64,000 nt of DNA from Clostridiales bacterium (lineage in GTDB: Bacteria; Bacillota; Clostridia; Lachnospirales; Lachnospiraceae): the NCBI GenBank assembly GCA_021202925.1, contig JAJQCD010000010.1, positions 252,527 to 316,526 of the forward strand, in the 5' to 3' direction. Positions within the stretch are counted from its first letter, which is position 1. Every line of letters starts with the position of its first letter. The notes beneath the pieces were generated by a model. The model was given only the letters and a program-made list of their open reading frames with translations. It was not told where the DNA came from and did no database searches. Shown piece by piece: positions 1 through 64,000 of this stretch. The position numbers and the translations under genes are program-made.

Positions 1-183
1 GTGTTCGTGTGTCAGAAGCACAAGAGGAGAGTGAATGTTGCGATTTTGCAACAACGGCTTCAGCTGACTGTAATCATTGGGGTCAATAATCAGGCATTTT
101 TCGTTTCGCAGGAATCCGTAACAGTTGCTGTCCGTCACCGGATCGATGATGCGGAAGCTGTCATCATTCCACTGCGATTCCAT
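1..183 (-). CDS. MBL-fold metallo-hydrolase, N-terminal part (runs off left edge)
   Basis: The start codon is at 183 on the minus strand and 61 codons are visible before the window ends. The visible protein has the opening strands of a metallo-beta-lactamase fold, including the segment CLIIDPND, and ends in LLTHEH, which begins the zinc-binding HxHxDH motif. The start overlaps the end of the upstream carrier-protein gene by 20 bp, so the two are probably translationally coupled. Hydrolases of this fold beside carrier proteins often act as thioesterases, but the substrate cannot be told here. Confidence 0.75.
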   Translation of the reverse strand, partial: MESQWNDDSFRIIDPVTDSNCYGFLRNEKCLIIDPNDYSQLKPLLQNRNIHSPLVLLTHEH

Positions 184-403
184 AGCGTCCCAGCACCTCT
201 TTTCCCTTCTCGTAGGAGGTGAAATCAAGGACATCCTGCGTGTCGATGCGGATGTCAAACGCTTCTTCCAGATCGTTCATCAGATCCATATGTCCGATGG
301 AATCCCAGAGCGGGATGCCCTGATACTTCAGTCCCGGCAGCTCCTCGTCGGTTTTCCGGAATGCTCTGCGGAAAATGCTGTTATATTTCTCCAGATTGGT
401 CAT
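164..403 (-). CDS. Acyl carrier protein (stand-alone, divergent)
   Basis: Small acidic protein of 79 residues with the carrier-protein motif WDSIGHMDLM; the Ser near residue 35 is the expected 4'-phosphopantetheine attachment site. ATG at 403 is preferred because AGGCAGG lies 8 bp upstream; the in-frame GTG at 412 abuts that Shine-Dalgarno site. It differs clearly from the housekeeping AcpP at 26.7 kb, so it is probably a pathway-specific carrier. It is third in a minus-strand operon after nfu and the MaoC fusion and overlaps the MBL-fold gene. A role in carrying an acyl intermediate for the neighbouring hydratase or hydrolase is inference. Confidence 0.85.
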   Translation of the reverse strand: MTNLEKYNSIFRRAFRKTDEELPGLKYQGIPLWDSIGHMDLMNDLEEAFDIRIDTQDVLDFTSYEKGKEVLGRYGIAVE

Positions 404-468
404 TGTTGACACCTGCCTTTCGTTTTTTATAAAATATATAAATTAATATCATGGGTCGTCTGTTTTTG

Positions 469-1257
469 TCAGCCCCAGAAATCTTCGGCTTCCGGCAACG
501 GAATGTTCTCCTGTGGATTTTCCACTTCGAACAGAGATTTTGTCATCAGCTGTCTGCATTTGGCGGCTGCTACCATTTCCCCGTCCTGATTGACGCAGAT
601 GCCGGAAAAGGTTCCGATATACTGTTCATTTCCTTCCCGACAGGAGAGAAAACGTACCTTTGCGGTAATGGTATCTCCGTAAAACACCGGTTTCAGGAAG
701 CGAACCTGTTCTTCCACAAATACGGTTCCCTCTCCGGGAAGCTGCATTCCCATTACGCTGGAAATCAGGCTTGCCGCCAGCACACCGTGGACGACCGGAC
801 GGCCGTAAACCGATTGCTTTGTGAATTCTGCGTCCGTGTGAAGACGGCTGCAGTCGCCGGTCAGGGCAGCAAATTTATTCACGTCATCCCGGAAAAAGGT
901 CTTTTTCATCTCGGCCTGCTGCCCAACTCTGAGTATTTTTCGCTCTGACGTATTCGCGGGTTCATTTTTCATCCCGGTATCCGCATCGCTCTTCGCACGT
1001 TCTTCTTCCAGGTATGTCTTTACCTGTACGAAGCTTCGTTCGGTCGGAAGCACGAATAATCGCTTTTCTGCAACGAGTCCGGCCGTGGATGCGCAGGCAC
1101 GCATACAGCCGCAGACAATCAGCCATACATCGCAGGTGTTCCCTTCCGAAGCGCCACGAAATTCGTGTTCCGGAAACTGCTTTTTCAGCAGATCAACCTG
1201 GCGGCCGCGGTTATAGATGGAATTGCAGCCACCGCAATATTTGACTCCGATAACCAT
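469..1257 (-). CDS. MaoC-like (R)-hydratase fused to an N-terminal Cys-rich domain
   Basis: 262 residues with two parts. Residues about 1-90 form a small Cys-rich domain (Cys 8, 11, 42, 49, 51, 55, in patterns CGGC and CGCMRAC), which could bind a metal or Fe-S cluster. Residues about 110-240 are a hot-dog MaoC domain with the hydratase signature LTGDCSRLHTD; Asp135 and His140 match the catalytic pair of (R)-enoyl-CoA hydratases, followed by PVVHG. MaoC proteins of this type are usually about 140 residues, so the N-terminal fusion is unusual. It lies 9 bp after nfu and 65 bp before the carrier-protein start. The predicted reaction is reversible hydration of an enoyl-CoA or enoyl-ACP; the substrate is unknown. 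Confidence 0.8.
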   Translation of the reverse strand: MVIGVKYCGGCNSIYNRGRQVDLLKKQFPEHEFRGASEGNTCDVWLIVCGCMRACASTAGLVAEKRLFVLPTERSFVQVKTYLEEERAKSDADTGMKNEPANTSERKILRVGQQAEMKKTFFRDDVNKFAALTGDCSRLHTDAEFTKQSVYGRPVVHGVLAASLISSVMGMQLPGEGTVFVEEQVRFLKPVFYGDTITAKVRFLSCREGNEQYIGTFSGICVNQDGEMVAAAKCRQLMTKSLFEVENPQENIPLPEAEDFWG

Positions 1258-1266
1258 GTGGCGTCC

Positions 1267-1551
1267 TTACCTTTCGATTTGATGGTTCAGAAGCTTTTTC
1301 GCAAAATCCAGAAGCTCCGGATTGACCTCATTCACCAGCACAACGTCGGTCACTTCCGGAATTTCGCTCATAACGGTCTTCCCGATCAGCTCCTCTGTGG
1401 TCAGTTTGGCAGATGGACATCCCGAACACTGGCCGGTCAGGCGGATTCTTAAGATGCCATCTGTAAAATCTACAATCTGTACATCACCTTCATGGCTTAA
1501 AAGGGAAGGCCGCACCTTCTCCTCGATCACTTTTTCGATTTTTCCTAACAT
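1267..1551 (-). CDS. NifU C-terminal (Nfu-type) Fe-S scaffold protein
   Basis: 94-residue protein made almost wholly of the NifU C-terminal domain, with the cluster-binding CSGC motif at residues 42-45 (GQCSGCPSA). Nfu proteins carry and deliver [4Fe-4S] clusters. It is first in a minus-strand operon with the Cys-rich/MaoC fusion, which suggests that it loads a cluster onto that Cys-rich domain or onto nearby Fe-S enzymes such as the 4-hydroxybutyryl-CoA dehydratase (inference). A Shine-Dalgarno GGGAG lies just upstream of the ATG. A sigma-54-type promoter lies 74 bp upstream. Confidence 0.88.
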   Translation of the reverse strand: MLGKIEKVIEEKVRPSLLSHEGDVQIVDFTDGILRIRLTGQCSGCPSAKLTTEELIGKTVMSEIPEVTDVVLVNEVNPELLDFAKKLLNHQIER

Positions 1552-1624
1552 TTGTTACTCCCTTCCGCATGGTGGATTGACTCAAACTCTTATTTTCAAT
1601 CGTTTCGTATTTATTATAGCATAA

Positions 1625-1640
1625 AGCAATTTTTATGCCA
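1625..1640 (-). promoter_or_regulatory. Sigma-54 (-24/-12) promoter of the nfu operon
   Basis: Read on the minus strand the sequence is TGGCATAAAAATTGCT, matching TGGCAY-N5-TTGCW exactly in bases and spacing. It lies 74 bp upstream of the nfu start. A sigma-A-like alternative overlaps it (CTGGCA-N17-TATAAT, with the -10 at 1613-1618), so either or both could be used. Confidence 0.6.
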
Positions 1641-1728
1641 GATATAATTGCACGATGATTTTGGGCTCGTCTGCTTTCTGAATTTCAGGGAAGAAAATCG
1701 AATTTGGCGGGCAGAGTCAGAACCAATA

Positions 1729-1742
1729 TTGCAAAAACGCAA
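1729..1742. promoter_or_regulatory. Candidate activator site, inverted repeat TTGC-N6-GCAA
   Basis: TTGCAAAAACGCAA is a short dyad placed about 90 bp upstream of the minus-strand -24 element, a usual distance for a sigma-54 enhancer. A further CGCAA half site follows at 1768-1772, and a related TTGCG...CGCTAA arrangement occurs at 1833-1847. Confidence 0.3.
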
Positions 1743-1825
1743 CACAAGGACAAAAATGTTTTATTTTCGCAACAAGACGACCCCGGGTTTTCAACATTTG
1801 TAACAAAAAACAGAAGAGTCAGCCA

Positions 1826-1854
1826 GCTTACATTGCGATTTCGCTAAAATTTTG
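1826..1854 (+). promoter_or_regulatory. Candidate sigma-54 enhancer site, copy A
   Basis: Contains GCTTAC, seven bases, TTTCGCTAA, one base, ATTT, then YG. The same words with the same spacing occur at 7239-7267, also upstream of a sigma-54 promoter. This copy lies about 79 bp before the -24 element at 1933. It is the best candidate for the binding site of the activator at 11975. Confidence 0.5.
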
Positions 1855-1932
1855 AAATAAAATGGAGTACGTAACGAAAAGAAATAAGGGTTCTGTCTGC
1901 ATTTGCAAAGAGTTGACGGGCAGGTGTCGATT

Positions 1933-1948
1933 TGGCACAAAGATTGCT
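1933..1948 (+). promoter_or_regulatory. Sigma-54 (-24/-12) promoter of the first permease operon
   Basis: TGGCACAAAGATTGCT matches the sigma-54 consensus with correct GG-GC spacing and lies 57 bp before the permease start. The 1552-2004 interval holds no gene; it carries this divergent promoter pair and the candidate activator sites. Confidence 0.75.
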
Positions 1949-2004
1949 ATTATAAATATTGTATAAATAAAATTAAAAAAATATAAGGAGGGAAGTGACG
2001 TACT

Positions 2005-3486
2005 ATGAGTGAAAACCCAAAAAACACGCAGGTCACATTGGAGAAGCCAGAAGGCTTCAATGAGGGAAAGTTTCCCCTGATGAAGAGGGAACTGGGAGGT
2101 GTGCAGCCGTACATCCCGCTGGGGCCGTTTCATCTTCGTATTCCGTTAATCCATCACAGATGGTCATGGACAGAATGCGCAGCTGCCATGTTCCTTGGCG
2201 TTGCCTGTCTGGGCGCAGGTACAGCTACCACGATGTCCACATTCGGACTGGACGAAGCGGCAAACATTGCCGCACTCGGACTGACAGAGAACGGAGCGTT
2301 CCTGATGAGCCTGACGTTCGGTATTCTGAATGCAATCTGCTATTATCTGCCGTCTCTTCTGGGCGATCCGGTGGTTCCCGGATGGATTACCCCGGCTCTT
2401 CCGCTGACCCTGAATTACCTGAGCGCATGGGCGCTTCCGGATTATGCGGCGGGAAATGTCGATCGAATCTATGCCATGATTGCCCTGCAAATGATGGTCG
2501 CGCTGTTCTTCCTGGTCATGGGAGCAACCGGTATCGGACGTGCGCTGGTCAACATCGTTCCAAACGCGATCAAGGCGGGAATTGTTCTTGGCGCCGGTGT
2601 GACGGCGGCTATCAATGTGTTTTCCGCGCGTATGCCCGCTGCACCGATCACGGTCTGCATCGCGGTGCTGATGTCATATTTCTTCCTGTTCAATCCGACG
2701 TTCGCGCGTGCGGCTAAGAAGAATAAATGGATGAACCTGATCAGAAACCAGGGGGTTGTCCCGGCACAGGTCTTTGCAATCGTGCTGGCTCCGTTCCTGA
2801 TCCGTGAGATTGCGGTTCCACAGATTCAGTGGGGTATCACACCGTTTTCCATCGGTTTTGTGTTGGAGCACTTTACGATTTTTGGACTGGGGCTTCCGGC
2901 GGCGTCCTTCTATGTGAGCGCCATTCCGATGGCATTTACGGTGTACATCATTGCCTTCTCTGATTTTGTCCTGGCGAAAGAGCTGGTCAACGAAGCGACG
3001 GCGGTTCGCCCGGATGAAACGGTTATCTTTGACGCGGGACGTTCGAATCTGGTGAGCTTCCTGAGAAATGGCATCATGTCTGTCTTTGCTCCGTGGGTTC
3101 CCATGTGCGGACCGCTGTGGGCGTCCGGACTTCTGACCATTACTGAGCGTTATAAGAGGGGATATTCGACCATGAACAGCTATTGGGACGGTGTCTGTAC
3201 GTTCCGTGCCGCTACGGTTATCGCGGTTCTGATTCTTCCTCTGGTTACACTGATTCGCCCGGCATTCGCCATTTTCTTCGGTATTACGATGGGTGTTCAG
3301 GCGTTTGCCTGCGGCAATGTCGGCATGAGAATGTGTACGACAGCCAACGAGCGTGGTATTGCGTGTGTCATGGCGGGCGCTCTGGCTTATTACACGCCAG
3401 GCTGGGCTCTGCTGATCGGTATTGTCGTGTGGGCCGTAGTCGAGGGAAGCGAGCTGTTCCTGGGAAGTAAGGAAGCAGCAGCATAA
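2005..3486 (+). CDS. Polytopic permease, paralogue of the one at 10.4 kb
   Basis: 493 residues with about a dozen hydrophobic segments. It shares with the protein at 10423 an N-terminal block (QPYIP...RIP..H.RW), the motif LLGDPVVPGWITPA, IPNAIKAGI, and a late YIIAF.DFV segment. Overall shape and the PNAIKAGI-type segment weakly recall NCS2/SLC23 nucleobase permeases, but the classic NCS2 motifs are not evident, so family membership is tentative. A sigma-54 promoter lies directly upstream and the paralogue sits beside the 4-hydroxybutyrate genes, so uptake or exchange of a small carboxylate such as 4-hydroxybutyrate is plausible; this is inference. A hairpin separates it from the FeoA-domain gene. 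Confidence 0.75.
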   Translation: MSENPKNTQVTLEKPEGFNEGKFPLMKRELGGVQPYIPLGPFHLRIPLIHHRWSWTECAAAMFLGVACLGAGTATTMSTFGLDEAANIAALGLTENGAFLMSLTFGILNAICYYLPSLLGDPVVPGWITPALPLTLNYLSAWALPDYAAGNVDRIYAMIALQMMVALFFLVMGATGIGRALVNIVPNAIKAGIVLGAGVTAAINVFSARMPAAPITVCIAVLMSYFFLFNPTFARAAKKNKWMNLIRNQGVVPAQVFAIVLAPFLIREIAVPQIQWGITPFSIGFVLEHFTIFGLGLPAASFYVSAIPMAFTVYIIAFSDFVLAKELVNEATAVRPDETVIFDAGRSNLVSFLRNGIMSVFAPWVPMCGPLWASGLLTITERYKRGYSTMNSYWDGVCTFRAATVIAVLILPLVTLIRPAFAIFFGITMGVQAFACGNVGMRMCTTANERGIACVMAGALAYYTPGWALLIGIVVWAVVEGSELFLGSKEAAA

Positions 3487-3513
3487 GAAAAAGCAAGAGA
3501 AAGTAAGGGAAAC

Positions 3514-3550
3514 GGCGGGCGCCGGATGGTTTGAAAGACTGGTGCCCGCC
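3514..3550 (+). terminator. Intercistronic hairpin after the permease
   Basis: GGCGGGCGCC pairs with GGTGCCCGCC (one G-U pair) around a 17-base loop. No T-run follows, so it may stabilise the upstream message or attenuate rather than stop transcription. Confidence 0.45.
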
Positions 3551-3586
3551 AACATGTTTGTCTGAACAGACGGGAAAGATGGCCGC

Positions 3587-3949
3587 ATGAAAACATTAAA
3601 AGATATTGCAGTTGGAACGACGGTAACCGTCCGGAAGGTAAGCGGCGGCAGAGAAGTCAGAAAAAAGCTGGAACGCATGGGGATTATGGCCGGAAGTGAC
3701 CTGACTGTACTGGAGACAGGAGCGGACGGTACGCAGACAGTGTCTGGCCTGCGGGGACAACTGCGACTGGACGCGCAGGAATCCGCTTTCATTGGCGTGG
3801 GAGAACATTTTGTGCGCAGAGATGAGCCGGTGCTGCTGGGCGGATGCTGTGCTTATGGAGATACGACGGAGATGCTCAGAAGAATGGAAGCAGTTTACGC
3901 GGAAAAGGAAAAGAAGACGGAGAGTTCCGGAAATCAGCAGAAAGGATGA
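3587..3949 (+). CDS. FeoA/SH3-like domain protein
   Basis: 120 residues. Residues about 1-75 match the FeoA core (LKDIAVG...VRKV.GG...RKKLERMGI..GS.LTVLE), the small SH3-like fold found with the ferrous-iron transporter FeoB and at the C-terminus of DtxR-type regulators. The rest is a charged tail ending in Lys/Glu-rich sequence. No feoB is nearby; instead it follows a permease and precedes a three-helix membrane protein, so it may be an accessory protein of that permease (inference). The start ATG follows GGAAAGATGGCCGC with a modest Shine-Dalgarno match. Confidence 0.7.
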   Translation: MKTLKDIAVGTTVTVRKVSGGREVRKKLERMGIMAGSDLTVLETGADGTQTVSGLRGQLRLDAQESAFIGVGEHFVRRDEPVLLGGCCAYGDTTEMLRRMEAVYAEKEKKTESSGNQQKG

Positions 3950-3955
3950 CAGAAC

Positions 3956-4252
3956 GTGGGTGAGTTTTTCTGGTATGCAACAGTAGTTTTTCTCGTGATT
4001 GTCGTGACGGCTATGGTGGTCAGTCTGATTCAGGTCAGCCGCACCGGGCGGGCGTCGGTCTGGCTTAACCGGATCCTTTATCTGGCCGGAATTGCGGCAG
4101 CATTGATGAATTTCATCCGTATGCTTTTAGTCTATGAAACGTACAAAGGAACAATGGCGTTTGCCAGTGTCATTGTGATTGTTTCTCTGGTGGTCGGCCT
4201 GATCCGGTCAGAACAGAAGGAAGAAACGGACGGAGAGGAGAGTCACAGTTAA
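3956..4252 (+). CDS. Small membrane protein, three predicted helices
   Basis: 98 residues starting at GTG 3956, seven bases after the FeoA-domain gene, so co-transcribed. Hydrophobic segments lie near residues 5-27, 38-58 and 66-84, followed by an acidic tail. I do not recognise the family. The position suggests a partner of the permease and FeoA-domain protein. It ends 2 bp from the convergent gene that follows. Confidence 0.65.
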   Translation: MGEFFWYATVVFLVIVVTAMVVSLIQVSRTGRASVWLNRILYLAGIAAALMNFIRMLLVYETYKGTMAFASVIVIVSLVVGLIRSEQKEETDGEESHS

Positions 4253-4254
4253 TC

Positions 4255-4959
4255 TTACATGCCGCCGCCCCATCCGTGTGCCCGTTCAGCCGCGTTTTCT
4301 GTGGCGTTTTCAGCGTCTCCGGAAGCTTCGCTTCCTCCGGGAGTCCCGTCGGAACCGGCAGGAGCAGATGTGCTCTGGAGTTCGGCCAGAAGCTCGGCCA
4401 GTTCTTCTGGTGAGAGGGAGGAACGCAGCTTTTCAACTGTGGAGTGCAGGTCTTTCCTGGTGCCGCGGGCGGCCGCCATGGCCCACTGTGCATCCTGCTT
4501 CTGGACTTTTTCGCGCAGGCGTCTTGCGTATTCCCGGTCATCGATCCGTGGCGCTACCGGAATTCCGGCTGTTACGCCGACCAGAACCAGAACGAGTTTC
4601 AGTCCCACGAAGCCACCGCCGGAACTCTCATAAGTGGCGTGAAAACCGGTCAGATAGCCGGTCAGAAACAGGCGATAGTTTACTATGGTAAAGATCGCAT
4701 AGACGACAAAAAGCAGGAGCGCAACGCCGCAACCGATTGTGCCGCCCCAGCCCCGGGGACGGATCAGGCAAATGCAGATGCCGATTGCCAGGAGCAGACA
4801 GAAAACCATCTCGATGTAATAGGGCATGGGAAGGGAACCGAAGTTTCCGGTAAAGAGGATATTGCGCAAAAGCCAGGCCTGTCCGATGATGACAGCGAGA
4901 AAGCAGATGATGGCGACACCCCCGCGGGCTGTCCGGTTGTCTGCGCTGTTTCTTTCCAT
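4255..4959 (-). CDS. Hypothetical membrane protein, four predicted helices
   Basis: 234 residues. Hydrophobic segments lie near 14-32, 47-66, 73-96 and 115-135, followed by a charged region and a low-complexity Gly/Ala/Glu/Ser tail. The ATG at 4959 is preceded by a perfect AAAGGAGG, and a good minus-strand promoter lies at 4996-5024, which supports a real gene. The family was not recognised. It is monocistronic and convergent with the permease operon. Confidence 0.7.
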   Translation of the reverse strand: MERNSADNRTARGGVAIICFLAVIIGQAWLLRNILFTGNFGSLPMPYYIEMVFCLLLAIGICICLIRPRGWGGTIGCGVALLLFVVYAIFTIVNYRLFLTGYLTGFHATYESSGGGFVGLKLVLVLVGVTAGIPVAPRIDDREYARRLREKVQKQDAQWAMAAARGTRKDLHSTVEKLRSSLSPEELAELLAELQSTSAPAGSDGTPGGSEASGDAENATENAAERAHGWGGGM

Positions 4960-4995
4960 ATGGTACCTCCTTTACAAACCCTGTGCATTGTCCTC

Positions 4996-5024
4996 AGTAT
5001 ATCATTCTTTTTCCGGAGCGTCAA
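4996..5024 (-). promoter_or_regulatory. Sigma-A promoter of the four-helix membrane protein
   Basis: On the minus strand: TTGACG, 17 bases, TATACT, ending about 37 bp before the start codon. Confidence 0.65.
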
Positions 5025-5058
5025 TGAACAAAGCGCCGAGTGAAAAATGACCGGCGGG

Positions 5059-5087
5059 TTGCTTTTTCGTGAAGGGTTTTGTATAAT
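5059..5087 (+). promoter_or_regulatory. Sigma-A promoter of the 5136 gene
   Basis: TTGCTT, 17 bases, TATAAT. Because the -10 box is at 5082-5087, translation cannot begin at the upstream in-frame TTG at 5079; this decides the start in favour of 5136. Confidence 0.75.
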
Positions 5088-5135
5088 CAGGACAGATGTA
5101 TGAATGTGGTGCGGAGAGAAAGGAGAAGTGGAATT

Positions 5136-5774
5136 TTGTCTGATTTGTTGTCAGGGATCAATCCTGTCCATGTGGCTTACGCGGTTATGGTTGTCGGAGT
5201 TATGCTTTGCTTTCTGTTTTCCGGGAAGCACAAGAGAGAGTTGCGTCTCGCTGCCGATCACTTTGCCATCCCCTTCGTGAAGCTGTCCAATTATATTTCT
5301 CCGGGAGCAACCATGAACGGCATTGCTGTGGATCGTCCGGGCGGAGACCGGATATGCGGCCTACCGCTGGAAAAGCAGCCGGGCAGTATCCGGGCCATTA
5401 TGAAGCGGGCGAACGAGGAAATTCCGGTTCAGCTGTTTGCGGAAATGGTGGACGCCGCCAATGAAATGGAGCGTCTGACCGGGCGCAGTAAAACGGAGCG
5501 GGAGCAGTTTGGCGATCCGATTCAGGAATTGCTGCTGATGACGCATACTTTCCTGACCGGATGTGAGAATCCGAAGAACATTGATTCGCCGGAGAAGAAG
5601 AAACGGTTTGACAGTTTCCTTCAGAATCAGCTTGCTCACCGCATGGTATTGCTGAAACGAATCAGCGGCGGTATGTCGGCGGAATTTCAGGCGCTGAATC
5701 AGGCGTATGAGGATGAGATGGAGAAGCTGGAACTGGAAGAGATGGAACAGCGCAGAAGCAGAGTGAAAAGGTAA
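5136..5774 (+). CDS. Hypothetical protein with one N-terminal membrane helix
   Basis: 212 residues if translation starts at TTG 5136, which has AGGAG about 10 bp upstream. One hydrophobic segment near residues 11-29 is followed by a soluble, mainly helical domain and a Glu/Arg-rich C-terminus (likely coiled coil). I do not recognise the family. It precedes the 4-hydroxybutyrate dehydrogenase gene, separated by a dispersed 121-bp repeat, and could be transcribed with it. Confidence 0.65.
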   Translation: MSDLLSGINPVHVAYAVMVVGVMLCFLFSGKHKRELRLAADHFAIPFVKLSNYISPGATMNGIAVDRPGGDRICGLPLEKQPGSIRAIMKRANEEIPVQLFAEMVDAANEMERLTGRSKTEREQFGDPIQELLLMTHTFLTGCENPKNIDSPEKKKRFDSFLQNQLAHRMVLLKRISGGMSAEFQALNQAYEDEMEKLELEEMEQRRSRVKR

Positions 5775-5782
5775 ATGCAGTT

Positions 5783-5903
5783 TACCATGAAAGTCCAAGA
5801 ATCCAAGCCGTCAGGCGCAGGATGATTGGCAACTTTCATGTATGCAGCGACGCTTAGCGAAGTCAAGCCGCAGGCGTAGACTAAGCTTAGCATAGCTGTT
5901 TAC
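5783..5903. repeat. 121-bp dispersed repeat, copy 1
   Basis: Begins TACCATGAAAGTCC and ends AGCTGTTTAC. By direct comparison it matches 48814-48934 at 117 of 121 positions with no gaps. It can fold: CATGAAAGT near the 5' end pairs with ACTTTCATG, and GCTTAG pairs with CTAAGC further on; AAGCCG...GGCG occurs twice inside. It fills the gap between the 5136 gene and 4hbD. Confidence 0.85.
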
Positions 5904-5942
5904 TAAAATTTTTAAATATGTTTAAAGGAGGAAGATTGAATC

Positions 5943-7058
5943 ATGAAAGAAGTTATTTTGATTCCGCAGATTTCTTATTTTGAGACATGTGCAGAATTCG
6001 CGAAGGAGTTTCAGCTCGGGAGTGACGACCTGATTCTGACCAATGAGTACATCTTCAACCCGTATTTTGGGGATATGAATCTGGATGTCCATACCATTTT
6101 CCAGGAGAAATACGGCGCCGGGGAACCCACGGATATCATGGTGGACGCGATTCTTGAAGAAGCAGCGAAAACCGGTTGCAAACGGATCATCGCCATCGGT
6201 GGCGGTACTGTGATTGACATTGCAAAGGTCATGGCGGTGTCAGCGGGCGATCCGCTGGATTCCCTGTATGCGGCTCCGGAACAGATTCAGAAGAAACGCC
6301 AGCTGGTGATTCTTCCCACAACCTGCGGAACCGGCAGTGAGGTGACGAATATTTCCATTATTAACCGGACCAGACTTGGCACCAAGGTCGGACTGGTATC
6401 GCCGCATATGTATGCGGATGATGCCGTGCTGATTCCGGAGCTTTTAAAGAGTCTTCCGTTTGGCGTGTTTGCGACCAGTTCCATTGACGCGCTGGTTCAC
6501 GCGGTCGAGTCCAGCCTTTCTCCGAAGGCGACGCCATATACGAAGCTGTTCGGGCACAAGGCGATTGAGATGATCATCGCCGGTTTCCAGAAGATTGCGG
6601 CGGAAGGAAAGGAAGCGCGGATTCCGTTAATGAAGGATTTCCTGATTGCCAGCAACTATGCGGGAATTGCTTTCGGAACTGCCGGCTGTGCGGCTGTTCA
6701 TGCCATGGCTTATCCGCTGGGAGGAACCTATCATGTGGCTCATGGCGAGAGCAATTATGCGATGTTCACTGCCGTGCTGAAAAATTATATGGAAATCAAA
6801 CAGGATGGCGAGATTGCGCTTCTGAATCAGAAGCTTGCCGGCCTGCTTGGCTGCGATGTGGCGGAAGTCTATGATAAGCTGGATGAACTTCTTGGCGCTC
6901 TGATTCCGAAGAAAGCGCTGCATGAATATGGCATGAAAGAGGAAGAACTGGAGATTTTTACGAAGAGCGTAATGGAGCAGCAGGGTCGACTGATGGCGAA
7001 TAATTTTGTCCCGCTGGATGCCGCCCGTGTCCTTAAGATCTATACCGAGTGCTTTTAA
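5943..7058 (+). CDS. 4hbD: 4-hydroxybutyrate dehydrogenase (iron-containing ADH family)
   Basis: Interconverts succinate semialdehyde and 4-hydroxybutyrate with NAD(H). The 371-residue protein is a full-length group III alcohol dehydrogenase: GGGTVIDIAK and TTCGTGSEVTN form the nucleotide-binding half, and IDALVHAVES plus AVHAMAYPLGG and HVAHGE supply the Asp and His metal ligands. It resembles, as I recall that sequence, the Clostridium kluyveri 4-hydroxybutyrate dehydrogenase along its length. The ATG follows AAAGGAGG. It is followed by a strong terminator, so it is transcribed apart from the dehydratase and CoA-transferase genes that continue the pathway. Confidence 0.9.
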   Translation: MKEVILIPQISYFETCAEFAKEFQLGSDDLILTNEYIFNPYFGDMNLDVHTIFQEKYGAGEPTDIMVDAILEEAAKTGCKRIIAIGGGTVIDIAKVMAVSAGDPLDSLYAAPEQIQKKRQLVILPTTCGTGSEVTNISIINRTRLGTKVGLVSPHMYADDAVLIPELLKSLPFGVFATSSIDALVHAVESSLSPKATPYTKLFGHKAIEMIIAGFQKIAAEGKEARIPLMKDFLIASNYAGIAFGTAGCAAVHAMAYPLGGTYHVAHGESNYAMFTAVLKNYMEIKQDGEIALLNQKLAGLLGCDVAEVYDKLDELLGALIPKKALHEYGMKEEELEIFTKSVMEQQGRLMANNFVPLDAARVLKIYTECF

Positions 7059-7089
7059 GTGAACCTTACTGTATTCTGATTAATGTTTG

Positions 7090-7140
7090 AGGGTGAATGA
7101 ATCCCATAGCCGTATGGCTGCGGGATTCATTCACCCTTGT
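7090..7140 (+). terminator. Strong terminator after 4hbD
   Basis: AGGGTGAATGAATCCC pairs perfectly with GGGATTCATTCACCCT (16 bp), then TGTTTC. The rest of the 7059-7437 gap carries the enhancer motif and sigma-54 promoter. Confidence 0.8.
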
Positions 7141-7238
7141 TTCATTTTTGAATCAGATCATCTTATTGTTCCATTTATGCAACGCATTTTAACAGGTTTT
7201 TGGTGAGAAAGTGACAAAAAAGTCGTGAGTTAGCAGCT

Positions 7239-7267
7239 GCTTACTGTTTAGTTTCGCTAATATTTCG
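7239..7267 (+). promoter_or_regulatory. Candidate sigma-54 enhancer site, copy B
   Basis: Same words and spacing as the site at 1826-1854: GCTTAC, seven bases, TTTCGCTAA, one base, ATTT, then YG. It lies about 100 bp before the -24 element at 7368. A further TTCGTTAA follows immediately. Confidence 0.5.
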
Positions 7268-7367
7268 TTAAAAGAATGGAGACAGAATCTTCTTTTTTAA
7301 GGATTTTCAAGGATTCTGCCGGATGATTTTTCCGGTTAAAAAAATAAAAGCATGGAAATCAAAAACC

Positions 7368-7383
7368 TGGCATAAGAATTGCT
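7368..7383 (+). promoter_or_regulatory. Sigma-54 (-24/-12) promoter of abfD-abfT
   Basis: TGGCATAAGAATTGCT matches the consensus with exact spacing and lies 55 bp upstream of the dehydratase start. Confidence 0.75.
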
Positions 7384-7437
7384 GTTAATAAATAGCAGGC
7401 AACAAAAATCAAAACAAGAAAGGAAGGATTTAAAGCA

Positions 7438-8886
7438 ATGTTAATGACAGGAGAAGAGTACGTTGAGAGCATGAGGAAGTTGAATATTCAGGTTTATATG
7501 TTCGGAAAGAAGGTCGAGAATCCGGTGGATGACCCGATCCTTCGTCCGTCCCTCAATTCCGTAAAGGCTACATATGACCTGGCTCAGATGCCGGAATATG
7601 AGGATCTGATGACCACCACCTCATCCCTCACGGGAGAGAAGATCAACCGCTTCTGCCACATTCATCAGAGCACATCTGACCTGATCAAGAAGGTAAAGAT
7701 GCAGCGTCTGTGCGGACAGAACACCGCAGCTTGCTTCCAGCGTTGCGTAGGTATGGACGCGTTCAACGCGGTTTACAGCACCACCTATGACACTGACAAG
7801 AAGTATGGCACCCATTATCATGAGAACTTCAAGAAGTTCCTTCAGTATGTGCAGGAAAAGGATCTGACCGTTGACGGTGCAATGACCGACCCGAAGGGCG
7901 ATCGTTCCAGAGCTCCGCATCTGCAGGAGGATCCGGATCTGTATCTGAGAGTCGTTGAGAGAAGAGAAGATGGTATCGTTGTCCGTGGTGCAAAAGCGCA
8001 TCAGACTGGTTTCATCAACTCTCACGAAGTCATCGTCATGCCGACCCAGGCCATGGGCGAGGATGATAAGGATTACGCAGTTTCCTTCGCAATTCCGACG
8101 GATGCCAAGGGCATTTTCCTGATCGTTGGCCGTCAGTCCTGCGATACCAGAAAGCTGGAAGGCAGCGAGATCGATGTCGGTAACTCTCAGTTTGGCGGTA
8201 CCGAGGCTCTGGTTATCTTTGATGATGTATTTGTACCGAATGACCGTATCTTCCTGAACGGCGAGAATGAGTTCGCTGGTGTTCTGGTTGAGCGTTTCGC
8301 CGGTTATCACAGACAGTCCTACGGCGGATGTAAGGTTGGTGTGGGCGACGTCCTGATTGGTGCTGCCGCTACGATCGCAGATTACAACGGTGCTGCAAAG
8401 GCTTCCCATATTAAGGATAAGCTGATCGAGATGACACATCTGAATGAGACCCTGTATTGCTGTGGTATCGCATGCTCCGCAGAAGGTACTCCGACCGAGT
8501 CCGGCAACTATCTGATCGACCTGCTTCTTGCTAACGTATGTAAGCAGAATGTAACCAGATTCCCGTATGAGATTGCTCGTCTGGCAGAAGATATCGCCGG
8601 TGGCCTGATGGTTACCGCTCCGTCTGAGAAGGATCTGAAGGATCCGTTCCTGGGCAAGTATGTGGATAAGTATTTCCGCGGCGTGAACACTGTTTCTACC
8701 GAGAACAGACTGCGCATGATGCGTCTGATCGAGAACCTGACTCTTGGCACCGCAGCTGTTGGCTATCGTACCGAGTCCATGCATGGCGCCGGTTCACCGC
8801 AGGCTCAGAGAATCATGATTTCCCGCCAGGGCAATATCGCAATGAAGAAGAAACTCGCAAAGAAGATTGCAAAGATCGAAGAGTAA
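7438..8886 (+). CDS. abfD: 4-hydroxybutyryl-CoA dehydratase / vinylacetyl-CoA isomerase
   Basis: Dehydrates 4-hydroxybutyryl-CoA to crotonyl-CoA with a [4Fe-4S] cluster and FAD by a ketyl-radical mechanism; oxygen-sensitive. The 482-residue protein has the cluster ligands: Cys99 and Cys103 in AACFQRCVGMDAFN, and His and Cys near 291 and 298 in HRQSYGGC, matching the arrangement known for the Clostridium aminobutyricum enzyme (Cys99, Cys103, His292, Cys299). MTDPKGDR and GAKAHQTG are also typical. The ATG at 7438 follows AAGGAAGG; the ATG at 7444 is a less likely alternative. A sigma-54 promoter drives it together with the downstream CoA-transferase. Confidence 0.96.
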   Translation: MLMTGEEYVESMRKLNIQVYMFGKKVENPVDDPILRPSLNSVKATYDLAQMPEYEDLMTTTSSLTGEKINRFCHIHQSTSDLIKKVKMQRLCGQNTAACFQRCVGMDAFNAVYSTTYDTDKKYGTHYHENFKKFLQYVQEKDLTVDGAMTDPKGDRSRAPHLQEDPDLYLRVVERREDGIVVRGAKAHQTGFINSHEVIVMPTQAMGEDDKDYAVSFAIPTDAKGIFLIVGRQSCDTRKLEGSEIDVGNSQFGGTEALVIFDDVFVPNDRIFLNGENEFAGVLVERFAGYHRQSYGGCKVGVGDVLIGAAATIADYNGAAKASHIKDKLIEMTHLNETLYCCGIACSAEGTPTESGNYLIDLLLANVCKQNVTRFPYEIARLAEDIAGGLMVTAPSEKDLKDPFLGKYVDKYFRGVNTVSTENRLRMMRLIENLTLGTAAVGYRTESMHGAGSPQAQRIMISRQGNIAMKKKLAKKIAKIEE

Positions 8887-8902
8887 TTTTGATGAAGCAG
8901 TT

Positions 8903-8926
8903 CGGGACGGCAGATGTGTCGTCCCG
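8903..8926 (+). other. Intercistronic hairpin between abfD and abfT
   Basis: CGGGACG pairs with CGTCCCG around a 10-base loop, with no T-run, so it is probably an mRNA-stability or processing element. Confidence 0.4.
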
Positions 8927-8956
8927 GACGACTGAAACTGAAAATGGAGGAATTCA

Positions 8957-10267
8957 ATGAGCTGGCAAGATGATTATCAAAGCAAATTAATGTCCGCTGA
9001 CAAGGCGCTTGACTATCTGAAGTCCGGTGAGCGTCTTGTCATCGCTCATGCCTGCGGCGAGCCGTCTTATCTGGTTGATACGATGGTGGAGAAGGCAGAG
9101 CAGTATGAGAATGTGGAAATCGTCCACATGGTAGCAATGGGCAAATGTGCCTATGCACAGCCCGGGATGGAAAAGCATTTCCGCCACAATGCCCTTTTTG
9201 TAGGCGGCGGTACCAGAAAAGCGGTTCAGGAAGGACGCGGCGACTATACACCCTGCTTCTTCTATCGGATTCCCGCTCTCTTTACCAATGGAAGCCTTCC
9301 GATTGACGTAGCGATGGTTCAGACGACGCCGCCGGATGAGAATGGAAATATGTGCCTGGGAATTTCAGTCGACTATACTCTTCCGGCAGCAAAAGCCGCG
9401 AAGAAGGTCATTGTCCAGGTGAACAAGGAAGTTCCGAGAACGGGCGGCAACAGCTGCATCAATGTATCGGATGCAAACATTGTTGCAATTGTGGAACATG
9501 ACGCTCCGCTGATCGAGCTGCCTCTGCCGAAGATCGGTGAGGTCGAGAAGGCGATTGGCGCAAACTGCGCGAAGCTGATCAATGATGGCGACACCTTGCA
9601 GCTTGGAATCGGTGCGATTCCGGATGCAGTACTTCTGTTCCTGAAAGAGAAGAAGGATCTGGGCATTCATTCGGAGATGTTCTCGGATGGTGTGGTTGAA
9701 CTGGCAGAAGCCGGCGTCATCACCAATGCGAAGAAGACCACGCACAAGGGCAAATATGTGGCGAACTTCCTGATGGGCAGCAAGCGTCTGTATGATTTTG
9801 TAAACAACAATCCAGATGTGGAAATGTATCCGGTTGATTATGTCAATCATCCGATCGTGATCGGAAAGGAAGACAATATTGTTTCCATCAATTCCTGCGT
9901 ACAGATCGACCTGATGGGCCAGGCGGCGTCGGAATCCATCGGTTACACCCAGATCTCCGGCGTCGGCGGACAGGTTGACTTCATCCGTGGCGCGGCGTTC
10001 GCGAAGAACGGTCGTGCGATTCTGGCTTTCCCGTCCACGGCTGCCAAGGGTAAAGTATCCAAGATTGTTCCGCTTCTTGATGAGGGCGCGGCAGTTTCGA
10101 CTTCGAGAAATGATGTGGACTATGCGGTTACCGAATATGGTATTGCGAAGCTGTCCGGAAAGACTCTGAAGGAGCGCGCACGTGCGTTGATTGAGATCGC
10201 ACATCCGGATTTCCGCGATGGTCTGAAGAAGGTATATGAGGAGCGTTTCCATTGCTCATATGAGTAA
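8957..10267 (+). CDS. abfT: 4-hydroxybutyrate CoA-transferase
   Basis: Moves CoA from acetyl-CoA or butyryl-CoA to 4-hydroxybutyrate, making the dehydratase substrate. The 436-residue protein is a full-length family I CoA-transferase of the 4-hydroxybutyrate/Cat2 type; the Glu in HSEMFSDGVVEL is the expected catalytic residue that forms the glutamyl-CoA thioester, and GVGGQVDFIRGA is the conserved C-terminal glycine-rich segment. It lies 70 bp after abfD, with GGAGG before the ATG, and shares its promoter. 4-Hydroxybutyrate is the likeliest substrate given the neighbours, though other hydroxyacids are possible for the family. Confidence 0.93.
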   Translation: MSWQDDYQSKLMSADKALDYLKSGERLVIAHACGEPSYLVDTMVEKAEQYENVEIVHMVAMGKCAYAQPGMEKHFRHNALFVGGGTRKAVQEGRGDYTPCFFYRIPALFTNGSLPIDVAMVQTTPPDENGNMCLGISVDYTLPAAKAAKKVIVQVNKEVPRTGGNSCINVSDANIVAIVEHDAPLIELPLPKIGEVEKAIGANCAKLINDGDTLQLGIGAIPDAVLLFLKEKKDLGIHSEMFSDGVVELAEAGVITNAKKTTHKGKYVANFLMGSKRLYDFVNNNPDVEMYPVDYVNHPIVIGKEDNIVSINSCVQIDLMGQAASESIGYTQISGVGGQVDFIRGAAFAKNGRAILAFPSTAAKGKVSKIVPLLDEGAAVSTSRNDVDYAVTEYGIAKLSGKTLKERARALIEIAHPDFRDGLKKVYEERFHCSYE

Positions 10268-10320
10268 ACGAAATTGAATCACATGCCCGGGTATGCGCTG
10301 AAATTGCCACAGATGGTGGC

Positions 10321-10356
10321 GAACTGCGGAGGGAATGATATATCCGCGGTTCTTTT
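10321..10356 (+). terminator. Possible partial terminator after abfT
   Basis: GAACTGCGGA pairs with TCCGCGGTTC (one G-U) and is followed by TTTT. A small GCCAC/GTGGC hairpin lies just upstream. It may reduce read-through into the permease. Confidence 0.5.
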
Positions 10357-10422
10357 CCAGTTGTGTGAAGCAGGTGCGTACCCTTACATAGGAATGAATA
10401 ACCTAAAAGGAGATAAAACAGT

Positions 10423-11787
10423 ATGGCTATGAAAAGAAAAGAAGGCGGAGAGCAGCCGTATATTCCGGCTGGTATATTTAAAATCCGTATTCCTTTTATC
10501 CACTATAGATGGGAGATTTCCGAGTGCCTGCAGGCAATCCTGATGTGTGCGACCTGCCTCGGCGCGATTCCTGTACTGGAGGAAGTGTTTGGTGTACCGT
10601 ACGAAGTCGCATGGAGTATGGTTATCATCAACGGTTTCTTTTACAATATGCATTCTTTGCTGGGCGACCCGGTCGTACCAGGCTGGATTACACCGGCCAT
10701 GCCGCTGGTTACCGCATTTGTCACCCTGACGGAGCAGGGACCGGCGCGTGTACAGAGCATGATCGCTCTGCAGCTGCTGATTGGTATCATTTTCCTGTTC
10801 ATGGGTATTACCGGTCTGGCAAGCAAGCTGATCGGTGCGATCCCGAATGCAATCAAGGCTGGTATTCTGATTGGTGCCGGCGTATCCGCTGTATCGACTG
10901 AATTTGGAGCGACTGGTCGTGCGACTCTGTATCCGAAGACCGTGCTCATCGGTTCGGTGGTTGCGTATTTCCTGCTTTTTTCCGTGCTGTTTAAGAGAAT
11001 GAAGCACAAGAGTAAGCTGTGGTACATGGTTGGTAACTTTGGTATGCTTCCTGCAATCATCGTTGCCGTGATTATCGGACCGCTCTCCGGTGAACTTCCG
11101 GCTCCGCCGCTTGTCCTTGGTTCCATCTTCAAGATTCCGGAGTTTGGCAAGATTATGAGCACCCTGAGTCCGTTCTGCATCGGTTTCCCGAGTGTGAGCC
11201 AGTTTATCGCCGCGATTCCGACCGCGATTGCTGTCTATATCATCGCATTCGGCGATTTCGTATCCAGTGTTGAGATGATCAATACCGCGGATGAGATTCG
11301 TAGCGATGAAAAGATCGATATGAACGCAAACCGTTCCAACCTTTGCTGTGCGATCCGTAACATCGTTCAGGCTCTGATCTGCCCGTATCCGCCGCTGTGT
11401 GGACCGCTCTGGGCAGCTGTTACCGCAGCAGTTGCTGAGCGTTACAAAGATGGCAGAAAGTCCATGGACTCCATCTTCTCTGGTGTTGGAACTTTCCGTT
11501 GGATGACTTTCATCTGCGTGGCTCTGGTGCCGGTTGCATCCTTTGTACAGCCGATTCTTCCGGCAGCGCTTTCCTGTACGCTGATTGTTCAGGGATTTGT
11601 CTGCGCACAGATCGGTATCGGCATGGTACATGACAGTGCAGAATTTGGTCTGGCCGGCGTGATGGCAGCCGTTCTTGCTACCAAGGGCGCAGCCTGGGGT
11701 CTGGCAGTTGGTATCGTTCTGTACCTCCTGGTATTCGGAAACTTCAAGAATCCGGAGACCGTAAAGGAAGTTGCCAAAGAGGCATAA
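10423..11787 (+). CDS. Polytopic permease, paralogue of the one at 2.0 kb
   Basis: 454 residues, about a dozen membrane segments, sharing with the 2005 protein the N-terminal QPYIP...RIP..H.RW block, LLGDPVVPGWITPA, IPNAIKAGI and an IIAFGDFV segment. It is shorter at the N-terminus (about 25 residues less). It follows abfD-abfT with no separate promoter that I can see and precedes the sigma-54 activator. Being last in a 4-hydroxybutyrate operon, it likely imports the pathway substrate or exports a product; the family (NCS2-like or other) and substrate are unproven. AAAGGAG lies upstream of the ATG. Confidence 0.75.
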   Translation: MAMKRKEGGEQPYIPAGIFKIRIPFIHYRWEISECLQAILMCATCLGAIPVLEEVFGVPYEVAWSMVIINGFFYNMHSLLGDPVVPGWITPAMPLVTAFVTLTEQGPARVQSMIALQLLIGIIFLFMGITGLASKLIGAIPNAIKAGILIGAGVSAVSTEFGATGRATLYPKTVLIGSVVAYFLLFSVLFKRMKHKSKLWYMVGNFGMLPAIIVAVIIGPLSGELPAPPLVLGSIFKIPEFGKIMSTLSPFCIGFPSVSQFIAAIPTAIAVYIIAFGDFVSSVEMINTADEIRSDEKIDMNANRSNLCCAIRNIVQALICPYPPLCGPLWAAVTAAVAERYKDGRKSMDSIFSGVGTFRWMTFICVALVPVASFVQPILPAALSCTLIVQGFVCAQIGIGMVHDSAEFGLAGVMAAVLATKGAAWGLAVGIVLYLLVFGNFKNPETVKEVAKEA

Positions 11788-11822
11788 CTGCAATTTGCAA
11801 TACCCTCCTATATATTTTGACA

Positions 11823-11858
11823 GACAGCAGACGTTTACTCACGCCTGCTGTCATTTTC
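11823..11858 (+). terminator. Terminator after the second permease
   Basis: GACAGCAG pairs with CTGCTGTC around a 14-base loop, followed by ATTTTCTT. Confidence 0.65.
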
Positions 11859-11892
11859 TTCCTGTAATGGGAGAGGAATCTTTTTTCTCGCA

Positions 11893-11921
11893 TTGAATCT
11901 TTTTTTTCTAAGTGATATAAT
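11893..11921 (+). promoter_or_regulatory. Sigma-A promoter of the sigma-54 activator gene
   Basis: TTGAAT, 17 bases, TATAAT with an extended -10 (TG one base upstream). The activator is thus made from its own housekeeping promoter. Confidence 0.7.
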
Positions 11922-11974
11922 GATCGGATACAGTAGATGATGTTTATATTCAGAGAAATTGAAGGTGACGTTTT

Positions 11975-13408
11975 ATGGCAGGCAGAAAGAAGATGAACGG
12001 GGCTCTCAGCAGCGATTATCTGGATGCGATCATCGAACATTCCTTCGATGGCATATACATAACGGACGGACAGGCGAATACCATCAAAGTGAACCGATCG
12101 TATCTGACCATTTCCGGTCTGAAGGAATCTGAAGTGGTCGGTCATAACATGAAGGAGCTGGTAGACAATAAGACCATTTCCGCTTCCGGTACACTTCCGG
12201 CACTGGAACGGAAACGTCCGGTTACGATTCAGCAGGTATTTAAGACAGGGAAACGTGCACTGATTACGAGTAGCCCGATCATGAACAGCAAAGGCGAGAT
12301 CGTCCTGGTGATCACCAATGTCCGTGATATTACGGAACTGTATCATTTACAGGAAGAGACGACTCACCTGCGCCATGAGGAGAAGAAGCTGCGTGAGGAA
12401 CTGCGCCATGCGCAGACGAATGTCCAGGAGCAGGGAGATCTGATCGCGGTTGATCCGAAGACAGTCAATATCCTCTCCATGCTGGATAAAGTTGCGCCGT
12501 TAGATACCACGGTGATCTTCCTGGGGGAAACCGGTGTTGGAAAAGAGGTTTTCGCCAAATATATTTATGAGAACAGCGCCCGCAGCGGCAAGCCTTTTAT
12601 TAAAGTGAATTGTGGCGCGATTCCGGAAAATCTCGTGGAGAGCGAGTTGTTTGGCTATGAGAAGGGCGCCTTTACCGGTGCGGATAAAAATGGCCGCATG
12701 GACGTCTTCGAAGCGGCGAATACCGGAACGATCTTTCTGGATGAGGTGGGCGAACTGCCGCTCAACATACAGGTGAAGCTCCTGCGTGTGCTGCAGGAAC
12801 AGGAATTTGAGCGAATTGGCAGCCGGAAACCGGTAAAGGTCGATGTGCGTGTTCTGGCGGCGACGAATCGAAACCTGGAAGAGATGATCGCGAACGGTCA
12901 GTTCCGCCAGGATCTGTATTATCGCCTGATGATTTTCCCAATCCGGATTCCACCGTTGCGCGAACGGCTGTCCGATATCGTTCCCCTGGCTCAGCTGTTT
13001 CTGTCACAGCTGAACAAGAAGTACAGCATGAAAAAATCATTTTCGCCATTATCGATTTCTGTTATGCGAAGTTATAACTGGCCTGGTAATATCCGTGAAC
13101 TACGCAACATTGTGGAGCGTGCGGTCATTGTCAGCAACGGAGACGAGATCACACCGGAAGCCCTTCATCTTTATCCGATTACAGAGCGGGCGGACGCAGA
13201 AACACATCTGCTGCCTCCGGTCAATGATTTGAAGAGCACCCTGCAGGCATTGGAGCTGGAATATATCAACCATGCTTATGATACGTTCGGGAATGTCCGC
13301 GAGGCGGCAGCCAGTCTCGGCATGACGCCGTCTACCTTTGTGCGGAAACGCCAGCGGTTTCAGGGAGAATCCATGCAGGAAGATGATACCGGAGATCCGG
13401 ACTTTTAA
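11975..13408 (+). CDS. PAS-domain sigma-54-dependent transcriptional activator
   Basis: Enhancer-binding protein of 477 residues: PAS sensor about 12-120, a short coiled linker about 122-155, AAA+ domain with Walker A GETGVGKE (184-191), GAFTGA (231-236, the sigma-54 contact loop) and Walker B GTIFLDEV (251-258), arginine-rich PPLRERLSDI, then a Fis-type helix-turn-helix about 437-463. There is no receiver domain, so it is probably controlled by a ligand or redox state at the PAS domain. It lies directly downstream of the 4-hydroxybutyrate operon, and three sigma-54 promoters lie within 10 kb, making that operon, the first permease and the nfu operon its likely targets (inference). Confidence 0.95.
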   Translation: MAGRKKMNGALSSDYLDAIIEHSFDGIYITDGQANTIKVNRSYLTISGLKESEVVGHNMKELVDNKTISASGTLPALERKRPVTIQQVFKTGKRALITSSPIMNSKGEIVLVITNVRDITELYHLQEETTHLRHEEKKLREELRHAQTNVQEQGDLIAVDPKTVNILSMLDKVAPLDTTVIFLGETGVGKEVFAKYIYENSARSGKPFIKVNCGAIPENLVESELFGYEKGAFTGADKNGRMDVFEAANTGTIFLDEVGELPLNIQVKLLRVLQEQEFERIGSRKPVKVDVRVLAATNRNLEEMIANGQFRQDLYYRLMIFPIRIPPLRERLSDIVPLAQLFLSQLNKKYSMKKSFSPLSISVMRSYNWPGNIRELRNIVERAVIVSNGDEITPEALHLYPITERADAETHLLPPVNDLKSTLQALELEYINHAYDTFGNVREAAASLGMTPSTFVRKRQRFQGESMQEDDTGDPDF

Positions 13409-13431
13409 TTAATTATGAAGAAACCATAGTA

Positions 13432-13469
13432 TCGGCCCCGGCGGCTTTTTCGGAAGCTGCCGGGGCCGA
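13432..13469 (+). terminator. Long GC-rich hairpin after the activator gene
   Basis: A 16-bp stem (TCGGCCCCGGCGGCTT with one G-U pair) closed by six bases. No T-run follows, so it is probably a terminator of weak or factor-assisted type, or an insulator before the next gene. Confidence 0.55.
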
Positions 13470-13614
13470 TTGCGGTCTGATGGTGGAAACCAAAGGTTGT
13501 CGGTTCTGCAAATGTTTTTTGCTTTTGCTATTTTCCCCTGAAATTTATAATAGAACCAGAGGTAATGAAGGAACTACTGTTACTTATTTTTTACAATCAG
13601 GAGGAAAAATCAGT

Positions 13615-15768
13615 ATGAAAAAAATGATCTCTGTCGTTCTGTCGCTGGCGATGGCCACTACACTGATGGCCTGTGGAAGCCAGAGCACAACAAACAGTTC
13701 CACGACTGCGGATACTACCGCGGCAGCAGAGACGACTGCGGCAGCAGACGCATCCGCTGAGTCAGCTTCATCGGGAAGTTACACTCCGGGTACTTATATC
13801 GGGGAGGCGGAAGGCTTTTCCGGTGCCATTATCGCAACGGTTACGGTAGATGCGGACCAGATCCTTTCGATTGAGATTGACGAATCTGTGAACACAAACC
13901 AGATTATCGATGACAGCAAGAGGGAACAGCTGGCACAGTCGATGATTGACGCGCAGACACCGTTGGTTGACGGCATAGCAGGTGCGACTATTTCCAGCAG
14001 CGCAATCGTTGAGGCAGTAAAATCTGCATTGACGCAAGCAGGCGCGACGGAATTTGCCGAGGCCGAACGGGAAAGCTATTCCAGAGACGACATTTCCTTT
14101 ACGCCCGGCACCTACCAGTCAGTCAAAATGGGGATGAACGGAGAAATCGAGGTTGAAGTCTCCTTCAGCGAAGACAAGGTGGATTCGATTACAGTGCTTT
14201 CCAGCATGGAAACAACCGGCGTGGGCACAAAAGCCATGGAAATACTGACGGATCACATTCTGGATAATCAGTCTCTCGGCGTAGACATGGTTTCCGGCGC
14301 AACGTATACGTCCATTGGTTTCATGGAGGCCGTAAAAGATTGTGTGGAACAGGCCGATGGCAATGTGAGTGCTCTGGAATCATTCCCGGTTGATTATGAT
14401 ACCTATGCGGATGCGACCCATGAAGCGGATGTGATTATTATCGGCGGTGGTATGGCGGGTATGATCAGTGCCTTGTCCTGCAAGCAGAACGGACTGAGCG
14501 TAATTCTTCTTGAACAGAAGGAATTTCTTGGCGGGAATGCGCTGGCAGCTACCGGAACTTATCTGCTGGGAAATACCAGCGTTCAGGCGGCCCAGGGTAT
14601 TGAAGATGATCCGGAGGTCTTCTATCAGTGGGTTCTTGATACCATTGACAATGCTGATCCAGATCTGGCGCATATGCTGGTCGATCATTCACAGGAGCTT
14701 GTCGATTACTTTGAAGAAAATGGATTGTCGTTTGATTACAATTATATGAAGGCAACGACAAATTCTGATATTCCGAGAGGACACCAGATTCTTCCGACTG
14801 GTTCGGATTCGGTCGGACTGGTTGTGGATGTTCTGGAACAGAATGACGTCGATATCCGTTACCTGACAACAGCGACTACGTTTATTCTCGATGACAATGG
14901 TGCCGTGATTGGTGTGAATGCGACAGACTGTGAGGGGAACGAAACGGCTTACTACGGAACCTATGTCGTCCTGGCAAGCGGTGGATTCGGTGATAATCAG
15001 GATATTCTTGCGGAATACTGGGGCGAAGAGTGCCGCAATCTGAAGTTTGGCGGCATTAAGGGAAGCGATGGAAAGATGCTGTCACAGGCGATTGAACTTG
15101 GCGCTGACACAGTTGATATGGATGCGCATCACATCGATGCGACGCTGGAGGTGACGCACCAGATTATGGCGGACACCAATATCATAACCAGCTGCGGCGG
15201 AATTATCGTGCGCACATCGACTGGTCAGAGAATCGCAGACGAGGCATACAATCATGGCGACGCAATTTCCGAGGCGGAAATTGAAACAGGCGATGAGTAT
15301 TACTATCTGATTTTCGATGACAGTGTGCTTGAATTTTCAGATACGCTGAATGCCAAAGGAAGCATGTATATCAATACGGGTCTGGCGACTACCTATCAGT
15401 CCATTGAGGAAATGGCATCTGACCTCGAGCTGGATGAGGCTGTTTTGCAGGAAGTGATTGATAAATACAATGCGGCCGTTCGTGGAGAGGGCGAAGATGA
15501 ATTTGGCCGAACCGATTTCTATGGCGAACTGGAAGCACCTTATTATGTGATGAAGGTTTCAAATGGCGTTGTGATGACCAGCGGCGGTCTGAAAGTTGAT
15601 GATCACAGCCATGTGATCAACACCGATGGAGAGATCATCGAGGGACTGTATGCGGTTGGCGAAGTGAGCGGCGGTCTGATGAGAGTCTACATTGCAGGAG
15701 CGTCTTTGTCGGAGTGTGGCATTTCCGGTATGCTTCTGGGACGTCAGCTCAGTGGTGCAATCGAATAA
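13615..15768 (+). CDS. Lipoprotein flavin reductase: two FMN-binding domains plus FAD-binding fumarate reductase-like domain
   Basis: 717 residues starting at ATG 13615 (AGGAGG 8 bp or so upstream); the upstream in-frame ATG at 13480 has no signal sequence and is rejected. A lipoprotein signal ends at Cys20 (LMAC), then a Thr/Ala/Ser-rich linker. Two FMN_bind domains follow, with the expected covalent flavin-attachment sites AGATIS (Thr125) and SGATYT (Thr230). From residue 272 comes a flavoprotein domain of the fumarate/urocanate reductase type (GGGMAG Rossmann motif). Such proteins are flavinylated by ApbE and act as extracellular reductases of soluble acceptors. Acceptor unknown; no apbE is in the window. 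A TATAAT box at 13546-13551 gives a likely promoter with a weak -35. Confidence 0.88.
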   Translation: MKKMISVVLSLAMATTLMACGSQSTTNSSTTADTTAAAETTAAADASAESASSGSYTPGTYIGEAEGFSGAIIATVTVDADQILSIEIDESVNTNQIIDDSKREQLAQSMIDAQTPLVDGIAGATISSSAIVEAVKSALTQAGATEFAEAERESYSRDDISFTPGTYQSVKMGMNGEIEVEVSFSEDKVDSITVLSSMETTGVGTKAMEILTDHILDNQSLGVDMVSGATYTSIGFMEAVKDCVEQADGNVSALESFPVDYDTYADATHEADVIIIGGGMAGMISALSCKQNGLSVILLEQKEFLGGNALAATGTYLLGNTSVQAAQGIEDDPEVFYQWVLDTIDNADPDLAHMLVDHSQELVDYFEENGLSFDYNYMKATTNSDIPRGHQILPTGSDSVGLVVDVLEQNDVDIRYLTTATTFILDDNGAVIGVNATDCEGNETAYYGTYVVLASGGFGDNQDILAEYWGEECRNLKFGGIKGSDGKMLSQAIELGADTVDMDAHHIDATLEVTHQIMADTNIITSCGGIIVRTSTGQRIADEAYNHGDAISEAEIETGDEYYYLIFDDSVLEFSDTLNAKGSMYINTGLATTYQSIEEMASDLELDEAVLQEVIDKYNAAVRGEGEDEFGRTDFYGELEAPYYVMKVSNGVVMTSGGLKVDDHSHVINTDGEIIEGLYAVGEVSGGLMRVYIAGASLSECGISGMLLGRQLSGAIE

Positions 15769-15839
15769 GGTCAGGAACAGTATCTGATGTTTTCGTCTGG
15801 GAGAGCGACAATGAAACAGGTCTTCCGTTGATGTTGTGA

Positions 15840-15882
15840 AAAACGGCGGTATCCATATAATAAAAGAGGATACCGCCGTTTT
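15840..15882. terminator. Bidirectional terminator between convergent genes
   Basis: AAAACGGCGGTATCC pairs perfectly with GGATACCGCCGTTTT around a 13-base loop, with A/T tails on both sides. Confidence 0.85.
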
Positions 15883-15916
15883 AAAGCCGTTCGACCGCAT
15901 GCGAAGACGGATGATA

Positions 15917-16864
15917 TTACATAGACGGCTGTTCCGGAGAAACATTATCTATGGCTGGGTTGGTGAAACTGTCCTTTATGTGAGTCCTCAGATAATCGCG
16001 GTAGCTTTGAAGCGCTTGTTTCTTTGGATTCTGCTTTGCATAAATAAAGTGAATATTCATATTGTAATCTTCCTCGGACAGGCCGGTCTCGAACGGTACA
16101 TAAACGCATTTCGTCGGTGATAAAAAGTCTTTAAAAATGGCAGAGGTCAGAAACACTCCCTGGTATGCGGCGATCGTGTGAAAAACGGTTGGAAGGGACG
16201 AGTCCGGGCAGAAAAAAATCTGCGCAGAAAGCTGTTTCCTGTCCATCATATTCTGAAAATATTCCGCGCCCAGCTTATCTTCAGCAAGAAAGATATTGGT
16301 CCGGCCCGTGAGATCTTCCGGAGTAATGATTGCTTTTCCGGAAAGCGGGTCTTCCTGGTGCACAACCGCATAAATGGGTCTCTGTAACAGCGTTTCTACT
16401 TCATAATCCGGATCCGAAATGTACACATTTGAAATGACGACGTCCAGTTCCTCCTTGCGCAACAATGCGATCAGCCGGTCTATGACCAGACTCTGTGTAA
16501 CCAGCTGAATGGAGGGATGCAGACGACAGAATTCTTTTGTGTGAGCTTCTGGCCATACCAGATTTGACATTCGTCCAAACCCGGCTTGAAGGGTGGTTGT
16601 GACTGTGTTTCGTTCCTTTAGTTCGGAAATGGTAGCATCCCACACCTCAAGAATTGTCTTTGCATTCTGATAAAAGATTTTTCCACTTTCGGTCACTGTC
16701 AGTTTTTGCGCCTGTGTATCAATCAGTTTCGTTTCCAACTGCACTTCCGCGTGACGAATTGATTTGGAAAGAGCCTGTCTGGATATGTATAGAATGCTGG
16801 CCGCCTTGGAAATATTTCTTGTCTCAACGACGGTAACATAATATCTCAGAAATTCAATATTCAC
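15917..16864 (-). CDS. LysR-family transcriptional regulator
   Basis: 315 residues from GTG 16864, which follows AAGGAAGGG; an upstream in-frame ATG at 16891 is less likely because it precedes the Shine-Dalgarno site. The N-terminal winged helix (FLRYYVTVVETRNISKAAS, SRQALSKSI) is typical of the family, followed by the effector-binding domain. It is divergent from the nitroreductase gene and convergent with the flavoprotein gene, so either may be its target. On the + strand CCTTATCA is repeated with 24-bp spacing (16883 and 16907) just upstream of its start, a possible autoregulatory site. Confidence 0.88.
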   Translation of the reverse strand: MNIEFLRYYVTVVETRNISKAASILYISRQALSKSIRHAEVQLETKLIDTQAQKLTVTESGKIFYQNAKTILEVWDATISELKERNTVTTTLQAGFGRMSNLVWPEAHTKEFCRLHPSIQLVTQSLVIDRLIALLRKEELDVVISNVYISDPDYEVETLLQRPIYAVVHQEDPLSGKAIITPEDLTGRTNIFLAEDKLGAEYFQNMMDRKQLSAQIFFCPDSSLPTVFHTIAAYQGVFLTSAIFKDFLSPTKCVYVPFETGLSEEDYNMNIHFIYAKQNPKKQALQSYRDYLRTHIKDSFTNPAIDNVSPEQPSM

Positions 16865-16944
16865 CTGTATCCCTTCCTTATGCCTTATCAAGCGTTATTT
16901 TCTAATCCTTATCATAGCAGAGATGATGAAATTTGTCATCCGGT

Positions 16945-16960
16945 TTGCATTCTCATGCAA
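16945..16960. promoter_or_regulatory. Dyad TTGCAT-N4-ATGCAA, candidate operator
   Basis: A perfect 6-bp inverted repeat placed just upstream of the -35 of the nitroreductase promoter, between divergent genes, a usual site for a LysR regulator. Confidence 0.35.
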
Positions 16961-16964
16961 GCTC

Positions 16965-16993
16965 TTTACTTTTCGTTTCGTATTTTGTAAAAT
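16965..16993 (+). promoter_or_regulatory. Sigma-A promoter of the nitroreductase gene
   Basis: TTTACT, 17 bases, TAAAAT; the start codon is 38 bp downstream. Confidence 0.5.
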
Positions 16994-17030
16994 AAATACA
17001 GATTTGATTGGCAAACGAGGAGGATGTTTT

Positions 17031-17609
17031 ATGAAGGTAAAAGAACTGGCAGAAAAGAACCGCAGTTATCGCGGATATGATGAGAGACGGCGCGTGACCA
17101 GAGAGGAGCTGACAGAATTTGTGGAATGCGCCCGGCTCTGTCCGTCTACTGTGAATATGCAGCCACTCAAGTACCGCCTTGTGTATGAAAAAGAGGAAGT
17201 GGATCGTCTGCAGCCACAGACAAACTGGGCGCGTGCGCTGCCTGATCTGCATTTGCCGCATGAAGGAATGTGTCCGACTGCTTTTATCGTGATCTGTCAG
17301 GATACCAGAATCAGTGATTCGATGGCCAGATATCAGAAAGATGTCGGAATCGTGGCGCAGACGATGCTTCTGGCAGCGACAGAGATGGAACTGGGCGGCT
17401 GTATGATTGGCAATTTTGGGGCCGCTTCTGTCCGGGAGACATTGGGACTGCCGGAATATATGGCGCCGATGCTGGTTGTCGCGTTTGGCAAACCGGCGGA
17501 AACGGTCGTACTCACAGAGATTGAGGATGGAGAAAGCACGAATTATTACCGCGACGGAAATGATGTCCACTATGTTCCCAAGCGAAAACTCGAAGATATT
17601 ATTTTATAG
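17031..17609 (+). CDS. Nitroreductase-family flavoprotein
   Basis: 192 residues from ATG 17031, preceded by GAGGAGG. The N-terminal RSYRGYDERR matches the FMN-phosphate-binding RSxRxF motif of the family, CPSTVNMQPLKY the conserved flavin-binding loop, and ELGGCMIGNF the mid-domain segment. NAD(P)H-dependent reduction of an unknown acceptor is expected. It stands beside a flavin reductase lipoprotein and two LysR regulators, suggesting a redox or detoxification cluster. Neighbouring LysR genes could regulate it. Confidence 0.88.
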   Translation: MKVKELAEKNRSYRGYDERRRVTREELTEFVECARLCPSTVNMQPLKYRLVYEKEEVDRLQPQTNWARALPDLHLPHEGMCPTAFIVICQDTRISDSMARYQKDVGIVAQTMLLAATEMELGGCMIGNFGAASVRETLGLPEYMAPMLVVAFGKPAETVVLTEIEDGESTNYYRDGNDVHYVPKRKLEDIIL

Positions 17610-17711
17610 TTCACGCATCTGTTCTCCTGATCAAAGCATGACCGGAGAAAGGCGCAGAGAAATGGCGGTGTGCGCGGTCTGCTTCACGCCTGCCACGGGG
17701 GGAGAGTTAAG

Positions 17712-18668
17712 ATGACAGATAAGGAATTGCTGTACATTCGGACCATTGCGGAGGAGCGTACGATTTCTGCTGCGGCGAAAAAGCTGTTTGTGATGCAGCC
17801 GGCCTTAAGCCACTGCCTGAGTACGCTGGAGAAGGATGTGGGAACGCCATTGTTCATCCGGACGCCGAGTGGATTGGATATGACCTATGCGGGGCAGTGT
17901 TATTATGAGATGGCGGTAGAGATCCTGGATATATACAATGATTATCGCCAGAAGATTTCGGATATCAGCTCGATGCGGCGGGGAAATGTCCGCTTTGGTA
18001 TGACGCGTTATATCAGCAGCATCATTGCGCCAAAGGTACTGCCGGAGTTTTCGCGGCAGTATCCGAACATTGATATTCATCTGGAGGAGCGCACATCGAA
18101 CGAGCTGGAAGCGTCGGTGATCAGCCGCAAGCTGAATTTTGGCGTACATCATGTGATGGATGAACCGCTTGGGGCGAAGAAGGGGGCGGATTCGGTCGAT
18201 CATGACAGTCGGCTTTATCAACAGATTCTGTCGCAGGATGAATTTTGCGTTGTGCTTCCGGAGGGGCATCCGGCAGCTGCGCAGGCGATGCATCTGGCTG
18301 GTTATACCTATCCGGTGCTGGATCCTGGATGCCTGCAGGATGAGCCGTTTGTCCTGGAGACAAAGAACCATCGGATGCGAAACGTGGCCGATGAGATTAT
18401 CAGGCGGGTTGGTATCTGCCCGAAGATTCGTCTGGAGACGGAAATGTTTACGACGGCGCTGGATCTGGTGAAGGCTGGATATGGTGTTTCTATTATCAAT
18501 GCCTATTATCTTCGGTCGGTTTCCGACTTGAGCGGCTGCCGGCTGTATTCGATTCCGAAGAAGTACAAGCCCTACTGGTACCTGTGTATTTTCCGGCTGG
18601 CAAAGGGGCACATGTCCTTCGCGTCACAGGCGTTGTATGATATGATTGTGAGAGAAGAGTGGAGTTGA
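17712..18668 (+). CDS. LysR-family transcriptional regulator
   Basis: 318 residues from ATG 17712 (GGGGGGAGAG upstream). The helix-turn-helix lies in residues about 10-60 (ERTISAAAKKLFVMQPALS), followed by a substrate-binding-like domain. It lies upstream of and in the same direction as the tctCBA genes, whose uptake system it probably controls; citrate- or tricarboxylate-type ligands are typical for such pairs, but the ligand is not shown by the sequence. Confidence 0.88.
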   Translation: MTDKELLYIRTIAEERTISAAAKKLFVMQPALSHCLSTLEKDVGTPLFIRTPSGLDMTYAGQCYYEMAVEILDIYNDYRQKISDISSMRRGNVRFGMTRYISSIIAPKVLPEFSRQYPNIDIHLEERTSNELEASVISRKLNFGVHHVMDEPLGAKKGADSVDHDSRLYQQILSQDEFCVVLPEGHPAAAQAMHLAGYTYPVLDPGCLQDEPFVLETKNHRMRNVADEIIRRVGICPKIRLETEMFTTALDLVKAGYGVSIINAYYLRSVSDLSGCRLYSIPKKYKPYWYLCIFRLAKGHMSFASQALYDMIVREEWS

Positions 18669-18744
18669 TTAGGAGAGACACATGTATACATACACAAACC
18701 GCGGAGTATAAAAAAAATTTATAGGCAATATAAATCTAATTCAC

Positions 18745-18773
18745 TTTTCAGCATGCATTTTTTCGTGTACAAT
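18745..18773 (+). promoter_or_regulatory. Candidate sigma-A promoter of tctCBA
   Basis: TTTTCA, 17 bases, TACAAT, in an AT-rich leader 70 bp before the tctC start. Confidence 0.45.
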
Positions 18774-18843
18774 AAAATCACATTAAAATTTGGTGAATTT
18801 TAAAGTAAAATTTATCAAATTAAACAAAAAGGAGGATAAAGAA

Positions 18844-19890
18844 ATGAAAAAGCAAATTGCGGTACTGGCGGCAATGGCGATGGGTATCTCTGCTCTGGCT
18901 CTGACCGGATGCGGTTCCTCGTCGAGCAGCAGTTCTTCTTCGACCACGACTACAGCAGCAGCGGCAGCCGAAGGTGGAGAGGCAGCGGCGGCTGAAGAAG
19001 CGGCAAGCGACTGGGAGTGGGAGAGAAACGTTGAGATTATCTGTCCGTGGGGAACCGGCGGCGGCGCCGATACCACACTCCGTACCTTTGCGACCGCTCT
19101 GGAGAAGGAGCTTGGCGTATCCGTGGTCGTGAACAACAAGTCCGGTGCGGGCGGCGTTACGGGCGTTCAGTTCGCAGTCAGCCAGCCGGCAGACGGATAT
19201 ACCTATCTGCTCTGTACGCAGTCTCCGATGCTGGCGCAGATTTCCGGAGCAACCGATTTTGATGTCTATGGACAGATCCATCCGCTTTGCCAGCTGGTAC
19301 ATGACTGCAACATTTTTGTCACCAGTTCCAAATCTCCGTATAACAACTACGAGGAGCTGAAGGAATACGCACAGGCGAATCCCGGATCCGTAAAGTGCGG
19401 CGTTATGACGATTACCGGACTGGATGCGGCCTGCGTGATTGCCGGTTTTGAGGGTGACGTCGAGGCAGTGGCTTACACCGAGGGTTCTCAGCTGAACGCA
19501 GATGTCATCGGTGGCCATGTTGATCTGGCCTGCGTAGGACCGGCTGAGGTTTCCGCGATGCTGGAGTCCGGCGACATGAAGGTAATCATGACCTGTACCG
19601 AAGAGAGACTGACGATGGCCGGCTTTGAGGATGTGGAGTGTGCCGGCGAGCTGGGACTGGATTGCTTCTATGGACCGGCCAGAGGTATTTTCTACACCGA
19701 CGGCACACCGGAAGAGGCTGTGAAGGCATTCGAGGCAGCGGCGGAGAAGGCAGTTGCCAGCGAAGAGTTCCAGACCTGGACTGCACAGCAGGGCCTGGAT
19801 CAGAGACAGGGCTGGCTGAATACCGCGGATTACACGGAATCCTGGGATAATGATTATGCAGATCTGACGGCGATGTTCGGAGCAAATTAA
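18844..19890 (+). CDS. tctC: Tripartite tricarboxylate transporter substrate-binding lipoprotein
   Basis: 348 residues with a lipoprotein signal (LTGC, Cys23), a Ser/Thr/Ala/Glu-rich linker to about residue 60, then a TctC/Bug-type binding domain: IICPWGTGGGADTTLRTFA is the ligand-contacting first loop, and VNNKSGAGGVTG follows. It captures an organic acid, probably a carboxylate, outside the membrane and passes it to TctAB. ATG 18844 has AGGAGG upstream; the longer in-frame start at 18790 would precede the signal and is rejected. The hairpin after the gene fits higher expression of the binding protein than of the membrane parts. Confidence 0.9.
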   Translation: MKKQIAVLAAMAMGISALALTGCGSSSSSSSSSTTTTAAAAAEGGEAAAAEEAASDWEWERNVEIICPWGTGGGADTTLRTFATALEKELGVSVVVNNKSGAGGVTGVQFAVSQPADGYTYLLCTQSPMLAQISGATDFDVYGQIHPLCQLVHDCNIFVTSSKSPYNNYEELKEYAQANPGSVKCGVMTITGLDAACVIAGFEGDVEAVAYTEGSQLNADVIGGHVDLACVGPAEVSAMLESGDMKVIMTCTEERLTMAGFEDVECAGELGLDCFYGPARGIFYTDGTPEEAVKAFEAAAEKAVASEEFQTWTAQQGLDQRQGWLNTADYTESWDNDYADLTAMFGAN

Positions 19891-19903
19891 CTTGAAGTGG
19901 GAG

Positions 19904-19931
19904 TCAGGGAGTGGAGGTGTCCGCTCCCTGA
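19904..19931 (+). terminator. Intercistronic hairpin between tctC and tctB
   Basis: TCAGGGAGTGGA pairs with TCCGCTCCCTGA (12 bp, one G-U) closed by GGTG. No T-run follows; it probably protects the tctC 3' end or attenuates tctBA. Confidence 0.55.
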
Positions 19932-19943
19932 TGCAAAAGAGGA

Positions 19944-20465
19944 GTGAAAGGCAGGTTATCTGAATTGGATATTATTTTTTCAGTTGTATTGGGAATCTTC
20001 TGCGTATATCTGTTTTTCCTGGTAGGCGCTGAGTCTCCGGCGGCTACGCCGACCGAGCTTGGTGCGGCATTCTGGCCGAGAATCATTCTCGCCCTTCTTA
20101 TTTTTTTGATAGTGGTAAATATTGTAAAAACGTTGAGACAACAGAAGGAGAGTGGGGAATCGCTCATGGCGGGTTTCAATGTTGGAGAATTCCTGAAAAG
20201 CAAATTGCTGATCGGTATGATAATCGTGGCGATTCTTGCCATTGTGATGCCGACGATCGGCTTTATCCCGTCCTGTTTTGTGTTTTTGATTGCGTACGGA
20301 ACGCTGCTTGGTGAGCGACGGATCGCATATCTGGCTGTGGTATCCCTTGTCATCACGGCGATTCTTTATCTCCTGTTCCAGGGAGGACTGGATATCATGC
20401 TGCCGAGAGGTACCGGCGTCTTCCGTAGCTTTGCACTGTTCTTTGAAACCAAACTGCCATTTTAA
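19944..20465 (+). CDS. tctB: Tripartite tricarboxylate transporter, small membrane subunit
   Basis: 173 residues with four hydrophobic segments and the usual TctB features (AAFWPRIILALL, GFIPSCFVFL). The start is uncertain: GTG 19944 directly abuts AGAGGAG, while TTG 19965 has AAAGGCAGG at a better distance and would shorten the protein by seven residues. It forms the transporter with TctA downstream and TctC upstream. Confidence 0.85.
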   Translation: MKGRLSELDIIFSVVLGIFCVYLFFLVGAESPAATPTELGAAFWPRIILALLIFLIVVNIVKTLRQQKESGESLMAGFNVGEFLKSKLLIGMIIVAILAIVMPTIGFIPSCFVFLIAYGTLLGERRIAYLAVVSLVITAILYLLFQGGLDIMLPRGTGVFRSFALFFETKLPF

Positions 20466-20478
20466 GGAGGGGTAAAAA

Positions 20479-21981
20479 ATGTTTGATTTATTCTTAACGG
20501 GCATGAAGATTGTATTTACGCCTTCTACGTTTTTGCTGCTGGTGGCAGGTACGGTGTTGGGTGTAATTTTCGGCGCGATGCCCGGTGTCAGCGCATCCAT
20601 GGCGGTTGCCCTGGCTCTTCCGTTTGCTTATGCGATGGATCCGATCATTGCGATTGCCTTCCTGGTTTCCGTTTATTGTGCTTCCATTACCGGAGGCGGT
20701 ATCACGGCGATTCTGTTCCGAATCCCGGGTACTCCGTCCAGTGCACCGACTACCTTCGACGGCTATCCGATGGCGCAGAGAGGAGAGGCCGGTAAGGCGC
20801 TTGGATTTTCTCTGATTGCGTCGGCGTTCGGCGGTCTGGTAGCCGCCTTCGCCATGGCTCTGATTTCTCCGCAGCTCGCTTCGGTTGCATTGCAGTTTGG
20901 ACCGTCTGAGCTGTTTGCAGTTTCCTTCCTGGGACTTTCTGTTCTGTCCTGTCTGGACAGTGACAATATTGTCAAGACCCTGATTTCCGGTCTGCTGGGA
21001 CTGCTCCTTGCCTGTGTCGGTATGGACCCGATGCTGGGTATTGCCCGTTTTACATGGGGAAGTTCGACGCTTCTTTCCGGTATTGAGATGATTCCGGTCA
21101 TGATCGGTCTGTTTGCAGTGACGGAGGTCCTCAAGCAGACAGGCAAACCGAGAAAGGTTGATCAGGCAGATTCGACCAGTGGGAGCAGCAAGACAAATAC
21201 GGTTCTTCCCAGCTTCAAGGAAGTTTGGGCGACGAAGACGACGATGGTTCGTGCTTCCATTCTTGGTACGGTTGTCGGTATCCTTCCAGGTGCCGGTGCG
21301 ACAATCGCTTCTTTCCTGTCCTATGCGATTGAGAAGAAAGTATCCAAGCATCCGGAGAAGCTGGGAACCGGTATCCCGGACGGCATCGTTGCTTCAGAGG
21401 CGGCGAACAACGCGGCAACCGGCGGCTCGATGGTTCCGTTGCTTTCTCTTGGTATTCCCGGAGGTAACGCGGCTGCCATCATGATGACTGCTCTGGTCAT
21501 CAAGGGCGTTCAGGTCGGCCCGATGCTGGTCAAAACGCAGCCGGATTATCTGGCGTCGGTATTTGGCTCCATGTTCCTGACCAATATTATCATGGTTATC
21601 GTAGCGATGGGCGTGGCGAAGGTCTTTGCCAAGATCCTTTCTGTGCCGTACAGCATCCTTGGTCCGGTTATCATTATGATGGCCGCGATCGGAGCATATG
21701 CACTGAATAACAATACCGGCGATGTGGCTCTGATGGCTGGTGCCGGTATCATCGGTTATATGTTTGTCAAGCTGGGATATAATTCGGCGGCTCTTGTCCT
21801 GGGTCTTGTCCTTGGTCAGATGTGCGAATCCAACTTCCGTCGTGCTTATACGCTGACGAACGGAAGTCTGGCACAGATCTTCACGAAGCCGATCACGGCA
21901 GTGATTATGATCTGCTGCATCGTGATGCTGGTGTATCCGTTTGTGAAACCGTTGATTGTCAAGAATAAAAAGACGGCCTGA
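20479..21981 (+). CDS. tctA: Tripartite tricarboxylate transporter, large membrane subunit
   Basis: 500 residues, about 12 hydrophobic segments, full family length. Family motifs are clear: GAMPGVSASMA, YCASITGGGITAILFRIPG.P, and the symmetry-related GILPGAGATIASFLSYA and LSLGIPGGNAAAIMM. It is the ion-coupled translocation subunit. It lies 13 bp after tctB with AAGGAGGGG as Shine-Dalgarno, ending the operon. Confidence 0.95.
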   Translation: MFDLFLTGMKIVFTPSTFLLLVAGTVLGVIFGAMPGVSASMAVALALPFAYAMDPIIAIAFLVSVYCASITGGGITAILFRIPGTPSSAPTTFDGYPMAQRGEAGKALGFSLIASAFGGLVAAFAMALISPQLASVALQFGPSELFAVSFLGLSVLSCLDSDNIVKTLISGLLGLLLACVGMDPMLGIARFTWGSSTLLSGIEMIPVMIGLFAVTEVLKQTGKPRKVDQADSTSGSSKTNTVLPSFKEVWATKTTMVRASILGTVVGILPGAGATIASFLSYAIEKKVSKHPEKLGTGIPDGIVASEAANNAATGGSMVPLLSLGIPGGNAAAIMMTALVIKGVQVGPMLVKTQPDYLASVFGSMFLTNIIMVIVAMGVAKVFAKILSVPYSILGPVIIMMAAIGAYALNNNTGDVALMAGAGIIGYMFVKLGYNSAALVLGLVLGQMCESNFRRAYTLTNGSLAQIFTKPITAVIMICCIVMLVYPFVKPLIVKNKKTA

Positions 21982-22017
21982 CGAAGAAGGGTTTCTTTGT
22001 GGGTCTTAAGAGAAAGT

Positions 22018-22042
22018 AAATGGCGGGATTTTCCCGCCATTT
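22018..22042. terminator. Bidirectional terminator after tctA
   Basis: AAATGGCGGGA pairs perfectly with TCCCGCCATTT, between convergent genes. Confidence 0.75.
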
Positions 22043-22080
22043 GCTGTTTACGAAGGTTTTTTGGTCTCCTGGAACGGGTG

Positions 22081-22587
22081 TCAGCCGAACAGGACGCCCA
22101 GAAGTCCGTAGGAAATAATGGACATGATTACGGTTGCGATCGCTACGCCAAGCAGGATAGCCGGGAACGATTTGCGAATCCGCATGTGAAGCAGAGACGC
22201 GACCAGGGAGCCGGTCCAGGCGCCGGTGCCGGGAAGGGGAATGCCGACGAAGAGCGTGAGTCCCCAGAAACCGTAGGTTTCGATCTGCCCTTTATTCCTG
22301 TCTGCGCGGGCGCGGATCCAGTGAGCGATACCGCCCAGTCCCGGCACGCTTTCCATCCAGTTCAGCAGTCGTTCAACCAGCAGGAGAATGAAGGGAATCG
22401 GCAGCAGATTGCCAAGGATGCAGATTGGAATCGCCCGCAGAATCGGGACATTCAGTAAGGCCGGGGAGGCGGCCAGGAGACCGCCGCGAAGCTCCAGAAG
22501 CGGAAGCATGGAAATGAGGAATATAATCAGTTCGCTCGGAATCGTACCTCCGAGCGTGGCAGTCAGTGTCTGTACCAGTGAATTCAT
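22081..22587 (-). CDS. COG2426-type small membrane protein (small multidrug export family)
   Basis: 168 residues from ATG 22587, with AAGGAG 11 bp upstream; the GTG at 22599 abuts the Shine-Dalgarno site. Several hydrophobic segments and the motifs LPLLELRGGLLAA and GIPLPGTGAWTGSLVA match the widespread COG2426/Sm_multidrug_ex family, whose role is not settled despite its name. It is monocistronic and divergent from the chromate transporter pair. Confidence 0.82.
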   Translation of the reverse strand: MNSLVQTLTATLGGTIPSELIIFLISMLPLLELRGGLLAASPALLNVPILRAIPICILGNLLPIPFILLLVERLLNWMESVPGLGGIAHWIRARADRNKGQIETYGFWGLTLFVGIPLPGTGAWTGSLVASLLHMRIRKSFPAILLGVAIATVIMSIISYGLLGVLFG

Positions 22588-22686
22588 AATTCGAAACACT
22601 CCTTTAATCTTATAACTGATGGGATACCCGCAAATTATAGCAGACTTTCTCCTGTTTGACCATATGAAATTTATACTCTCTTTTTT

Positions 22687-22706
22687 CCATAGGATTTTTC
22701 CTATGG
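22687..22706. promoter_or_regulatory. Perfect palindrome CCATAGGA-TTTT-TCCTATGG
   Basis: An 8-bp inverted repeat in the divergent gap, about 20 bp upstream of the -35 of the chromate transporter promoter. It could be an operator or a small hairpin. Confidence 0.35.
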
Positions 22707-22726
22707 CTGCTATTGTGAATTTGATA

Positions 22727-22756
22727 TTGTAAAGAATGTAAAATTGGATTTATAAT
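22727..22756 (+). promoter_or_regulatory. Sigma-A promoter of the chromate transporter genes
   Basis: TTGTAA, 18 bases, TATAAT; the start codon is 34 bp downstream. Confidence 0.55.
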
Positions 22757-22789
22757 TTGAAAAATCGGGTATTTAGGGAGGAAAGGTAC

Positions 22790-23356
22790 ATGGAAGGAAG
22801 TTGCTGGAAAAAGGCCTGGAAGCTGTTCCTGTTTTATGCGAAAATCGGAATATTTACCTTTGGCGGCGGCTGGGGAATCCTGGCGGAGATGCGCAAGGAA
22901 TTTGTGGAGAAGGAACAGATCATTACGGATGAGGAATTGCTGGATGTGACATCGGTCGGACGTTCTCTGCCAGGAACGATGATTGGCAATGTATCCTTCC
23001 TGTTTGGGTATCACATTGGTGGCCCGATCTGTGGCTTTGCTGCTCTGATTGGGATGATATTCTGGCCATTTATCATTCTGTCAGTGATTACATTTATCTA
23101 TGCGAGAGTTCTGGACAACATTTATGTCGCCCGCGCCATGGTGGGCATCCGCGCGGCGGTGGTGCCGATTATGGTTGCCGCTATCATACCGCTTGGCAGG
23201 CAGGCGCTGCAGGATCGGATTGCCTGGATCATTATGGGCGCCGCGTTCCTGTTGTGCAGTTTCGGCCGGAATAACATACTTGCGGTGGTTCTCGGTGCAA
23301 TCACCGGATATCTGATCAAGGGGGTGCTGAAGGTTGGTTCTGACAACAATGCTTGA
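22790..23356 (+). CDS. Chromate transporter family protein, first half-size subunit
   Basis: 188 residues from ATG 22790 (GGGAGGAAAGG upstream). It carries the CHR-family opening FYAKIGIFTFGGGWGILAEM and SLPGTMIGNVSFLFGYHIGG. Half-size CHR proteins occur as adjacent pairs that together equal one long ChrA; the overlap with the next gene fits this. Export of chromate, or transport of another oxyanion, is the family role; the true substrate in this anaerobe is unknown. Confidence 0.88.
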   Translation: MEGSCWKKAWKLFLFYAKIGIFTFGGGWGILAEMRKEFVEKEQIITDEELLDVTSVGRSLPGTMIGNVSFLFGYHIGGPICGFAALIGMIFWPFIILSVITFIYARVLDNIYVARAMVGIRAAVVPIMVAAIIPLGRQALQDRIAWIIMGAAFLLCSFGRNNILAVVLGAITGYLIKGVLKVGSDNNA

Positions 23357-23873
23357 ACTGTTTGTTTCATTCCTCAAGATCGGTATGACTAGCTTTGGTG
23401 GGATGAGTATGGTTCCATTGATCAATGCGGAGATGCTGAACCATGGGTGGATGACCGTGCGGGAGGTGGCGGATATTGTAGCGATTGCCGAGATGACGCC
23501 GGGGCCTCTTGGCCTGAACTGCGCGACCTTTGCCGGAATGCGGGTGGCGGGTCTGCCAGGGGCGGTCTGTGCAAATCTTGGCGTATTGTTTCCGACCTAT
23601 TCAATTGGCTGGGTTGCGGCCGTGTTTTTTGAGCGGTTTAAGAGCAGTAATATCATGCAGTGTCTGCTCTATGGAATTCGTCCTGTCTGTATTGGAATGG
23701 TGATCAGCGTCGTGATTGATCTTAGCCAGAGCAATTATATGCTCGACGGGAATCTTTATATTCAGCCGATTCTGATCGGAATCGTCGCGCTGATCCTTCT
23801 GATGAAAGGAAAACAGCGGATTCCCGTTGTCATTATTGTGTCGGCTGTGTTGGGAATTCTGATTGTGCGATAA
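23334..23873 (+). CDS. Chromate transporter family protein, second half-size subunit
   Basis: 179 residues if TTG 23334 is used (AGGGGGTG upstream); ATG 23349 is the alternative. The coding region overlaps the first subunit by 8 or 23 bp, so the two are translationally coupled. CHR motifs are FLKIGMTSFGGMSMVPLI and AEMTPGPLGLNCATFAG. Membrane topology is expected to be opposite to the first half, as in other CHR pairs. Confidence 0.88.
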   Translation: MVLTTMLELFVSFLKIGMTSFGGMSMVPLINAEMLNHGWMTVREVADIVAIAEMTPGPLGLNCATFAGMRVAGLPGAVCANLGVLFPTYSIGWVAAVFFERFKSSNIMQCLLYGIRPVCIGMVISVVIDLSQSNYMLDGNLYIQPILIGIVALILLMKGKQRIPVVIIVSAVLGILIVR

Positions 23874-23900
23874 TGATAAGAAATTTGAGAATCTGTATGT

Positions 23901-23945
23901 GCGTGCATCTGTGTGGATTGCTGTTCCTCACAGATGCACGCTTTT
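23901..23945. terminator. Terminator between convergent chr pair and AAA+ gene
   Basis: GCGTGCATCTGTG pairs with CACAGATGCACGC (13 bp, 15-base loop), then TTTT on the + strand. Confidence 0.8.
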
Positions 23946-23988
23946 GATTTGTCGCAGGGCGCAGGTCGAGTCTGGCTTGGTTGTTTCG

Positions 23989-25473
23989 CTATGCCAGCAG
24001 TTCCCGTACCATATCCCCGTCAAAAACAACCTGCGATACATGGTTGGCTTCGATCTGATAAAGCGCGTTGGCGGCCATGTGTTCCGCGGCCTGTTCCAGA
24101 TCGCGGATTCCGGTCGTGTCTGCGAATACTGCCACGACCGCATCCAGAGCGCTTTCTGTTACAATGCATTCCTCCTCGCGCAGTCCCATGCGTTTCAGCA
24201 CCTTCGGCAGGGCAAAGCGTGCGAAAATGATTTTCTTTTCTTCCGGCGTATAGTCCGGGAGTTCGATGACCGCGAAACGGGACATTAACGGCGCGCTGAT
24301 CTGACTCTTGTCGTTGGCAGTTGCGATTGGATAGACGCCAAAGGTCGGAACCATACACTCAATATAATTGTCGGTAAACCCGAGGTTGTCTAAGAGCGTC
24401 AGGAGGACGTCGGCTGGATTGCCGTTGCCCTTGCCGGAATTTGCCTTGTCCAGTTCATTGATGATAAAAACCAGATTGGATTCTCCTGCGATGGAAAAGG
24501 CTTCCATGATGATGCCTGGCTTCGCATTTGCATAGATTCGGGAACTGCCGGTCAGCTGTTCCGGGTCATGGATGGAACTCATGTCCAGGGTGCTCCAGGG
24601 CAGCTTCAGGATGCGGGCAACCGCGTAGGCAATCTGGGATTTCCCGGTTCCGGCCGGGCCGACCAGCAGAAGACCATAGGCGGGCAGGGTGTGCGTGCGG
24701 TTGATCTGGATAATGGTCTCGATGATACGTTGCTTGACGCGCTCCATTCCGTATAATTCTTCATCCAGAATCCGTCTGGCTTCCTGTGGATCAATGGACT
24801 CAAAATAGTTGTGTTTCCACTGGATATTGAGCATAATAGAGAGCGCACGCTGCGCGTGGCGGCGTTCTTCCGGCGTGACTTCGTGAGAACGGGCGACGGC
24901 CAGATTCCGCCTTGCCCAGAGCCGGATGTTGTCTGGCAGGGTCCGACCGGCACAGGTCAGAAAATCGGTGATGCTCTGCAGGCTGGTGAGCTTCATGCTG
25001 TCGCCGGTCTCGTCCAGTTCATCGTCGTCCACATCTTCATCCGGTGCACTGCCGGCCAGAAGGCGTTCAATCATGAACTGAAGAAAGCCATCCTCCGCGG
25101 AGAGTTTCGAGCCGCCGCCGAACGCGGTTTCGCGGATGCGATAGACCGCATATCCGTCTGCGCGGTTCTGGCCGGACAGTCGCACGGTGATGTGATTTTC
25201 TCCCAGCCATTTTAAGAGATTGAGGAAACGGGCGTCGATTTGCAGAATGTCCGCGCTCTGGGTTCCGTCGTCTTCCTGGAACTCGAAGGCCGTCCGTTTG
25301 ACGGGATTGGTAAATATGCCATTGGAATGATGCTTCCATTGTCTGGCTGTATTGTCCAGAACCAGAATCGGCTTTTGCGGTGAGGGAGTGGATTCGTCCG
25401 AGCGGAACACGGTATAAGTGCATTCCGGCGGACGGTTTTTGTCAGGGGTGCTTTTAAAATCAAATACAGGCAT
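23989..25473 (-). CDS. Lon-like AAA+ ATPase lacking the protease domain
   Basis: 494 residues. Residues about 1-200 have no recognised domain and include an acidic stretch (146-156). A Lon-type AAA+ module follows: ELYGMERVKQRI before Walker A GPAGTGKS (272-279), Walker B VFIINELDKA (335-344; Asn replaces the usual first acidic residue but Glu is kept), sensor 1 ATAND (384-388) and sensor 2 GIRDLEQ (455-461). The protein stops where Lon would begin its S16 protease domain, so it is a remodelling or regulatory ATPase, not a protease. It stands alone with a consensus promoter; partners are unknown. Confidence 0.8.
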   Translation of the reverse strand: MPVFDFKSTPDKNRPPECTYTVFRSDESTPSPQKPILVLDNTARQWKHHSNGIFTNPVKRTAFEFQEDDGTQSADILQIDARFLNLLKWLGENHITVRLSGQNRADGYAVYRIRETAFGGGSKLSAEDGFLQFMIERLLAGSAPDEDVDDDELDETGDSMKLTSLQSITDFLTCAGRTLPDNIRLWARRNLAVARSHEVTPEERRHAQRALSIMLNIQWKHNYFESIDPQEARRILDEELYGMERVKQRIIETIIQINRTHTLPAYGLLLVGPAGTGKSQIAYAVARILKLPWSTLDMSSIHDPEQLTGSSRIYANAKPGIIMEAFSIAGESNLVFIINELDKANSGKGNGNPADVLLTLLDNLGFTDNYIECMVPTFGVYPIATANDKSQISAPLMSRFAVIELPDYTPEEKKIIFARFALPKVLKRMGLREEECIVTESALDAVVAVFADTTGIRDLEQAAEHMAANALYQIEANHVSQVVFDGDMVRELLA

Positions 25474-25510
25474 GGGTTCGGTTCTCCTTTGTCAGTCATT
25501 TACTACGGAC

Positions 25511-25539
25511 ATTATAGTGATGGAACCGGCCGCTGTCAA
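25511..25539 (-). promoter_or_regulatory. Consensus sigma-A promoter of the Lon-like AAA+ gene
   Basis: On the minus strand: TTGACA, 17 bases, TATAAT, a perfect consensus. The -10 lies 38 bp before the start codon, so the leader is only about 30 bases. Confidence 0.85.
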
Positions 25540-25587
25540 ATGTTTTCCGGTCATGTTCCGGAGTGACTGTTCCTGTCAAATTTGCTA

Positions 25588-25616
25588 TTGATTTATAAAA
25601 CATAATTTAGTATATT
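25588..25616 (+). promoter_or_regulatory. Sigma-A promoter of the plsX operon
   Basis: TTGATT, 17 bases, TATATT, 46 bp before the plsX start codon. Confidence 0.6.
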
Positions 25617-25662
25617 AGGTAAAGAACGGAAATCCCGTTTGAAGTTGAAAGGAGCGACGCCA

Positions 25663-26670
25663 ATGGTCAGGATAGTGGTGGATGCGATGGGCGGAGACAA
25701 TGCCCCCGGAGAGATTGTAAAAGGGGCGGTCGACGCGGTTTCCCGGAAGGATGGGATTGAGGTCATACTGGTAGGTAAGCAGGATGTAGTGGAGAAGGAA
25801 TTAGGCGCATACTCTTACCCGAAAGACCGGATTCGTATCGTCCATGCGTCGGAGGTAATTGAGACCGATGAGCCGCCGGTGAATGCGATCCGTAAGAAGA
25901 AGGATTCTTCGATTGTGGTGGGAATGAATCTGGTGAAGAATGGAGAGGCGGACGCATTTGTATCAGCGGGCTGTTCGGGTGCGATTCTTGTGGGTGGCCA
26001 GTTTATTATCGGAAGGATACACGGAGTCGAGCGCTCGCCTTTTGGTGCTCTGATCCCTACGGAGAAAGGACCGGCTATTCTGCTGGACAGTGGAGCGAAC
26101 GTAGACGCCAGACCGGCACACCTGGTTCAGTTTGCCAGGATGGGTTCTATTTATATGGAACATGTAATAGGTATTAGCAAACCGAGGGTTGGTATCGTCA
26201 ACATCGGTGCGGAAGAGGAGAAAGGCAATGCTCTGGTCAAGGAGACCTTTCCCCTGCTGAAGGCCTGCGACGATATTCATTTCATCGGCAGCGTAGAGGC
26301 GAGGGATATTCCTCACGGTGGAGCGGACGTTATCATCTGTGAAGCATTTACCGGTAATGTGATCCTGAAGATGTATGAAGGAGTGGCTACGGTACTGATC
26401 GATACGCTGAAGAAGGGGCTGATGAGCTCGTTGCGAAGCAAGATTGGCGCGTTGCTGATTCAGCCGGCACTCCGGGCCTCGATGAAGGATTTTGATGCGA
26501 GTAAGCTTGGCGGCGCACCCATGCTGGGATTGAACGGGCTGGTCGTCAAGACACACGGAAGTTCAAAGGCCGGGGAGGTGAGCAATTCCATTATCCAGTG
26601 CGTAACGTTTAAAGAGCAGGAGATCAATGAGAAGATCAAGGCCAGCCTGAGGGTTGAGTCTGAGAAATAA
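25663..26670 (+). CDS. plsX: Phosphate acyltransferase PlsX
   Basis: Converts acyl-ACP to acyl-phosphate, the first step of the PlsX-PlsY route to phosphatidic acid; PlsY is also in this window (56747). 335 residues from ATG 25663 (AAAGGAG upstream), normal length. VDAMGGDNAPGEIVKGA at the N-terminus and LLDSGANVDARP are family hallmarks. It heads the plsX-acpP-rnc-smc-ftsY group common in Firmicutes. Confidence 0.97.
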   Translation: MVRIVVDAMGGDNAPGEIVKGAVDAVSRKDGIEVILVGKQDVVEKELGAYSYPKDRIRIVHASEVIETDEPPVNAIRKKKDSSIVVGMNLVKNGEADAFVSAGCSGAILVGGQFIIGRIHGVERSPFGALIPTEKGPAILLDSGANVDARPAHLVQFARMGSIYMEHVIGISKPRVGIVNIGAEEEKGNALVKETFPLLKACDDIHFIGSVEARDIPHGGADVIICEAFTGNVILKMYEGVATVLIDTLKKGLMSSLRSKIGALLIQPALRASMKDFDASKLGGAPMLGLNGLVVKTHGSSKAGEVSNSIIQCVTFKEQEINEKIKASLRVESEK

Positions 26671-26688
26671 TTTTAAAGGAGAACTCTT

Positions 26689-26919
26689 ATGGAATTTGAA
26701 AAACTGCAGAACATTATCGCGGAAGTGCTGAATCTTGCGCCGGACGAGATTGAACAGGAAACGACGTTTGTCGAGGACCTGGGTGCGGATTCTCTGGATA
26801 TTTTCCAGATCATTATGGGAATCGAGGAAGAATTTGACATAGAGATTCCGACAGAAGCGGCAGAACAGATTGTGAGCGTAGGGGATGCGGTTGAATTGAT
26901 CAAAAATGCCCTGAACTGA
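26689..26919 (+). CDS. acpP: Acyl carrier protein
   Basis: 76-residue acidic protein with the phosphopantetheine site [11 protein letters not shown] (Ser in DSL). It is the housekeeping fatty-acid carrier, judged by its location right after plsX and standard length. AAAGGAG precedes the ATG. A terminator after it may raise its level over rnc. Confidence 0.96.
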
Positions 26920-26939
26920 CAGAACACCAGGCAGAATCG

Positions 26940-26965
26940 GGGGCTTTCCATAAGCCCCTCTTTTT
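26940..26965 (+). terminator. Rho-independent terminator between acpP and rnc
   Basis: GGGGCTT pairs with AAGCCCC around a 5-base loop, followed by TCTTTTT. Confidence 0.85.
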
Positions 26966-26986
26966 GGAATGAGGAAGGTAGACAAG

Positions 26987-27682
26987 ATGAATCGGGATTG
27001 GAAGGAGCTTGAGGCAAAGATTGGGTATTCGTTTCAGAACCGCAGTCTGTTGCGTCAGGCGATGACACACAGCTCTTATATCAATGAGCATACGAAGGAC
27101 AAGCTCCAGTGCAACGAGCGGCTGGAATTTCTGGGGGATGCGGTGCTGGAACTGAGTTCCAGTGATGTCCTGTACCGCAAATATCCGGAACGCCCGGAGG
27201 GCGAACTGACCAAAATCCGTGCCAGTATTGTGTGCGAACCGACGTTGGCTTACTGCGCGTCGGATATTGATCTGGGGGAGTATCTGCTTCTTGGCCGGGG
27301 AGAGGAAGCGACCGGCGGACGCGGACGCAGCTCGGTCGTGTCGGACGCGATGGAAGCACTGATCGGCGCGATTTACCTGGATGGTGGTTTTGCTAGTGCA
27401 AAAGAGTTCATTGACCGCTTTATTATGAATGATATCGAACACAAACAGCTCTTTTACGATAGCAAGACTATCCTGCAGGAGATGATCCAGGCGACAGATG
27501 AGGGACGTCTGGAATACGAGATATTGAAGGAAGAAGGGCCGGATCACAACAAGTCCTTTGAAGTGCGGGCGATGGTTGGCGGCAGAGAGATCGGCAGAGG
27601 AACCGGCAGGACGAAGAAAGCAGCAGAGGCGGTGGCTGCCTACCGGGGAATTCTGAAGCTGAGGAATGATGTATGTATTTAA
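26987..27682 (+). CDS. rnc: Ribonuclease III
   Basis: Double-strand-specific RNase for rRNA and mRNA processing. 231 residues from ATG 26987 (GAGGAAGG upstream); the ATG at 26969 sits in the terminator tail and has no Shine-Dalgarno site. The catalytic signature NERLEFLGDAVLEL is complete, and the C-terminal dsRNA-binding domain follows from about residue 160. It overlaps the start of smc by 10 bp. Confidence 0.97.
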   Translation: MNRDWKELEAKIGYSFQNRSLLRQAMTHSSYINEHTKDKLQCNERLEFLGDAVLELSSSDVLYRKYPERPEGELTKIRASIVCEPTLAYCASDIDLGEYLLLGRGEEATGGRGRSSVVSDAMEALIGAIYLDGGFASAKEFIDRFIMNDIEHKQLFYDSKTILQEMIQATDEGRLEYEILKEEGPDHNKSFEVRAMVGGREIGRGTGRTKKAAEAVAAYRGILKLRNDVCI

Positions 27683-30600
27683 AGAGTATTGAAATTCAGG
27701 GATTCAAATCCTTCGCCAACCGGATTCTGTTCGAGTTCCACAATGGCATCACCGGTATTGTCGGCCCGAATGGCAGTGGCAAATCCAACGTTGCGGACGC
27801 GGTTCGCTGGGTACTGGGCGAACAGCGGGTCAAACAGCTGCGCGGCGGAAGTATGCAGGATGTCATTTTTGCCGGAACTGAGATGCGTAAACCCCAGGGG
27901 TTTGCCTTTGTTGCCATTACACTGGACAATTCCGATCATCAGCTGGCGATTGACTATGATGAGGTGACGGTTTCCCGACGGCTGTATCGTTCCGGTGAGA
28001 GTGAATACCGGATTAACGGGAGCGCCTGCCGCCTGAAGGACATCAATGAACTGTTTTATGATACCGGCATCGGCAAAGAGGGATACTCCATTATCGGCCA
28101 GGGCCAGATCGACAAGATCCTGAGCGGCAAGCCGGAAGAAAGGCGAGAGCTGTTTGATGAGGCAGCCGGGATTGTCAAATTCAAACGCCGGAAAGCTCTG
28201 TCACAGAAGAAACTCGACGATGAGCGACAGAACCTGGTGCGTGTCAGTGATATCCTGGCGGAACTGGAGAAACAGGTCGGTCCCCTGGCAAGGCAGTCAG
28301 AGGCGGCGAGAAAATACCTGAATCTGAAGGAAGAACTGAAAACCTATGATGTGAATCTGTTCCTGATCGAGTCGGAGACGCTCCGTGCCCAGATCGGTGA
28401 GGTAGAAGCAAAAGAGTCGATCGTCTCCGGAGATCTGGCGGATACCAGCCGACAGGCGGAGGAGATCCGGCTGGAATATGAGCAGCTGGAGGAAGAAATT
28501 GCAGATCTGGACGCCGGAATCGCGGAGAAACGGGCACTGCTTGGTCAGGCGGAGATGCGCAGCAACAGCCTGGAAGGACAGATCAATGTATTAAAGGAAC
28601 AGATTAACACAGAACGAATGAATGCAGAGCATTTCCGTTCCCGCGTCGACTCGGTCAGCGAAGAAATTGCCCGGAGAAAGACGCAGATTGAAGCGTGGCA
28701 GTCGGATCATGAGGGAACTGCGGAAGCGGCAGTCCGGAGCCAGAAAAAACAGGATGAGGCGGAGGCGGCTCTGCGCAGCCAGGATGAATCCATCATGCTG
28801 TTGGATTCACGGATTGAGGAAGCAAAGGCCGGCATCATCGCCACGCTGAATGAGAAAGCGTCTCTGACGGCGCGGGAACAGCGTTATGAAGCGATGCTGG
28901 AGCAGATTCAGGTGCGTCGTGCGGAAGTGGCGCAGAAGCGGTTACGGATGCAGACAGACGAAACCGCACAGGAAGAGCAGCTGCGAAAGGAGCAGGAGAA
29001 ACTGGAGCAGCTGGAAACACACATGAACGAACTGGCTTTTGCGCAGACGGAATGTGAGGATCGCGTGGCCGGACTGGAAGAAGAGACGCGCCGTCTGACG
29101 GTCAGTCTGGGAGAGCAGGAGCGGGAGTACCGCACGGTTTCTGCCCGACTGGAATCTCTGCGTAACCTGGCAGAACGTTACGAGGGATATGGCGGCAGTA
29201 TCCGCAAAGTCATGGAAGTCCGCGATCGTGTGCGGGGAATCTGTGGCGTGGTGGCGGATCTGATTACCACAGAGAAGAAATACGAAACGGCGATTGAGAC
29301 CGCTCTGGGCGGCAGCATCCAGAATGTGGTAACCGACACGGAGCAGACGGCCAAGACGCTGATTGAATATCTGAAACGAAATCGTTATGGCCGTGCGACC
29401 TTTCTGCCGCTGACCAGTGTGGGGCAGGGGACGCCGTTTCGTCAACGTGAGGCCCTGGCAGAGCCCGGCGTGATCGGACTGGCCAGTGAGCTCGTCCATG
29501 TGGAGGAACGTTATCAGGGACTGGCACGTTATCTGCTCGGCCGGGTGGTCGTCGTGGATACCATTGATCACGCGATTGCCCTGGCGAGGAAATATAAACA
29601 CTCCCTGCGAATTGTGACACCGGAGGGGGAATTGTTTGCGCCGGGTGGTTCGATGACCGGCGGTACGTTTAAGAATTCCAGCAATCTGCTCGGGCGTAGG
29701 CGTGAACTGGAGGAGCTGGAACGAACCTGTGAGAAAAGCCGGAAGTCTTCCGAGGCAATTCAACAGTCGCTGCGGGAAAAAGAAGCATTTCTCAGTGAAG
29801 AGAGAGAAAAACTGGAACAAATCCGGGAGGAACGGCATCAGGCTTTGCTCGATCAGAATACGCAGCAGATGAATATGAATCAGCTGGAAGAGAAACAGGA
29901 GGGCATTCGGGAATCCTCATTGGATCTGGAGACGGAGCATGCGCAGTTAGAGGAGCAGATTCGTGAGATCGAGAGAAACCGGCAGACACTTAAGACGGAT
30001 GCGGATGAGCTGACGCAGACCAGCGAACAGACGACGAAACGGATTGAAGAGATGAGCGCGCAAATGGAGGAAGCCAGACGTGAGCACGAGAAATCGGCGC
30101 ATGAGCTGGAAGCGATTCGTCTGGAGACGGCCGGTCTCAGGCAGACGGTTGATTTTGCCCTTCAGAATATCCGCCGGGTTCGCGAGGAGATTAACCGCTT
30201 AGAAGAGGAGCTTGCCGGACTGGAAGTGGAAAAAACGGATTCCGGAGAAGCAATCGAAGCGAAGCAGCGGGAGATTGCCGCTCTGCGGGAGCAGGTTGCC
30301 GCAGCGACCCGGGATGGGGAAACGTTGCATGGAGAACTCGAAGAGAAGACGGCGCAAAAAGAAGAAAAGGCAAACCGGCAAAAGGAATTTTTCCGCAGGC
30401 GCGACGCTTTGAGCGAACGCGGCAATAGCCTGGACAAGGAACTGTTCCGTCTGCAGAATCAAAAGGAAAAGCTCGAAGAGAAACAGGAGAATCAGGTCAA
30501 CTACATGTGGAGTGAGTATGAGCTGACCTATAGCACGGCGGAGCCGCTTCGCAATCCGGAACTGACTTCGTTGCCGGATATCCGGCGGCAGATCGACGAG

Positions 30601-31233
30601 CGGAAAAAGGCGATCCGGGCACTCGGCAATGTGAACGTCAACGCGATTGAGGATTATAAAGAGATTTCAGAGCGGTATACCTTTATGAAATCGCAGCATG
30701 ATGATCTGGTCGAAGCAGAAACTGACCTGAGGAAGATTATCGAAGAACTGGATACTGGAATGCGGCGGCAGTTTGAGGAAAAATTCCGTGAGATTCGTGC
30801 GGAATTTGACCGGGTTTTCCGGGAACTGTTCGGCGGCGGGCATGGTACGCTTTCGCTGCAGGAGGATGAGGATATTCTGGAAGCGGGCATTCAGATTATC
30901 GCGCAGCCGCCGGGAAAGAAGCTGCAGAACATGATGCAGCTTTCCGGTGGGGAAAAGGCATTGACGGCGATCTCCCTGCTCTTTGCCATTCAGAACCTGA
31001 AGCCGTCTCCATTCTGTCTGCTGGATGAGATTGAAGCGGCGCTGGATGATTCAAACGTGGATCGCTTTGCGAAGTATCTGAGCAAACTGACTGCGAATAC
31101 ACAGTTTATTGTCATCACCCATCGAAGGGGAACGATGATGGCTTCGGATCGCCTGTATGGTATTACCATGCAGGAAAAAGGGGTATCGACGCTGGTTTCC
31201 GTAAGTCTGATCGAGGATCAGCTGGAAAAATAA
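27673..31233 (+). CDS. smc: Chromosome segregation protein SMC
   Basis: 1186 residues, full length: Walker A GPNGSGKS (31-38), long coiled coil, hinge about 510-670, second coiled coil, then the ABC signature LSGGEK near 1088 and Walker B CLLDEIEAALDD near 1115. It forms the condensin core with ScpA and ScpB, which are not in the window. It follows rnc and precedes ftsY, the normal order in Clostridia and Bacilli. Confidence 0.97.
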   Translation: MYLKSIEIQGFKSFANRILFEFHNGITGIVGPNGSGKSNVADAVRWVLGEQRVKQLRGGSMQDVIFAGTEMRKPQGFAFVAITLDNSDHQLAIDYDEVTVSRRLYRSGESEYRINGSACRLKDINELFYDTGIGKEGYSIIGQGQIDKILSGKPEERRELFDEAAGIVKFKRRKALSQKKLDDERQNLVRVSDILAELEKQVGPLARQSEAARKYLNLKEELKTYDVNLFLIESETLRAQIGEVEAKESIVSGDLADTSRQAEEIRLEYEQLEEEIADLDAGIAEKRALLGQAEMRSNSLEGQINVLKEQINTERMNAEHFRSRVDSVSEEIARRKTQIEAWQSDHEGTAEAAVRSQKKQDEAEAALRSQDESIMLLDSRIEEAKAGIIATLNEKASLTAREQRYEAMLEQIQVRRAEVAQKRLRMQTDETAQEEQLRKEQEKLEQLETHMNELAFAQTECEDRVAGLEEETRRLTVSLGEQEREYRTVSARLESLRNLAERYEGYGGSIRKVMEVRDRVRGICGVVADLITTEKKYETAIETALGGSIQNVVTDTEQTAKTLIEYLKRNRYGRATFLPLTSVGQGTPFRQREALAEPGVIGLASELVHVEERYQGLARYLLGRVVVVDTIDHAIALARKYKHSLRIVTPEGELFAPGGSMTGGTFKNSSNLLGRRRELEELERTCEKSRKSSEAIQQSLREKEAFLSEEREKLEQIREERHQALLDQNTQQMNMNQLEEKQEGIRESSLDLETEHAQLEEQIREIERNRQTLKTDADELTQTSEQTTKRIEEMSAQMEEARREHEKSAHELEAIRLETAGLRQTVDFALQNIRRVREEINRLEEELAGLEVEKTDSGEAIEAKQREIAALREQVAAATRDGETLHGELEEKTAQKEEKANRQKEFFRRRDALSERGNSLDKELFRLQNQKEKLEEKQENQVNYMWSEYELTYSTAEPLRNPELTSLPDIRRQIDERKKAIRALGNVNVNAIEDYKEISERYTFMKSQHDDLVEAETDLRKIIEELDTGMRRQFEEKFREIRAEFDRVFRELFGGGHGTLSLQEDEDILEAGIQIIAQPPGKKLQNMMQLSGGEKALTAISLLFAIQNLKPSPFCLLDEIEAALDDSNVDRFAKYLSKLTANTQFIVITHRRGTMMASDRLYGITMQEKGVSTLVSVSLIEDQLEK

Positions 31234-31250
31234 CGGAAAGGGATGGTTTG

Positions 31251-32198
31251 ATGGAAGAAAAGAAAAAAGGTTTTTTCAGTCGCCTGGTTGAGGGACTGAA
31301 CAAAACGCGCAGCAACATCGTATCCGGTATGGATTCTATTTTCAGCGGCTTTTCCGCGATCGACGAGGATTTTTATGAAGAACTCGAAGAGACATTGATT
31401 ATGGGAGATCTGGGCATTCAGACGACCATGAAGATTATGGAAGATCTGCGGCAGAAGGTCAAAGAACAGCACATCCGGGAACCCGCCCGGTGTCGTCAGA
31501 TTCTGATTGACTCGATCCGGGAGCAGATGGATCTGGGTGAGAACGCCTACGAGTTTGAAAACCGTCGTTCCGTGGTACTGATGATTGGCGTCAATGGCGT
31601 AGGCAAGACGACGTCGGTCGGCAAACTGGCCGGGCAGCTCAAGGACGACGGGAAAAAGGTGATTGTCGCGGCAGCAGATACGTTTCGTGCGGCAGCGATC
31701 GAACAGCTGACGGAATGGGCAAACCGGGCCGGTGTGGAGATCATCGCCCAGCATGAAGGTTCGGATCCGGCAGCCGTCATCTATGATGCGGTCGCGGCGG
31801 CGAAATCCAGGAATGCGGACGTGCTGATCTGCGATACGGCCGGTCGTCTCCATAATAAGAAGAATCTGATGGAAGAACTGAAAAAGATCAACCGGATCAT
31901 CGACCGGGAATATCCGGATGCGTACCGGGAGACGTTAGTGGTGCTAGACGGTACGACCGGGCAGAATGCCCTGGTGCAGGCCAGACAGTTTATGGAGGTG
32001 GCGGAAATTACCGGCATCGTTCTGACCAAGCTGGATGGCACGGCGAAGGGCGGAATTGCGGTTGCGATTCAGTCCGAACTGGGGATTCCGGTGAAATATA
32101 TCGGCGTTGGCGAGAAGATCGATGATCTGCAGAAATTCAATTCCGAAGATTTTGTCAATGCACTGTTCGCAGTGAATACGGATCAGAAATCATTGTGA
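31251..32198 (+). CDS. ftsY: Signal recognition particle receptor FtsY
   Basis: GTPase that docks SRP-ribosome complexes to the membrane; its partner Ffh is encoded at 44971. 315 residues from ATG 31251 (TTG 31248 is an alternative). A short Lys-rich N-terminus is followed by the four-helix N domain and the G domain (GVNGVGKTT near residue 112, [15 protein letters not shown]). No long acidic A domain is present, usual for Gram-positives. Confidence 0.96.
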
Positions 32199-32221
32199 AG
32201 ACCGTTTGAATTTGATACAAT
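32193..32221 (+). promoter_or_regulatory. Sigma-A promoter of ilvA
   Basis: TTGTGA, 17 bases, TACAAT; it begins inside the last codons of ftsY. Confidence 0.55.
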
Positions 32222-32246
32222 AAACAAAGAAGAAGGTAAATGAGAG

Positions 32247-33515
32247 ATGGAAGAAATGAATCTGGAACAGGAGACAGAGCAGCAGGATCAGGGCATGTCT
32301 CTGGAAAAATTTGAAGAGGCGGCGGAGATCGTCAAGAAGGTAACCATCGAGACCAAGCTGGTGTACAGCGAATATTTTTCGTCGATGACCGGCAACCGGG
32401 TCTATTTTAAGCCGGAGAATATGCAGTATACCGGCGCATATAAGGTGCGCGGCTCGTTCTATAAGATCAGTACGCTGACCGATGAGGAAAAACAGCATGG
32501 CCTGATCACCGCGTCGGCAGGCAACCATGCGCAGGGCGTTGCCTATGCGGCAAAGCTGGCAGGAGTACCGGCTGTGGTTGTGATGCCGACATCCACGCCG
32601 CTGATGAAGATCAACCGTACCAGAAGCTATGGGGCGGAGGTTGTGCTGTATGGCGATGTCTTTGACGAAGCATGCGAACACGCATACCGGCTGGCGGAAG
32701 AACATGGATATACCTTCGTCCACCCGTTCGATGATCTGGACGTGGCGACCGGACAGGGGTCGATTGCCATGGAGATTGTGAAGGAACTGCCAACGGTGGA
32801 TTATATCCTCGTGCCGATCGGCGGCGGCGGGTTGTGCGCAGGTGTCTCGACACTTGCCAAGCTGCTGAACCCGAAGATCAAAATCATCGGCGTGGAACCG
32901 GCCGGCGCCAACTGCATGCAGGAATCTCTGCGGGCGGGGCAGGTCATGACTCTGCCGACGGTGAATACGATCGCCGACGGCACGGCGGTCAAGCGTCCGG
33001 GAGAGAAGATTTTCCCGTACATTCAGCAGAATGTCGATTCCATCATTACAGTTGAGGACACGGAGCTGATTGTCGCCTTCCTGGATATGGTTGAAAACCA
33101 CAAGATGGTCGTCGAAAATTCCGGTTTGCTTACGGTTGCCGCACTGAAGCACCTGAATGTGAAGCGCAAGAAAATCGTCTCGATTTTGAGCGGCGGAAAT
33201 ATGGATGTCATCACGATGGCATCGGTCGTTCAGCATGGCCTGATCGCGAGAGACAGGATCTTTACCGTTTCGGTTCTTCTTCCGGACAAGCCGGGTATGC
33301 TGGCGAAGGTTTCCACAATTCTGGCAGAAGAACGGGGCAATGTGATCAAACTCGAACACAACCAGTTTGTCAGCATTAACCGTAACGCGGCGGTGGAGCT
33401 GCGAATCACGATTGAGGCGGAGGGCACGGAGCATAAGGAGCGGATTGTTCAGGCACTGAGTGACGCCGGATACCGGCCGAAGCTGGTGAAGTCGAAAGCG
33501 ACTTACGGCGACTGA
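32247..33515 (+). CDS. ilvA: Threonine ammonia-lyase (threonine deaminase)
   Basis: PLP enzyme turning threonine into 2-oxobutyrate and ammonia. 422 residues: the PLP-binding Lys lies near residue 64 in TGAYKVRGSFYK, SAGNHAQGVA contacts substrate, GGGGLCAG binds the phosphate, and a single ACT-like domain occupies about 335-410. This single-ACT length matches the shorter forms often used in catabolism rather than the two-ACT biosynthetic enzyme. It has its own promoter; no ilv genes are adjacent. Confidence 0.92.
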   Translation: MEEMNLEQETEQQDQGMSLEKFEEAAEIVKKVTIETKLVYSEYFSSMTGNRVYFKPENMQYTGAYKVRGSFYKISTLTDEEKQHGLITASAGNHAQGVAYAAKLAGVPAVVVMPTSTPLMKINRTRSYGAEVVLYGDVFDEACEHAYRLAEEHGYTFVHPFDDLDVATGQGSIAMEIVKELPTVDYILVPIGGGGLCAGVSTLAKLLNPKIKIIGVEPAGANCMQESLRAGQVMTLPTVNTIADGTAVKRPGEKIFPYIQQNVDSIITVEDTELIVAFLDMVENHKMVVENSGLLTVAALKHLNVKRKKIVSILSGGNMDVITMASVVQHGLIARDRIFTVSVLLPDKPGMLAKVSTILAEERGNVIKLEHNQFVSINRNAAVELRITIEAEGTEHKERIVQALSDAGYRPKLVKSKATYGD

Positions 33516-33573
33516 GTCTGAAAAATTTGAACAGAAACAGGATTCCGGAACGAATGAAAGGGCGGAGAATACG

Positions 33574-34830
33574 ATGGATAACAAACAGGAACGTCTGACC
33601 AGACTGGCAGAGGAAAATCCCATATATGGCGGTATCTGGTATTTTATCAAGTGGATTGTCCTTTCGGCTGTAATTGGTATTCTGGCCGGAGTCGTGGGCG
33701 GCTCGTTCGGTCTGGGCGTCTCCTGGGCGACCGGAGTCTGGCAGTCCCGTTCCTGGACTCTGTTTCTGCTTCCTGTGATCGGCGTCGGGATTGTGTTTCT
33801 CTACCAGATTGCCCATGAAGGGAATAATCGCGGCACCAATATGGTTCTCGATGCTGTTTCAGCGGGTGGCAGCGTGACGCCGGCGACGGCACCGCTGATC
33901 TATGTCTCAACCATTCTCAGTCATCTGGGAGCGGCGTCGGTCGGCCGCGAAGGGGCCGCGCTGCAGATTGGCGGTGTTCTTGGCAGTCTCACCGGAAAGG
34001 CGGTGAGACTGGATTCGGGCGACCAGAAAACCGCAGTTATGTGCGGTATGAGCGCCTGCTTTGCCGCTGTGTTTGGAACGCCGCTTGCCGCTACGATCTT
34101 TTCAATGGAGGTCACAGAAATCGGTGTGATGCGCTATGCGGCCATGGTTCCCTGCCTGTTTGCATCGCTGGTTGCGGCGGCGATCGCCGGGCGCATGGGA
34201 GTGGCGCCGGAAGCGTTTGCAATCGGTGAGACGCCGGTGTTTGGCGCCGGACCGTTTGTGCAGACGGTTTTGCTTGGTCTGCTGTGCGCAGGTGTGGGCG
34301 TTTTCTTCTGCCTTATCTTACATACCGGGGGACATCTGTATCAGCGATACCTGAAAAACATTTATCTGCGGGTGATTGCGGGCAGTCTGATTTTTATTGT
34401 GCTGACACTGGCTTTTCCGGATCATCTGTTCAATGGCAGCGGCGCCTCTCTGACTGAACGCTGTTTTGAAGGAGAAGCGGTTCCTGTCTATGCGTTCCTT
34501 CTCAAAATGATCTTTACCTCCGTGGCTCTGGGGGCCGGTTTTCGTGGCGGAGAAATTGTGCCGACGCTGACAGTCGGTGCCACGTTCGGTTACCTTCTGT
34601 CCGGGATTCTGGGGCTTCCATCCGGGTTGTGTGCGTCCATTGGAATGGCAGCATTGTTTGTCAGTGTGACCAACTGTCCGCTTGCCACCCTGTTTCTGGC
34701 TTTTGAAATGTTTGGCCTGGAGGCGATGCCTTATTATGCGGTGGCAGTGGCGGTCAGCTTCGCCGCATCCGGGCGAGAAGGCCTGTACAGCAGCCAGAAA
34801 TTCGCCGGTTCCAGGCTGAAAAACGGGTGA
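33574..34830 (+). CDS. ClC-family chloride/fluoride channel or exchanger
   Basis: 418 residues with about ten membrane helices. The gating-Glu segment is GREGAALQIGG (about 126-136), which keeps the Glu used in proton coupling. The usual GxFxP motif is replaced by RGGEIVPTLTVGA (about 324-336), reminiscent of the ClC-F fluoride exporters as I remember them, so fluoride/proton antiport is a possibility, not a firm call. No fluoride riboswitch was seen in the 58 bp upstream. A Shine-Dalgarno GGGCGGAG is present. Confidence 0.85.
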   Translation: MDNKQERLTRLAEENPIYGGIWYFIKWIVLSAVIGILAGVVGGSFGLGVSWATGVWQSRSWTLFLLPVIGVGIVFLYQIAHEGNNRGTNMVLDAVSAGGSVTPATAPLIYVSTILSHLGAASVGREGAALQIGGVLGSLTGKAVRLDSGDQKTAVMCGMSACFAAVFGTPLAATIFSMEVTEIGVMRYAAMVPCLFASLVAAAIAGRMGVAPEAFAIGETPVFGAGPFVQTVLLGLLCAGVGVFFCLILHTGGHLYQRYLKNIYLRVIAGSLIFIVLTLAFPDHLFNGSGASLTERCFEGEAVPVYAFLLKMIFTSVALGAGFRGGEIVPTLTVGATFGYLLSGILGLPSGLCASIGMAALFVSVTNCPLATLFLAFEMFGLEAMPYYAVAVAVSFAASGREGLYSSQKFAGSRLKNG

Positions 34831-34857
34831 GTGGCAGATGGAATGAACAGAAAGCAC

Positions 34858-34886
34858 TTGCTATGATGATCAAAAAGGTGTAAACT
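34858..34886 (+). promoter_or_regulatory. Sigma-A promoter of the GntR gene
   Basis: TTGCTA, 17 bases, TAAACT, about 70 bp before the start codon. Confidence 0.45.
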
Positions 34887-34958
34887 GTACTTAAATAAAT
34901 ACAATCGACGCGTGACGAAATGTAACAGGAGAAATGCGAAATCTGGGAGGGATTGCGT

Positions 34959-35636
34959 ATGATTACGATTACAGAGAGGAAAGCAAAAGAGTCTGCAAAA
35001 GAGTATGTGGTTCGGACATTGATGGACAACATTGTAACGCTTCAGATCAAGCCGGGGGAGCAGCTGCTGGAGAGCGGATTCTGTGAACAGCTGCATGTGA
35101 GCCGTACACCGTTTCGGGAGGGTCTGTTGGAGTTGTCCAGACGGTTGCTGGTCGACATCCGGCCGAAGATCGGCACCTATGTATCCTATATCGATCCGGA
35201 TCTGGTGAGTCAGGTCGGGCATCTGCGTATTGTTCTGGAGTGCGAACTTGCCAGGATGGCGTGCGAACAGTTTACCCAGGATCAGATCGATCAGCTGATG
35301 GAGAATCTGGCTGTCTGGCCGATTTACATCCGGAAAAATCAGCCAGACCGGATCCTCTTTCTGGATCAGGAGTTCCATCTGATGATGTATCAGATGTGCG
35401 CAAGGAGATTCTGGTATGAGCTGGTCGGAACGTATTCTCCCCATTATGATCGTGCGGCCGGGCTTTGCGTCTGCAGATACCCAATGGAAGAACTTCTGCA
35501 CGGAAATGAGAGACTGTTGGCGGCTATCGAACAGAGAGACGTTGTCTCGGCGAGACGGATCGTGGAAGAGAATGTCCGGAGATACACAAAAGATCTGAAC
35601 GTAGTGCGGGAGGAGTTCCTCGCGTATTTCCGGTAG
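34959..35636 (+). CDS. GntR-family regulator, FCD subfamily
   Basis: 225 residues from ATG 34959 (GGGAGG 8 bp upstream). The N-terminal winged helix spans about 8-75 (GEQLLESGFCEQLHVSRTPF is the recognition region) and the C-terminal all-helical FCD domain about 85-215, with the acidic and His residues typical of metal/ligand binding (FLDQEFHLMMY). FCD regulators usually sense small carboxylates or sugar acids. No adjacent operon in the same direction is obvious, so its target is unknown. Confidence 0.88.
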   Translation: MITITERKAKESAKEYVVRTLMDNIVTLQIKPGEQLLESGFCEQLHVSRTPFREGLLELSRRLLVDIRPKIGTYVSYIDPDLVSQVGHLRIVLECELARMACEQFTQDQIDQLMENLAVWPIYIRKNQPDRILFLDQEFHLMMYQMCARRFWYELVGTYSPHYDRAAGLCVCRYPMEELLHGNERLLAAIEQRDVVSARRIVEENVRRYTKDLNVVREEFLAYFR

Positions 35637-35667
35637 CAGGCAGTACCGTCAGGCTCCATCGGAAAAG

Positions 35668-35706
35668 AAAGGATTCGGGAAGGCGTCTTCTGCGGATCCT
35701 TTTTTC
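35668..35706 (+). terminator. Terminator after the GntR gene
   Basis: AAAGGATTCG pairs with CGGATCCTTT (one G-U), the inner GAAG/CTTC extends it, and the stem ends in a run of six T, then C and T. Confidence 0.8.
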
Positions 35707-35757
35707 TGGTACGGATAAGAAAATAAGATTGAGAACAGGGAGTGAAAACAGATATCT

Positions 35758-36393
35758 ATGACAAAAGAGGAGCGGACATTGGAAATCATTCGTCTGCTGA
35801 AGGCGGAATATCCGGATGCGGACTGTACACTGGACTACGAGGAAGCCTGGAAGCTGTTGGTGAGTGTGCGGCTGGCCGCCCAGTGTACCGATGAACGGGT
35901 CAATCAGATCGTACCGAAGCTCTACGCAAAATTTCCGGATGTGGCTGCGCTTGCAGACGCGCCTGTGGAAGAGATTGAAGCAATCGTAAAACCATGTGGT
36001 CTCGGACGCAGCAAAGCGCGGGATATCAGTACCTGCATGAAGATGCTTCGGGATGAGTACGGTGGGCGTGTGCCGGATGAGTTTGAGCAGCTGCTGAAGC
36101 TGCCCGGCGTCGGACGAAAAAGTGCGAATCTCATTATGGGCGATGTGTTTGGCAAACCGGCTATCGTGACGGACACGCACTGCATCCGCCTGGTGAACCG
36201 CATGGGCCTGGTCGATCACATCCGGGAACCGAAAAAGGTAGAAATGGCACTCTGGAAACTGGTGCCGCCGGAAGAAGGCAGTGATTTCTGCCATCGTCTG
36301 GTCTGGCATGGGCGGGCAGTCTGTACGGCACGTACAAAGCCATATTGTGACAAATGCTGTCTGAATGCCGTCTGTGAAAAAGTAGATGTGTGA
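35758..36393 (+). CDS. nth: Endonuclease III (DNA glycosylase/AP lyase)
   Basis: Removes oxidised pyrimidines from DNA. 211 residues with the helix-hairpin-helix LPGVGRKSA (about 115-123, catalytic Lys inside) and the downstream catalytic Asp in VTDTH. The C-terminal [4Fe-4S] loop is CTARTKPYCDKCCLNAVC; the first spacing is C-x7-C, one residue more than the x6 of the E. coli enzyme. Start ATG 35758. Confidence 0.93.
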   Translation: MTKEERTLEIIRLLKAEYPDADCTLDYEEAWKLLVSVRLAAQCTDERVNQIVPKLYAKFPDVAALADAPVEEIEAIVKPCGLGRSKARDISTCMKMLRDEYGGRVPDEFEQLLKLPGVGRKSANLIMGDVFGKPAIVTDTHCIRLVNRMGLVDHIREPKKVEMALWKLVPPEEGSDFCHRLVWHGRAVCTARTKPYCDKCCLNAVCEKVDV

Positions 36394-36422
36394 CGAAATT
36401 CACGAAACCGATTAAGAAAAAT

Positions 36423-36451
36423 AAGACAAATTGTCTGTTTCGTGCTATAAT
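36423..36451 (+). promoter_or_regulatory. Candidate promoter of iorAB
   Basis: AAGACA, 17 bases, TATAAT. The start site would leave a leader of about 100 bases. Confidence 0.5.
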
Positions 36452-36462
36452 CAAGGCAACTG

Positions 36463-36483
36463 TTCAGGACAACGTGTTCTGAA
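36463..36483 (+). promoter_or_regulatory. Dyad in the iorAB leader
   Basis: TTCAGGACA, three bases, TGTTCTGAA: a 9-bp inverted repeat with one G-U pair directly at or after the start of transcription. It could be an operator or a 5' hairpin. A second, GC-rich CGCGC/GCGCG hairpin follows near 36495. Confidence 0.35.
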
Positions 36484-36555
36484 TCTGTATCAATCGCGCT
36501 GAGTCCGCGCGCCTGCGCAGGAAAGCGTGAATAAAGGAAGGATGTTGAGTCGGGA

Positions 36556-38298
36556 ATGAAGAAGATTTTACTTGGCAACGAAGCGATTGCCAGAGGCGCC
36601 TATGAGGCAGGGGTCAGTGTCTCGTCCGCTTATCCGGGTACGCCGAGCACAGAGGTGAGCGAGACTCTGGCGAAGTATGACGAAGTGTACGCGGAATGGG
36701 CGCCCAATGAGAAAGTGGCGGCAGAGACCGCGATCGGCGCATCGATTTCCGGTGTGCGCTCCATGTGCGCGATGAAGATGGTTGGTCTGAATGTAGCGGC
36801 GGATCCGCTTTACACGGCAGCATACACCGGCGTGAACGGCGGTATGGTTGTCGTCGTGGCAGATGATCCTGGCATGTACAGTTCTCAGAACGAACAGGAC
36901 ACCCGCATGATTGGCCGGGCGTCCATGATTCCGGTTCTGGAGCCGTCCGACAGCGCAGAGGCGAAGGAATTTACCAGACTGGCCTTTGATCTGAGCGAAG
37001 AATACGATACGCCGATTATTCTGCGCACCACCACCAGGCTGGCACATTCGCAGGGGGTTGTCGAGCTGGAAGATCGTAAGGAGCGGGAGCCGATTCCCTA
37101 CCAGAAAGATGTCATGAAATATGTCATGATGCCGGGCATGGCAATCAAGCGTCATCTTGTCGTAGAGGAGCGGATGAAACGCATGGCTGAGAACGCCTGC
37201 ACGATGTCGGTCAACCGCGCAGAATACGGCGATCTGTCCATTGGCTTCATCACGGACGGAATTCCTTATCAGTATGTGAAGGAGGTATTTCCGAACGCCT
37301 CTGTCTTAAAGATTGGCCTCGTGAATCCATTGCCGCGAAAGCTGATCGAGGAGTTTGCGGCCAGAGTGGATTGCCTGTACATCGTGGAAGAACTGGAGCC
37401 TGTGATTGAGGAACAGGTTCGGTCGTGGGGCATTTCAAAAGCAATCGGCAAGGAGATTTTTACGATCCAGGGCGAATACAGTGCCAATATGCTGCGGGAG
37501 AAGGTGCTCGGTACTTTGCCGCCGATCGATCCGCCGGCGTCCGCTCCGGCCCGTCCGCCGATTCTCTGTCCGGGATGTCCGCACCGCAGCGTCTATACTG
37601 CGATTACGTCCCTGAAGCTGCATGCGGCCGGTGATATCGGCTGTTACACGCTCGGCGCAATGGCGCCGCTTTCGGCGATTGATTCCACCATCTGCATGGG
37701 CGCTTCCATCAGTACGCTGCATGGCATGGGGAAGGCACGCGGGAAGGAATATCTGCATGACTGGGTTGCGGTAATTGGCGATTCGACCTTTATGCATACC
37801 GGAGTGAACTCCCTGATGGGCATGGTCTACAATCAGGGGACCGGCACCGTTGTGATTCTGGACAATTCGACCACAGGTATGACCGGTCATCAGGATCATG
37901 CCGCGACCGGTAAGACGCTGAAAGGAGAGATGGTTCCGGCCATCAGTATTTATCATCTCTGTAAGGCAATCGGCGTTGAGCATGTGTACGAAGTGAACGC
38001 ACTGGATCAGAAGGAACTGCGGGAAGTGCTGAAACGTGAGACGCAGAGGGATGCGGTATCTGTCATTATCGCCATGTCTCCCTGCGCACTCCTGAAGGGC
38101 GTCAGCTTCCCGAACAAATGCGTCCCGATCCCGGAGAAATGCAGAAAGTGCGGAGCCTGCTTAAAGCCGGGCTGCCCTGCACTGACGAAGAATGAGGACG
38201 GTACCATCAAGATTGATCCAACCATGTGCAACGGTTGCGGTCTGTGTATGCAGCTTTGCCATTTTGACGCGATCGAATGCAGAAAGGTGGGTGAGTAA
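36556..38298 (+). CDS. iorA: Indolepyruvate:ferredoxin oxidoreductase, alpha subunit
   Basis: Oxidatively decarboxylates aryl pyruvates from aromatic amino acids to aryl-acetyl-CoA, reducing ferredoxin; anaerobic. 580 residues: N-terminal pyrimidine-binding domain (YPGTPSTEVSETL), a TPP-binding domain about 345-520 (CPGCPHRS, GDIGCYTLG, GDSTFMHTG), and C-terminal two-cluster ferredoxin domain (CRKCGACLKPGC and CNGCGLCMQLC). It lies three bases before iorB. Confidence 0.95.
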   Translation: MKKILLGNEAIARGAYEAGVSVSSAYPGTPSTEVSETLAKYDEVYAEWAPNEKVAAETAIGASISGVRSMCAMKMVGLNVAADPLYTAAYTGVNGGMVVVVADDPGMYSSQNEQDTRMIGRASMIPVLEPSDSAEAKEFTRLAFDLSEEYDTPIILRTTTRLAHSQGVVELEDRKEREPIPYQKDVMKYVMMPGMAIKRHLVVEERMKRMAENACTMSVNRAEYGDLSIGFITDGIPYQYVKEVFPNASVLKIGLVNPLPRKLIEEFAARVDCLYIVEELEPVIEEQVRSWGISKAIGKEIFTIQGEYSANMLREKVLGTLPPIDPPASAPARPPILCPGCPHRSVYTAITSLKLHAAGDIGCYTLGAMAPLSAIDSTICMGASISTLHGMGKARGKEYLHDWVAVIGDSTFMHTGVNSLMGMVYNQGTGTVVILDNSTTGMTGHQDHAATGKTLKGEMVPAISIYHLCKAIGVEHVYEVNALDQKELREVLKRETQRDAVSVIIAMSPCALLKGVSFPNKCVPIPEKCRKCGACLKPGCPALTKNEDGTIKIDPTMCNGCGLCMQLCHFDAIECRKVGE

Positions 38299-38301
38299 TT
38301 C

Positions 38302-38874
38302 ATGGATTCCAAAAATATTATGATTGTAGGCGTAGGCGGTCAGGGGACGCTTCTCACCAGCCGTATTCTGGGGGGCATCGCGACCAGAGCCGGATACGAC
38401 GTCAAACTCTCTGAGGTTCACGGCATGGCACAGCGAGGCGGCAGCGTCGTCACGTTTGTCCGTTATGGGGAGACAGTCCGGGAACCGATTGTAGAAGCGG
38501 GTCAGGGAGATGTGCTGATCGCTTTCGAGAAGCTGGAGGCGCTTCGTTATCTGCATTTTCTGAAACAGGACGGCGTAGTGATTGTCAACAATGTTCGCAT
38601 TGATCCGATCAGTGTCGTGACCGGCGCTGCGACTTATCCGGAGGATATTCTGGAGACGTTACACGCGCGTCGCAGGACCATTGTCGTAGAAGGGACAAAG
38701 ACAGCCACCGAACTTGGCGTTCCGAAGGCGTTTAATGTCGTGGTGCTTGGCGCTGCGGCAAAACATATGGAATTCCCCAAAGAAGACTGGCTGGATGTCA
38801 TCCGCAACACCGTTCCGCCAAAGACCATCGATGTCAACATCCGGGCCTTTGAAGCCGGATATGAACTGGAATAA
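38302..38874 (+). CDS. iorB: Indolepyruvate:ferredoxin oxidoreductase, beta subunit
   Basis: 190 residues, the gamma-domain partner of IorA, with GVGGQGTLLTSRILGG near the N-terminus and HGMAQRGGSV, both standard for the subunit. It starts three bases after the iorA stop, so the subunits are made together. Hairpins follow the gene. Confidence 0.95.
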   Translation: MDSKNIMIVGVGGQGTLLTSRILGGIATRAGYDVKLSEVHGMAQRGGSVVTFVRYGETVREPIVEAGQGDVLIAFEKLEALRYLHFLKQDGVVIVNNVRIDPISVVTGAATYPEDILETLHARRRTIVVEGTKTATELGVPKAFNVVVLGAAAKHMEFPKEDWLDVIRNTVPPKTIDVNIRAFEAGYELE

Positions 38875-38882
38875 CAGAGTAG

Positions 38883-38904
38883 CATTCCGATGCGATTCGG
38901 AATG
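38883..38904. terminator. Hairpin after iorB
   Basis: CATTCCGA pairs with TCGGAATG around six bases. Confidence 0.5.
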
Positions 38905-38906
38905 GT

Positions 38907-38957
38907 TCAGGGGCCTGTCTCTTCGCGTGATGCAATGGCAAAGAAACAGGCCCCTGA
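38907..38957. terminator. Bidirectional terminator between iorB and the thioesterase
   Basis: TCAGGGGCCTGT pairs perfectly with ACAGGCCCCTGA; TCTT/AAGA continues the stem after one mismatch. Confidence 0.65.
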
Positions 38958-38988
38958 GAAATCCAGGTGTTTTTGATGCGGCATGGCT

Positions 38989-39405
38989 CTATCTGTTGCG
39001 GCTGTAATCCGGCTTCGCGGAACCATTCACCGTTATATGCGCGACCTGGCTGCCCCGCTCATCCGTGATCTCGACCAGATAATAACAGGCAGTCCGGCCA
39101 TCCTTCACGCGTCGCGCACGGGCAATCAATGTTTCTCCCTTTACAATTCCCAGGTAAGTGATCTGGGCGCTGCGGCTGACATAGCGGCTTTCCAGGCCGT
39201 TGGATGCCACCGCAAATGCAAAATCGGCCAGCGTATAAATTGCGCCTCCCATTACCTGATCGTTTGCGTTGCGATGATGCGGTTCGATCTGCATCGAACA
39301 CTGCGCATAGCCATCGGCTGCGTCGTCTATCACCATGCCATTTTCTGTTGCAAAACGGTCATTTCTGAAATTGATTCGAATCTGCTCCATATAATCCTGA
39401 CTCAT
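38989..39405 (-). CDS. PaaI-family hot-dog thioesterase
   Basis: 138 residues. The hot-dog fold signature HHRNANDQVMGGAIYTLADFAFAV places the family's Asn, Gly-Gly and catalytic Asp as in PaaI-type acyl-CoA thioesterases. It lies convergent to iorAB; hydrolysis of arylacetyl-CoA made by IorAB would fit both the family and the position but is inference. The start ATG 39405 has AAGGAGCAG upstream. Confidence 0.88.
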   Translation of the reverse strand: MSQDYMEQIRINFRNDRFATENGMVIDDAADGYAQCSMQIEPHHRNANDQVMGGAIYTLADFAFAVASNGLESRYVSRSAQITYLGIVKGETLIARARRVKDGRTACYYLVEITDERGSQVAHITVNGSAKPDYSRNR

Positions 39406-39628
39406 GATTTGTCTGCTCCTTATCCGTGTTCTGTCTATATTTTAAACATTTCGTCGGCTTTCGTCAATGCCGGGAAAGCGCAAAGGGGACCAGGCAATGG
39501 AAGAAACAACACATGCATGTTTCACAGTTTTTCATGGGAAATTTTGTGAATTGTTGCCATTTAAAAAGGGCAGGTTTCCGTGTTAATCTCTTGCAAGGAA
39601 AATCAAAAAAGATGAGGAGAAGAAGAAA

Positions 39629-40651
39629 ATGAAAGCGATACAGATTAGGAAACCGAACGATCTGCGTGTGATTGACATGGAAAAACCGGTTACGGATGAA
39701 AAGAATAATGTACTGGTGAAGATTAAGGCAGCCGGTATCTGTGGTTCAGACGTGGGTATTTATCATGGAACAAATGCAGTCGCCTCCTATCCGCGCGTAA
39801 TTGGCCATGAGATGGTCGGCGAGGTTGTGGAACTGAGATCGGGAACCGGGAAACTGAAACCGGGGGATCGTGTGATCATTGATCAGGTGATTAACTGCGG
39901 GCACTGCTATGCCTGTCGTCATAATCGTGGCAATGTCTGCCAGAATCTTCAGGTGCGCGGTGTGCATGTGGACGGTGGTTACCGAGAGTACATGGCCGTA
40001 CCGGAGAAGGATTGCTATCTGCTTCCGGAGTGCCTGAGTTATGAAGATGCTGTGATGATCGAGCCAACGACCATCGCAATCCAGTTTTGCTCCCGCGCAG
40101 AACTGACTGCCGAGGATACGTTACTGATCTACGGTGTGGGTGTGCTGGGCTCCAGTATTTTGCGTATCGCCCGCTTAAGCGGAGCAAAAATCATTGTCAC
40201 GGATCTTGTCGAGGAAAAACTGCAACGGGCACTGCAAAACGGGGCGGATTTCGCAATTAACGGGGCGAAGGAGAACCTTGGTGAGCGCCTGAAGGAGATT
40301 ACGGAGGACGGCTATGGTCCGACGGTTTCCGTCGATGCAGCCTGTACGAAGAACTCTCTGGCGACATTACTGGATGTGACGGGTAACGCGGGCCGCGTGA
40401 TCACAATGGGATTTTCGAACGCCCCGACCGAAGTGACGCAGATGAAGATTACCACCAAAGAACTGGACGTCCGCGGTTCAAGGCTTCAGAACAAGAAGTT
40501 CCAGGAGGCTATTGATCTGATCGAGCAGGGCAAACTGGATCTGAACGGCGCTGTCTCGCACCGGTTCAAATTCACAGACGCACAGAAGGCGTTTGACTTT
40601 GTTGACACAAAGGATCCGTCCATTCGCAAGATCGTGTTGACTTTTGACTGA
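39629..40651 (+). CDS. Zinc-dependent medium-chain alcohol dehydrogenase
   Basis: 340 residues. Catalytic zinc ligands are Cys38 (GICGSD), His60-Glu61 (GHEMVGE), and the structural zinc is held by Cys90, 93, 96 and 104. The NAD-binding motif GVGVLGSS lies near residue 168. It resembles the polyol/sugar-acid branch (RspB, L-threonine and sorbitol dehydrogenase relatives), but the substrate cannot be assigned. It stands alone; ATG 39629 has AGGAGAAGAAG upstream, and the 220-bp gap before it shows no clear promoter. Confidence 0.87.
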   Translation: MKAIQIRKPNDLRVIDMEKPVTDEKNNVLVKIKAAGICGSDVGIYHGTNAVASYPRVIGHEMVGEVVELRSGTGKLKPGDRVIIDQVINCGHCYACRHNRGNVCQNLQVRGVHVDGGYREYMAVPEKDCYLLPECLSYEDAVMIEPTTIAIQFCSRAELTAEDTLLIYGVGVLGSSILRIARLSGAKIIVTDLVEEKLQRALQNGADFAINGAKENLGERLKEITEDGYGPTVSVDAACTKNSLATLLDVTGNAGRVITMGFSNAPTEVTQMKITTKELDVRGSRLQNKKFQEAIDLIEQGKLDLNGAVSHRFKFTDAQKAFDFVDTKDPSIRKIVLTFD

Positions 40652-40665
40652 TGAAACAACCGGAT

Positions 40666-40711
40666 AACAGGCGATATCTCAATGCGGATATCGCCTGTTT
40701 GTAAATTTTTT
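40666..40711. terminator. Terminator after the alcohol dehydrogenase
   Basis: AACAGGCGATATC pairs perfectly with GATATCGCCTGTT around eight bases, with a T-rich tail. Confidence 0.8.
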
Positions 40712-40734
40712 ATGCATAATTGTTAGTTTTGAGA

Positions 40735-40977
40735 TTACATTTCTGCCAATCTGTGAATATCCGCACTTCTTGGATAAGATTCTTTTGTGTCAGTCAGTCC
40801 GGCCAGATAATCCATGCTGATGTTCAGTGCCACAGCAATCCGTTTGCATTGTTCAAATGTATAATATCTTTTTCCATTTTCTATTTTTGAGTAATCGCTT
40901 TGGTCAATTCCTGTGAGAAGCTGCATTTTTACCTGAGTGTATCCTTTTTCTTTGCGCAGTTCTTTCAATCTGGTCAA
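40735..40977 (-). CDS. XRE-family helix-turn-helix regulator
   Basis: 80 residues from TTG 40977, preceded by AAAGGAAGG; the longer in-frame start at 41037 lies inside the repeated operator region and is unlikely. It is a single Cro/C1-type domain: LKELRKEKGYTQVKMQLLTG then DQSDYSKIENG as recognition helix. It is divergent from the glycosyltransferase operon, and direct repeats overlap that operon's promoter, so it probably represses it. Confidence 0.85.
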   Translation of the reverse strand: MTRLKELRKEKGYTQVKMQLLTGIDQSDYSKIENGKRYYTFEQCKRIAVALNISMDYLAGLTDTKESYPRSADIHRLAEM

Positions 40978-41021
40978 TGTTTTCCTTCCTTTCGATTGAT
41001 GAATTTTCTTGATTATGGCAT

Positions 41022-41057
41022 ATTGACCTATTGACATTAGGGTGAAATTGACCTATT
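41022..41057. promoter_or_regulatory. Direct repeats ATTGACCTATT, candidate operator
   Basis: ATTGACCTATT occurs at 41022-41032 and 41047-41057, a 25-bp period, with a related TTGACAT between. The second copy covers the -10 region of the glycosyltransferase promoter and the first touches its -35. Confidence 0.55.
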
Positions 41058-41059
41058 AT
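41031..41059 (+). promoter_or_regulatory. Sigma-A promoter of the glycosyltransferase operon
   Basis: TTGACA, 17 bases, TATTAT; both boxes are embedded in the direct repeats. Confidence 0.65.
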
Positions 41060-41095
41060 TGGGTTTGTTGATCGATTTGGAGATAAGGAGCTGTG

Positions 41096-42073
41096 ATGAA
41101 GTTGAAAGATAAGATTTCATTGGTCGTACCGTGTTTTAATGAAGAAGCCGCATTGCCATTATTTTATGCGGAGACAATACGGGTTGCAGATGAAATGAAA
41201 GAGCAGGAGTTTGAATTTCTGTTTATAGACGACGGTTCAACGGATCATACCCTCGATATTCTGAAACGATTAGCAGAAGAGGATTCGCGTATACGCTACT
41301 TTTCATTTTCCCGCAATTTTGGTAAAGAATCGGCCATGTATGCTGGATTTCGTCACGCATCGGGTGATTATGTTGCTGTTATGGATGCGGATATGCAGGA
41401 TCCGCCGTCGCTTTTGCCGGAAATGTATCGAATTGTGACAGAAGAAGGATTTGACAGCGTCGCGACAAGGAGGGTAAACCGAAAAGGAGAGCCGCCGATC
41501 CGTTCTTTATTTGCAAAGTTGTTCTATCGGATTATCAATAGAATTTCGGATGCGGATATTGTTGATGGAGCAAGAGATTTTTGGCTGATGTCAAGAAAAA
41601 TGGCAGATGCAATTATTCAAATGGGAGAATATAACCGTTTTACAAAAGGAATATACGGGTGGATTGGATTCCATACGAAATGGTTGCCGTACCATAACGT
41701 CGAACGAGTTGCCGGAGAGACGAAATGGTCTTTCTGGAAACTGTTTTGGTATTCTGTTTCCGGAATTGTAAACTTTTCGGATGCTCCTCTTTTGATATCT
41801 TCTGTGATCGGGATGGTTTGTTGTCTGATCGCGTTGGCAGCTGTCATCGTTATCATTGTTCGCCGATTGGTCTTTGGGGATCCGGTAGCCGGTTGGGCTT
41901 CTCTGGCATGTCTGATTACGTTTTTTGGAGGAATCCAGCTATTGTGTATTGGTATTATCGGACAGTATCTGGCAAAAACCTATACAGAAACGAAAAAGCG
42001 ACCAATTTATATCTTGAAGGAAAGCAATTGGAAGGAGAAAATGGACGATTATGCACAGGAAACAGACATATGA
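41096..42073 (+). CDS. Family 2 glycosyltransferase, GtrB/undecaprenyl-phosphate type
   Basis: 325 residues from ATG 41096 (AAGGAG 5 bp upstream). The GT-A domain has VPCFNEEAALP, IDDGSTDHT and DADMQDPP (the metal-binding DxD region), and two hydrophobic segments near the C-terminus match the GtrB/DPM1 family that charges a lipid-phosphate carrier with a sugar. It overlaps the next gene by 23 bp. Together they look like a carrier-loading enzyme and a carrier-using membrane transferase for surface-polymer decoration. Codons are AT-richer than in neighbouring housekeeping genes, suggesting acquisition. Confidence 0.9.
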   Translation: MKLKDKISLVVPCFNEEAALPLFYAETIRVADEMKEQEFEFLFIDDGSTDHTLDILKRLAEEDSRIRYFSFSRNFGKESAMYAGFRHASGDYVAVMDADMQDPPSLLPEMYRIVTEEGFDSVATRRVNRKGEPPIRSLFAKLFYRIINRISDADIVDGARDFWLMSRKMADAIIQMGEYNRFTKGIYGWIGFHTKWLPYHNVERVAGETKWSFWKLFWYSVSGIVNFSDAPLLISSVIGMVCCLIALAAVIVIIVRRLVFGDPVAGWASLACLITFFGGIQLLCIGIIGQYLAKTYTETKKRPIYILKESNWKEKMDDYAQETDI

Positions 42074-43592
42074 TATATTATTGAAAATCTTTCTATCTCT
42101 GATGATTATCATAACATTTATTCTGATTGGAAATTGTAAGGAAGGTTTTCATGTAGATGAAATGTACACATTTGGCCTTGCAAATCATCATTATAACGGA
42201 AAAGGAATTGGTCCAGTTATCCATGAAAATATTGTGTATACTGGCAGACAGCTTTGGCAGGAGTATATCACCGCAAGCAATAAGCATCTGTTTGATTATT
42301 CGAATGTGCTGGCGAATCAGACCGCAGATGTTCATCCTCCGTTGTACTATGCTCTGATTCACACGATATGTTCTTTCTTTCCTGATACGTTTGGTATGTG
42401 GATGGGACTTTGCGTTAATATTGCATTAGCAGTTATTGTGTATTGGGAAATTGTCTGGCTGTTTTATCATTTGACGAACAGAAAAAGACTGTCCATACTG
42501 TTTTCCATGCTGTTTTTATTTACGATGGGCTTTGTGAATAGCGTGGTTTTTTTTCGAATGTATGTACTCCTGACTGTATGGACAAATGCATTAGTCATAT
42601 TGTTTTGCAGATATCGGCCGGAGGAAAATCACTGGAAGTATTTTACAGAACTGGTTGTGATTATGGTCGGTGGAATGATGACACAGTATTATTTTATCAT
42701 CTTTGCCTTCCTTTCATGTGTGGTATATGCAGCCTGCGTGATATCAAAGAAAAATTGGAGAAAACTGGCTGGCTCTGTTATTTCTGTCGCTGGTTCCGTT
42801 GGTATTTCAAGTCTGATTTTTCCTGCTATGTACAAGCACATTTTCAGTGGTAATCGTGGAAGAGATGCTTTTCAAAGTCTGAGTGAGGGCGGTCTGTGGA
42901 GCGGACTCTGGGATTACCTTAATATTGTCAATTTAAGAGTGTTTGGGAACCTGTTTCTGTTTTTATTATTTCTGATTTTGTTGTTGTATATGATCAGGGG
43001 ATTGAATAGCACAGTCTTTCATCTTGACGAAAAAATGCGTTGCTATCTTCAGATTCTCATGCCGGTTATGGGGTACTTCGTTATCGTCGCAAAGATTTCA
43101 CCCTATCACACAGACCGGTATGTAATGAATCTGATGGGATTGTTGTATGTTTCTGTCTTCACGATACTTATCCTGTTTGCGGGAAGATTTTCGGAACGCA
43201 GTTGGATCGGTGTCCTGATGTCTGCTTTGTTGGTGTTATTTTGCAGTTATCGAAATGGAGTTCCATACTTATATTCATTAGAGAGTGACAATGTGGCAGC
43301 AATCGAAGCGCATCAGGATACTACGTGTCTTTATTTATATGACAATACATGGAAAATCCTGCCGAATTATCTGGAAATGACCGCCTTAAATGAAATTATT
43401 TTTATTAGTCAGGAGCATTTGGATACGATAGAAGAAGCTGAATTTCAAGATTATGATAGCCTGCTGGTTTATGTCATTTCGACGATTGATACGGATCAGG
43501 TAATCGGACAGTTGATTGAAAATAATCCGGGTTTGGATGGGAGCAAGAAATTGTTCAGTAATGGTTACGCGACGGCATATTATCTGGAGTGA
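42051..43592 (+). CDS. GT-C type membrane glycosyltransferase
   Basis: 513 residues with about ten to eleven membrane helices. The first extracellular loop has the acidic pair in FHVDEMYTFGLAN and then DVHPPLYYALIH, the arrangement of lipid-phosphosugar-dependent GT-C enzymes (ArnT/PMT and GtrC-like). It probably uses the lipid-linked sugar made by the upstream GT2. Acceptor unknown. Codon use is AT-rich like its partner. Confidence 0.82.
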   Translation: MHRKQTYDILLKIFLSLMIIITFILIGNCKEGFHVDEMYTFGLANHHYNGKGIGPVIHENIVYTGRQLWQEYITASNKHLFDYSNVLANQTADVHPPLYYALIHTICSFFPDTFGMWMGLCVNIALAVIVYWEIVWLFYHLTNRKRLSILFSMLFLFTMGFVNSVVFFRMYVLLTVWTNALVILFCRYRPEENHWKYFTELVVIMVGGMMTQYYFIIFAFLSCVVYAACVISKKNWRKLAGSVISVAGSVGISSLIFPAMYKHIFSGNRGRDAFQSLSEGGLWSGLWDYLNIVNLRVFGNLFLFLLFLILLLYMIRGLNSTVFHLDEKMRCYLQILMPVMGYFVIVAKISPYHTDRYVMNLMGLLYVSVFTILILFAGRFSERSWIGVLMSALLVLFCSYRNGVPYLYSLESDNVAAIEAHQDTTCLYLYDNTWKILPNYLEMTALNEIIFISQEHLDTIEEAEFQDYDSLLVYVISTIDTDQVIGQLIENNPGLDGSKKLFSNGYATAYYLE

Positions 43593-43635
43593 GATTAATA
43601 TGGTAAAATAAATCTCCTGTCAGTGAGGCAGGGGA

Positions 43636-43693
43636 GCGCGTAAGCGCAGAGCAGCTGACTTTCATGCGTGGTGGAGCGCCGCGTCAGCGGCGC
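43636..43693. repeat. Pair of GC-rich hairpins at the 3' end of the Uma2 gene
   Basis: GCGC-GTAA-GCGC (43636-43647) and GCGCCGC-GTCA-GCGGCGC (43676-43693). The second stem contains the end of the Uma2 gene, whose stop codon (43684-43686) lies in its loop. The 28 bp between include ACTTTCATG, a word also present in the 121-bp repeat. Confidence 0.6.
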
Positions 43694-44262
43694 ATGTCGG
43701 TTTCAGTTGGAATTTCGGCAATCAGTTCCGCGAAATCAATCATAAAGTCATCGCATATGCCGACCGCAATTTTGTCTTTAAATGTATATGCGACACATTT
43801 AAATCGATCTTTCTCTAAAAAGTACACAAGTACGTTTTTCTCCATTGGATCAATAATCCAGTATTCCTGAACGCCTGCATCAGCGTATAGATTCAGCTTC
43901 CGCACATAATCATGACCGGGATTAGAGGGGGATACAATTTCAATAATCCAGTCCGGTGCGCCAGTGTAGCCTCGATCAGTAAGTTTGGAGCGGTCACAAA
44001 CTATGGTTATATCCGGTTCAACAATATCATCTTTGTTTTCCCGCAATTTGACGGCAAATGGAGCCGGATAGACACGGCAGGAGTCATGATTGGAACGGAT
44101 ATGATTCTGGATCAGAGTTGCTAAACTGATTAAGATTTCCTGATGAATCCGACTGGGAGCAGCCATATCATAGAGTTGGCCATTAATTAGTTCCGCACGG
44201 ATATCTTCCGGAAGATTCCAATAATCCGCTTCTGTATAAATCTGCTCTTTGGGTAATGGCAT
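43684..44262 (-). CDS. Uma2-family (DUF820) PD-(D/E)XK nuclease-like protein
   Basis: 192 residues, full family length. Hallmarks are RAELINGQLYDMAAPS near residue 20-35, VEPDITIVCD, PDWIIEIVSPSN (PD...E catalytic core) and LYADAGVQEYWIIDP. Uma2 proteins have a restriction-endonuclease fold, are abundant in cyanobacteria and scattered in Firmicutes, and their biological role is unsettled. It is the last gene of the AT-rich island, bordered on both sides by hairpin-rich DNA. Confidence 0.88.
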   Translation of the reverse strand: MPLPKEQIYTEADYWNLPEDIRAELINGQLYDMAAPSRIHQEILISLATLIQNHIRSNHDSCRVYPAPFAVKLRENKDDIVEPDITIVCDRSKLTDRGYTGAPDWIIEIVSPSNPGHDYVRKLNLYADAGVQEYWIIDPMEKNVLVYFLEKDRFKCVAYTFKDKIAVGICDDFMIDFAELIAEIPTETDMRR

Positions 44263-44336
44263 AGTCGTACGTCCTTTCTACTGTGGTTATGTGGGCAGGA
44301 GTGTAACGTTTCTTTCCCATTCATTCCTAGTTGCCT

Positions 44337-44458
44337 TTTATAGTGAACGACAAAATTCTTTTGCCATTCACTATAAATGATGCGCACTGACGCACGAGGA
44401 ATGGCAGCTTACGCTGCCTCGCGTCAGGCGCAAAGTAAAACGACTTACGTCGTTTACT
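44337..44458. repeat. Foldable element of nested inverted repeats upstream of the Uma2 gene
   Basis: Four stems in 122 bp: TTTATAGTGAA / TTCACTATAAA (44337-44347 and 44367-44377); a long imperfect stem GCGC..CTGACGC / GCGTCAGGCGC (44382-44431); inside it GGCAGC-TTAC-GCTGCC (44403-44418); and AAACGAC-TTAC-GTCGTTT (44438-44455). Read on the minus strand the two TTAC loops are GUAA tetraloops. The 44263-44582 gap holds this element and the ylxM promoter. Confidence 0.65.
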
Positions 44459-44521
44459 ATAAATTAATTATACACTATAAAATATCGAAGGTCAAATAAA
44501 AGGACAGGACAGGCACATATT

Positions 44522-44543
44522 TGTCAAGAAAAAACACTTGACA
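44522..44543. promoter_or_regulatory. Inverted repeat TGTCAAG-N8-CTTGACA over the ylxM -35
   Basis: A perfect 7-bp dyad whose right arm contains the -35 box; candidate operator. Confidence 0.35.
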
Positions 44544-44566
44544 CCAACGCGTTTTTCGTGTAGGAT
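44538..44566 (+). promoter_or_regulatory. Sigma-A promoter of ylxM-ffh
   Basis: TTGACA, 17 bases, TAGGAT, 17 bp before the ylxM start codon; leader about 10 bases. Confidence 0.7.
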
Positions 44567-44582
44567 AGGCAAGGTGATGTGA

Positions 44583-44924
44583 ATGGAAAACATTGTGAAA
44601 CAGAATTTGTTGTATGATTTTTACGGAGAGCTTCTGACGGAGCATCAGCGCAGTGTCTACGAGGACGTGGTCTTTCATGATATGTCACTCGGAGAGATTG
44701 CCGAAGAGCGGGGGATCAGCAGGCAGGGAGTTTCGGACCTGGTTCGCAGGTGTGATAAGATCCTGACCGGATACGAGGAGAAGCTGCACCTGATTCGCAA
44801 ATTCCAGGAGACGAAACGGATGGTGGCGGAGATTCAGACGCTTGCGAAGGAATTCCGGGAGTCGCGGAATATGGCGCTGATCGATGAGATCGGCAGGATT
44901 TCCAATGACATCACTCAGCTGTAA
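44583..44924 (+). CDS. ylxM: YlxM-type SRP-associated helix-turn-helix protein
   Basis: 113 residues with a sigma-70 region 4-like helix-turn-helix (YEDVVFHDMSLGEIAEERG, SRQGVSDLVRR), the standard YlxM/p13 family. The gene lies 46 bp upstream of ffh, the near-universal context in Firmicutes; the protein is thought to stimulate the SRP GTPase. ATG 44583 has AAGGTGATGTG upstream. Confidence 0.92.
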   Translation: MENIVKQNLLYDFYGELLTEHQRSVYEDVVFHDMSLGEIAEERGISRQGVSDLVRRCDKILTGYEEKLHLIRKFQETKRMVAEIQTLAKEFRESRNMALIDEIGRISNDITQL

Positions 44925-44970
44925 TGCGGCGGTCATGCCGAGGCATCGTCAGGTAACAGGAGGATTTTGA

Positions 44971-46341
44971 ATGGCTTTTGAGAGCTTATCCGAGAAATTA
45001 CAGAATGTATTTAAGAATCTGCGGGGCAAGGGACGTCTGACTGAGGCCGATGTAAAGGCAGCGCTCAAGGAAGTAAAGATGGCGCTTCTGGAGGCGGACG
45101 TCAGTTTCAAAGTGGTCAAACAATTTGTCAAGTCGGTGCAGGATCGTGCGGTTGGAGAGGAAGTCCTTGGCTCTCTGCAGCCGGGACAGATGGTGATCAA
45201 GATCGTCCATGAGGAAATGATCCGTCTGATGGGTTCCGAGACGACGGAGATTGCACTTCGGCCGGGCAATGAGATTACCGTTCTGATGATGGCTGGTCTG
45301 CAGGGTGCTGGTAAGACGACGACTGCGGCGAAGATTGCGGGAAAGCTCAAGGCAAAAGGCAGGAAACCGCTTCTGGTGGCCTGCGATGTGTATCGTCCGG
45401 CAGCGATTCAGCAGCTGCAGATCAACGGCGAGAAGCAGGGAGTTCCGGTGTTTTCCATGGGAGACAGGCAGGATCCGGTTGACATTGCCAGGGCTTCGGT
45501 GGAGCACGCGGCGAAGAATGGTTACAATGTGGTGATTCTGGATACGGCTGGTCGTCTTCATGTGGATGAGAGCATGATGGATGAGCTGGTTCATATCCGG
45601 GAAGCGGTACGCGTAGATCAGACGATCCTGATTGTCGACGCAATGACCGGACAGGATGCCGTAAACGTAGCGTCCAGCTTCCAGGAAAAGGTTGGCATTG
45701 ACGGCGTGATTCTGACCAAACTGGATGGAGATACCAGAGGCGGCGCAGCGCTTTCGATCCGTGCCGTGACGGGGAAGCCGATTCTGTATGTCGGTATGGG
45801 TGAGAAGCTTTCGGATCTGGAACAGTTTTATCCGGATCGGATGGCGTCACGCATCCTTGGCATGGGCGATATTCTGACACTGATTGAGAAGGCGGAACTT
45901 GAGGTTGACGAAGAGAAGGCCCGGGAGATGTCTCAGAAGCTTCGCAAGGCGGAGTTTGATTACAACGATTTTCTGGAGCAGATGAATCAGATCCGGAAAA
46001 TGGGCGGTATCTCGAGTATCATGAGTATGATGCCTGGCATGAATCAGTTGAAGGGCGGTATCCCGGAAGTAGACGAGAAATCCATGGCGCATGTCGAAGC
46101 GATCATTCTCTCAATGACGAAGGAGGAACGGGCGAATCCTGGCCTGATGAACCCGTCCAGAAAGAAGCGCATTGCCAGGGGCGCCGGTGTTGATATCAGT
46201 GAGGTCAATCGCATTGTCAAACAGTTTGACCAGATGAAGAAGATGTTAAAATCCATGCCGGGAATGATGGGCGGCAGGAAGGGACGAGGCGGGATGGCCG
46301 GTCTCGGAAACATGTTTGGCAGATTAAAGATGCCGTTTTGA
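44971..46341 (+). CDS. ffh: Signal recognition particle protein Ffh
   Basis: 456 residues: N domain, GTPase domain (GLQGAGKTTT near 109-118, DTAGR, TKLDGDTRGG), and methionine-rich M domain from about 300, ending in a Gly/Met-rich tail. It binds 4.5S/6S RNA and signal peptides and pairs with FtsY (31251). Confidence 0.97.
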   Translation: MAFESLSEKLQNVFKNLRGKGRLTEADVKAALKEVKMALLEADVSFKVVKQFVKSVQDRAVGEEVLGSLQPGQMVIKIVHEEMIRLMGSETTEIALRPGNEITVLMMAGLQGAGKTTTAAKIAGKLKAKGRKPLLVACDVYRPAAIQQLQINGEKQGVPVFSMGDRQDPVDIARASVEHAAKNGYNVVILDTAGRLHVDESMMDELVHIREAVRVDQTILIVDAMTGQDAVNVASSFQEKVGIDGVILTKLDGDTRGGAALSIRAVTGKPILYVGMGEKLSDLEQFYPDRMASRILGMGDILTLIEKAELEVDEEKAREMSQKLRKAEFDYNDFLEQMNQIRKMGGISSIMSMMPGMNQLKGGIPEVDEKSMAHVEAIILSMTKEERANPGLMNPSRKKRIARGAGVDISEVNRIVKQFDQMKKMLKSMPGMMGGRKGRGGMAGLGNMFGRLKMPF

Positions 46342-46366
46342 ACAGACGGCGTCGATTCTATCCGGT

Positions 46367-46392
46367 AACAAAGCGGAACATCCGCTTTTGTT
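46367..46392 (+). terminator. Hairpin between ffh and rpsP
   Basis: AACAAAGCGGA pairs with TCCGCTTTTGTT with one bulge; likely attenuator or processing site in the ribosomal operon. Confidence 0.55.
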
Positions 46393-46434
46393 CACATAAA
46401 TATTTTACCAAAGCATTGAAGGAGGTGAATTGAA

Positions 46435-46677
46435 ATGGCAGTAAAGATGAGATTGAAGAGAATGGGCGCCAAGAAGAACCCTTTCTATAGAATCGTTGTT
46501 GCAGATTCCAGATCTCCGAGAGACGGCAGATTCATCGCGGAGGTTGGTACCTACGATCCGAATCAGGAGCCGAGCAGCATCAAGTTTAATGAAGAGGAGA
46601 CGAAGAAGTGGCTTGCGACCGGTGCACAGCCGACAGACCGCGTAGCCAAGCTTCTCAAGACCGCTGGCATCCAGTAA
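46435..46677 (+). CDS. rpsP: 30S ribosomal protein S16
   Basis: 80 residues, standard length, with the family opening [19 protein letters not shown] and [25 protein letters not shown] precedes the ATG. It heads rpsP-khpA-rimM-trmD-rplS. Confidence 0.97.
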
Positions 46678-46694
46678 TCGGAAAGGTGATGGCT

Positions 46695-46922
46695 ATGAAA
46701 GAATTAGTAGAAGTGATTGCGAAAGCACTTGTCGATCATCCGGATGAAGTGTCTGTCACTGAGACTGAGAAGGACGGCGAGACTGTGATTGCGCTGACGG
46801 TCGCCCAGTCAGATATGGGCAAGGTGATCGGCAAGCAGGGACGCATCGCGAAGGCGATTCGCTCGGTTGTCAAGGCAGCAGCTTCCAGAGATGACAAGAA
46901 GGTTGTTGTGGATATTCAGTAA
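46695..46922 (+). CDS. khpA: KH-domain RNA-binding protein KhpA
   Basis: 75 residues with one KH domain; the GxxG loop is GKQG in VIGKQGRIAKAIRSVV. KhpA works with KhpB/Jag as a post-transcriptional regulator of cell division and envelope genes. ATG 46695 is preferred over 46689 by distance from GGAAAGG. Its place between rpsP and rimM is conserved in Firmicutes. Confidence 0.94.
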   Translation: MKELVEVIAKALVDHPDEVSVTETEKDGETVIALTVAQSDMGKVIGKQGRIAKAIRSVVKAAASRDDKKVVVDIQ

Positions 46923-46948
46923 CAATATTCAATAGCCAGAGATGATGC

Positions 46949-46984
46949 GGCTGTCGGAGGGAGTGATCCCGCGACAGCCTCTTT
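46949..46984 (+). terminator. Hairpin between khpA and rimM
   Basis: GGCTGTCG pairs with CGACAGCC around 15 bases, then TCTTTT; likely attenuator or terminator. Confidence 0.65.
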
Positions 46985-47079
46985 TGCTATAACATACGCA
47001 AGGAGCTGCCAGTGACAGCTTCTGCGGACTACGGGCATGCACCCTGCGCGATCCCGTTCCGGTCAGGGAGGAGACAGAT

Positions 47080-47595
47080 ATGACAGATGACACATTGCGG
47101 GTAGGAGTGATCTCCTCGACGCACGGCGTCCGGGGAGAGGTGAAGGTATTTCCCACCACAGACGACGCGAATCGGTTTAAACAATTAAAGACAGTAATCC
47201 TGGATACAGGACGTGAACGGATGGAACTGACGATCGAGGGTGTGAAATTCTTTAAAAACATGGTAATTCTGAAATTTAAGGAGTTTAATGACATCAATGA
47301 GATCGAGAAATACAGAGGGAAGGATTTGCTGATCCGGCGGGATCAGGCAGTGCCGCTTGGCCCGGATGAGAATTTTATTGTTGATCTGATCGGATTGCGG
47401 GTGGTAACGGATGAGGGAGAGGATTTTGGCGTCATGAAGGATGTACTTCAGACAGGCGCCAATGATGTCTATGTAATCGACGGAAAAGATGGAAAGGAAT
47501 ATCTTTTCCCGGCAATCCCATCCTGTATTTTAAAGGTCGATCTGGATACGCAGACCATGACGGTTCACATTCTCGATGGTCTTCTGGATCTGTAG
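47080..47595 (+). CDS. rimM: Ribosome maturation factor RimM
   Basis: 171 residues: N-terminal RimM barrel ([19 protein letters not shown]) and C-terminal PRC-like barrel ([27 protein letters not shown]). It assists 30S head assembly through S19. Start ATG 47080 with GGAGGAGAC upstream. Confidence 0.96.
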
Positions 47596-47613
47596 GCGGG
47601 AGGGCATATACCG

Positions 47614-48435
47614 ATGAATTATCACATTCTGACCCTGTTTCCGGAGATGGTGGAGAGCGGCCTGAATACCAGCATCATCGGCCGCGCTGTGGCGAAGGGC
47701 ATTCTCTCGATTGACGCGATTAACATCCGTGATTACACAAAGGAAAAACACGGGCATGTGGACGATACGCCTTATGGCGGCGGCGCGGGGATGGTGATGC
47801 AGGCCGCCCCGGTCTGCGATGCTTATGAGGCGCTTTGCGATCGTCTGGGCAAACGCCCCCGCGTTCTCTACATGACGCCGCAGGGAAGCGTATTTAATCA
47901 GACGATTGCGCAGGAACTGGCCAGAGAAGAGGAACTGGTGTTTTTGTGCGGCCACTATGAAGGAATTGATGAGCGCGCGCTGGAACGTATCGTCACGGAC
48001 TCTCTCTCGATTGGCGATTATGTACTGACGGGCGGCGAGCTTCCGGCGATGGTGATGATTGACTGCATTTCCCGGCTGGTACCAGGTGTGCTGGGCAGTG
48101 ACCTTTCGGCAGAGATTGAGTCCTTTCATGATAACCTGTTAGAGTATCCGCAGTACACACGCCCGGAGATCTACGAGGGCATGCGCGTTCCGGAGGTTCT
48201 GTTGTCCGGCCATCATAAGAATATTGAGGAATGGAGACGAAAACAGTCGATCCGTCGTACCTGGGAACGGCGTCCGGATCTTCTGGAGCGGGCGAACCTG
48301 TCCGGAAAGGAACGAATCTATCTGGAAGAACTGAAAAACACTTGCAATTCTCCGGATTCTATGGTATCATACAACAGTTGTGATGAAAAGAGATGTTCCT
48401 CTGATGCAGGGAATGCGTGTAAGAACATCAAATGA
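47614..48435 (+). CDS. trmD: tRNA (guanine-37-N1) methyltransferase, with a C-terminal tail
   Basis: Makes m1G37 in tRNA, using S-adenosylmethionine bound in a trefoil knot. Conserved segments are FPEMVESGLNTSIIGRA, PYGGGAGMVMQ, LCGHYEGIDER and SIGDYVLTGGELP. The family core ends near residue 243; the last 30 residues here (NTCNSPDSMVSYNSCDEKRC region) are a Cys/Ser-rich tail with no family match that I know, encoded by DNA that holds the rplS promoter. Confidence 0.96.
   Translation: MNYHILTLFPEMVESGLNTSIIGRAVAKGILSIDAINIRDYTKEKHGHVDDTPYGGGAGMVMQAAPVCDAYEALCDRLGKRPRVLYMTPQGSVFNQTIAQELAREEELVFLCGHYEGIDERALERIVTDSLSIGDYVLTGGELPAMVMIDCISRLVPGVLGSDLSAEIESFHDNLLEYPQYTRPEIYEGMRVPEVLLSGHHKNIEEWRRKQSIRRTWERRPDLLERANLSGKERIYLEELKNTCNSPDSMVSYNSCDEKRCSSDAGNACKNIK
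48342..48370 (+). promoter_or_regulatory. Promoter of rplS within the trmD 3' end
   Basis: TTGCAA, 17 bases, TATCAT, about 90 bp before the rplS start codon. Confidence 0.55.
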
Positions 48436-48456
48436 AAGTAAGGAGGATCACACAGA

Positions 48457-48804
48457 ATGAACGAGATTATCAGAAATATTGAAGCGGAGCAGTTGAAGGA
48501 GTCCGTGCCGGAGTTCCGTGTTGGCGATACCGTCAGGGTACACAACAAGATCAAAGAGGGGAACCGGGAGAGAATTCAGATTTTCGAAGGTACCGTAATC
48601 AAGAGACAGAACGGCGGCATCCGCGAGACCTTTACGGTTCGTAAGAATTCCAACGGAATCGGTGTTGAGAAGACCTGGCCGTTGCATTCTCCGTTTGTGG
48701 ACAAGATTGAGGTTGTCAGAAGAGGTAAGGTAAGACGCGCGAAGCTGAACTATCTGAGAGACAGAGTCGGCAAGGCAGCGAAGGTCAAGGAACTGGTCAG
48801 ATAG
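48457..48804 (+). CDS. rplS: 50S ribosomal protein L19
   Basis: 115 residues, normal length, with [29 protein letters not shown] and [16 protein letters not shown]. It lies 21 bp after trmD with AAGGAGGAT upstream of the ATG. Confidence 0.97.
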
Positions 48805-48813
48805 TCAGATAAG

Positions 48814-48934
48814 TACCATGAAAGTCCAAGAATCCAAGCCGCAAGGCGCAGGATGATTGGCAACTTTCATGTATGCAGCGGCGCTTAGCGAAGTCAAGCC
48901 GCAGGCGCAGACTAAGCTTAGCATAGCTGTTTAC
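48814..48934. repeat. 121-bp dispersed repeat, copy 2
   Basis: Matches 5783-5903 at 117 of 121 positions, same strand, no gaps. It begins 9 bp after the rplS stop codon and can form the same two stems (CATGAAAGT/ACTTTCATG and GCTTAG/CTAAGC). Confidence 0.85.
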
Positions 48935-48965
48935 CATCGATCAATATGTAAGGGCAGCACACATG

Positions 48966-48990
48966 AGGGGACAAGTACAGATTGTCCCCT
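48966..48990 (+). terminator. Terminator after rplS
   Basis: AGGGGACAA pairs perfectly with TTGTCCCCT around seven bases; the tail is only moderately T-rich. Confidence 0.65.
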
Positions 48991-49013
48991 CTGTTCGTCT
49001 ATAGGAGAGAAAC

Positions 49014-49565
49014 GTGGATTTTTATGAAAACGAAGAGAACAGCCTCATTCGTCGGACGGTCGGCTGGGTGGTTGATATCGCGGTGGCGTTGTCCTTTGCC
49101 TGGTTTTTCCTCACTTTTTTCGGAACCCAGGTCGTGGTGAACGGGCAGTCCATGCAGCCGCTCCTGAATTCGGGAGAGATTGTGCTGATGAACCGGTTTG
49201 TCTATGATTTCGGTACTCCCGATCGACTGGATGTGGTCGTGTTCCTGCGCGAGGACGGAAGGACGAACATCAAGCGGGTCATTGGAATCCCGGGAGATGT
49301 GGTGCAGATTGTGGATGGGACGGTTTATGTGAACGGGGAACCGATGGAAGAAGCCGGAACCGTGTCGCTCGCCGGGTTAGCGGATCGACCGGTCGAACTG
49401 GGCAACGGAGAATATTTTCTTTTGGGAGACAACCGGGAGAGCAGTGAGGACAGCCGCTTCGCGAATGTGGGTAATGTGATGGAGGATCAGATCATCGGCA
49501 AGGTATGGCTGCGGATTTCGCCGCTGATTGATTTTGGCCTGATCCGGTCGTCAGGAGGAGTCTGA
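49014..49565 (+). CDS. lepB: Signal peptidase I
   Basis: 183 residues from GTG 49014 (TAGGAGAG upstream). One N-terminal membrane segment (about 17-36), the catalytic Ser46 in NGQSMQPLL, Lys87 in TNIKRVIGIPGD, and GDNRESSEDSR are all present. It removes signal peptides at the outer membrane face; its position after rplS and before rbgA is typical of Firmicutes. Confidence 0.96.
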   Translation: MDFYENEENSLIRRTVGWVVDIAVALSFAWFFLTFFGTQVVVNGQSMQPLLNSGEIVLMNRFVYDFGTPDRLDVVVFLREDGRTNIKRVIGIPGDVVQIVDGTVYVNGEPMEEAGTVSLAGLADRPVELGNGEYFLLGDNRESSEDSRFANVGNVMEDQIIGKVWLRISPLIDFGLIRSSGGV

Positions 49566-49567
49566 TT

Positions 49568-50449
49568 ATGAATATACAGTGGTATCCGGGATATATGACG
49601 AAGGCCCGGAGGGCCATGCAGGAAGATCTGAAGCTGATCGACCTGATTATTGAACTGGTGGATGCGCGTGTGCCGCTTGCAAGCCGCAACCCGGATGTCG
49701 ATGAGCTGGGAAAGGGCAAGGCGCGGATGGTTTTACTGAATAAGTCTGATCTGGCAGATGAACGCTGCAATGCCGCCTGGGCTGCCTGGTTTCAGGACCG
49801 GGGATATCATGTGGTGATGGTGAATTCCCGTTCGGGCGCCGGATTGAAGCAGATTAATGCAGTCGTGCGTGAGGCTTGCCGGGAAAAGCTGGAGCGCGAC
49901 CGGAAACGTGGCATCCGCAACCGCCCGATTCGTGCCATGGTGGCCGGCATCCCCAATGTGGGCAAGTCTACTTTTATCAATTCCTTTGTGGGCAAGGCGA
50001 GTGCGAAGACCGGCAACAAACCCGGTGTGACGAAGGGAAATCAGTGGATCCGCATGAATCAGACGCTGGAACTTCTGGATACACCGGGAATCCTGTGGCC
50101 CAAATTCGAGGATCAGAAGGTCGGGTTGTTGCTTGCCATGGTTGGATCGATCAATGATGATATCCTGAACTGGGATGAGCTGGCTGTGGAGCTGCTGGAT
50201 TTTCTTGTGAGACAGTACCCGACTGCGATAAAGAACCGTTACCAGACGGAAGAGACGGATGCGGCCGGGCTGCTGGCGCACATCGCGCGAATCCGCGGTT
50301 GTCTGCAAAAGGGCGGAGAGCCGGATTGCAGCCGGGCGGCACTGCTTGTGATTGATGATTTCCGCAGTGGGCGTCTTGGTCGGATTACGCTGGAATTACC
50401 GCCGGATTGTTCACGGCGAGAGGGTGGAACCGATGAGAAAACTGAGTGA
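49568..50449 (+). CDS. rbgA: Ribosome biogenesis GTPase RbgA/YlqF
   Basis: 293 residues, a circularly permuted GTPase: the G4 motif NKSD comes first (LLNKSDLAD), then G1 GIPNVGKST and G3 DTPG. It acts late in 50S assembly. Starts right after lepB and overlaps rnhB by 17 bp. Confidence 0.96.
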
Positions 50450-51071
50450 GGAGAAACTGCAGGCGGAACGGAATCGACTGGAGCAGATGAGACAATATGA
50501 ACACATCTATGCCGTATACGGAAGAATTGGCGGTGTGGATGAGGCGGGACGAGGCCCTCTGGCAGGTCCGGTGGTCGCCGGGGCAGTGATTCTTCCGGAA
50601 GATTGCGAGATTCTGTTCCTGAATGATTCCAAGAAGCTTTCTGAAAAACGGCGCGAGGAATTGTTTGATGAAATCAGAGACAAAGCAGTTGCCTGGAATG
50701 TCGGACTCGTGGATTATGATGTGATTGACGAGATCAATATTCTGCAGGCCACCTATGAGGCCATGCGTCAGGCGATATCCGGACTGTCTGTCCGCCCGGA
50801 TATTCTGCTGAATGACGCGGTAACGATACCGGAAGTGGATATTTCTCAGGTTCCGATTATCAAAGGCGACGCGAAGAGTGTGTCCATCGCGGCTGCGAGT
50901 ATTCTCGCGAAGGTAACCAGAGATCGTCTGATGATCGAATATGACCGCCTGTACCCGGAATATGGATTTGCAAAACATAAGGGCTATGGGACGGCGGCGC
51001 ATATTGCCGCGATCCGGACGTATGGCCCATGTCCGATCCATCGCAGAACGTTTATTAAAAAATGGATCTGA
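50433..51071 (+). CDS. rnhB: Ribonuclease HII
   Basis: 212 residues from ATG 50433, with GAGAGGGTGG upstream inside the rbgA end. The signature [19 protein letters not shown] holds the first catalytic Asp-Glu pair, and [12 protein letters not shown] follows. It removes ribonucleotides from DNA:RNA hybrids. Longer in-frame starts would lie within the rbgA coding region and lack a family match. Confidence 0.95.
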
Positions 51072-51108
51072 GGATGGATCGGGACGGTTGTCGGGAGGAA
51101 CCAGCAAA

Positions 51109-51489
51109 GTGGGGGAGAAGACCATCTTAAGCAGCAGACGCGCGGTGGGTTCGCGATACGAAGACACCGCCGCCTGTTACCTGAAGGAGAAGGGATACAG
51201 GATCCTTGCACGCAATTACCGCAACCGGTGCGGGGAGATCGATATCATTGCAAAGGATGAGACTGGTGTACTGGTTGTCATTGAGGTGAAGTATCGCAGC
51301 GACGATGAGTACGGCGATCCTCTCTGCGCGGTCGATCTGCGTAAGCAGCGGCGAATCAGCCGTACGACCCTGTGGTATTATATGGAAAAGAAGTTGCCCG
51401 AAGAGACACCCTGCCGTTTTGATGTCATTGCCATCCACCGGGATGGCCGGATTCAGCATATTGAAAACGCATTCGATTTTCATTCATAG
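51109..51489 (+). CDS. YraN/UPF0102-family nuclease-like protein
   Basis: 126 residues from GTG 51109 (GGGAGGAA 8 bp upstream). RYEDTAACYLKEKGYRILARNYR and GEIDIIAKDE...VVIEVKYRS give the PD-(D/E)XK-like core (E, D, ExK). Neighbourhood beside rnhB is typical. The function is not firmly known; links to DNA repair or uptake are assumed. Confidence 0.92.
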   Translation: MGEKTILSSRRAVGSRYEDTAACYLKEKGYRILARNYRNRCGEIDIIAKDETGVLVVIEVKYRSDDEYGDPLCAVDLRKQRRISRTTLWYYMEKKLPEETPCRFDVIAIHRDGRIQHIENAFDFHS

Positions 51490-51508
51490 TCAGATGGGAG
51501 GACTTGTG

Positions 51509-52354
51509 ATGGAGTGGAGCAGAAAGCCGGGAAACCAGGAACTGGAGATTCGGGAACGGGATGGCGTATGCTTTCTTGCGTTTCCTGCACTTGACCGGAC
51601 GGGAGTGGTGAAACATGCGTTTTCCACGCGGCTCGGCGGAGTAAGCAGAGGGGTATACGCGACGATGAATTTCGGCTTTACCCGTGGGGATGATCCGGCG
51701 CATGTGATTGAGAATTATCACCGGATGGCGCATCTTCTGGGAGTTGAGATGAATCGTATGGTCCTCTCGCATCAGACGCATACGGTGAACGTTCGCCGGG
51801 TGACGGAGGCAGATGCAGGCAAAGGAATCGTAAAATCCCGTGATTACGCAAACGTCGATGGGCTGATTACAGACGTACCTGGACTGACTCTGGTTACATT
51901 TTTTGCCGATTGTGTGCCGTTGTATTTTGTGGATCCGGTGCGTCGGGTGATCGGTCTGTCCCACTCTGGCTGGCGCGGAACCGTAAAACGGATGGGACAG
52001 GTGACGCTGGAACGAATGCGGGAGGAGTATGGCACCGATCCCGCAGATGTGGTTGCCTGCATCGGACCGAGTATCTGCGGGGATTGCTATGAAGTTGGCG
52101 GAGAGGTCGTGGAGGAATTTGCGCAGGCCTTCTCCACATGCCACCACGATCGGATATTCTATGCGAAGAGCAATGGAAAATATCAGCTGGATCTGTGGGC
52201 GGCGAACCGGATTGTGCTGGGAGAAGCCGGCGTGAAGCCGGAGAACATCCATGTGACCGATATCTGCACCCACTGTAATCCGCAGCTTTTGTTTTCTCAT
52301 CGGACGACGGGAGAGGCAAGGGGAAATCTGGCTGCCTTTCTTACGCTGAGATGA
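51509..52354 (+). CDS. LACC1/YfiH-family (DUF152) purine nucleoside-modifying enzyme
   Basis: 281 residues from ATG 51509 (GGGAGG upstream). The zinc His-Cys-His site is spread over SHQTHTVNV, FFADCVPLYF and LSHSGWRGTV, and CIGPSICGDCYEVG is conserved. Relatives have purine nucleoside phosphorylase and adenosine deaminase activity; the older name is multicopper polyphenol oxidase. Translation starts 19 bp after the YraN gene. Confidence 0.92.
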   Translation: MEWSRKPGNQELEIRERDGVCFLAFPALDRTGVVKHAFSTRLGGVSRGVYATMNFGFTRGDDPAHVIENYHRMAHLLGVEMNRMVLSHQTHTVNVRRVTEADAGKGIVKSRDYANVDGLITDVPGLTLVTFFADCVPLYFVDPVRRVIGLSHSGWRGTVKRMGQVTLERMREEYGTDPADVVACIGPSICGDCYEVGGEVVEEFAQAFSTCHHDRIFYAKSNGKYQLDLWAANRIVLGEAGVKPENIHVTDICTHCNPQLLFSHRTTGEARGNLAAFLTLR

Positions 52355-52375
52355 ACCGGAAACCGAACGAAAAAC

Positions 52376-52405
52376 GGGAAGGAATGCCATTGGTGATTCC
52401 TTCCC
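52376..52405. terminator. Bidirectional terminator before prs
   Basis: GGGAAGGAAT pairs with ATTCCTTCCC around ten bases, between convergent genes. Confidence 0.75.
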
Positions 52406-52416
52406 ATATATGCATT

Positions 52417-53625
52417 TTATGAAATGGTCTGAAAATATTCGTATCCGTCTGCCATGTACTGTGCGACCAGCCGCTGGATCTTGCTTGTCGGTTCGAGCGT
52501 CGAGGCAATGGAAACGTTGTGATTCAGGGAGTTGATAATGGCAGCGATATATTTACTCATATCTGCTTCGAGATACCACTCCCGATCCAGCAACGCCTGT
52601 GGACGATAGTTCAGATTCGTGGTAATCACATAATCGATGTAGCCCTTGCTGTAGAAATCATCAAACTTTTCCAGTCCGTTGGTAAACAGGCCGAAGGTAC
52701 AGCAGATCGCAACCTTTGCCGCTTTGCGTTCCTTCAGTGCACGCGCGGTATCCAGCATACTCTCGCCGGAAGAGATAATGTCATCGATGATCAGCACCGT
52801 TTTGCCCTCCACAGAGGAACCCAGGAATTCGTGGGCGACGATCGGATTGCGGCCGTTGACGACCTTGGAGTAATCCCGGCGCTTGTAGAACATGCCCATA
52901 TCTACGCCCAGGTTGTTGGCCAGATAGACGGCACGCGGCATCGCACCCTCATCCGGGCTGATCACCATCAGATGGTTCTTGTCAATCTTTAAATTCTTAT
53001 CGTGAGCAAACAGAGCCTTCACAAACTGATAGGTCGGCATAAAGTTGTCAAAACCGCTCAGCGGAATGGCATTCTGAACTCTGGGATCGTGGGCATCGAA
53101 GGTAATGATGTTCTGTACGCCCATGGCAATCAGCTCCTGAAGTCCCATGGCGCAGTCAAGGGATTCCCGGCTTGTGCGTTTGTGCTGACGGCTCTCATAC
53201 AGAAACGGCATGATAACATTGACGCGGTGTGCGGTCGCAACGCTGGCGCCGATGATCCGCTTCAGATCCTGGAAATGGTCATCCGGAGACATGTGATGGG
53301 AATAACCGCTGACGGTGTAAGAAAGGCTGTAATTGGTGACGTCGACCATTGCGTAGAGATCGGCGCCGCGTACGGATTCCTGGAGAACACCCTTGGCCTC
53401 GCCAGTGCCAAACCGCGAGCATCTGCATTTGAGAAGATAGGAATCCACATCATAGCCGCGGTAATGCAGATCCTGCTGGCGGCGAATCAATTCTTTTGTA
53501 TCATTCTGGCGGAACTGGACGATGTAATCGTTGACTTTCGAGGCAAGATCACGGCAGCTTTCGAGTGCGGCGATCTTGAGCGGTGCGACGGGCAGGACAT
53601 CATTAAACACATAATTATTTGCCAT
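52417..53625 (-). CDS. prs: Ribose-phosphate pyrophosphokinase, long form
   Basis: Makes PRPP from ribose 5-phosphate and ATP. 402 residues from ATG 53625 (GAGGAG upstream); the 53709 start is rejected because it precedes the Shine-Dalgarno site. The PRPP-binding loop is VLIIDDIISSGESMLDTA. The protein is some 85 residues longer than the classic 315-residue enzyme, with an extended N-terminal half (YHRGY-like and SGYSHHMSPDD region); such long forms are common in Lachnospiraceae. Confidence in the activity is good but not complete because of the divergence. Confidence 0.88.
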   Translation of the reverse strand: MANNYVFNDVLPVAPLKIAALESCRDLASKVNDYIVQFRQNDTKELIRRQQDLHYRGYDVDSYLLKCRCSRFGTGEAKGVLQESVRGADLYAMVDVTNYSLSYTVSGYSHHMSPDDHFQDLKRIIGASVATAHRVNVIMPFLYESRQHKRTSRESLDCAMGLQELIAMGVQNIITFDAHDPRVQNAIPLSGFDNFMPTYQFVKALFAHDKNLKIDKNHLMVISPDEGAMPRAVYLANNLGVDMGMFYKRRDYSKVVNGRNPIVAHEFLGSSVEGKTVLIIDDIISSGESMLDTARALKERKAAKVAICCTFGLFTNGLEKFDDFYSKGYIDYVITTNLNYRPQALLDREWYLEADMSKYIAAIINSLNHNVSIASTLEPTSKIQRLVAQYMADGYEYFQTIS

Positions 53626-53689
53626 GGTATAACGCTCCTCCACAGTGGGCATAGGTAAAACCGGTAAAAAACAGGTTAAATTCATTTCA

Positions 53690-53719
53690 TTTATACCATC
53701 CGATTGCATCTCGCGTCAA
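53690..53719 (-). promoter_or_regulatory. Sigma-A promoter of prs
   Basis: On the minus strand: TTGACG, 18 bases, TATAAA, 65 bp before the start codon. Confidence 0.6.
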
Positions 53720-53764
53720 TAGGTCCGGTCATATTTTGTGAAAAAAAACAAAAAACGGTTCCGG

Positions 53765-53793
53765 TTTACAAAAACGGGAAATCTTGTTATCAT
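53765..53793 (+). promoter_or_regulatory. Sigma-A promoter of the DUF512 gene
   Basis: TTTACA, 17 bases, TATCAT, 27 bp before the start codon. Confidence 0.6.
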
Positions 53794-53820
53794 TAGGAAA
53801 GAACAGGAAAGGGAACTGGT

Positions 53821-55350
53821 ATGAAGAAAAAAGGACATCGGATTAAGTCCGTCGATCGGGGTTCCATAGCCGAAGAACTGGAAATTGAGGCAGGAGATCG
53901 ACTCCTCACGGTCAACGGGCATGAGGTGGAAGACATTTTTGATTATGAATATTATGTGGATAATGAGAGCATAACCCTGTTGATTGAAAAAGCGGATGGT
54001 GAATTGTGGGAACTGGAGATTGAGAATGACGGCCAGGACCCGGGACTGAATTTCGAGAATGGACTGATGAGCGATTATAAGTCCTGCAGCAACAAATGTA
54101 TTTTTTGCTTTATCGATCAGATGCCGCCGGGAATGCGGGAGACGCTTTATTTTAAAGATGACGATTCCAGACTGTCGTATCTGCAGGGCAATTATGTTAC
54201 ACTGACGAATATGAAGGATCACGACATCCAGCGTATTATTGATTTCAAGCTGGCGCCGATTAATATTTCCGTTCACACGACGAACCCACAGTTACGCTGT
54301 GAGATGCTGCACAACCGTTTCGCCGGCGAGTCACTGGCACGGATTGACACGCTATATGAGGCGGGGATTCCGATGAACGGTCAGATCGTGTTATGCAGGG
54401 ATGTAAATGATGGGGCGGAGCTGGATCGGACAATCCGCGATCTGATGAAATATATTCCCTGTATGCAGAGCGTGTCTGTCGTACCGGTCGGGCTAACAAA
54501 ATACCGGGACGGCCTCTATCCGATGAAGGCGTTTGACCGGGAGTCGGCGGAGGACGCCTTACAGATCATTGAGAAATGGCAGCAGAAGATTTTTGCGGAG
54601 CATGGTATTTATTTCATCCACGCCAGCGATGAGTTTTATATCATGGCGGAACGGGAACTTCCGGAAGACGAACGCTATGATGGATATCCGCAGCTGGAGA
54701 ACGGAGTCGGCATGCTGCGTCTTCTGGATACTGAGGTGACGGAAGCACTGGAAGAAATGGAGGCAGAAGAAAATTCGGTTCATGCAAATGCAGAATCCCT
54801 TCCGGTGGGAGACGATGACAATGAAACCGCCATATCCGAAGAAAATGTGGAGTGCGAGTGGGATGATCCGCAGGATGAAGAGCGATATTGCGAGGAAATG
54901 TGGGAGGACAGCTGCACCGATCCGCTTTTTTGCGGAACGCCGGAGAAAGAAAGCCTCTCTCTGGCGACCGGTATGCTGGCCTATCCTTATATCAAAAGGC
55001 AGATTGAAAAAATCACGGAGCGCTATCCGCAGAAGACGGTTCATCTCTATGCGATCCGCAATGATTTTTTCGGCGATACGATTACCGTTGCCGGGCTGAT
55101 TACGGGGCAGGACATTGAGAAACAGCTGACAGGAAAAAATCTGGGTTCCAGGCTGCTTCTTCCTGCCTGCATGTTTCGCAGCGGGGAGGACGTCTTTCTG
55201 GACGACGTCTCTCTTGGCGAGGTGGAAACCGCTTTACAAGTTCCGGTGAATATTGTAAAATCAAGCGGGCGGGATCTGGTGCGGACGATCCTGTATGCCG
55301 GTTCGGAAGCGTTTGCCGAACATGGCGAATATGAATTGCAATCGCTATAG
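53821..55350 (+). CDS. DUF512 radical-SAM-like Fe-S protein with PDZ domain
   Basis: 509 residues: a PDZ-like N-terminus about 8-70, a Cys cluster CSNKCIFC (Cys 89, 93, 96; CxxxCxxC) opening a radical-SAM-like barrel, and a C-terminal DUF512 domain. Clostridial DUF512 proteins sit next to der, as here, but their function is unknown. An acidic insertion at about 312-376, with many Asp/Glu and four Cys (345, 357, 365, 371), interrupts the usual sequence between ENGVGMLR and [10 protein letters not shown] recall most homologues being shorter here. Confidence 0.9.
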
Positions 55351-55415
55351 CATGTCTTACCTGGTTTCGGACAGGGATAAGAGGATGCAGACAGATAAGA
55401 AGGAGAAAGTCAAAA

Positions 55416-56744
55416 ATGAGCAAACCAATCGTAGCAATCGTCGGGCGCCCGAATGTCGGGAAGTCCACCCTGTTCAATGCGCTGGCAGGTGAGACGATCT
55501 CCATCGTGAAGGATACGCCGGGTGTGACCAGGGATCGAATTTATGCGGACTGTACCTGGCTGAATATGAATTTTACACTGGTTGATACCGGAGGCATCGA
55601 GCCGGAAAGCAGGGATGTGATTCTGGCACAGATGCGTGAGCAGGCGCAGATCGCCATCGATACGGCGCATGTCATTATTTTTATCGTTGATGTGCGGCAG
55701 GGGATGGTGGACGCTGATACGAAAGTGGTGGATATGCTGAGAAAGGCCGGTAAACCGGTTGTCCTGGCGGTCAACAAGGTGGACAGTTTTCAGAAATTCG
55801 GCAATGACGTATACGAATTTTACAATCTGGGAATCGGAGATCCGATTCCGGTGTCGGCGGCTTCCCGGTTGGGAATCGGGGATCTTCTGGATGAGGTGAC
55901 AAAGCATTTTACCCTGGAGCAGACGGAGGAGGAAGAGGATGAGCGTCCGCGTGTGGCGATCGTCGGCAAGCCGAATGTGGGCAAGTCTTCCATCATCAAC
56001 CGGATCCTTGGATATGAGCGTGTCATTGTCTCGGATATCGCCGGTACGACACGGGATGCGGTGGATACGCAGGTAAAGTATAACGGAACAGAGTATGTTT
56101 TTATTGATACAGCCGGCCTGCGCCGCAAGAGCAAAATCAAAGAGGATCTGGAGCGCTACAGCATCATCCGTACCGTCTCGGCGGTCGAGCGCGCGGATGT
56201 GGTCATTCTAGTGATCGACGCGGTCGAGGGCGTGACCGAACAGGATGCCAAGATTGCCGGAATCGCGCATGATCGGGGTAAAGGAATCATCGTCGCGGTG
56301 AACAAATGGGACGCGGTCGAGAAGAATGACCGGACGATCTATGAGTACACGAAGAAGATCCGGGATACGCTGTCGTTTATGCCTTACGCGGAACTCGTGT
56401 TTATCTCCGCAGTGACCGGGCAACGGATCGGAAAGATGTTCGAGATCATCGATATGGTGCGGGAAAACCAGAATATGCGTGTCGCGACCGGGGTTCTCAA
56501 TGAGATTATGACACAGGCGGTCGCCATGCAGCAGCCACCGTCTGATAAGGGGAAACGTCTGAAGTTGTTCTATATGACGCAGGTGGCTGTCAAGCCGCCG
56601 ACCTTTGTGGTCTTTGTCAATGATAAGCAGCTGATGCATTTTTCCTATGTCCGCTATCTGGAAAATCAGATTCGGAATACATTCGGGTTCAAGGGAACGG
56701 CTCTGAAGTTTCTGATCCGCGAGCGTTCCGGAAAGGAGCAGTGA
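55416..56744 (+). CDS. der: Ribosome biogenesis GTPase Der (EngA)
   Basis: 442 residues with two tandem GTPase domains (GRPNVGKS near residue 10 and GKPNVGKS near 185) and a C-terminal KH-like domain. It is essential for 50S assembly. It lies 65 bp after the DUF512 gene and 2 bp before plsY. Confidence 0.97.
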
Positions 56745-56746
56745 CG

Positions 56747-57385
56747 ATGGAACGGGTGATCTGTCTGGTGTACGGCTATGTATTCGGGCTCCTGCAGAGC
56801 GGTTATCTGTACAGCAGATCGAAGGGGATGGATATTCGCAATTATGGGAGCGGAAATTCCGGCAGTACGAATGTACTGCGTGTGATGGGCAAGCGGGCGG
56901 CCGCAATTGTGTTCATCGGAGACGCGGGCAAGATGATCATCGCCTGCCTTCTGACAAGGTATCTGTTCCGGAATCAGCCGGATCATATGTATCTGTATCT
57001 TTTGTATACGGCATTTGGCGTTATCCTGGGGCACAATTTCCCGTTTTACATGGGATTTAAGGGCGGTAAGGGGATCGCTGCCACAGCCGGTCTTTTTGCA
57101 TCGACAGACTGGCGGCTGGCCGTTGTCTGTCTGGTCGTTTTTGCGGTGACGGTCGCGGTGACCAGGTATGTTTCACTGGGATCCATTTTGATCGTGACTG
57201 TATTTTTCCTGTGGATGGTATTCTTTGGAAGGAGAGGAGATTACGGCCTCGCAGGTTCTGTTTTACCGGAATTTGACGCGATCGCATTTCTGATTATGGC
57301 GATGGCTGTCTGGCGGCACAGGGCGAATATCCGCAGGCTTATCTCAGGTACGGAAAACAAGGTTGGAGCGAAGAAAACAGCGTGA
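56747..57385 (+). CDS. plsY: Glycerol-3-phosphate acyltransferase PlsY
   Basis: 212 residues from ATG 56747 (AAGGAG 8 bp upstream), with five hydrophobic segments and the PlsY signatures GSGNSGSTNVLRVMG and GHNFPFYMGFKGGKGIA. It transfers the acyl group from PlsX-made acyl-phosphate to glycerol 3-phosphate. The order der-plsY-gpsA is conserved. Confidence 0.96.
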   Translation: MERVICLVYGYVFGLLQSGYLYSRSKGMDIRNYGSGNSGSTNVLRVMGKRAAAIVFIGDAGKMIIACLLTRYLFRNQPDHMYLYLLYTAFGVILGHNFPFYMGFKGGKGIAATAGLFASTDWRLAVVCLVVFAVTVAVTRYVSLGSILIVTVFFLWMVFFGRRGDYGLAGSVLPEFDAIAFLIMAMAVWRHRANIRRLISGTENKVGAKKTA

Positions 57386-57410
57386 TAGCAATCTGGAACG
57401 GAGGAACATC

Positions 57411-58418
57411 ATGGGATCAGTCAGCATCATCGGATCGGGCAGCTGGGGCATTGCCCTTTCCGCTTTGTTACATAATAATGGCCACCGCGTGACGGTCTGG
57501 TCTGCCTTTGAGGCGGAGTCGGAGGCCTTGAGGACGACGAGGCAGTTAAAGACGCTTCCGGGGCTCGTTCTGCCGGAAGATATGGAATTTACGACCGACC
57601 TTGAGGCGGCCATGTCTGACCGGGATCTGCTGGTTACGGCCTCTCCGTCGATTTATGTGCGTGGCGTCGCCCGGCAGATGCGTCCATATTGCCGGGATGG
57701 ACAGATTATTGTCAATGTTGCTAAGGGGATCGAGGAAGAAACACTGATGACGCTTTCCGGCGTCCTCGGCGAAGAACTTCCCATGGCGAATGTTGCGGTT
57801 CTGTCCGGGCCAAGCCATGCGGAGGAGGTTTGCCGGGGGCTGCCGACTACCTGCGTGACGGGCGCCAGGGACAGGGCGACGGCTGAATTTGTTCAGAACT
57901 GCTTCATGAGCCCGGTGTTCCGTGTATACACCAGCCCGGATATCCTGGGCATCGAACTGGGCGCGGCGCTCAAAAATGTCATTGCGTTGGCCGCAGGGAT
58001 TGCGGACGGACTCGGCTATGGCGATAATACGAAGGCAGCGCTGATCACACGGGGCATCTATGAGATCACCAGACTCGGCATCGCAATGGGTGGCCGGGTG
58101 GAAACCTTTGGCGGTCTTTCCGGTATTGGTGACCTGATTGTGACCTGCGCCAGCATGCACAGCCGCAACCGGCGTGCCGGTATTCTGATCGGGAAGGGCT
58201 ACACGATGGAAGCGGCGATGAATGAGGTGCAGATGGTTGTGGAGGGCGTTTATTCCGCCAAGGCCGGTCTGGCACTTGGAAAAAAGTATGGGATTGATCT
58301 TCCAATCATTGAAGAGGTGAATCATGTTCTCTTTGACGGGAAACCTGCGAAGGATGCGGTCGGCGACCTGATGCTTCGTCATCGGACCGACGAAACTGCG
58401 TCTGCGAAATGGGAATAA
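57411..58418 (+). CDS. gpsA: Glycerol-3-phosphate dehydrogenase (NAD(P)+)
   Basis: 335 residues from ATG 57411 (GGAGGAAC upstream; the 57363 start lies in plsY). Rossmann motif GSGSWG near residue 8, LSGPSHAEEV and GAALKNVIALAAG are all typical. It supplies glycerol 3-phosphate to PlsY. Confidence 0.96.
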   Translation: MGSVSIIGSGSWGIALSALLHNNGHRVTVWSAFEAESEALRTTRQLKTLPGLVLPEDMEFTTDLEAAMSDRDLLVTASPSIYVRGVARQMRPYCRDGQIIVNVAKGIEEETLMTLSGVLGEELPMANVAVLSGPSHAEEVCRGLPTTCVTGARDRATAEFVQNCFMSPVFRVYTSPDILGIELGAALKNVIALAAGIADGLGYGDNTKAALITRGIYEITRLGIAMGGRVETFGGLSGIGDLIVTCASMHSRNRRAGILIGKGYTMEAAMNEVQMVVEGVYSAKAGLALGKKYGIDLPIIEEVNHVLFDGKPAKDAVGDLMLRHRTDETASAKWE

Positions 58419-58427
58419 ACAAAATGC

Positions 58428-58456
58428 TTGACATTGTTCCTTTGTGCAACTATAAT
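58428..58456 (+). promoter_or_regulatory. Consensus sigma-A promoter of the liv operon
   Basis: TTGACA, 17 bases, TATAAT, exact consensus, just after gpsA. Leader about 100 bases. Confidence 0.85.
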
Positions 58457-58476
58457 AATGTCAGCTTTAAGGACGA

Positions 58477-58498
58477 GGCATACCGCTTGAGGTATGCC
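58477..58498 (+). other. Hairpin in the liv leader
   Basis: GGCATACC pairs perfectly with GGTATGCC around six bases, followed by a pyrimidine-rich stretch; possible attenuator or 5' stabiliser. Confidence 0.4.
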
Positions 58499-58562
58499 CG
58501 TTTCTTGCTTATGCCTTACAGTTATGAGACTGGTGGGGCTGTGAATAAAAGAGGAGGATATT

Positions 58563-59804
58563 ATGATGAAGAAGAGAATGTTCAGTTTGGGTATGGCGGT
58601 TCTTATGGCCGCATCCATGACCGCCTGTGGCGGAAGCAGCAGTTCTTCTGCGACGACTGCAGCAGCGGCGGCAGAGACCGAAGCAGCAGAGGCAGCAGAG
58701 GCAGAGGACTCCGCGGAAGAGACCGAGGCAGCAGCGGCAGATGATGGCGCGACGTTTAAGATTGGTGTGATTGGACCGCTGACCGGAGCGGCTGCCGCTT
58801 ATGGTGTCGGCGTTGCGAACGGCGCGGATCTGGCAGTGAAGGAGATCAATGCGGCTGGCGGTATCAATGGATATCAGGTAGAACTGAATTCACAGGATGA
58901 CGAACACGATCCGGAGAAGTCGGTGAACGCTTATAACACTCTGAAGGACTGGGGCGCTCAGATGATCGTTGGTTCGGTGACATCCAAGCCATGTATCGCA
59001 GTCGTAGCTGAGACTTCCGCTGACAATATGTTCCAGATCACTCCGTCCGGTTCCGCTGTCGAGTGCATCTCCGGAGACAATGCGTTCCGTGTATGCTTCT
59101 CTGATCCGTCGCAGGGCAAGGCTTCCGCTCAGTATATCGGAGAACACGCTCTGGCAACGAAGATTGGTATCATCTATGACAGTTCCACCGAGTATTCGTC
59201 CGGTATCCGTGAGGCGTTTGTGGCCGAGGCTGCTAATCAGGGACTGGAGATTGTAGCGGATGAGGCGTTTACTGCGGACAGCGCGACGGATTTTTCCGTT
59301 CAGCTGGATAAGATGAATGAGGCTGGCGCGGAGCTGGTATTCCTGCCGATTTATTATCAGGAGGCTTCTATTATTCTGAAGCAGGCATCTGACAAGGAGT
59401 TTGCGCCGATCTTCTTCGGTGTGGACGGCATGGACGGTATTCTGACGGTTGATAACTTTGACACTTCTCTGGCAGAAGGCGTGATGCTGCTGACTCCGTT
59501 CTCTACTACAGAGGAAGGCAGCCTGCAGTTTACTGCTGATTATACGGCGGCGTACGGTGAGGAGCCGAATCAGTTTGCGGCGGATTCCTACGATGCGATC
59601 TATGCGATCAAGGCTGCGGCTGAGGCTGCGGATGTCAATCCGGACATGAGCTATTCTGATATCTGTGACGCACTGAAGGTTGCCATGACGGAGATTTCCA
59701 TTGATGGACTGACCGGTGAGAACATGACCTGGGATGCTTCCGGCGAGACCGGCAAGGCTCCGAAGGCCGTCATGATTGTGAATGGTGTTTACGAGATGCA
59801 GTAA
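58563..59804 (+). CDS. livJ: Branched-chain amino acid-type ABC transporter binding lipoprotein
   Basis: 413 residues with a lipoprotein signal (MTAC, Cys22), a Ser then Ala/Glu-rich linker to about residue 60, and a periplasmic-type Leu/Ile/Val-binding domain (FKIGVIGPLTGAAAAYG...). It feeds LivHMGF. Members of this family also bind other ligands such as amides, so the substrate is a prediction. ATG 58563 or 58566 fits AGGAGG. Confidence 0.9.
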   Translation: MMKKRMFSLGMAVLMAASMTACGGSSSSSATTAAAAAETEAAEAAEAEDSAEETEAAAADDGATFKIGVIGPLTGAAAAYGVGVANGADLAVKEINAAGGINGYQVELNSQDDEHDPEKSVNAYNTLKDWGAQMIVGSVTSKPCIAVVAETSADNMFQITPSGSAVECISGDNAFRVCFSDPSQGKASAQYIGEHALATKIGIIYDSSTEYSSGIREAFVAEAANQGLEIVADEAFTADSATDFSVQLDKMNEAGAELVFLPIYYQEASIILKQASDKEFAPIFFGVDGMDGILTVDNFDTSLAEGVMLLTPFSTTEEGSLQFTADYTAAYGEEPNQFAADSYDAIYAIKAAAEAADVNPDMSYSDICDALKVAMTEISIDGLTGENMTWDASGETGKAPKAVMIVNGVYEMQ

Positions 59805-59870
59805 GGTCAGCAAACGACAAATGCTTCTGACGTTTTTTATCGTATGTTTTTCCTGCTTCATGCAGATCCA

Positions 59871-59900
59871 ACAGGGGGTCGTCCGCAGACGGCTCCCTGT
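59871..59900 (+). terminator. Intercistronic hairpin between livJ and livH
   Basis: ACAGGGGGTCGTC pairs with GACGGCTCCCTGT (13 bp, two G-U pairs) closed by CGCA; no T-run. Same position and style as the tctC-tctB hairpin. Confidence 0.55.
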
Positions 59901-59944
59901 GTGTCGCCGACCGGTACGGATTTTTACTTAAAGAGGGGTATTTT

Positions 59945-60826
59945 ATGAGTTTTCTGTCTTATCTGATCAATGGCATCAGTCTGGGAAGTGTTTACGCCAT
60001 CATTGCCCTTGGATACACGATGGTTTACGGGATAGCAAAGATGCTGAATTTTGCTCACGGTGACATCATCATGGTGGGTGCGTTCGTCACCTTTACCATG
60101 GTAAGTACCTGTGGATATCCGCCAATGGTTGGCGTTCTGTGCGCCATTGTGTTCTGTACGGTACTCGGTGTTGTCATCGAGCGGGTAGCATATAAGCCTC
60201 TGCGGGGCGCATCGAAGCTGGCGGTCCTGATTACGGCGATCGGTGTGAGCTATCTGTTGCAGAATCTGGCATTGCTGATTTTCGGTTCGAATTCCCATCA
60301 GTTTACTTCGGTGGTGGCGTTGCCGAATCTGAAGCTTGCGGATGGCGCTCTGACCATTTCCAGCGTGACGATCGTGACGATCCTCTTGTGTATCATCATT
60401 ATGGTAGTGCTGCTGACGTTCATCAATAAGACAAAAATCGGACAGGCCATGCTTGCCGTCTCAGAGGATAATGGAGCTGCAACTCTGATGGGAATCGATG
60501 TGAACCGAACCATTGCGGTGACATTTGCCATTGGTTCCGCTCTGGCGGCAATTGCCGGTGCGCTGCTGTGCTCCGCCTATCCGTCTCTGACTCCCTACAC
60601 GGGTTCCATGCCTGGCATTAAGGCGTTCGTGGCGGCTGTGTTTGGAGGAATTGGTTCCATTCCCGGGGCGTTTATCGGCGGTGTACTTCTCGGTATTATT
60701 GAAAACCTGTCCAAGGCATATATATCGTCTCAGCTTTCTGATGCCATTGTGTTCTCCGTGCTGATCATTGTGCTTCTGGTACGTCCGACCGGCATTATGG
60801 GGAAGAAGATCAATGAGAAAGTGTAG
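59945..60826 (+). CDS. livH: Branched-chain amino acid-type ABC permease LivH
   Basis: 293 residues, about eight membrane segments, family motif LINGISLGSVYAIIALGYTMVYG and GGIGSIPGAFIGG near the end. Inner-membrane half of the channel with LivM. AAAGAGGGG precedes the ATG. Confidence 0.95.
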   Translation: MSFLSYLINGISLGSVYAIIALGYTMVYGIAKMLNFAHGDIIMVGAFVTFTMVSTCGYPPMVGVLCAIVFCTVLGVVIERVAYKPLRGASKLAVLITAIGVSYLLQNLALLIFGSNSHQFTSVVALPNLKLADGALTISSVTIVTILLCIIIMVVLLTFINKTKIGQAMLAVSEDNGAATLMGIDVNRTIAVTFAIGSALAAIAGALLCSAYPSLTPYTGSMPGIKAFVAAVFGGIGSIPGAFIGGVLLGIIENLSKAYISSQLSDAIVFSVLIIVLLVRPTGIMGKKINEKV

Positions 60827-60835
60827 GTGCCCGAG

Positions 60836-61900
60836 ATGAAGATGAACCAGAAAAGAAAAGTATTCATTCAGAATCTGATTACATACGCGATAGTGATCGG
60901 CTGCTGGATTATCATTCAGATTATGATACAGACCGGCAATATCAGCAGTCTGCTGAAAGGATTGCTGGTGCCGCTTTGTACTTACGCGATTCTCGCAGTT
61001 TCCCTGAACCTGACCGTCGGTATCCTGGGTGAGTTGAGCCTGGGGCATGCCGGATTCATGTGTGTCGGAGCGTTTTCAGGCGCCTTTTTCACCAATGTGG
61101 CGGCGAACGTGATCCCAGGCACCGGATTGCGGCTTTTCTTTGCGCTTCTGATTGGTGCGGCGGTGGCCGGAATTTTCGGTCTGTTGATCGGCATTCCTGT
61201 TCTCCGTCTGAAAGGCGATTATCTGGCAATCGTCACGCTCGCTTTTGGGGAAATTATCAAGAATCTGATCAATACCTTGTATGTCGGCGTGGATGCGGCC
61301 GGTCTTCATTTTTCCATCAAGGATACGACTTCCCTTGGACTTGATGAGACTGGCGTCGTTATCATCAAGGGACCACAGGGCATCACGGGAACACCGAAGG
61401 CAGCGACCTTTACGGTCGGTGTGATTGTACTGCTGATTACCGTTTTTGTCGTGCTCAATCTGATCAATTCCAGATCCGGCCGTGCGATTATGGCAATCCG
61501 TGACAACCGGATTGCGGCGGAATCCATTGGCATCAACGTCACAAAATTCAAACTGATGGCTTTCGCGATATCAGCTTCCCTTGCGGGGGCGGCCGGAGTG
61601 CTGTATGCGCATAATCTGTCTTCCTTAGCTGCAACGACCAATAACTTTGGTTACAACAAATCGATCACCATCCTGGTGTTTGTGGTGCTGGGCGGTCTGG
61701 GCAATGTGCGCGGTTCAATCATTGCGGCAGTAATTCTGACGCTGTTGCCGGAACTGCTGCGTGGACTCAATGATTACCGGATGCTGATTTATGCCATTGT
61801 TCTGATTGTGATGATGATCTTCAATTCCAGTCCGAAGGCGATTGAGATGCGTGCAGTGTTGCGGGAACGCTTCAAAAAGAAATCGAAGGAGGCGGCGTGA
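60836..61900 (+). CDS. livM: Branched-chain amino acid-type ABC permease LivM
   Basis: 354 residues from ATG 60836 (GTG 60827 and ATG 60842 are alternatives; the Shine-Dalgarno site is weak, suggesting coupling to livH). Ten or so membrane segments, LNLTVGILGELSLGHAGF and the late GGLGNVRGSIIAA loop are typical. Confidence 0.94.
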   Translation: MKMNQKRKVFIQNLITYAIVIGCWIIIQIMIQTGNISSLLKGLLVPLCTYAILAVSLNLTVGILGELSLGHAGFMCVGAFSGAFFTNVAANVIPGTGLRLFFALLIGAAVAGIFGLLIGIPVLRLKGDYLAIVTLAFGEIIKNLINTLYVGVDAAGLHFSIKDTTSLGLDETGVVIIKGPQGITGTPKAATFTVGVIVLLITVFVVLNLINSRSGRAIMAIRDNRIAAESIGINVTKFKLMAFAISASLAGAAGVLYAHNLSSLAATTNNFGYNKSITILVFVVLGGLGNVRGSIIAAVILTLLPELLRGLNDYRMLIYAIVLIVMMIFNSSPKAIEMRAVLRERFKKKSKEAA

Positions 61901-61901
61901 T

Positions 61902-62660
61902 ATGGCAATCCTTGAAGTAAAAGGTCTCGGCATCTCCTTCGGCGGTCTGAAGGTGGTGGATGATTTTTCTGTTACGATTGAAAAAGGGCAGCTCTACGGA
62001 CTGATCGGTCCGAACGGCGCCGGCAAGACAACCGTATTCAACCTGTTGACGGGTGTGTATAAGCCAGACGTGGGGACAATCCGTCTGGATGGTCAGAACA
62101 TTACCGGAAAGAAGACGATCGAAATCAACCAGGCCGGTATTGCGCGAACGTTTCAGAATATCCGGCTGTTTAAGGAGCTTTCCGTTCTGGATAACGTAAA
62201 AGCCGGTTTGCATAATCATTATGTGTATTCTACCGTGGAGGGTATTTTACGGCTCCCGCGCTATCGGAAGATGGAACGGGCGATGGATGAGCGGGCGATG
62301 GAGCTGCTTTCGGTGTTCGATCTGGATGGGGAACGTGACTTTAAGGCCTCGAATCTGCCTTACGGGAAACAGAGAAAGCTGGAAATCGCAAGGGCGCTGG
62401 CGACGGAACCGAAGCTGCTGCTGCTTGACGAACCGGCTGCCGGTATGAATCCGAATGAGACTGCGGAGCTGATGGAGACGATCCGTTTCGTGCGGGATCA
62501 TTTTGATATGACGATCCTTTTGATTGAACATGATATGAAACTGGTTTCCGGTATCTGTGAGAAGATTACCGTCCTCAATTTCGGTCAGGTGCTGACACAG
62601 GGAAACACGACGGATGTACTGAATGACAGGCGGGTGATCACCGCGTATTTGGGAGAGTAG
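61902..62660 (+). CDS. livG: ABC transporter ATP-binding protein LivG
   Basis: 252 residues from ATG 61902 (GAAGGAGG upstream), overlapping nothing but abutting livM by one base. Walker A GPNGAGKTT, the LivG-type signature NLPYGKQRKLEIARAL and Walker B LLLLDEPAAGMN are intact. Confidence 0.96.
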   Translation: MAILEVKGLGISFGGLKVVDDFSVTIEKGQLYGLIGPNGAGKTTVFNLLTGVYKPDVGTIRLDGQNITGKKTIEINQAGIARTFQNIRLFKELSVLDNVKAGLHNHYVYSTVEGILRLPRYRKMERAMDERAMELLSVFDLDGERDFKASNLPYGKQRKLEIARALATEPKLLLLDEPAAGMNPNETAELMETIRFVRDHFDMTILLIEHDMKLVSGICEKITVLNFGQVLTQGNTTDVLNDRRVITAYLGE

Positions 62661-62673
62661 GAGGGAAGATGGT

Positions 62674-63384
62674 ATGGCGATTCTGGAGGTTAAGGATCTG
62701 GAAGTCTGTTACGGCGTCATCCAGGCCATCAAGGGCATTTCCTTCGAGGTCAACCAGGGGGAGATCATTGCTCTGATCGGCGCCAATGGCGCCGGTAAGA
62801 CGACAACTCTGCAGACAATTACCGGTCTGATCCCGTCGAAAGCGGGTAAGATCTTTTATGAAGGACACGATATCACGAAGACGCCCGGCCACAAACTGGT
62901 TGCAATGGGGATCGCGCATGTGCCGGAGGGACGGCGCGTATTCGCGCAGCTTTCGGTGCTGCAGAACCTGAGACTGGGCGCTTATACCAGAAGTGACCGT
63001 GGTGAGGTTGAGAATACGCTGAAGATGGTTTATGAACGCTTCCCCCGCCTGGAAGAGCGGAAAAACCAGCTTGCAGGGACGCTGTCCGGTGGTGAACAGC
63101 AGATGCTTGCGATGGGGCGGTCATTGATGTCGCATCCGAAACTGATTGTGATGGACGAACCATCCATGGGCCTGTCTCCGATCTATGTGAATGAAATTTT
63201 TGACATCATTGAAAAGATCAACGCGGACGGGACGACGGTGCTTCTGGTCGAGCAGAATGCCAAAAAAGCATTGTCGATCGCGGACCGTGCTTATGTTCTG
63301 GAGACCGGAACGATTTCCTTAAGCGGGGATGCCAGAGAACTGATGAACGACGAAGCAGTCAGAAAAGCATATCTGAGTGAGTGA
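62674..63384 (+). CDS. livF: ABC transporter ATP-binding protein LivF
   Basis: 236 residues. Walker A GANGAGKTT, signature LSGGEQQMLAMGR, Walker B LIVMDEPSMGLSP. Last gene of the operon. Confidence 0.96.
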   Translation: MAILEVKDLEVCYGVIQAIKGISFEVNQGEIIALIGANGAGKTTTLQTITGLIPSKAGKIFYEGHDITKTPGHKLVAMGIAHVPEGRRVFAQLSVLQNLRLGAYTRSDRGEVENTLKMVYERFPRLEERKNQLAGTLSGGEQQMLAMGRSLMSHPKLIVMDEPSMGLSPIYVNEIFDIIEKINADGTTVLLVEQNAKKALSIADRAYVLETGTISLSGDARELMNDEAVRKAYLSE

Positions 63385-63417
63385 ATTGTTAATTGTTATA
63401 TTTTTACAAAAAAAACG

Positions 63418-63457
63418 AAAAAAAGAAGGGAAAGGTCTAGACCTTCCCTTTCTTTTT
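63418..63457. terminator. Strong bidirectional terminator after livF
   Basis: GGGAA-A-GGTC pairs with GACC-TTCCC (one bulged A); flanking A- and T-runs extend the stem and give termination in both directions. Confidence 0.88.
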
Positions 63458-63581
63458 GTGTTATGATAGAAACAATGTTTCCGTTCGAATGCAGATGCGG
63501 ACGGTTGCCATTCAAGCATATGATGATTCGGGATGTCCTGAAGAGTCGCTTAATATTTTATAACAGAGGAGGACATTGTTA

Positions 63582-64000
63582 CCATGAAGGGGAATGTCGT
63601 TGTAGGCCAGTCGGGGGGACCGACCGCTGTAATTAATTCCAGTCTTGCCGGTGTCTATCGCACTGCTATTCAGCGGGGTGCGAAGAAGGTGTATGGGATG
63701 CTGTACGGAATCCAGGGATTGATTGATGAACAGTATGTGGATCTCTCCAAGTATATCAAGACCGATCTGGACGTGGAGATTCTGAAGAGAACCCCGTCTG
63801 CGTTTCTGGGGACCTGTCGTTACAAGCTGCCGGATATCCATGAGAATCAGGATATTTATGTGAAGATTTTTGAAATTCTGGAAAAGCTGGATATCGAGTG
63901 CTTTATCTATATTGGCGGCAACGATTCGATGGATACCATCAAGAAGCTGTCTGATTATGCGATTCTGACCGGTAAGTCACAGAAGTTTATCGGCGCACCA
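63582..64000 (+). CDS. 6-phosphofructokinase, N-terminal part (runs off right edge)
   Basis: 139 codons visible from ATG 63582 (GAGGAGG upstream). The N-terminal glycine loop is VGQSGGPTAVINSSLAGV and the later loop is IGGNDSMDT. An Asp after GGN, as in GGDDS, is a mark of pyrophosphate-type enzymes, whereas ATP enzymes have GGDGS, so pyrophosphate use is possible. It phosphorylates fructose 6-phosphate in glycolysis, reversibly if pyrophosphate is used. The rest lies outside the window. Confidence 0.85.

Follow-up and report, generated by a model that had tools for sequence, protein, structure and literature searches.

A predicted XanR-like sigma-54 regulon around 4-hydroxybutyrate metabolism in a Clostridiales bacterium

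The locus raises the question of whether genes of 4-hydroxybutyrate metabolism, two permease genes and a separate nfu operon are jointly controlled by sigma-54 and one enhancer-binding protein (EBP) encoded among them. In the window, the whole stretch of 64,000 nucleotides that was analysed, exactly three matches to TGGCAY-N5-TTGCW occur where 0.19 would be expected by chance, and none of 100 shuffles reached three. These exact -24/-12 sites lie at 1625-1640 on the minus strand (TGGCATAAAAATTGCT), a predicted promoter of the nfu-maoC-acp-MBL-luxE-luxC-ligase-crt operon, at 1933-1948 on the plus strand (TGGCACAAAGATTGCT), before the first permease gene, and at 7368-7383 on the plus strand (TGGCATAAGAATTGCT), before abfD-abfT-permease 2. 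With distances of 73, 56 and 54 bp to the ATG of nfu, permease 1 and abfD, respectively, both the three exactly spaced sites and their placement 50-75 bp before gene starts agree with an earlier note on this DNA. Genome-wide, ten perfect sites are found, and one in the reversed control; three fall at each of two EBP loci and four within ORFs, and one of the sites at the second locus, on contig C33, also lies within a mechanical ORF whose start we read as too far upstream. This distribution and the low expected number make chance an unlikely origin of the three window sites. Taken with gene identities, enhancer-like pairs, gene co-occurrence and co-loss with rpoN in relatives, all likewise computed directly, the locus is best read as a XanR-like sigma-54 regulon around 4-hydroxybutyrate metabolism, to which we assign a probability of about 0.86.

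The unit downstream of the third site opens with abfD (7438-8886, plus strand), whose product is closest in the PDB to 1u8v (E 1.4e-242), a 4-hydroxybutyryl-CoA dehydratase presumably from Clostridium aminobutyricum. All four Fe-S ligand positions, which we take to be C99, C103, H292 and C299 of 1u8v, are conserved; an HpaB-family aromatic hydroxylase, the top NCBIfam match though below its cut-off, was rejected because 1u8v is far closer and these ligands are kept. The gene is followed by abfT, encoding a 4-hydroxybutyrate CoA-transferase (8957-10267, plus strand; 3eh7, 3gk7 and 3d3u at E 1.9e-142 or better), and by an NAT/SLC23-like permease gene (permease 2; 10423-11787, plus strand) assigned from a structure model (pTM 0.81) that matches 7tak (TM 0.88, 41% identity), the structure of PurT, which we take to be a nucleobase transporter. 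Permease 1 (2005-3486, plus strand) is a paralogue of permease 2 (40% identity in alignment A1) and gave no Pfam match above cut-off. A strong hairpin (-39.7 kcal/mol, z -9.2) lies downstream of the Fe-ADH gene at 5943-7058, which has no exact -24/-12 site of its own, so that abfD is probably the first gene of another transcription unit. On the minus strand, nfu (1267-1551) encodes a NifU-like-domain Fe-S protein (PF01106, 7.4e-23) and precedes genes for a MaoC-type hydratase extended N-terminally by a part that begins YCGGCN (469-1257; PF01575 at residues 116-211), an acyl carrier protein-like protein (164-412; PF00550, E 0.0017, 19.0 bits, just under the 20.8 cut-off) and an MBL-fold hydrolase, of which the first 61 codons (1-183) lie in the window. 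The four genes of this operon had been named before, but the operon does not end at MBL: past the window edge it continues as luxE-luxC-AMP ligase-crotonase, placing the acp-like gene, an AMP-binding ligase, LuxE and LuxC in a single operon. Set against plain abfD/abfT fermentation of 4-hydroxybutyrate or GABA, as represented by 1u8v, the two enzymes are alike: AbfD is closely homologous and keeps the Fe-S ligand positions, and structures of 4-hydroxybutyrate CoA-transferases are matched by AbfT. What differs here is the addition of Nfu, NAT-type permeases and LuxE/LuxC, and the position of the Fe-ADH gene outside the sigma-54 units.

Very similar gene sets have been linked to sigma-54 before. 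In the accessible part of Nie et al. (2019; PMC6615313), the EBP XanR of Clostridium is predicted to target abfD-nifU-hyp-ach-golB and acp-caiC-luxEC, a regulon assigned there to butyrate/butanol synthesis, and the available portion of a 2025 survey describes COG2368, to which 4-hydroxybutyryl-CoA dehydratase belongs, as a target of sigma-54 primarily in Clostridia. The earlier note had considered such control undescribed, and as far as predictions go this part of it falls; the regulon itself remains supported, with rpoN present, the sites conserved and lost together with rpoN, and enhancer-like pairs shared between its regulatory regions. The likeness to the XanR regulon, as far as the accessible text describes it, lies at the level of target gene sets: both here and in relatives, much the same genes are accompanied by a sigma-54 EBP and by -24/-12 sites. 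Thus abfD, nfu and abfT (abfD, nifU and ach of the published operon) lie under sigma-54 sites, and acp-caiC-luxEC has its counterpart in the operon of the acp-like gene, AMP ligase, LuxE and LuxC. The published hyp may correspond to the N-terminal portion of the maoC ORF, which by itself matches short stretches beside nfu, between nfu and abfT, in other genomes. In contrast to the XanR regulon, the genes here fall into abfD-abfT-permease and nfu-maoC-acp-MBL-luxE-luxC-ligase-crt, an additional permease unit is present, and golB was not identified. By description, GabR of Bacillus thuringiensis is also comparable as a PAS-AAA+-HTH EBP acting with sigma-54 on a C4 pathway; in the accessible text (PMC4279683), however, it responds to GABA or succinic semialdehyde and acts on the gab cluster (gabT). 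Sigma-54 does not control every abfD, since in the available part of a study of C. difficile biofilms (PMC8225356) AbfD was lower where SigL and SigL-regulon proteins were higher. The terms "abfD" and "hydroxybut" are absent from the main texts of two C. difficile studies, PMC7438776 (transcription start sites and SigL regulon) and PMC12069270 (an rpoN mutant), and a literature search largely short of full texts returned no experiments on these promoters.

It is less certain that all of the target genes serve one pathway. Permease 1 or the lux part may be devoted to an unrelated substrate, 4-hydroxybutyrate being then one of several processes under the activator; the 41% identity of permease 2 to PurT is consistent with this, as is a literature search joining LuxE with 4-hydroxybutyryl-CoA dehydratase, which gave nothing relevant. 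However, abfD, nfu, abfT, permease, ligase, luxE and luxC occur together in single stretches of five other genomes (G110, G631, G563, G405 and G492; acp is also present in all but G405, where the stretch is cut), and we regard separate functions as somewhat unlikely. A bolder proposal, which appears improbable, is that some Clostridia retain sigma-54 and a single activator solely for a route in which ACP, ligase, LuxE and LuxC would reduce a carboxylic acid, e.g., succinate, to an aldehyde that becomes 4-hydroxybutyrate, standing in for the CoA-dependent SucD step before AbfT and AbfD act to yield crotonyl-CoA. This is suggested because the abfD-locus EBP is the only strong EBP in four of 17 genomes asked (G432, G357, G488 and G106, the first two of one genus) and because four (G488, G627, G432 and G357) have rpoN at a distance of 0.3-8 kb from abfD. 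A SucD-like enzyme was sought by listing the ORFs of seven loci and by a protein search of 33 genomes; the name is our reading of an enzyme of G432 that falls below every NCBIfam cut-off, and an active-site motif of SucD was found in none of 15 loci. LuxE and LuxC are encoded in the window's genome, which gave no match to the G432 enzyme at E 1e-60, and G432 and G357 carry the SucD-like gene beside rpoN with no luxE/luxC match in the 20 kb read. Against the proposal, G525 has both, and several regulon genomes have neither in the stretch read. A simple replacement of SucD by LuxE/LuxC, for which the 33-genome search gave this mixed pattern, was considered and set aside.

The sigma factor and activator that the regulon calls for are both encoded in the genome. 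A check for rpoN found a single full-length gene (469 aa, with AID, CBD and DBD domains), and domain matches bear out the previously noted PAS-AAA+-Fis activator with intact GAFTGA loop, a XanR-like EBP encoded at 11975-13408 on the plus strand (PF00158 1.8e-68, PAS, HTH). Across 41 loci (40 others and the window, with matched genome G522 left out), a slightly relaxed site, TGG[CT]A[CT]-N5-TTGC[ATG], is found no more than 300 bp ahead of abfD at 14 of the 18 loci that have an EBP homologue vs. 3 of the 23 that have none (Fisher 7e-5), where "EBP" denotes a tblastn match of 37-75% to the window EBP (the window itself at 100%), some of which are probably not orthologues. Two more of the 18 have a one-mismatch site (L136) or a site before the gene directly ahead of abfD (L125). 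Viewed from the 17 loci with a site, an EBP homologue is nearby in 14 and was not in the stretch read for three. The site is found at none of 12 loci in rpoN-less genomes vs. 17 of 28 in rpoN-bearing ones (p 3e-4); L139, with no abfD start, is dropped from this 40-locus comparison and counted as "no site" in the other. The nfu genes of G087, G060 and G209 are also preceded by a site under the same pattern (TGGTAT in G209). In the sister genome G018, which like G006 stands outside both comparisons (L146 and L147, respectively), the EBP is 91% and abfD 98% identical and a perfect site occurs at the same place before abfD; in G006 the site precedes a crotonase match some 2.4 kb ahead of abfD. No rpoN match was found in G018, and since this is a 250-contig assembly with the EBP at a contig end, a gap is possible but unproven. 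In G093, rpoN and the abfD site are both absent, and the EBP homologue is kept without its GAFTGA loop. The rpoN-bearing genomes G267 and G110 have an nfu-linked abfD with no recognisable site. On a tree of 40 AbfD proteins, from which L096 (half an abfD) was omitted, the site label is clustered (7 of 500 shuffles as low), yet nine changes are needed, so that the site neither stems from a single simple inheritance nor marks one clade. A search of related genomes' contigs for the EBP gave four relatives, one close (91%, L052) and the others at 45-46%, and genomes with nearly the published XanR gene order carry EBPs 50-56% identical to that of the window.

These comparisons bear on the possibility that the genes depend on a housekeeping sigma factor for transcription and that their TGGCA/TTGC matches are coincidental. 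The nfu site does overlap CTGGCA-17-TATAAT with TG, and the permease-1 site TTGGCA-17-AATATT. However, the excess of exact sites over expectation, the lack of any site at the 12 loci of rpoN-less genomes, and retention of the site in G018, where the aligned abfD intergenic DNA is just 68% identical, make this very improbable.

Candidate upstream activator sites are present in both regulatory regions. Between the divergent nfu and permease-1 promoters, repeats at 1728-1743 (minus strand, two mismatches to the G087 repeat) and 1758-1773 (plus strand, three mismatches) lie 30 bp apart, and before abfD, 7139-7154 (three mismatches) and 7168-7183 (one mismatch, the genome's best match), both on the plus strand, lie 29 bp apart. 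Exactly two such tandem pairs occur in the window, both in regulatory regions, and none of 1000 shuffles of either region produced one, with motif and 25-33 bp spacing fixed only after the alignments had been inspected. With the motif picked in this way, the distance from a pair is 87 bp to the nfu site, 159 bp to the permease-1 site and 184 bp to the abfD site, about 100-250 bp upstream of the promoter being the position sought for enhancers of such a regulon. The region of the 7168 copy aligns with the G087 double repeat better than any of 500 shuffles; of the four closest matches to the motif in the locus, two are intragenic (37 and 9482). A perfect 6-4-6 palindrome common to all species was rejected, as it occurs twice in G087 and in similar form in G110 but is not general. 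A block at 1800-1867 (plus strand; AGTYAGC...TTTCGCTAAWATTT) is similar to 7211-7281 (plus strand), whose centre is kept in G018, with a local alignment score of 23 that one of 1000 shuffles reached, and may be a further regulator site. EBPs can act at a distance, and the genome has two strong EBPs (five further matches are weak, at 32 bits or less), but that the three window sites, as real sigma-54 promoters, are mainly served by the other, a PrpR_N-type EBP on C33, is the least probable reading, as that EBP has its own three perfect sites, none of six genome matches to the enhancer motif at two or fewer mismatches is on C33, abfD sites elsewhere accompany homologues of the window EBP as counted above, and such a homologue is the sole strong EBP in four genomes, albeit at just 41% identity in G488 and 39% in G106.

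The XanR-like reading allows a model of how the locus may operate. The EBP itself would probably be made from a sigma-70-type promoter, a candidate being TTGAAT-17-TATAAT with TG at 11893-11921 (plus strand), from a consensus scan that found 19 such matches vs. 14.2 expected in the region. We infer that it binds tandem inverted-repeat enhancers of the type GTTGCA-N4-TGCAAC, one pair serving the divergent nfu and permease-1 promoters and the other preceding abfD, and that through DNA looping and ATP hydrolysis it would open the sigma-54 polymerase poised at the three -24/-12 sites. The PAS domain may sense a signal, which is probably some small molecule from the pathway. The NAT-type permeases could then import a substrate, AbfT would attach CoA to 4-hydroxybutyrate, and AbfD would dehydrate the product to crotonyl-CoA, with Nfu probably serving the [4Fe-4S] cluster of AbfD. 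ACP, ligase, LuxE and LuxC may form an acyl-reduction set made alongside MaoC and crotonase.

A one-line published XanR prediction is thereby developed into a well-supported regulon in further families with a concrete candidate enhancer pair; what is new is this member, its candidate enhancer pairs, and the genomes in which the abfD-linked EBP is the only strong EBP or rpoN lies beside abfD. The regulon is evolutionarily tied to rpoN, and one genome lacks rpoN, the promoter and the GAFTGA loop of the activator together. Genomes in which the abfD-linked EBP is the sole strong EBP would offer a clean setting for a sigma factor kept for one pathway, and that pathway feeds crotonyl-CoA, a precursor of butyrate.

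The data are best read as sigma-54 control of the locus by the neighbouring enhancer-binding protein (EBP; 11975-13408, plus strand), a reading to which we give a probability of roughly 0.86. The window contains three matches to TGGCAY-N5-TTGCW against 0.19 expected, and these sites lie 73 bp from the start codon of nfu (site 1625-1640, gene 1267-1551, both minus strand), 56 bp from that of permease 1 (1933-1948 and 2005-3486, plus) and 54 bp from that of abfD (7368-7383 and 7438-8886, plus), which bears out the earlier note's three exact sites at gene starts. An rpoN gene, on which that proposal had been made to depend, is present in the genome (3.17 Mb, 39 contigs) as a single copy with all three sigma-54 domains. 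Genome-wide the pattern occurs 10 times (reversed control, once): three sites belong to the window locus, three surround an EBP on another contig, C33, and four fall within reading frames; one C33 site also lies within a mechanical ORF, whose true start is read as later. These two EBPs are the only strong ones in the genome, and the sites in promoter position are thus split evenly between two activators. The C33 locus (stretch L020, 7899-18102) is a second sigma-54 locus, with a PrpR_N-type EBP carrying GAFSGA, three perfect -24/-12 sites, prpF-type genes, an aconitase-family gene and an SDF symporter, a gene content perhaps indicating tricarboxylate-type catabolism.

Within the genus, AbfD was found in 3 of 24 genomes; searches of the family (E <=1e-100) and the class (E <=1e-180) found it in 20 of 250 and 20 of 391 genomes, both counts including the window's own. 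Across 40 fetched abfD loci and the window, a slightly relaxed site (TGG[CT]A[CT]-N5-TTGC[ATG]) lay <=300 bp upstream of abfD in 14 of 18 loci with a tblastn match to the window's EBP versus 3 of 23 without one, so that conservation in relatives, proposed earlier as a check, is seen mostly where the EBP is linked. Two of these three genomes (G627 and G592) encode EBPs elsewhere, and the third (G613) fell outside the genome-wide EBP search. As for the four EBP-linked loci without a site, L082 comes from a genome (G093) that shows no rpoN, L139 is missing the abfD start, L136 has a one-mismatch site, and in L125 the site is found ahead of an MBL-fold gene that immediately precedes abfD. With rpoN present in 27 of 39 genomes asked, sites accompanied 0 of 12 abfD loci in rpoN-less genomes versus 17 of 28 in rpoN-bearing ones. 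However, the rpoN-bearing G267 and G110, whose nfu-linked abfD has no site, count against the sigma-54 reading. The G093 EBP gene (L082 7892-9271) still adjoins abfD, having lost the GAFTGA region and kept the HTH and alignable PAS part, and its product is a possible sigma-54-independent regulator.

In some genomes sigma-54 may be nearly dedicated to the abfD locus. Of 17 genomes searched for EBPs (E <=1e-25), G432, G357, G488 and G106 have none besides the one in that locus; G267 also has a single EBP, but away from abfD. The rpoN gene and abfD are separated by 292 bp to 8.0 kb in G488, G627, G432 and G357 (L126, L127, L137, L129), and at least four such neighbours in 27 genomes have a rough binomial probability of 6e-5, assuming 2.5-Mb genomes and independence, with G432 and G357 sharing a genus. 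A SucD-like acylating aldehyde dehydrogenase stands between rpoN and abfD in G432 and G357.

In the relative G087 (AbfD 91%, EBP 75%), nfu and abfD are divergent with a perfect site before each, and the region between them holds two exact copies of GTTGCATTTNTGCAAC. The window's genome has six matches to this motif at <=2 mismatches, versus three for a control; four of the six fall in the 13-kb locus, the best lying 184 bp upstream of the abfD site, and two of the four (37 and 9482) are intragenic and may be chance. A search for two GTTGCATTTNTGCAAC-like sequences (<=3 mismatches) spaced 25-33 bp apart gives just two pairs in the window, 1728/1758 and 7139/7168; shuffling yielded none, either in five randomised windows or in 1000 permutations of each region. 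The motif and its spacing were settled on only once alignments had been seen, so these statistics are supportive rather than blind tests. A second shared block lies closer to the permease-1 and abfD promoters than the pairs. G018 keeps such a pair and the site before abfD in aligned intergenic DNA 68% alike; its genome gave no rpoN match, which counts against the sigma-54 reading.

AbfD has as closest PDB entry the 4-hydroxybutyryl-CoA dehydratase 1u8v (E 1.4e-242) and keeps all four Fe-S cluster ligand positions of that structure, and AbfT (8957-10267, plus) matches 4-hydroxybutyrate CoA-transferases. A Pfam search assigned neither permease above cut-off; the model of permease 2 (10423-11787, plus; pTM 0.81) has a NAT/SLC23 fold, and the protein is 41% identical to PurT (7tak). 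The strong hairpin before abfD lies at the end of the preceding Fe-ADH gene, which has no exact -24/-12 site. Between permease 1 and Fe-ADH (3587-5774) are a FeoA-domain gene and three short ORFs (3956-4252, 4255-4959, 5079-5774) with no Pfam match above cut-off, an order also kept in G018 (L146). Directly after the EBP, 13480-15768 encodes an FMN_bind and FAD_binding_2 flavoprotein (fumarate reductase-like), with a LysR regulator at 15917-16891 on the opposite strand. The nfu/MaoC/ACP/MBL operon described earlier holds for those four genes but does not end at the window edge, as nfu, maoC, acp-like and MBL are followed beyond it by luxE, luxC (the genome's sole LuxC-family match), an AMP-forming ligase and a crotonase. 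The maoC ORF (469-1257, minus) has an additional N-terminal part with matches, in other genomes, to short segments separating nfu from abfT; this part is possibly the hyp of the operon assigned to XanR, a sigma-54 EBP predicted in Clostridium (Nie et al., 2019). On the inducer, the permease substrate and the role of LuxE/LuxC we infer rather than observe. One possibility is that LuxE/LuxC take the place of SucD as the source of succinic semialdehyde, which fits the window's genome, although no clean anticorrelation was found across genomes.

The earlier note's statement that no sigma-54 control had been described for this pathway does not stand, as the accessible part of Nie et al. (2019; PMC6615313) lists abfD-nifU-hyp-ach-golB and acp-caiC-luxEC as XanR targets, with a Clostridium distribution and a function in butyrate/butanol synthesis, its gel shifts being done on other promoters. 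Close to that list is the gene set of four genomes of one family, f56 (G631, G563, G405, G492), with acp-ligase-luxE-luxC, an EBP and abfD-nfu-(hyp)-abfT-permease. A site precedes abfD in every one of these genomes and acp in three of them; in G405 the stretch read does not include acp. COG2368 is likewise named as sigma-54-regulated, primarily in Clostridia, in the accessible part of PMC12316311, and in a literature search mostly short of full texts no experiment on these promoters was recognised. Given the XanR list and the COG2368 prediction, the regulon, real by computation, is thus of a kind already predicted, here in a new member.
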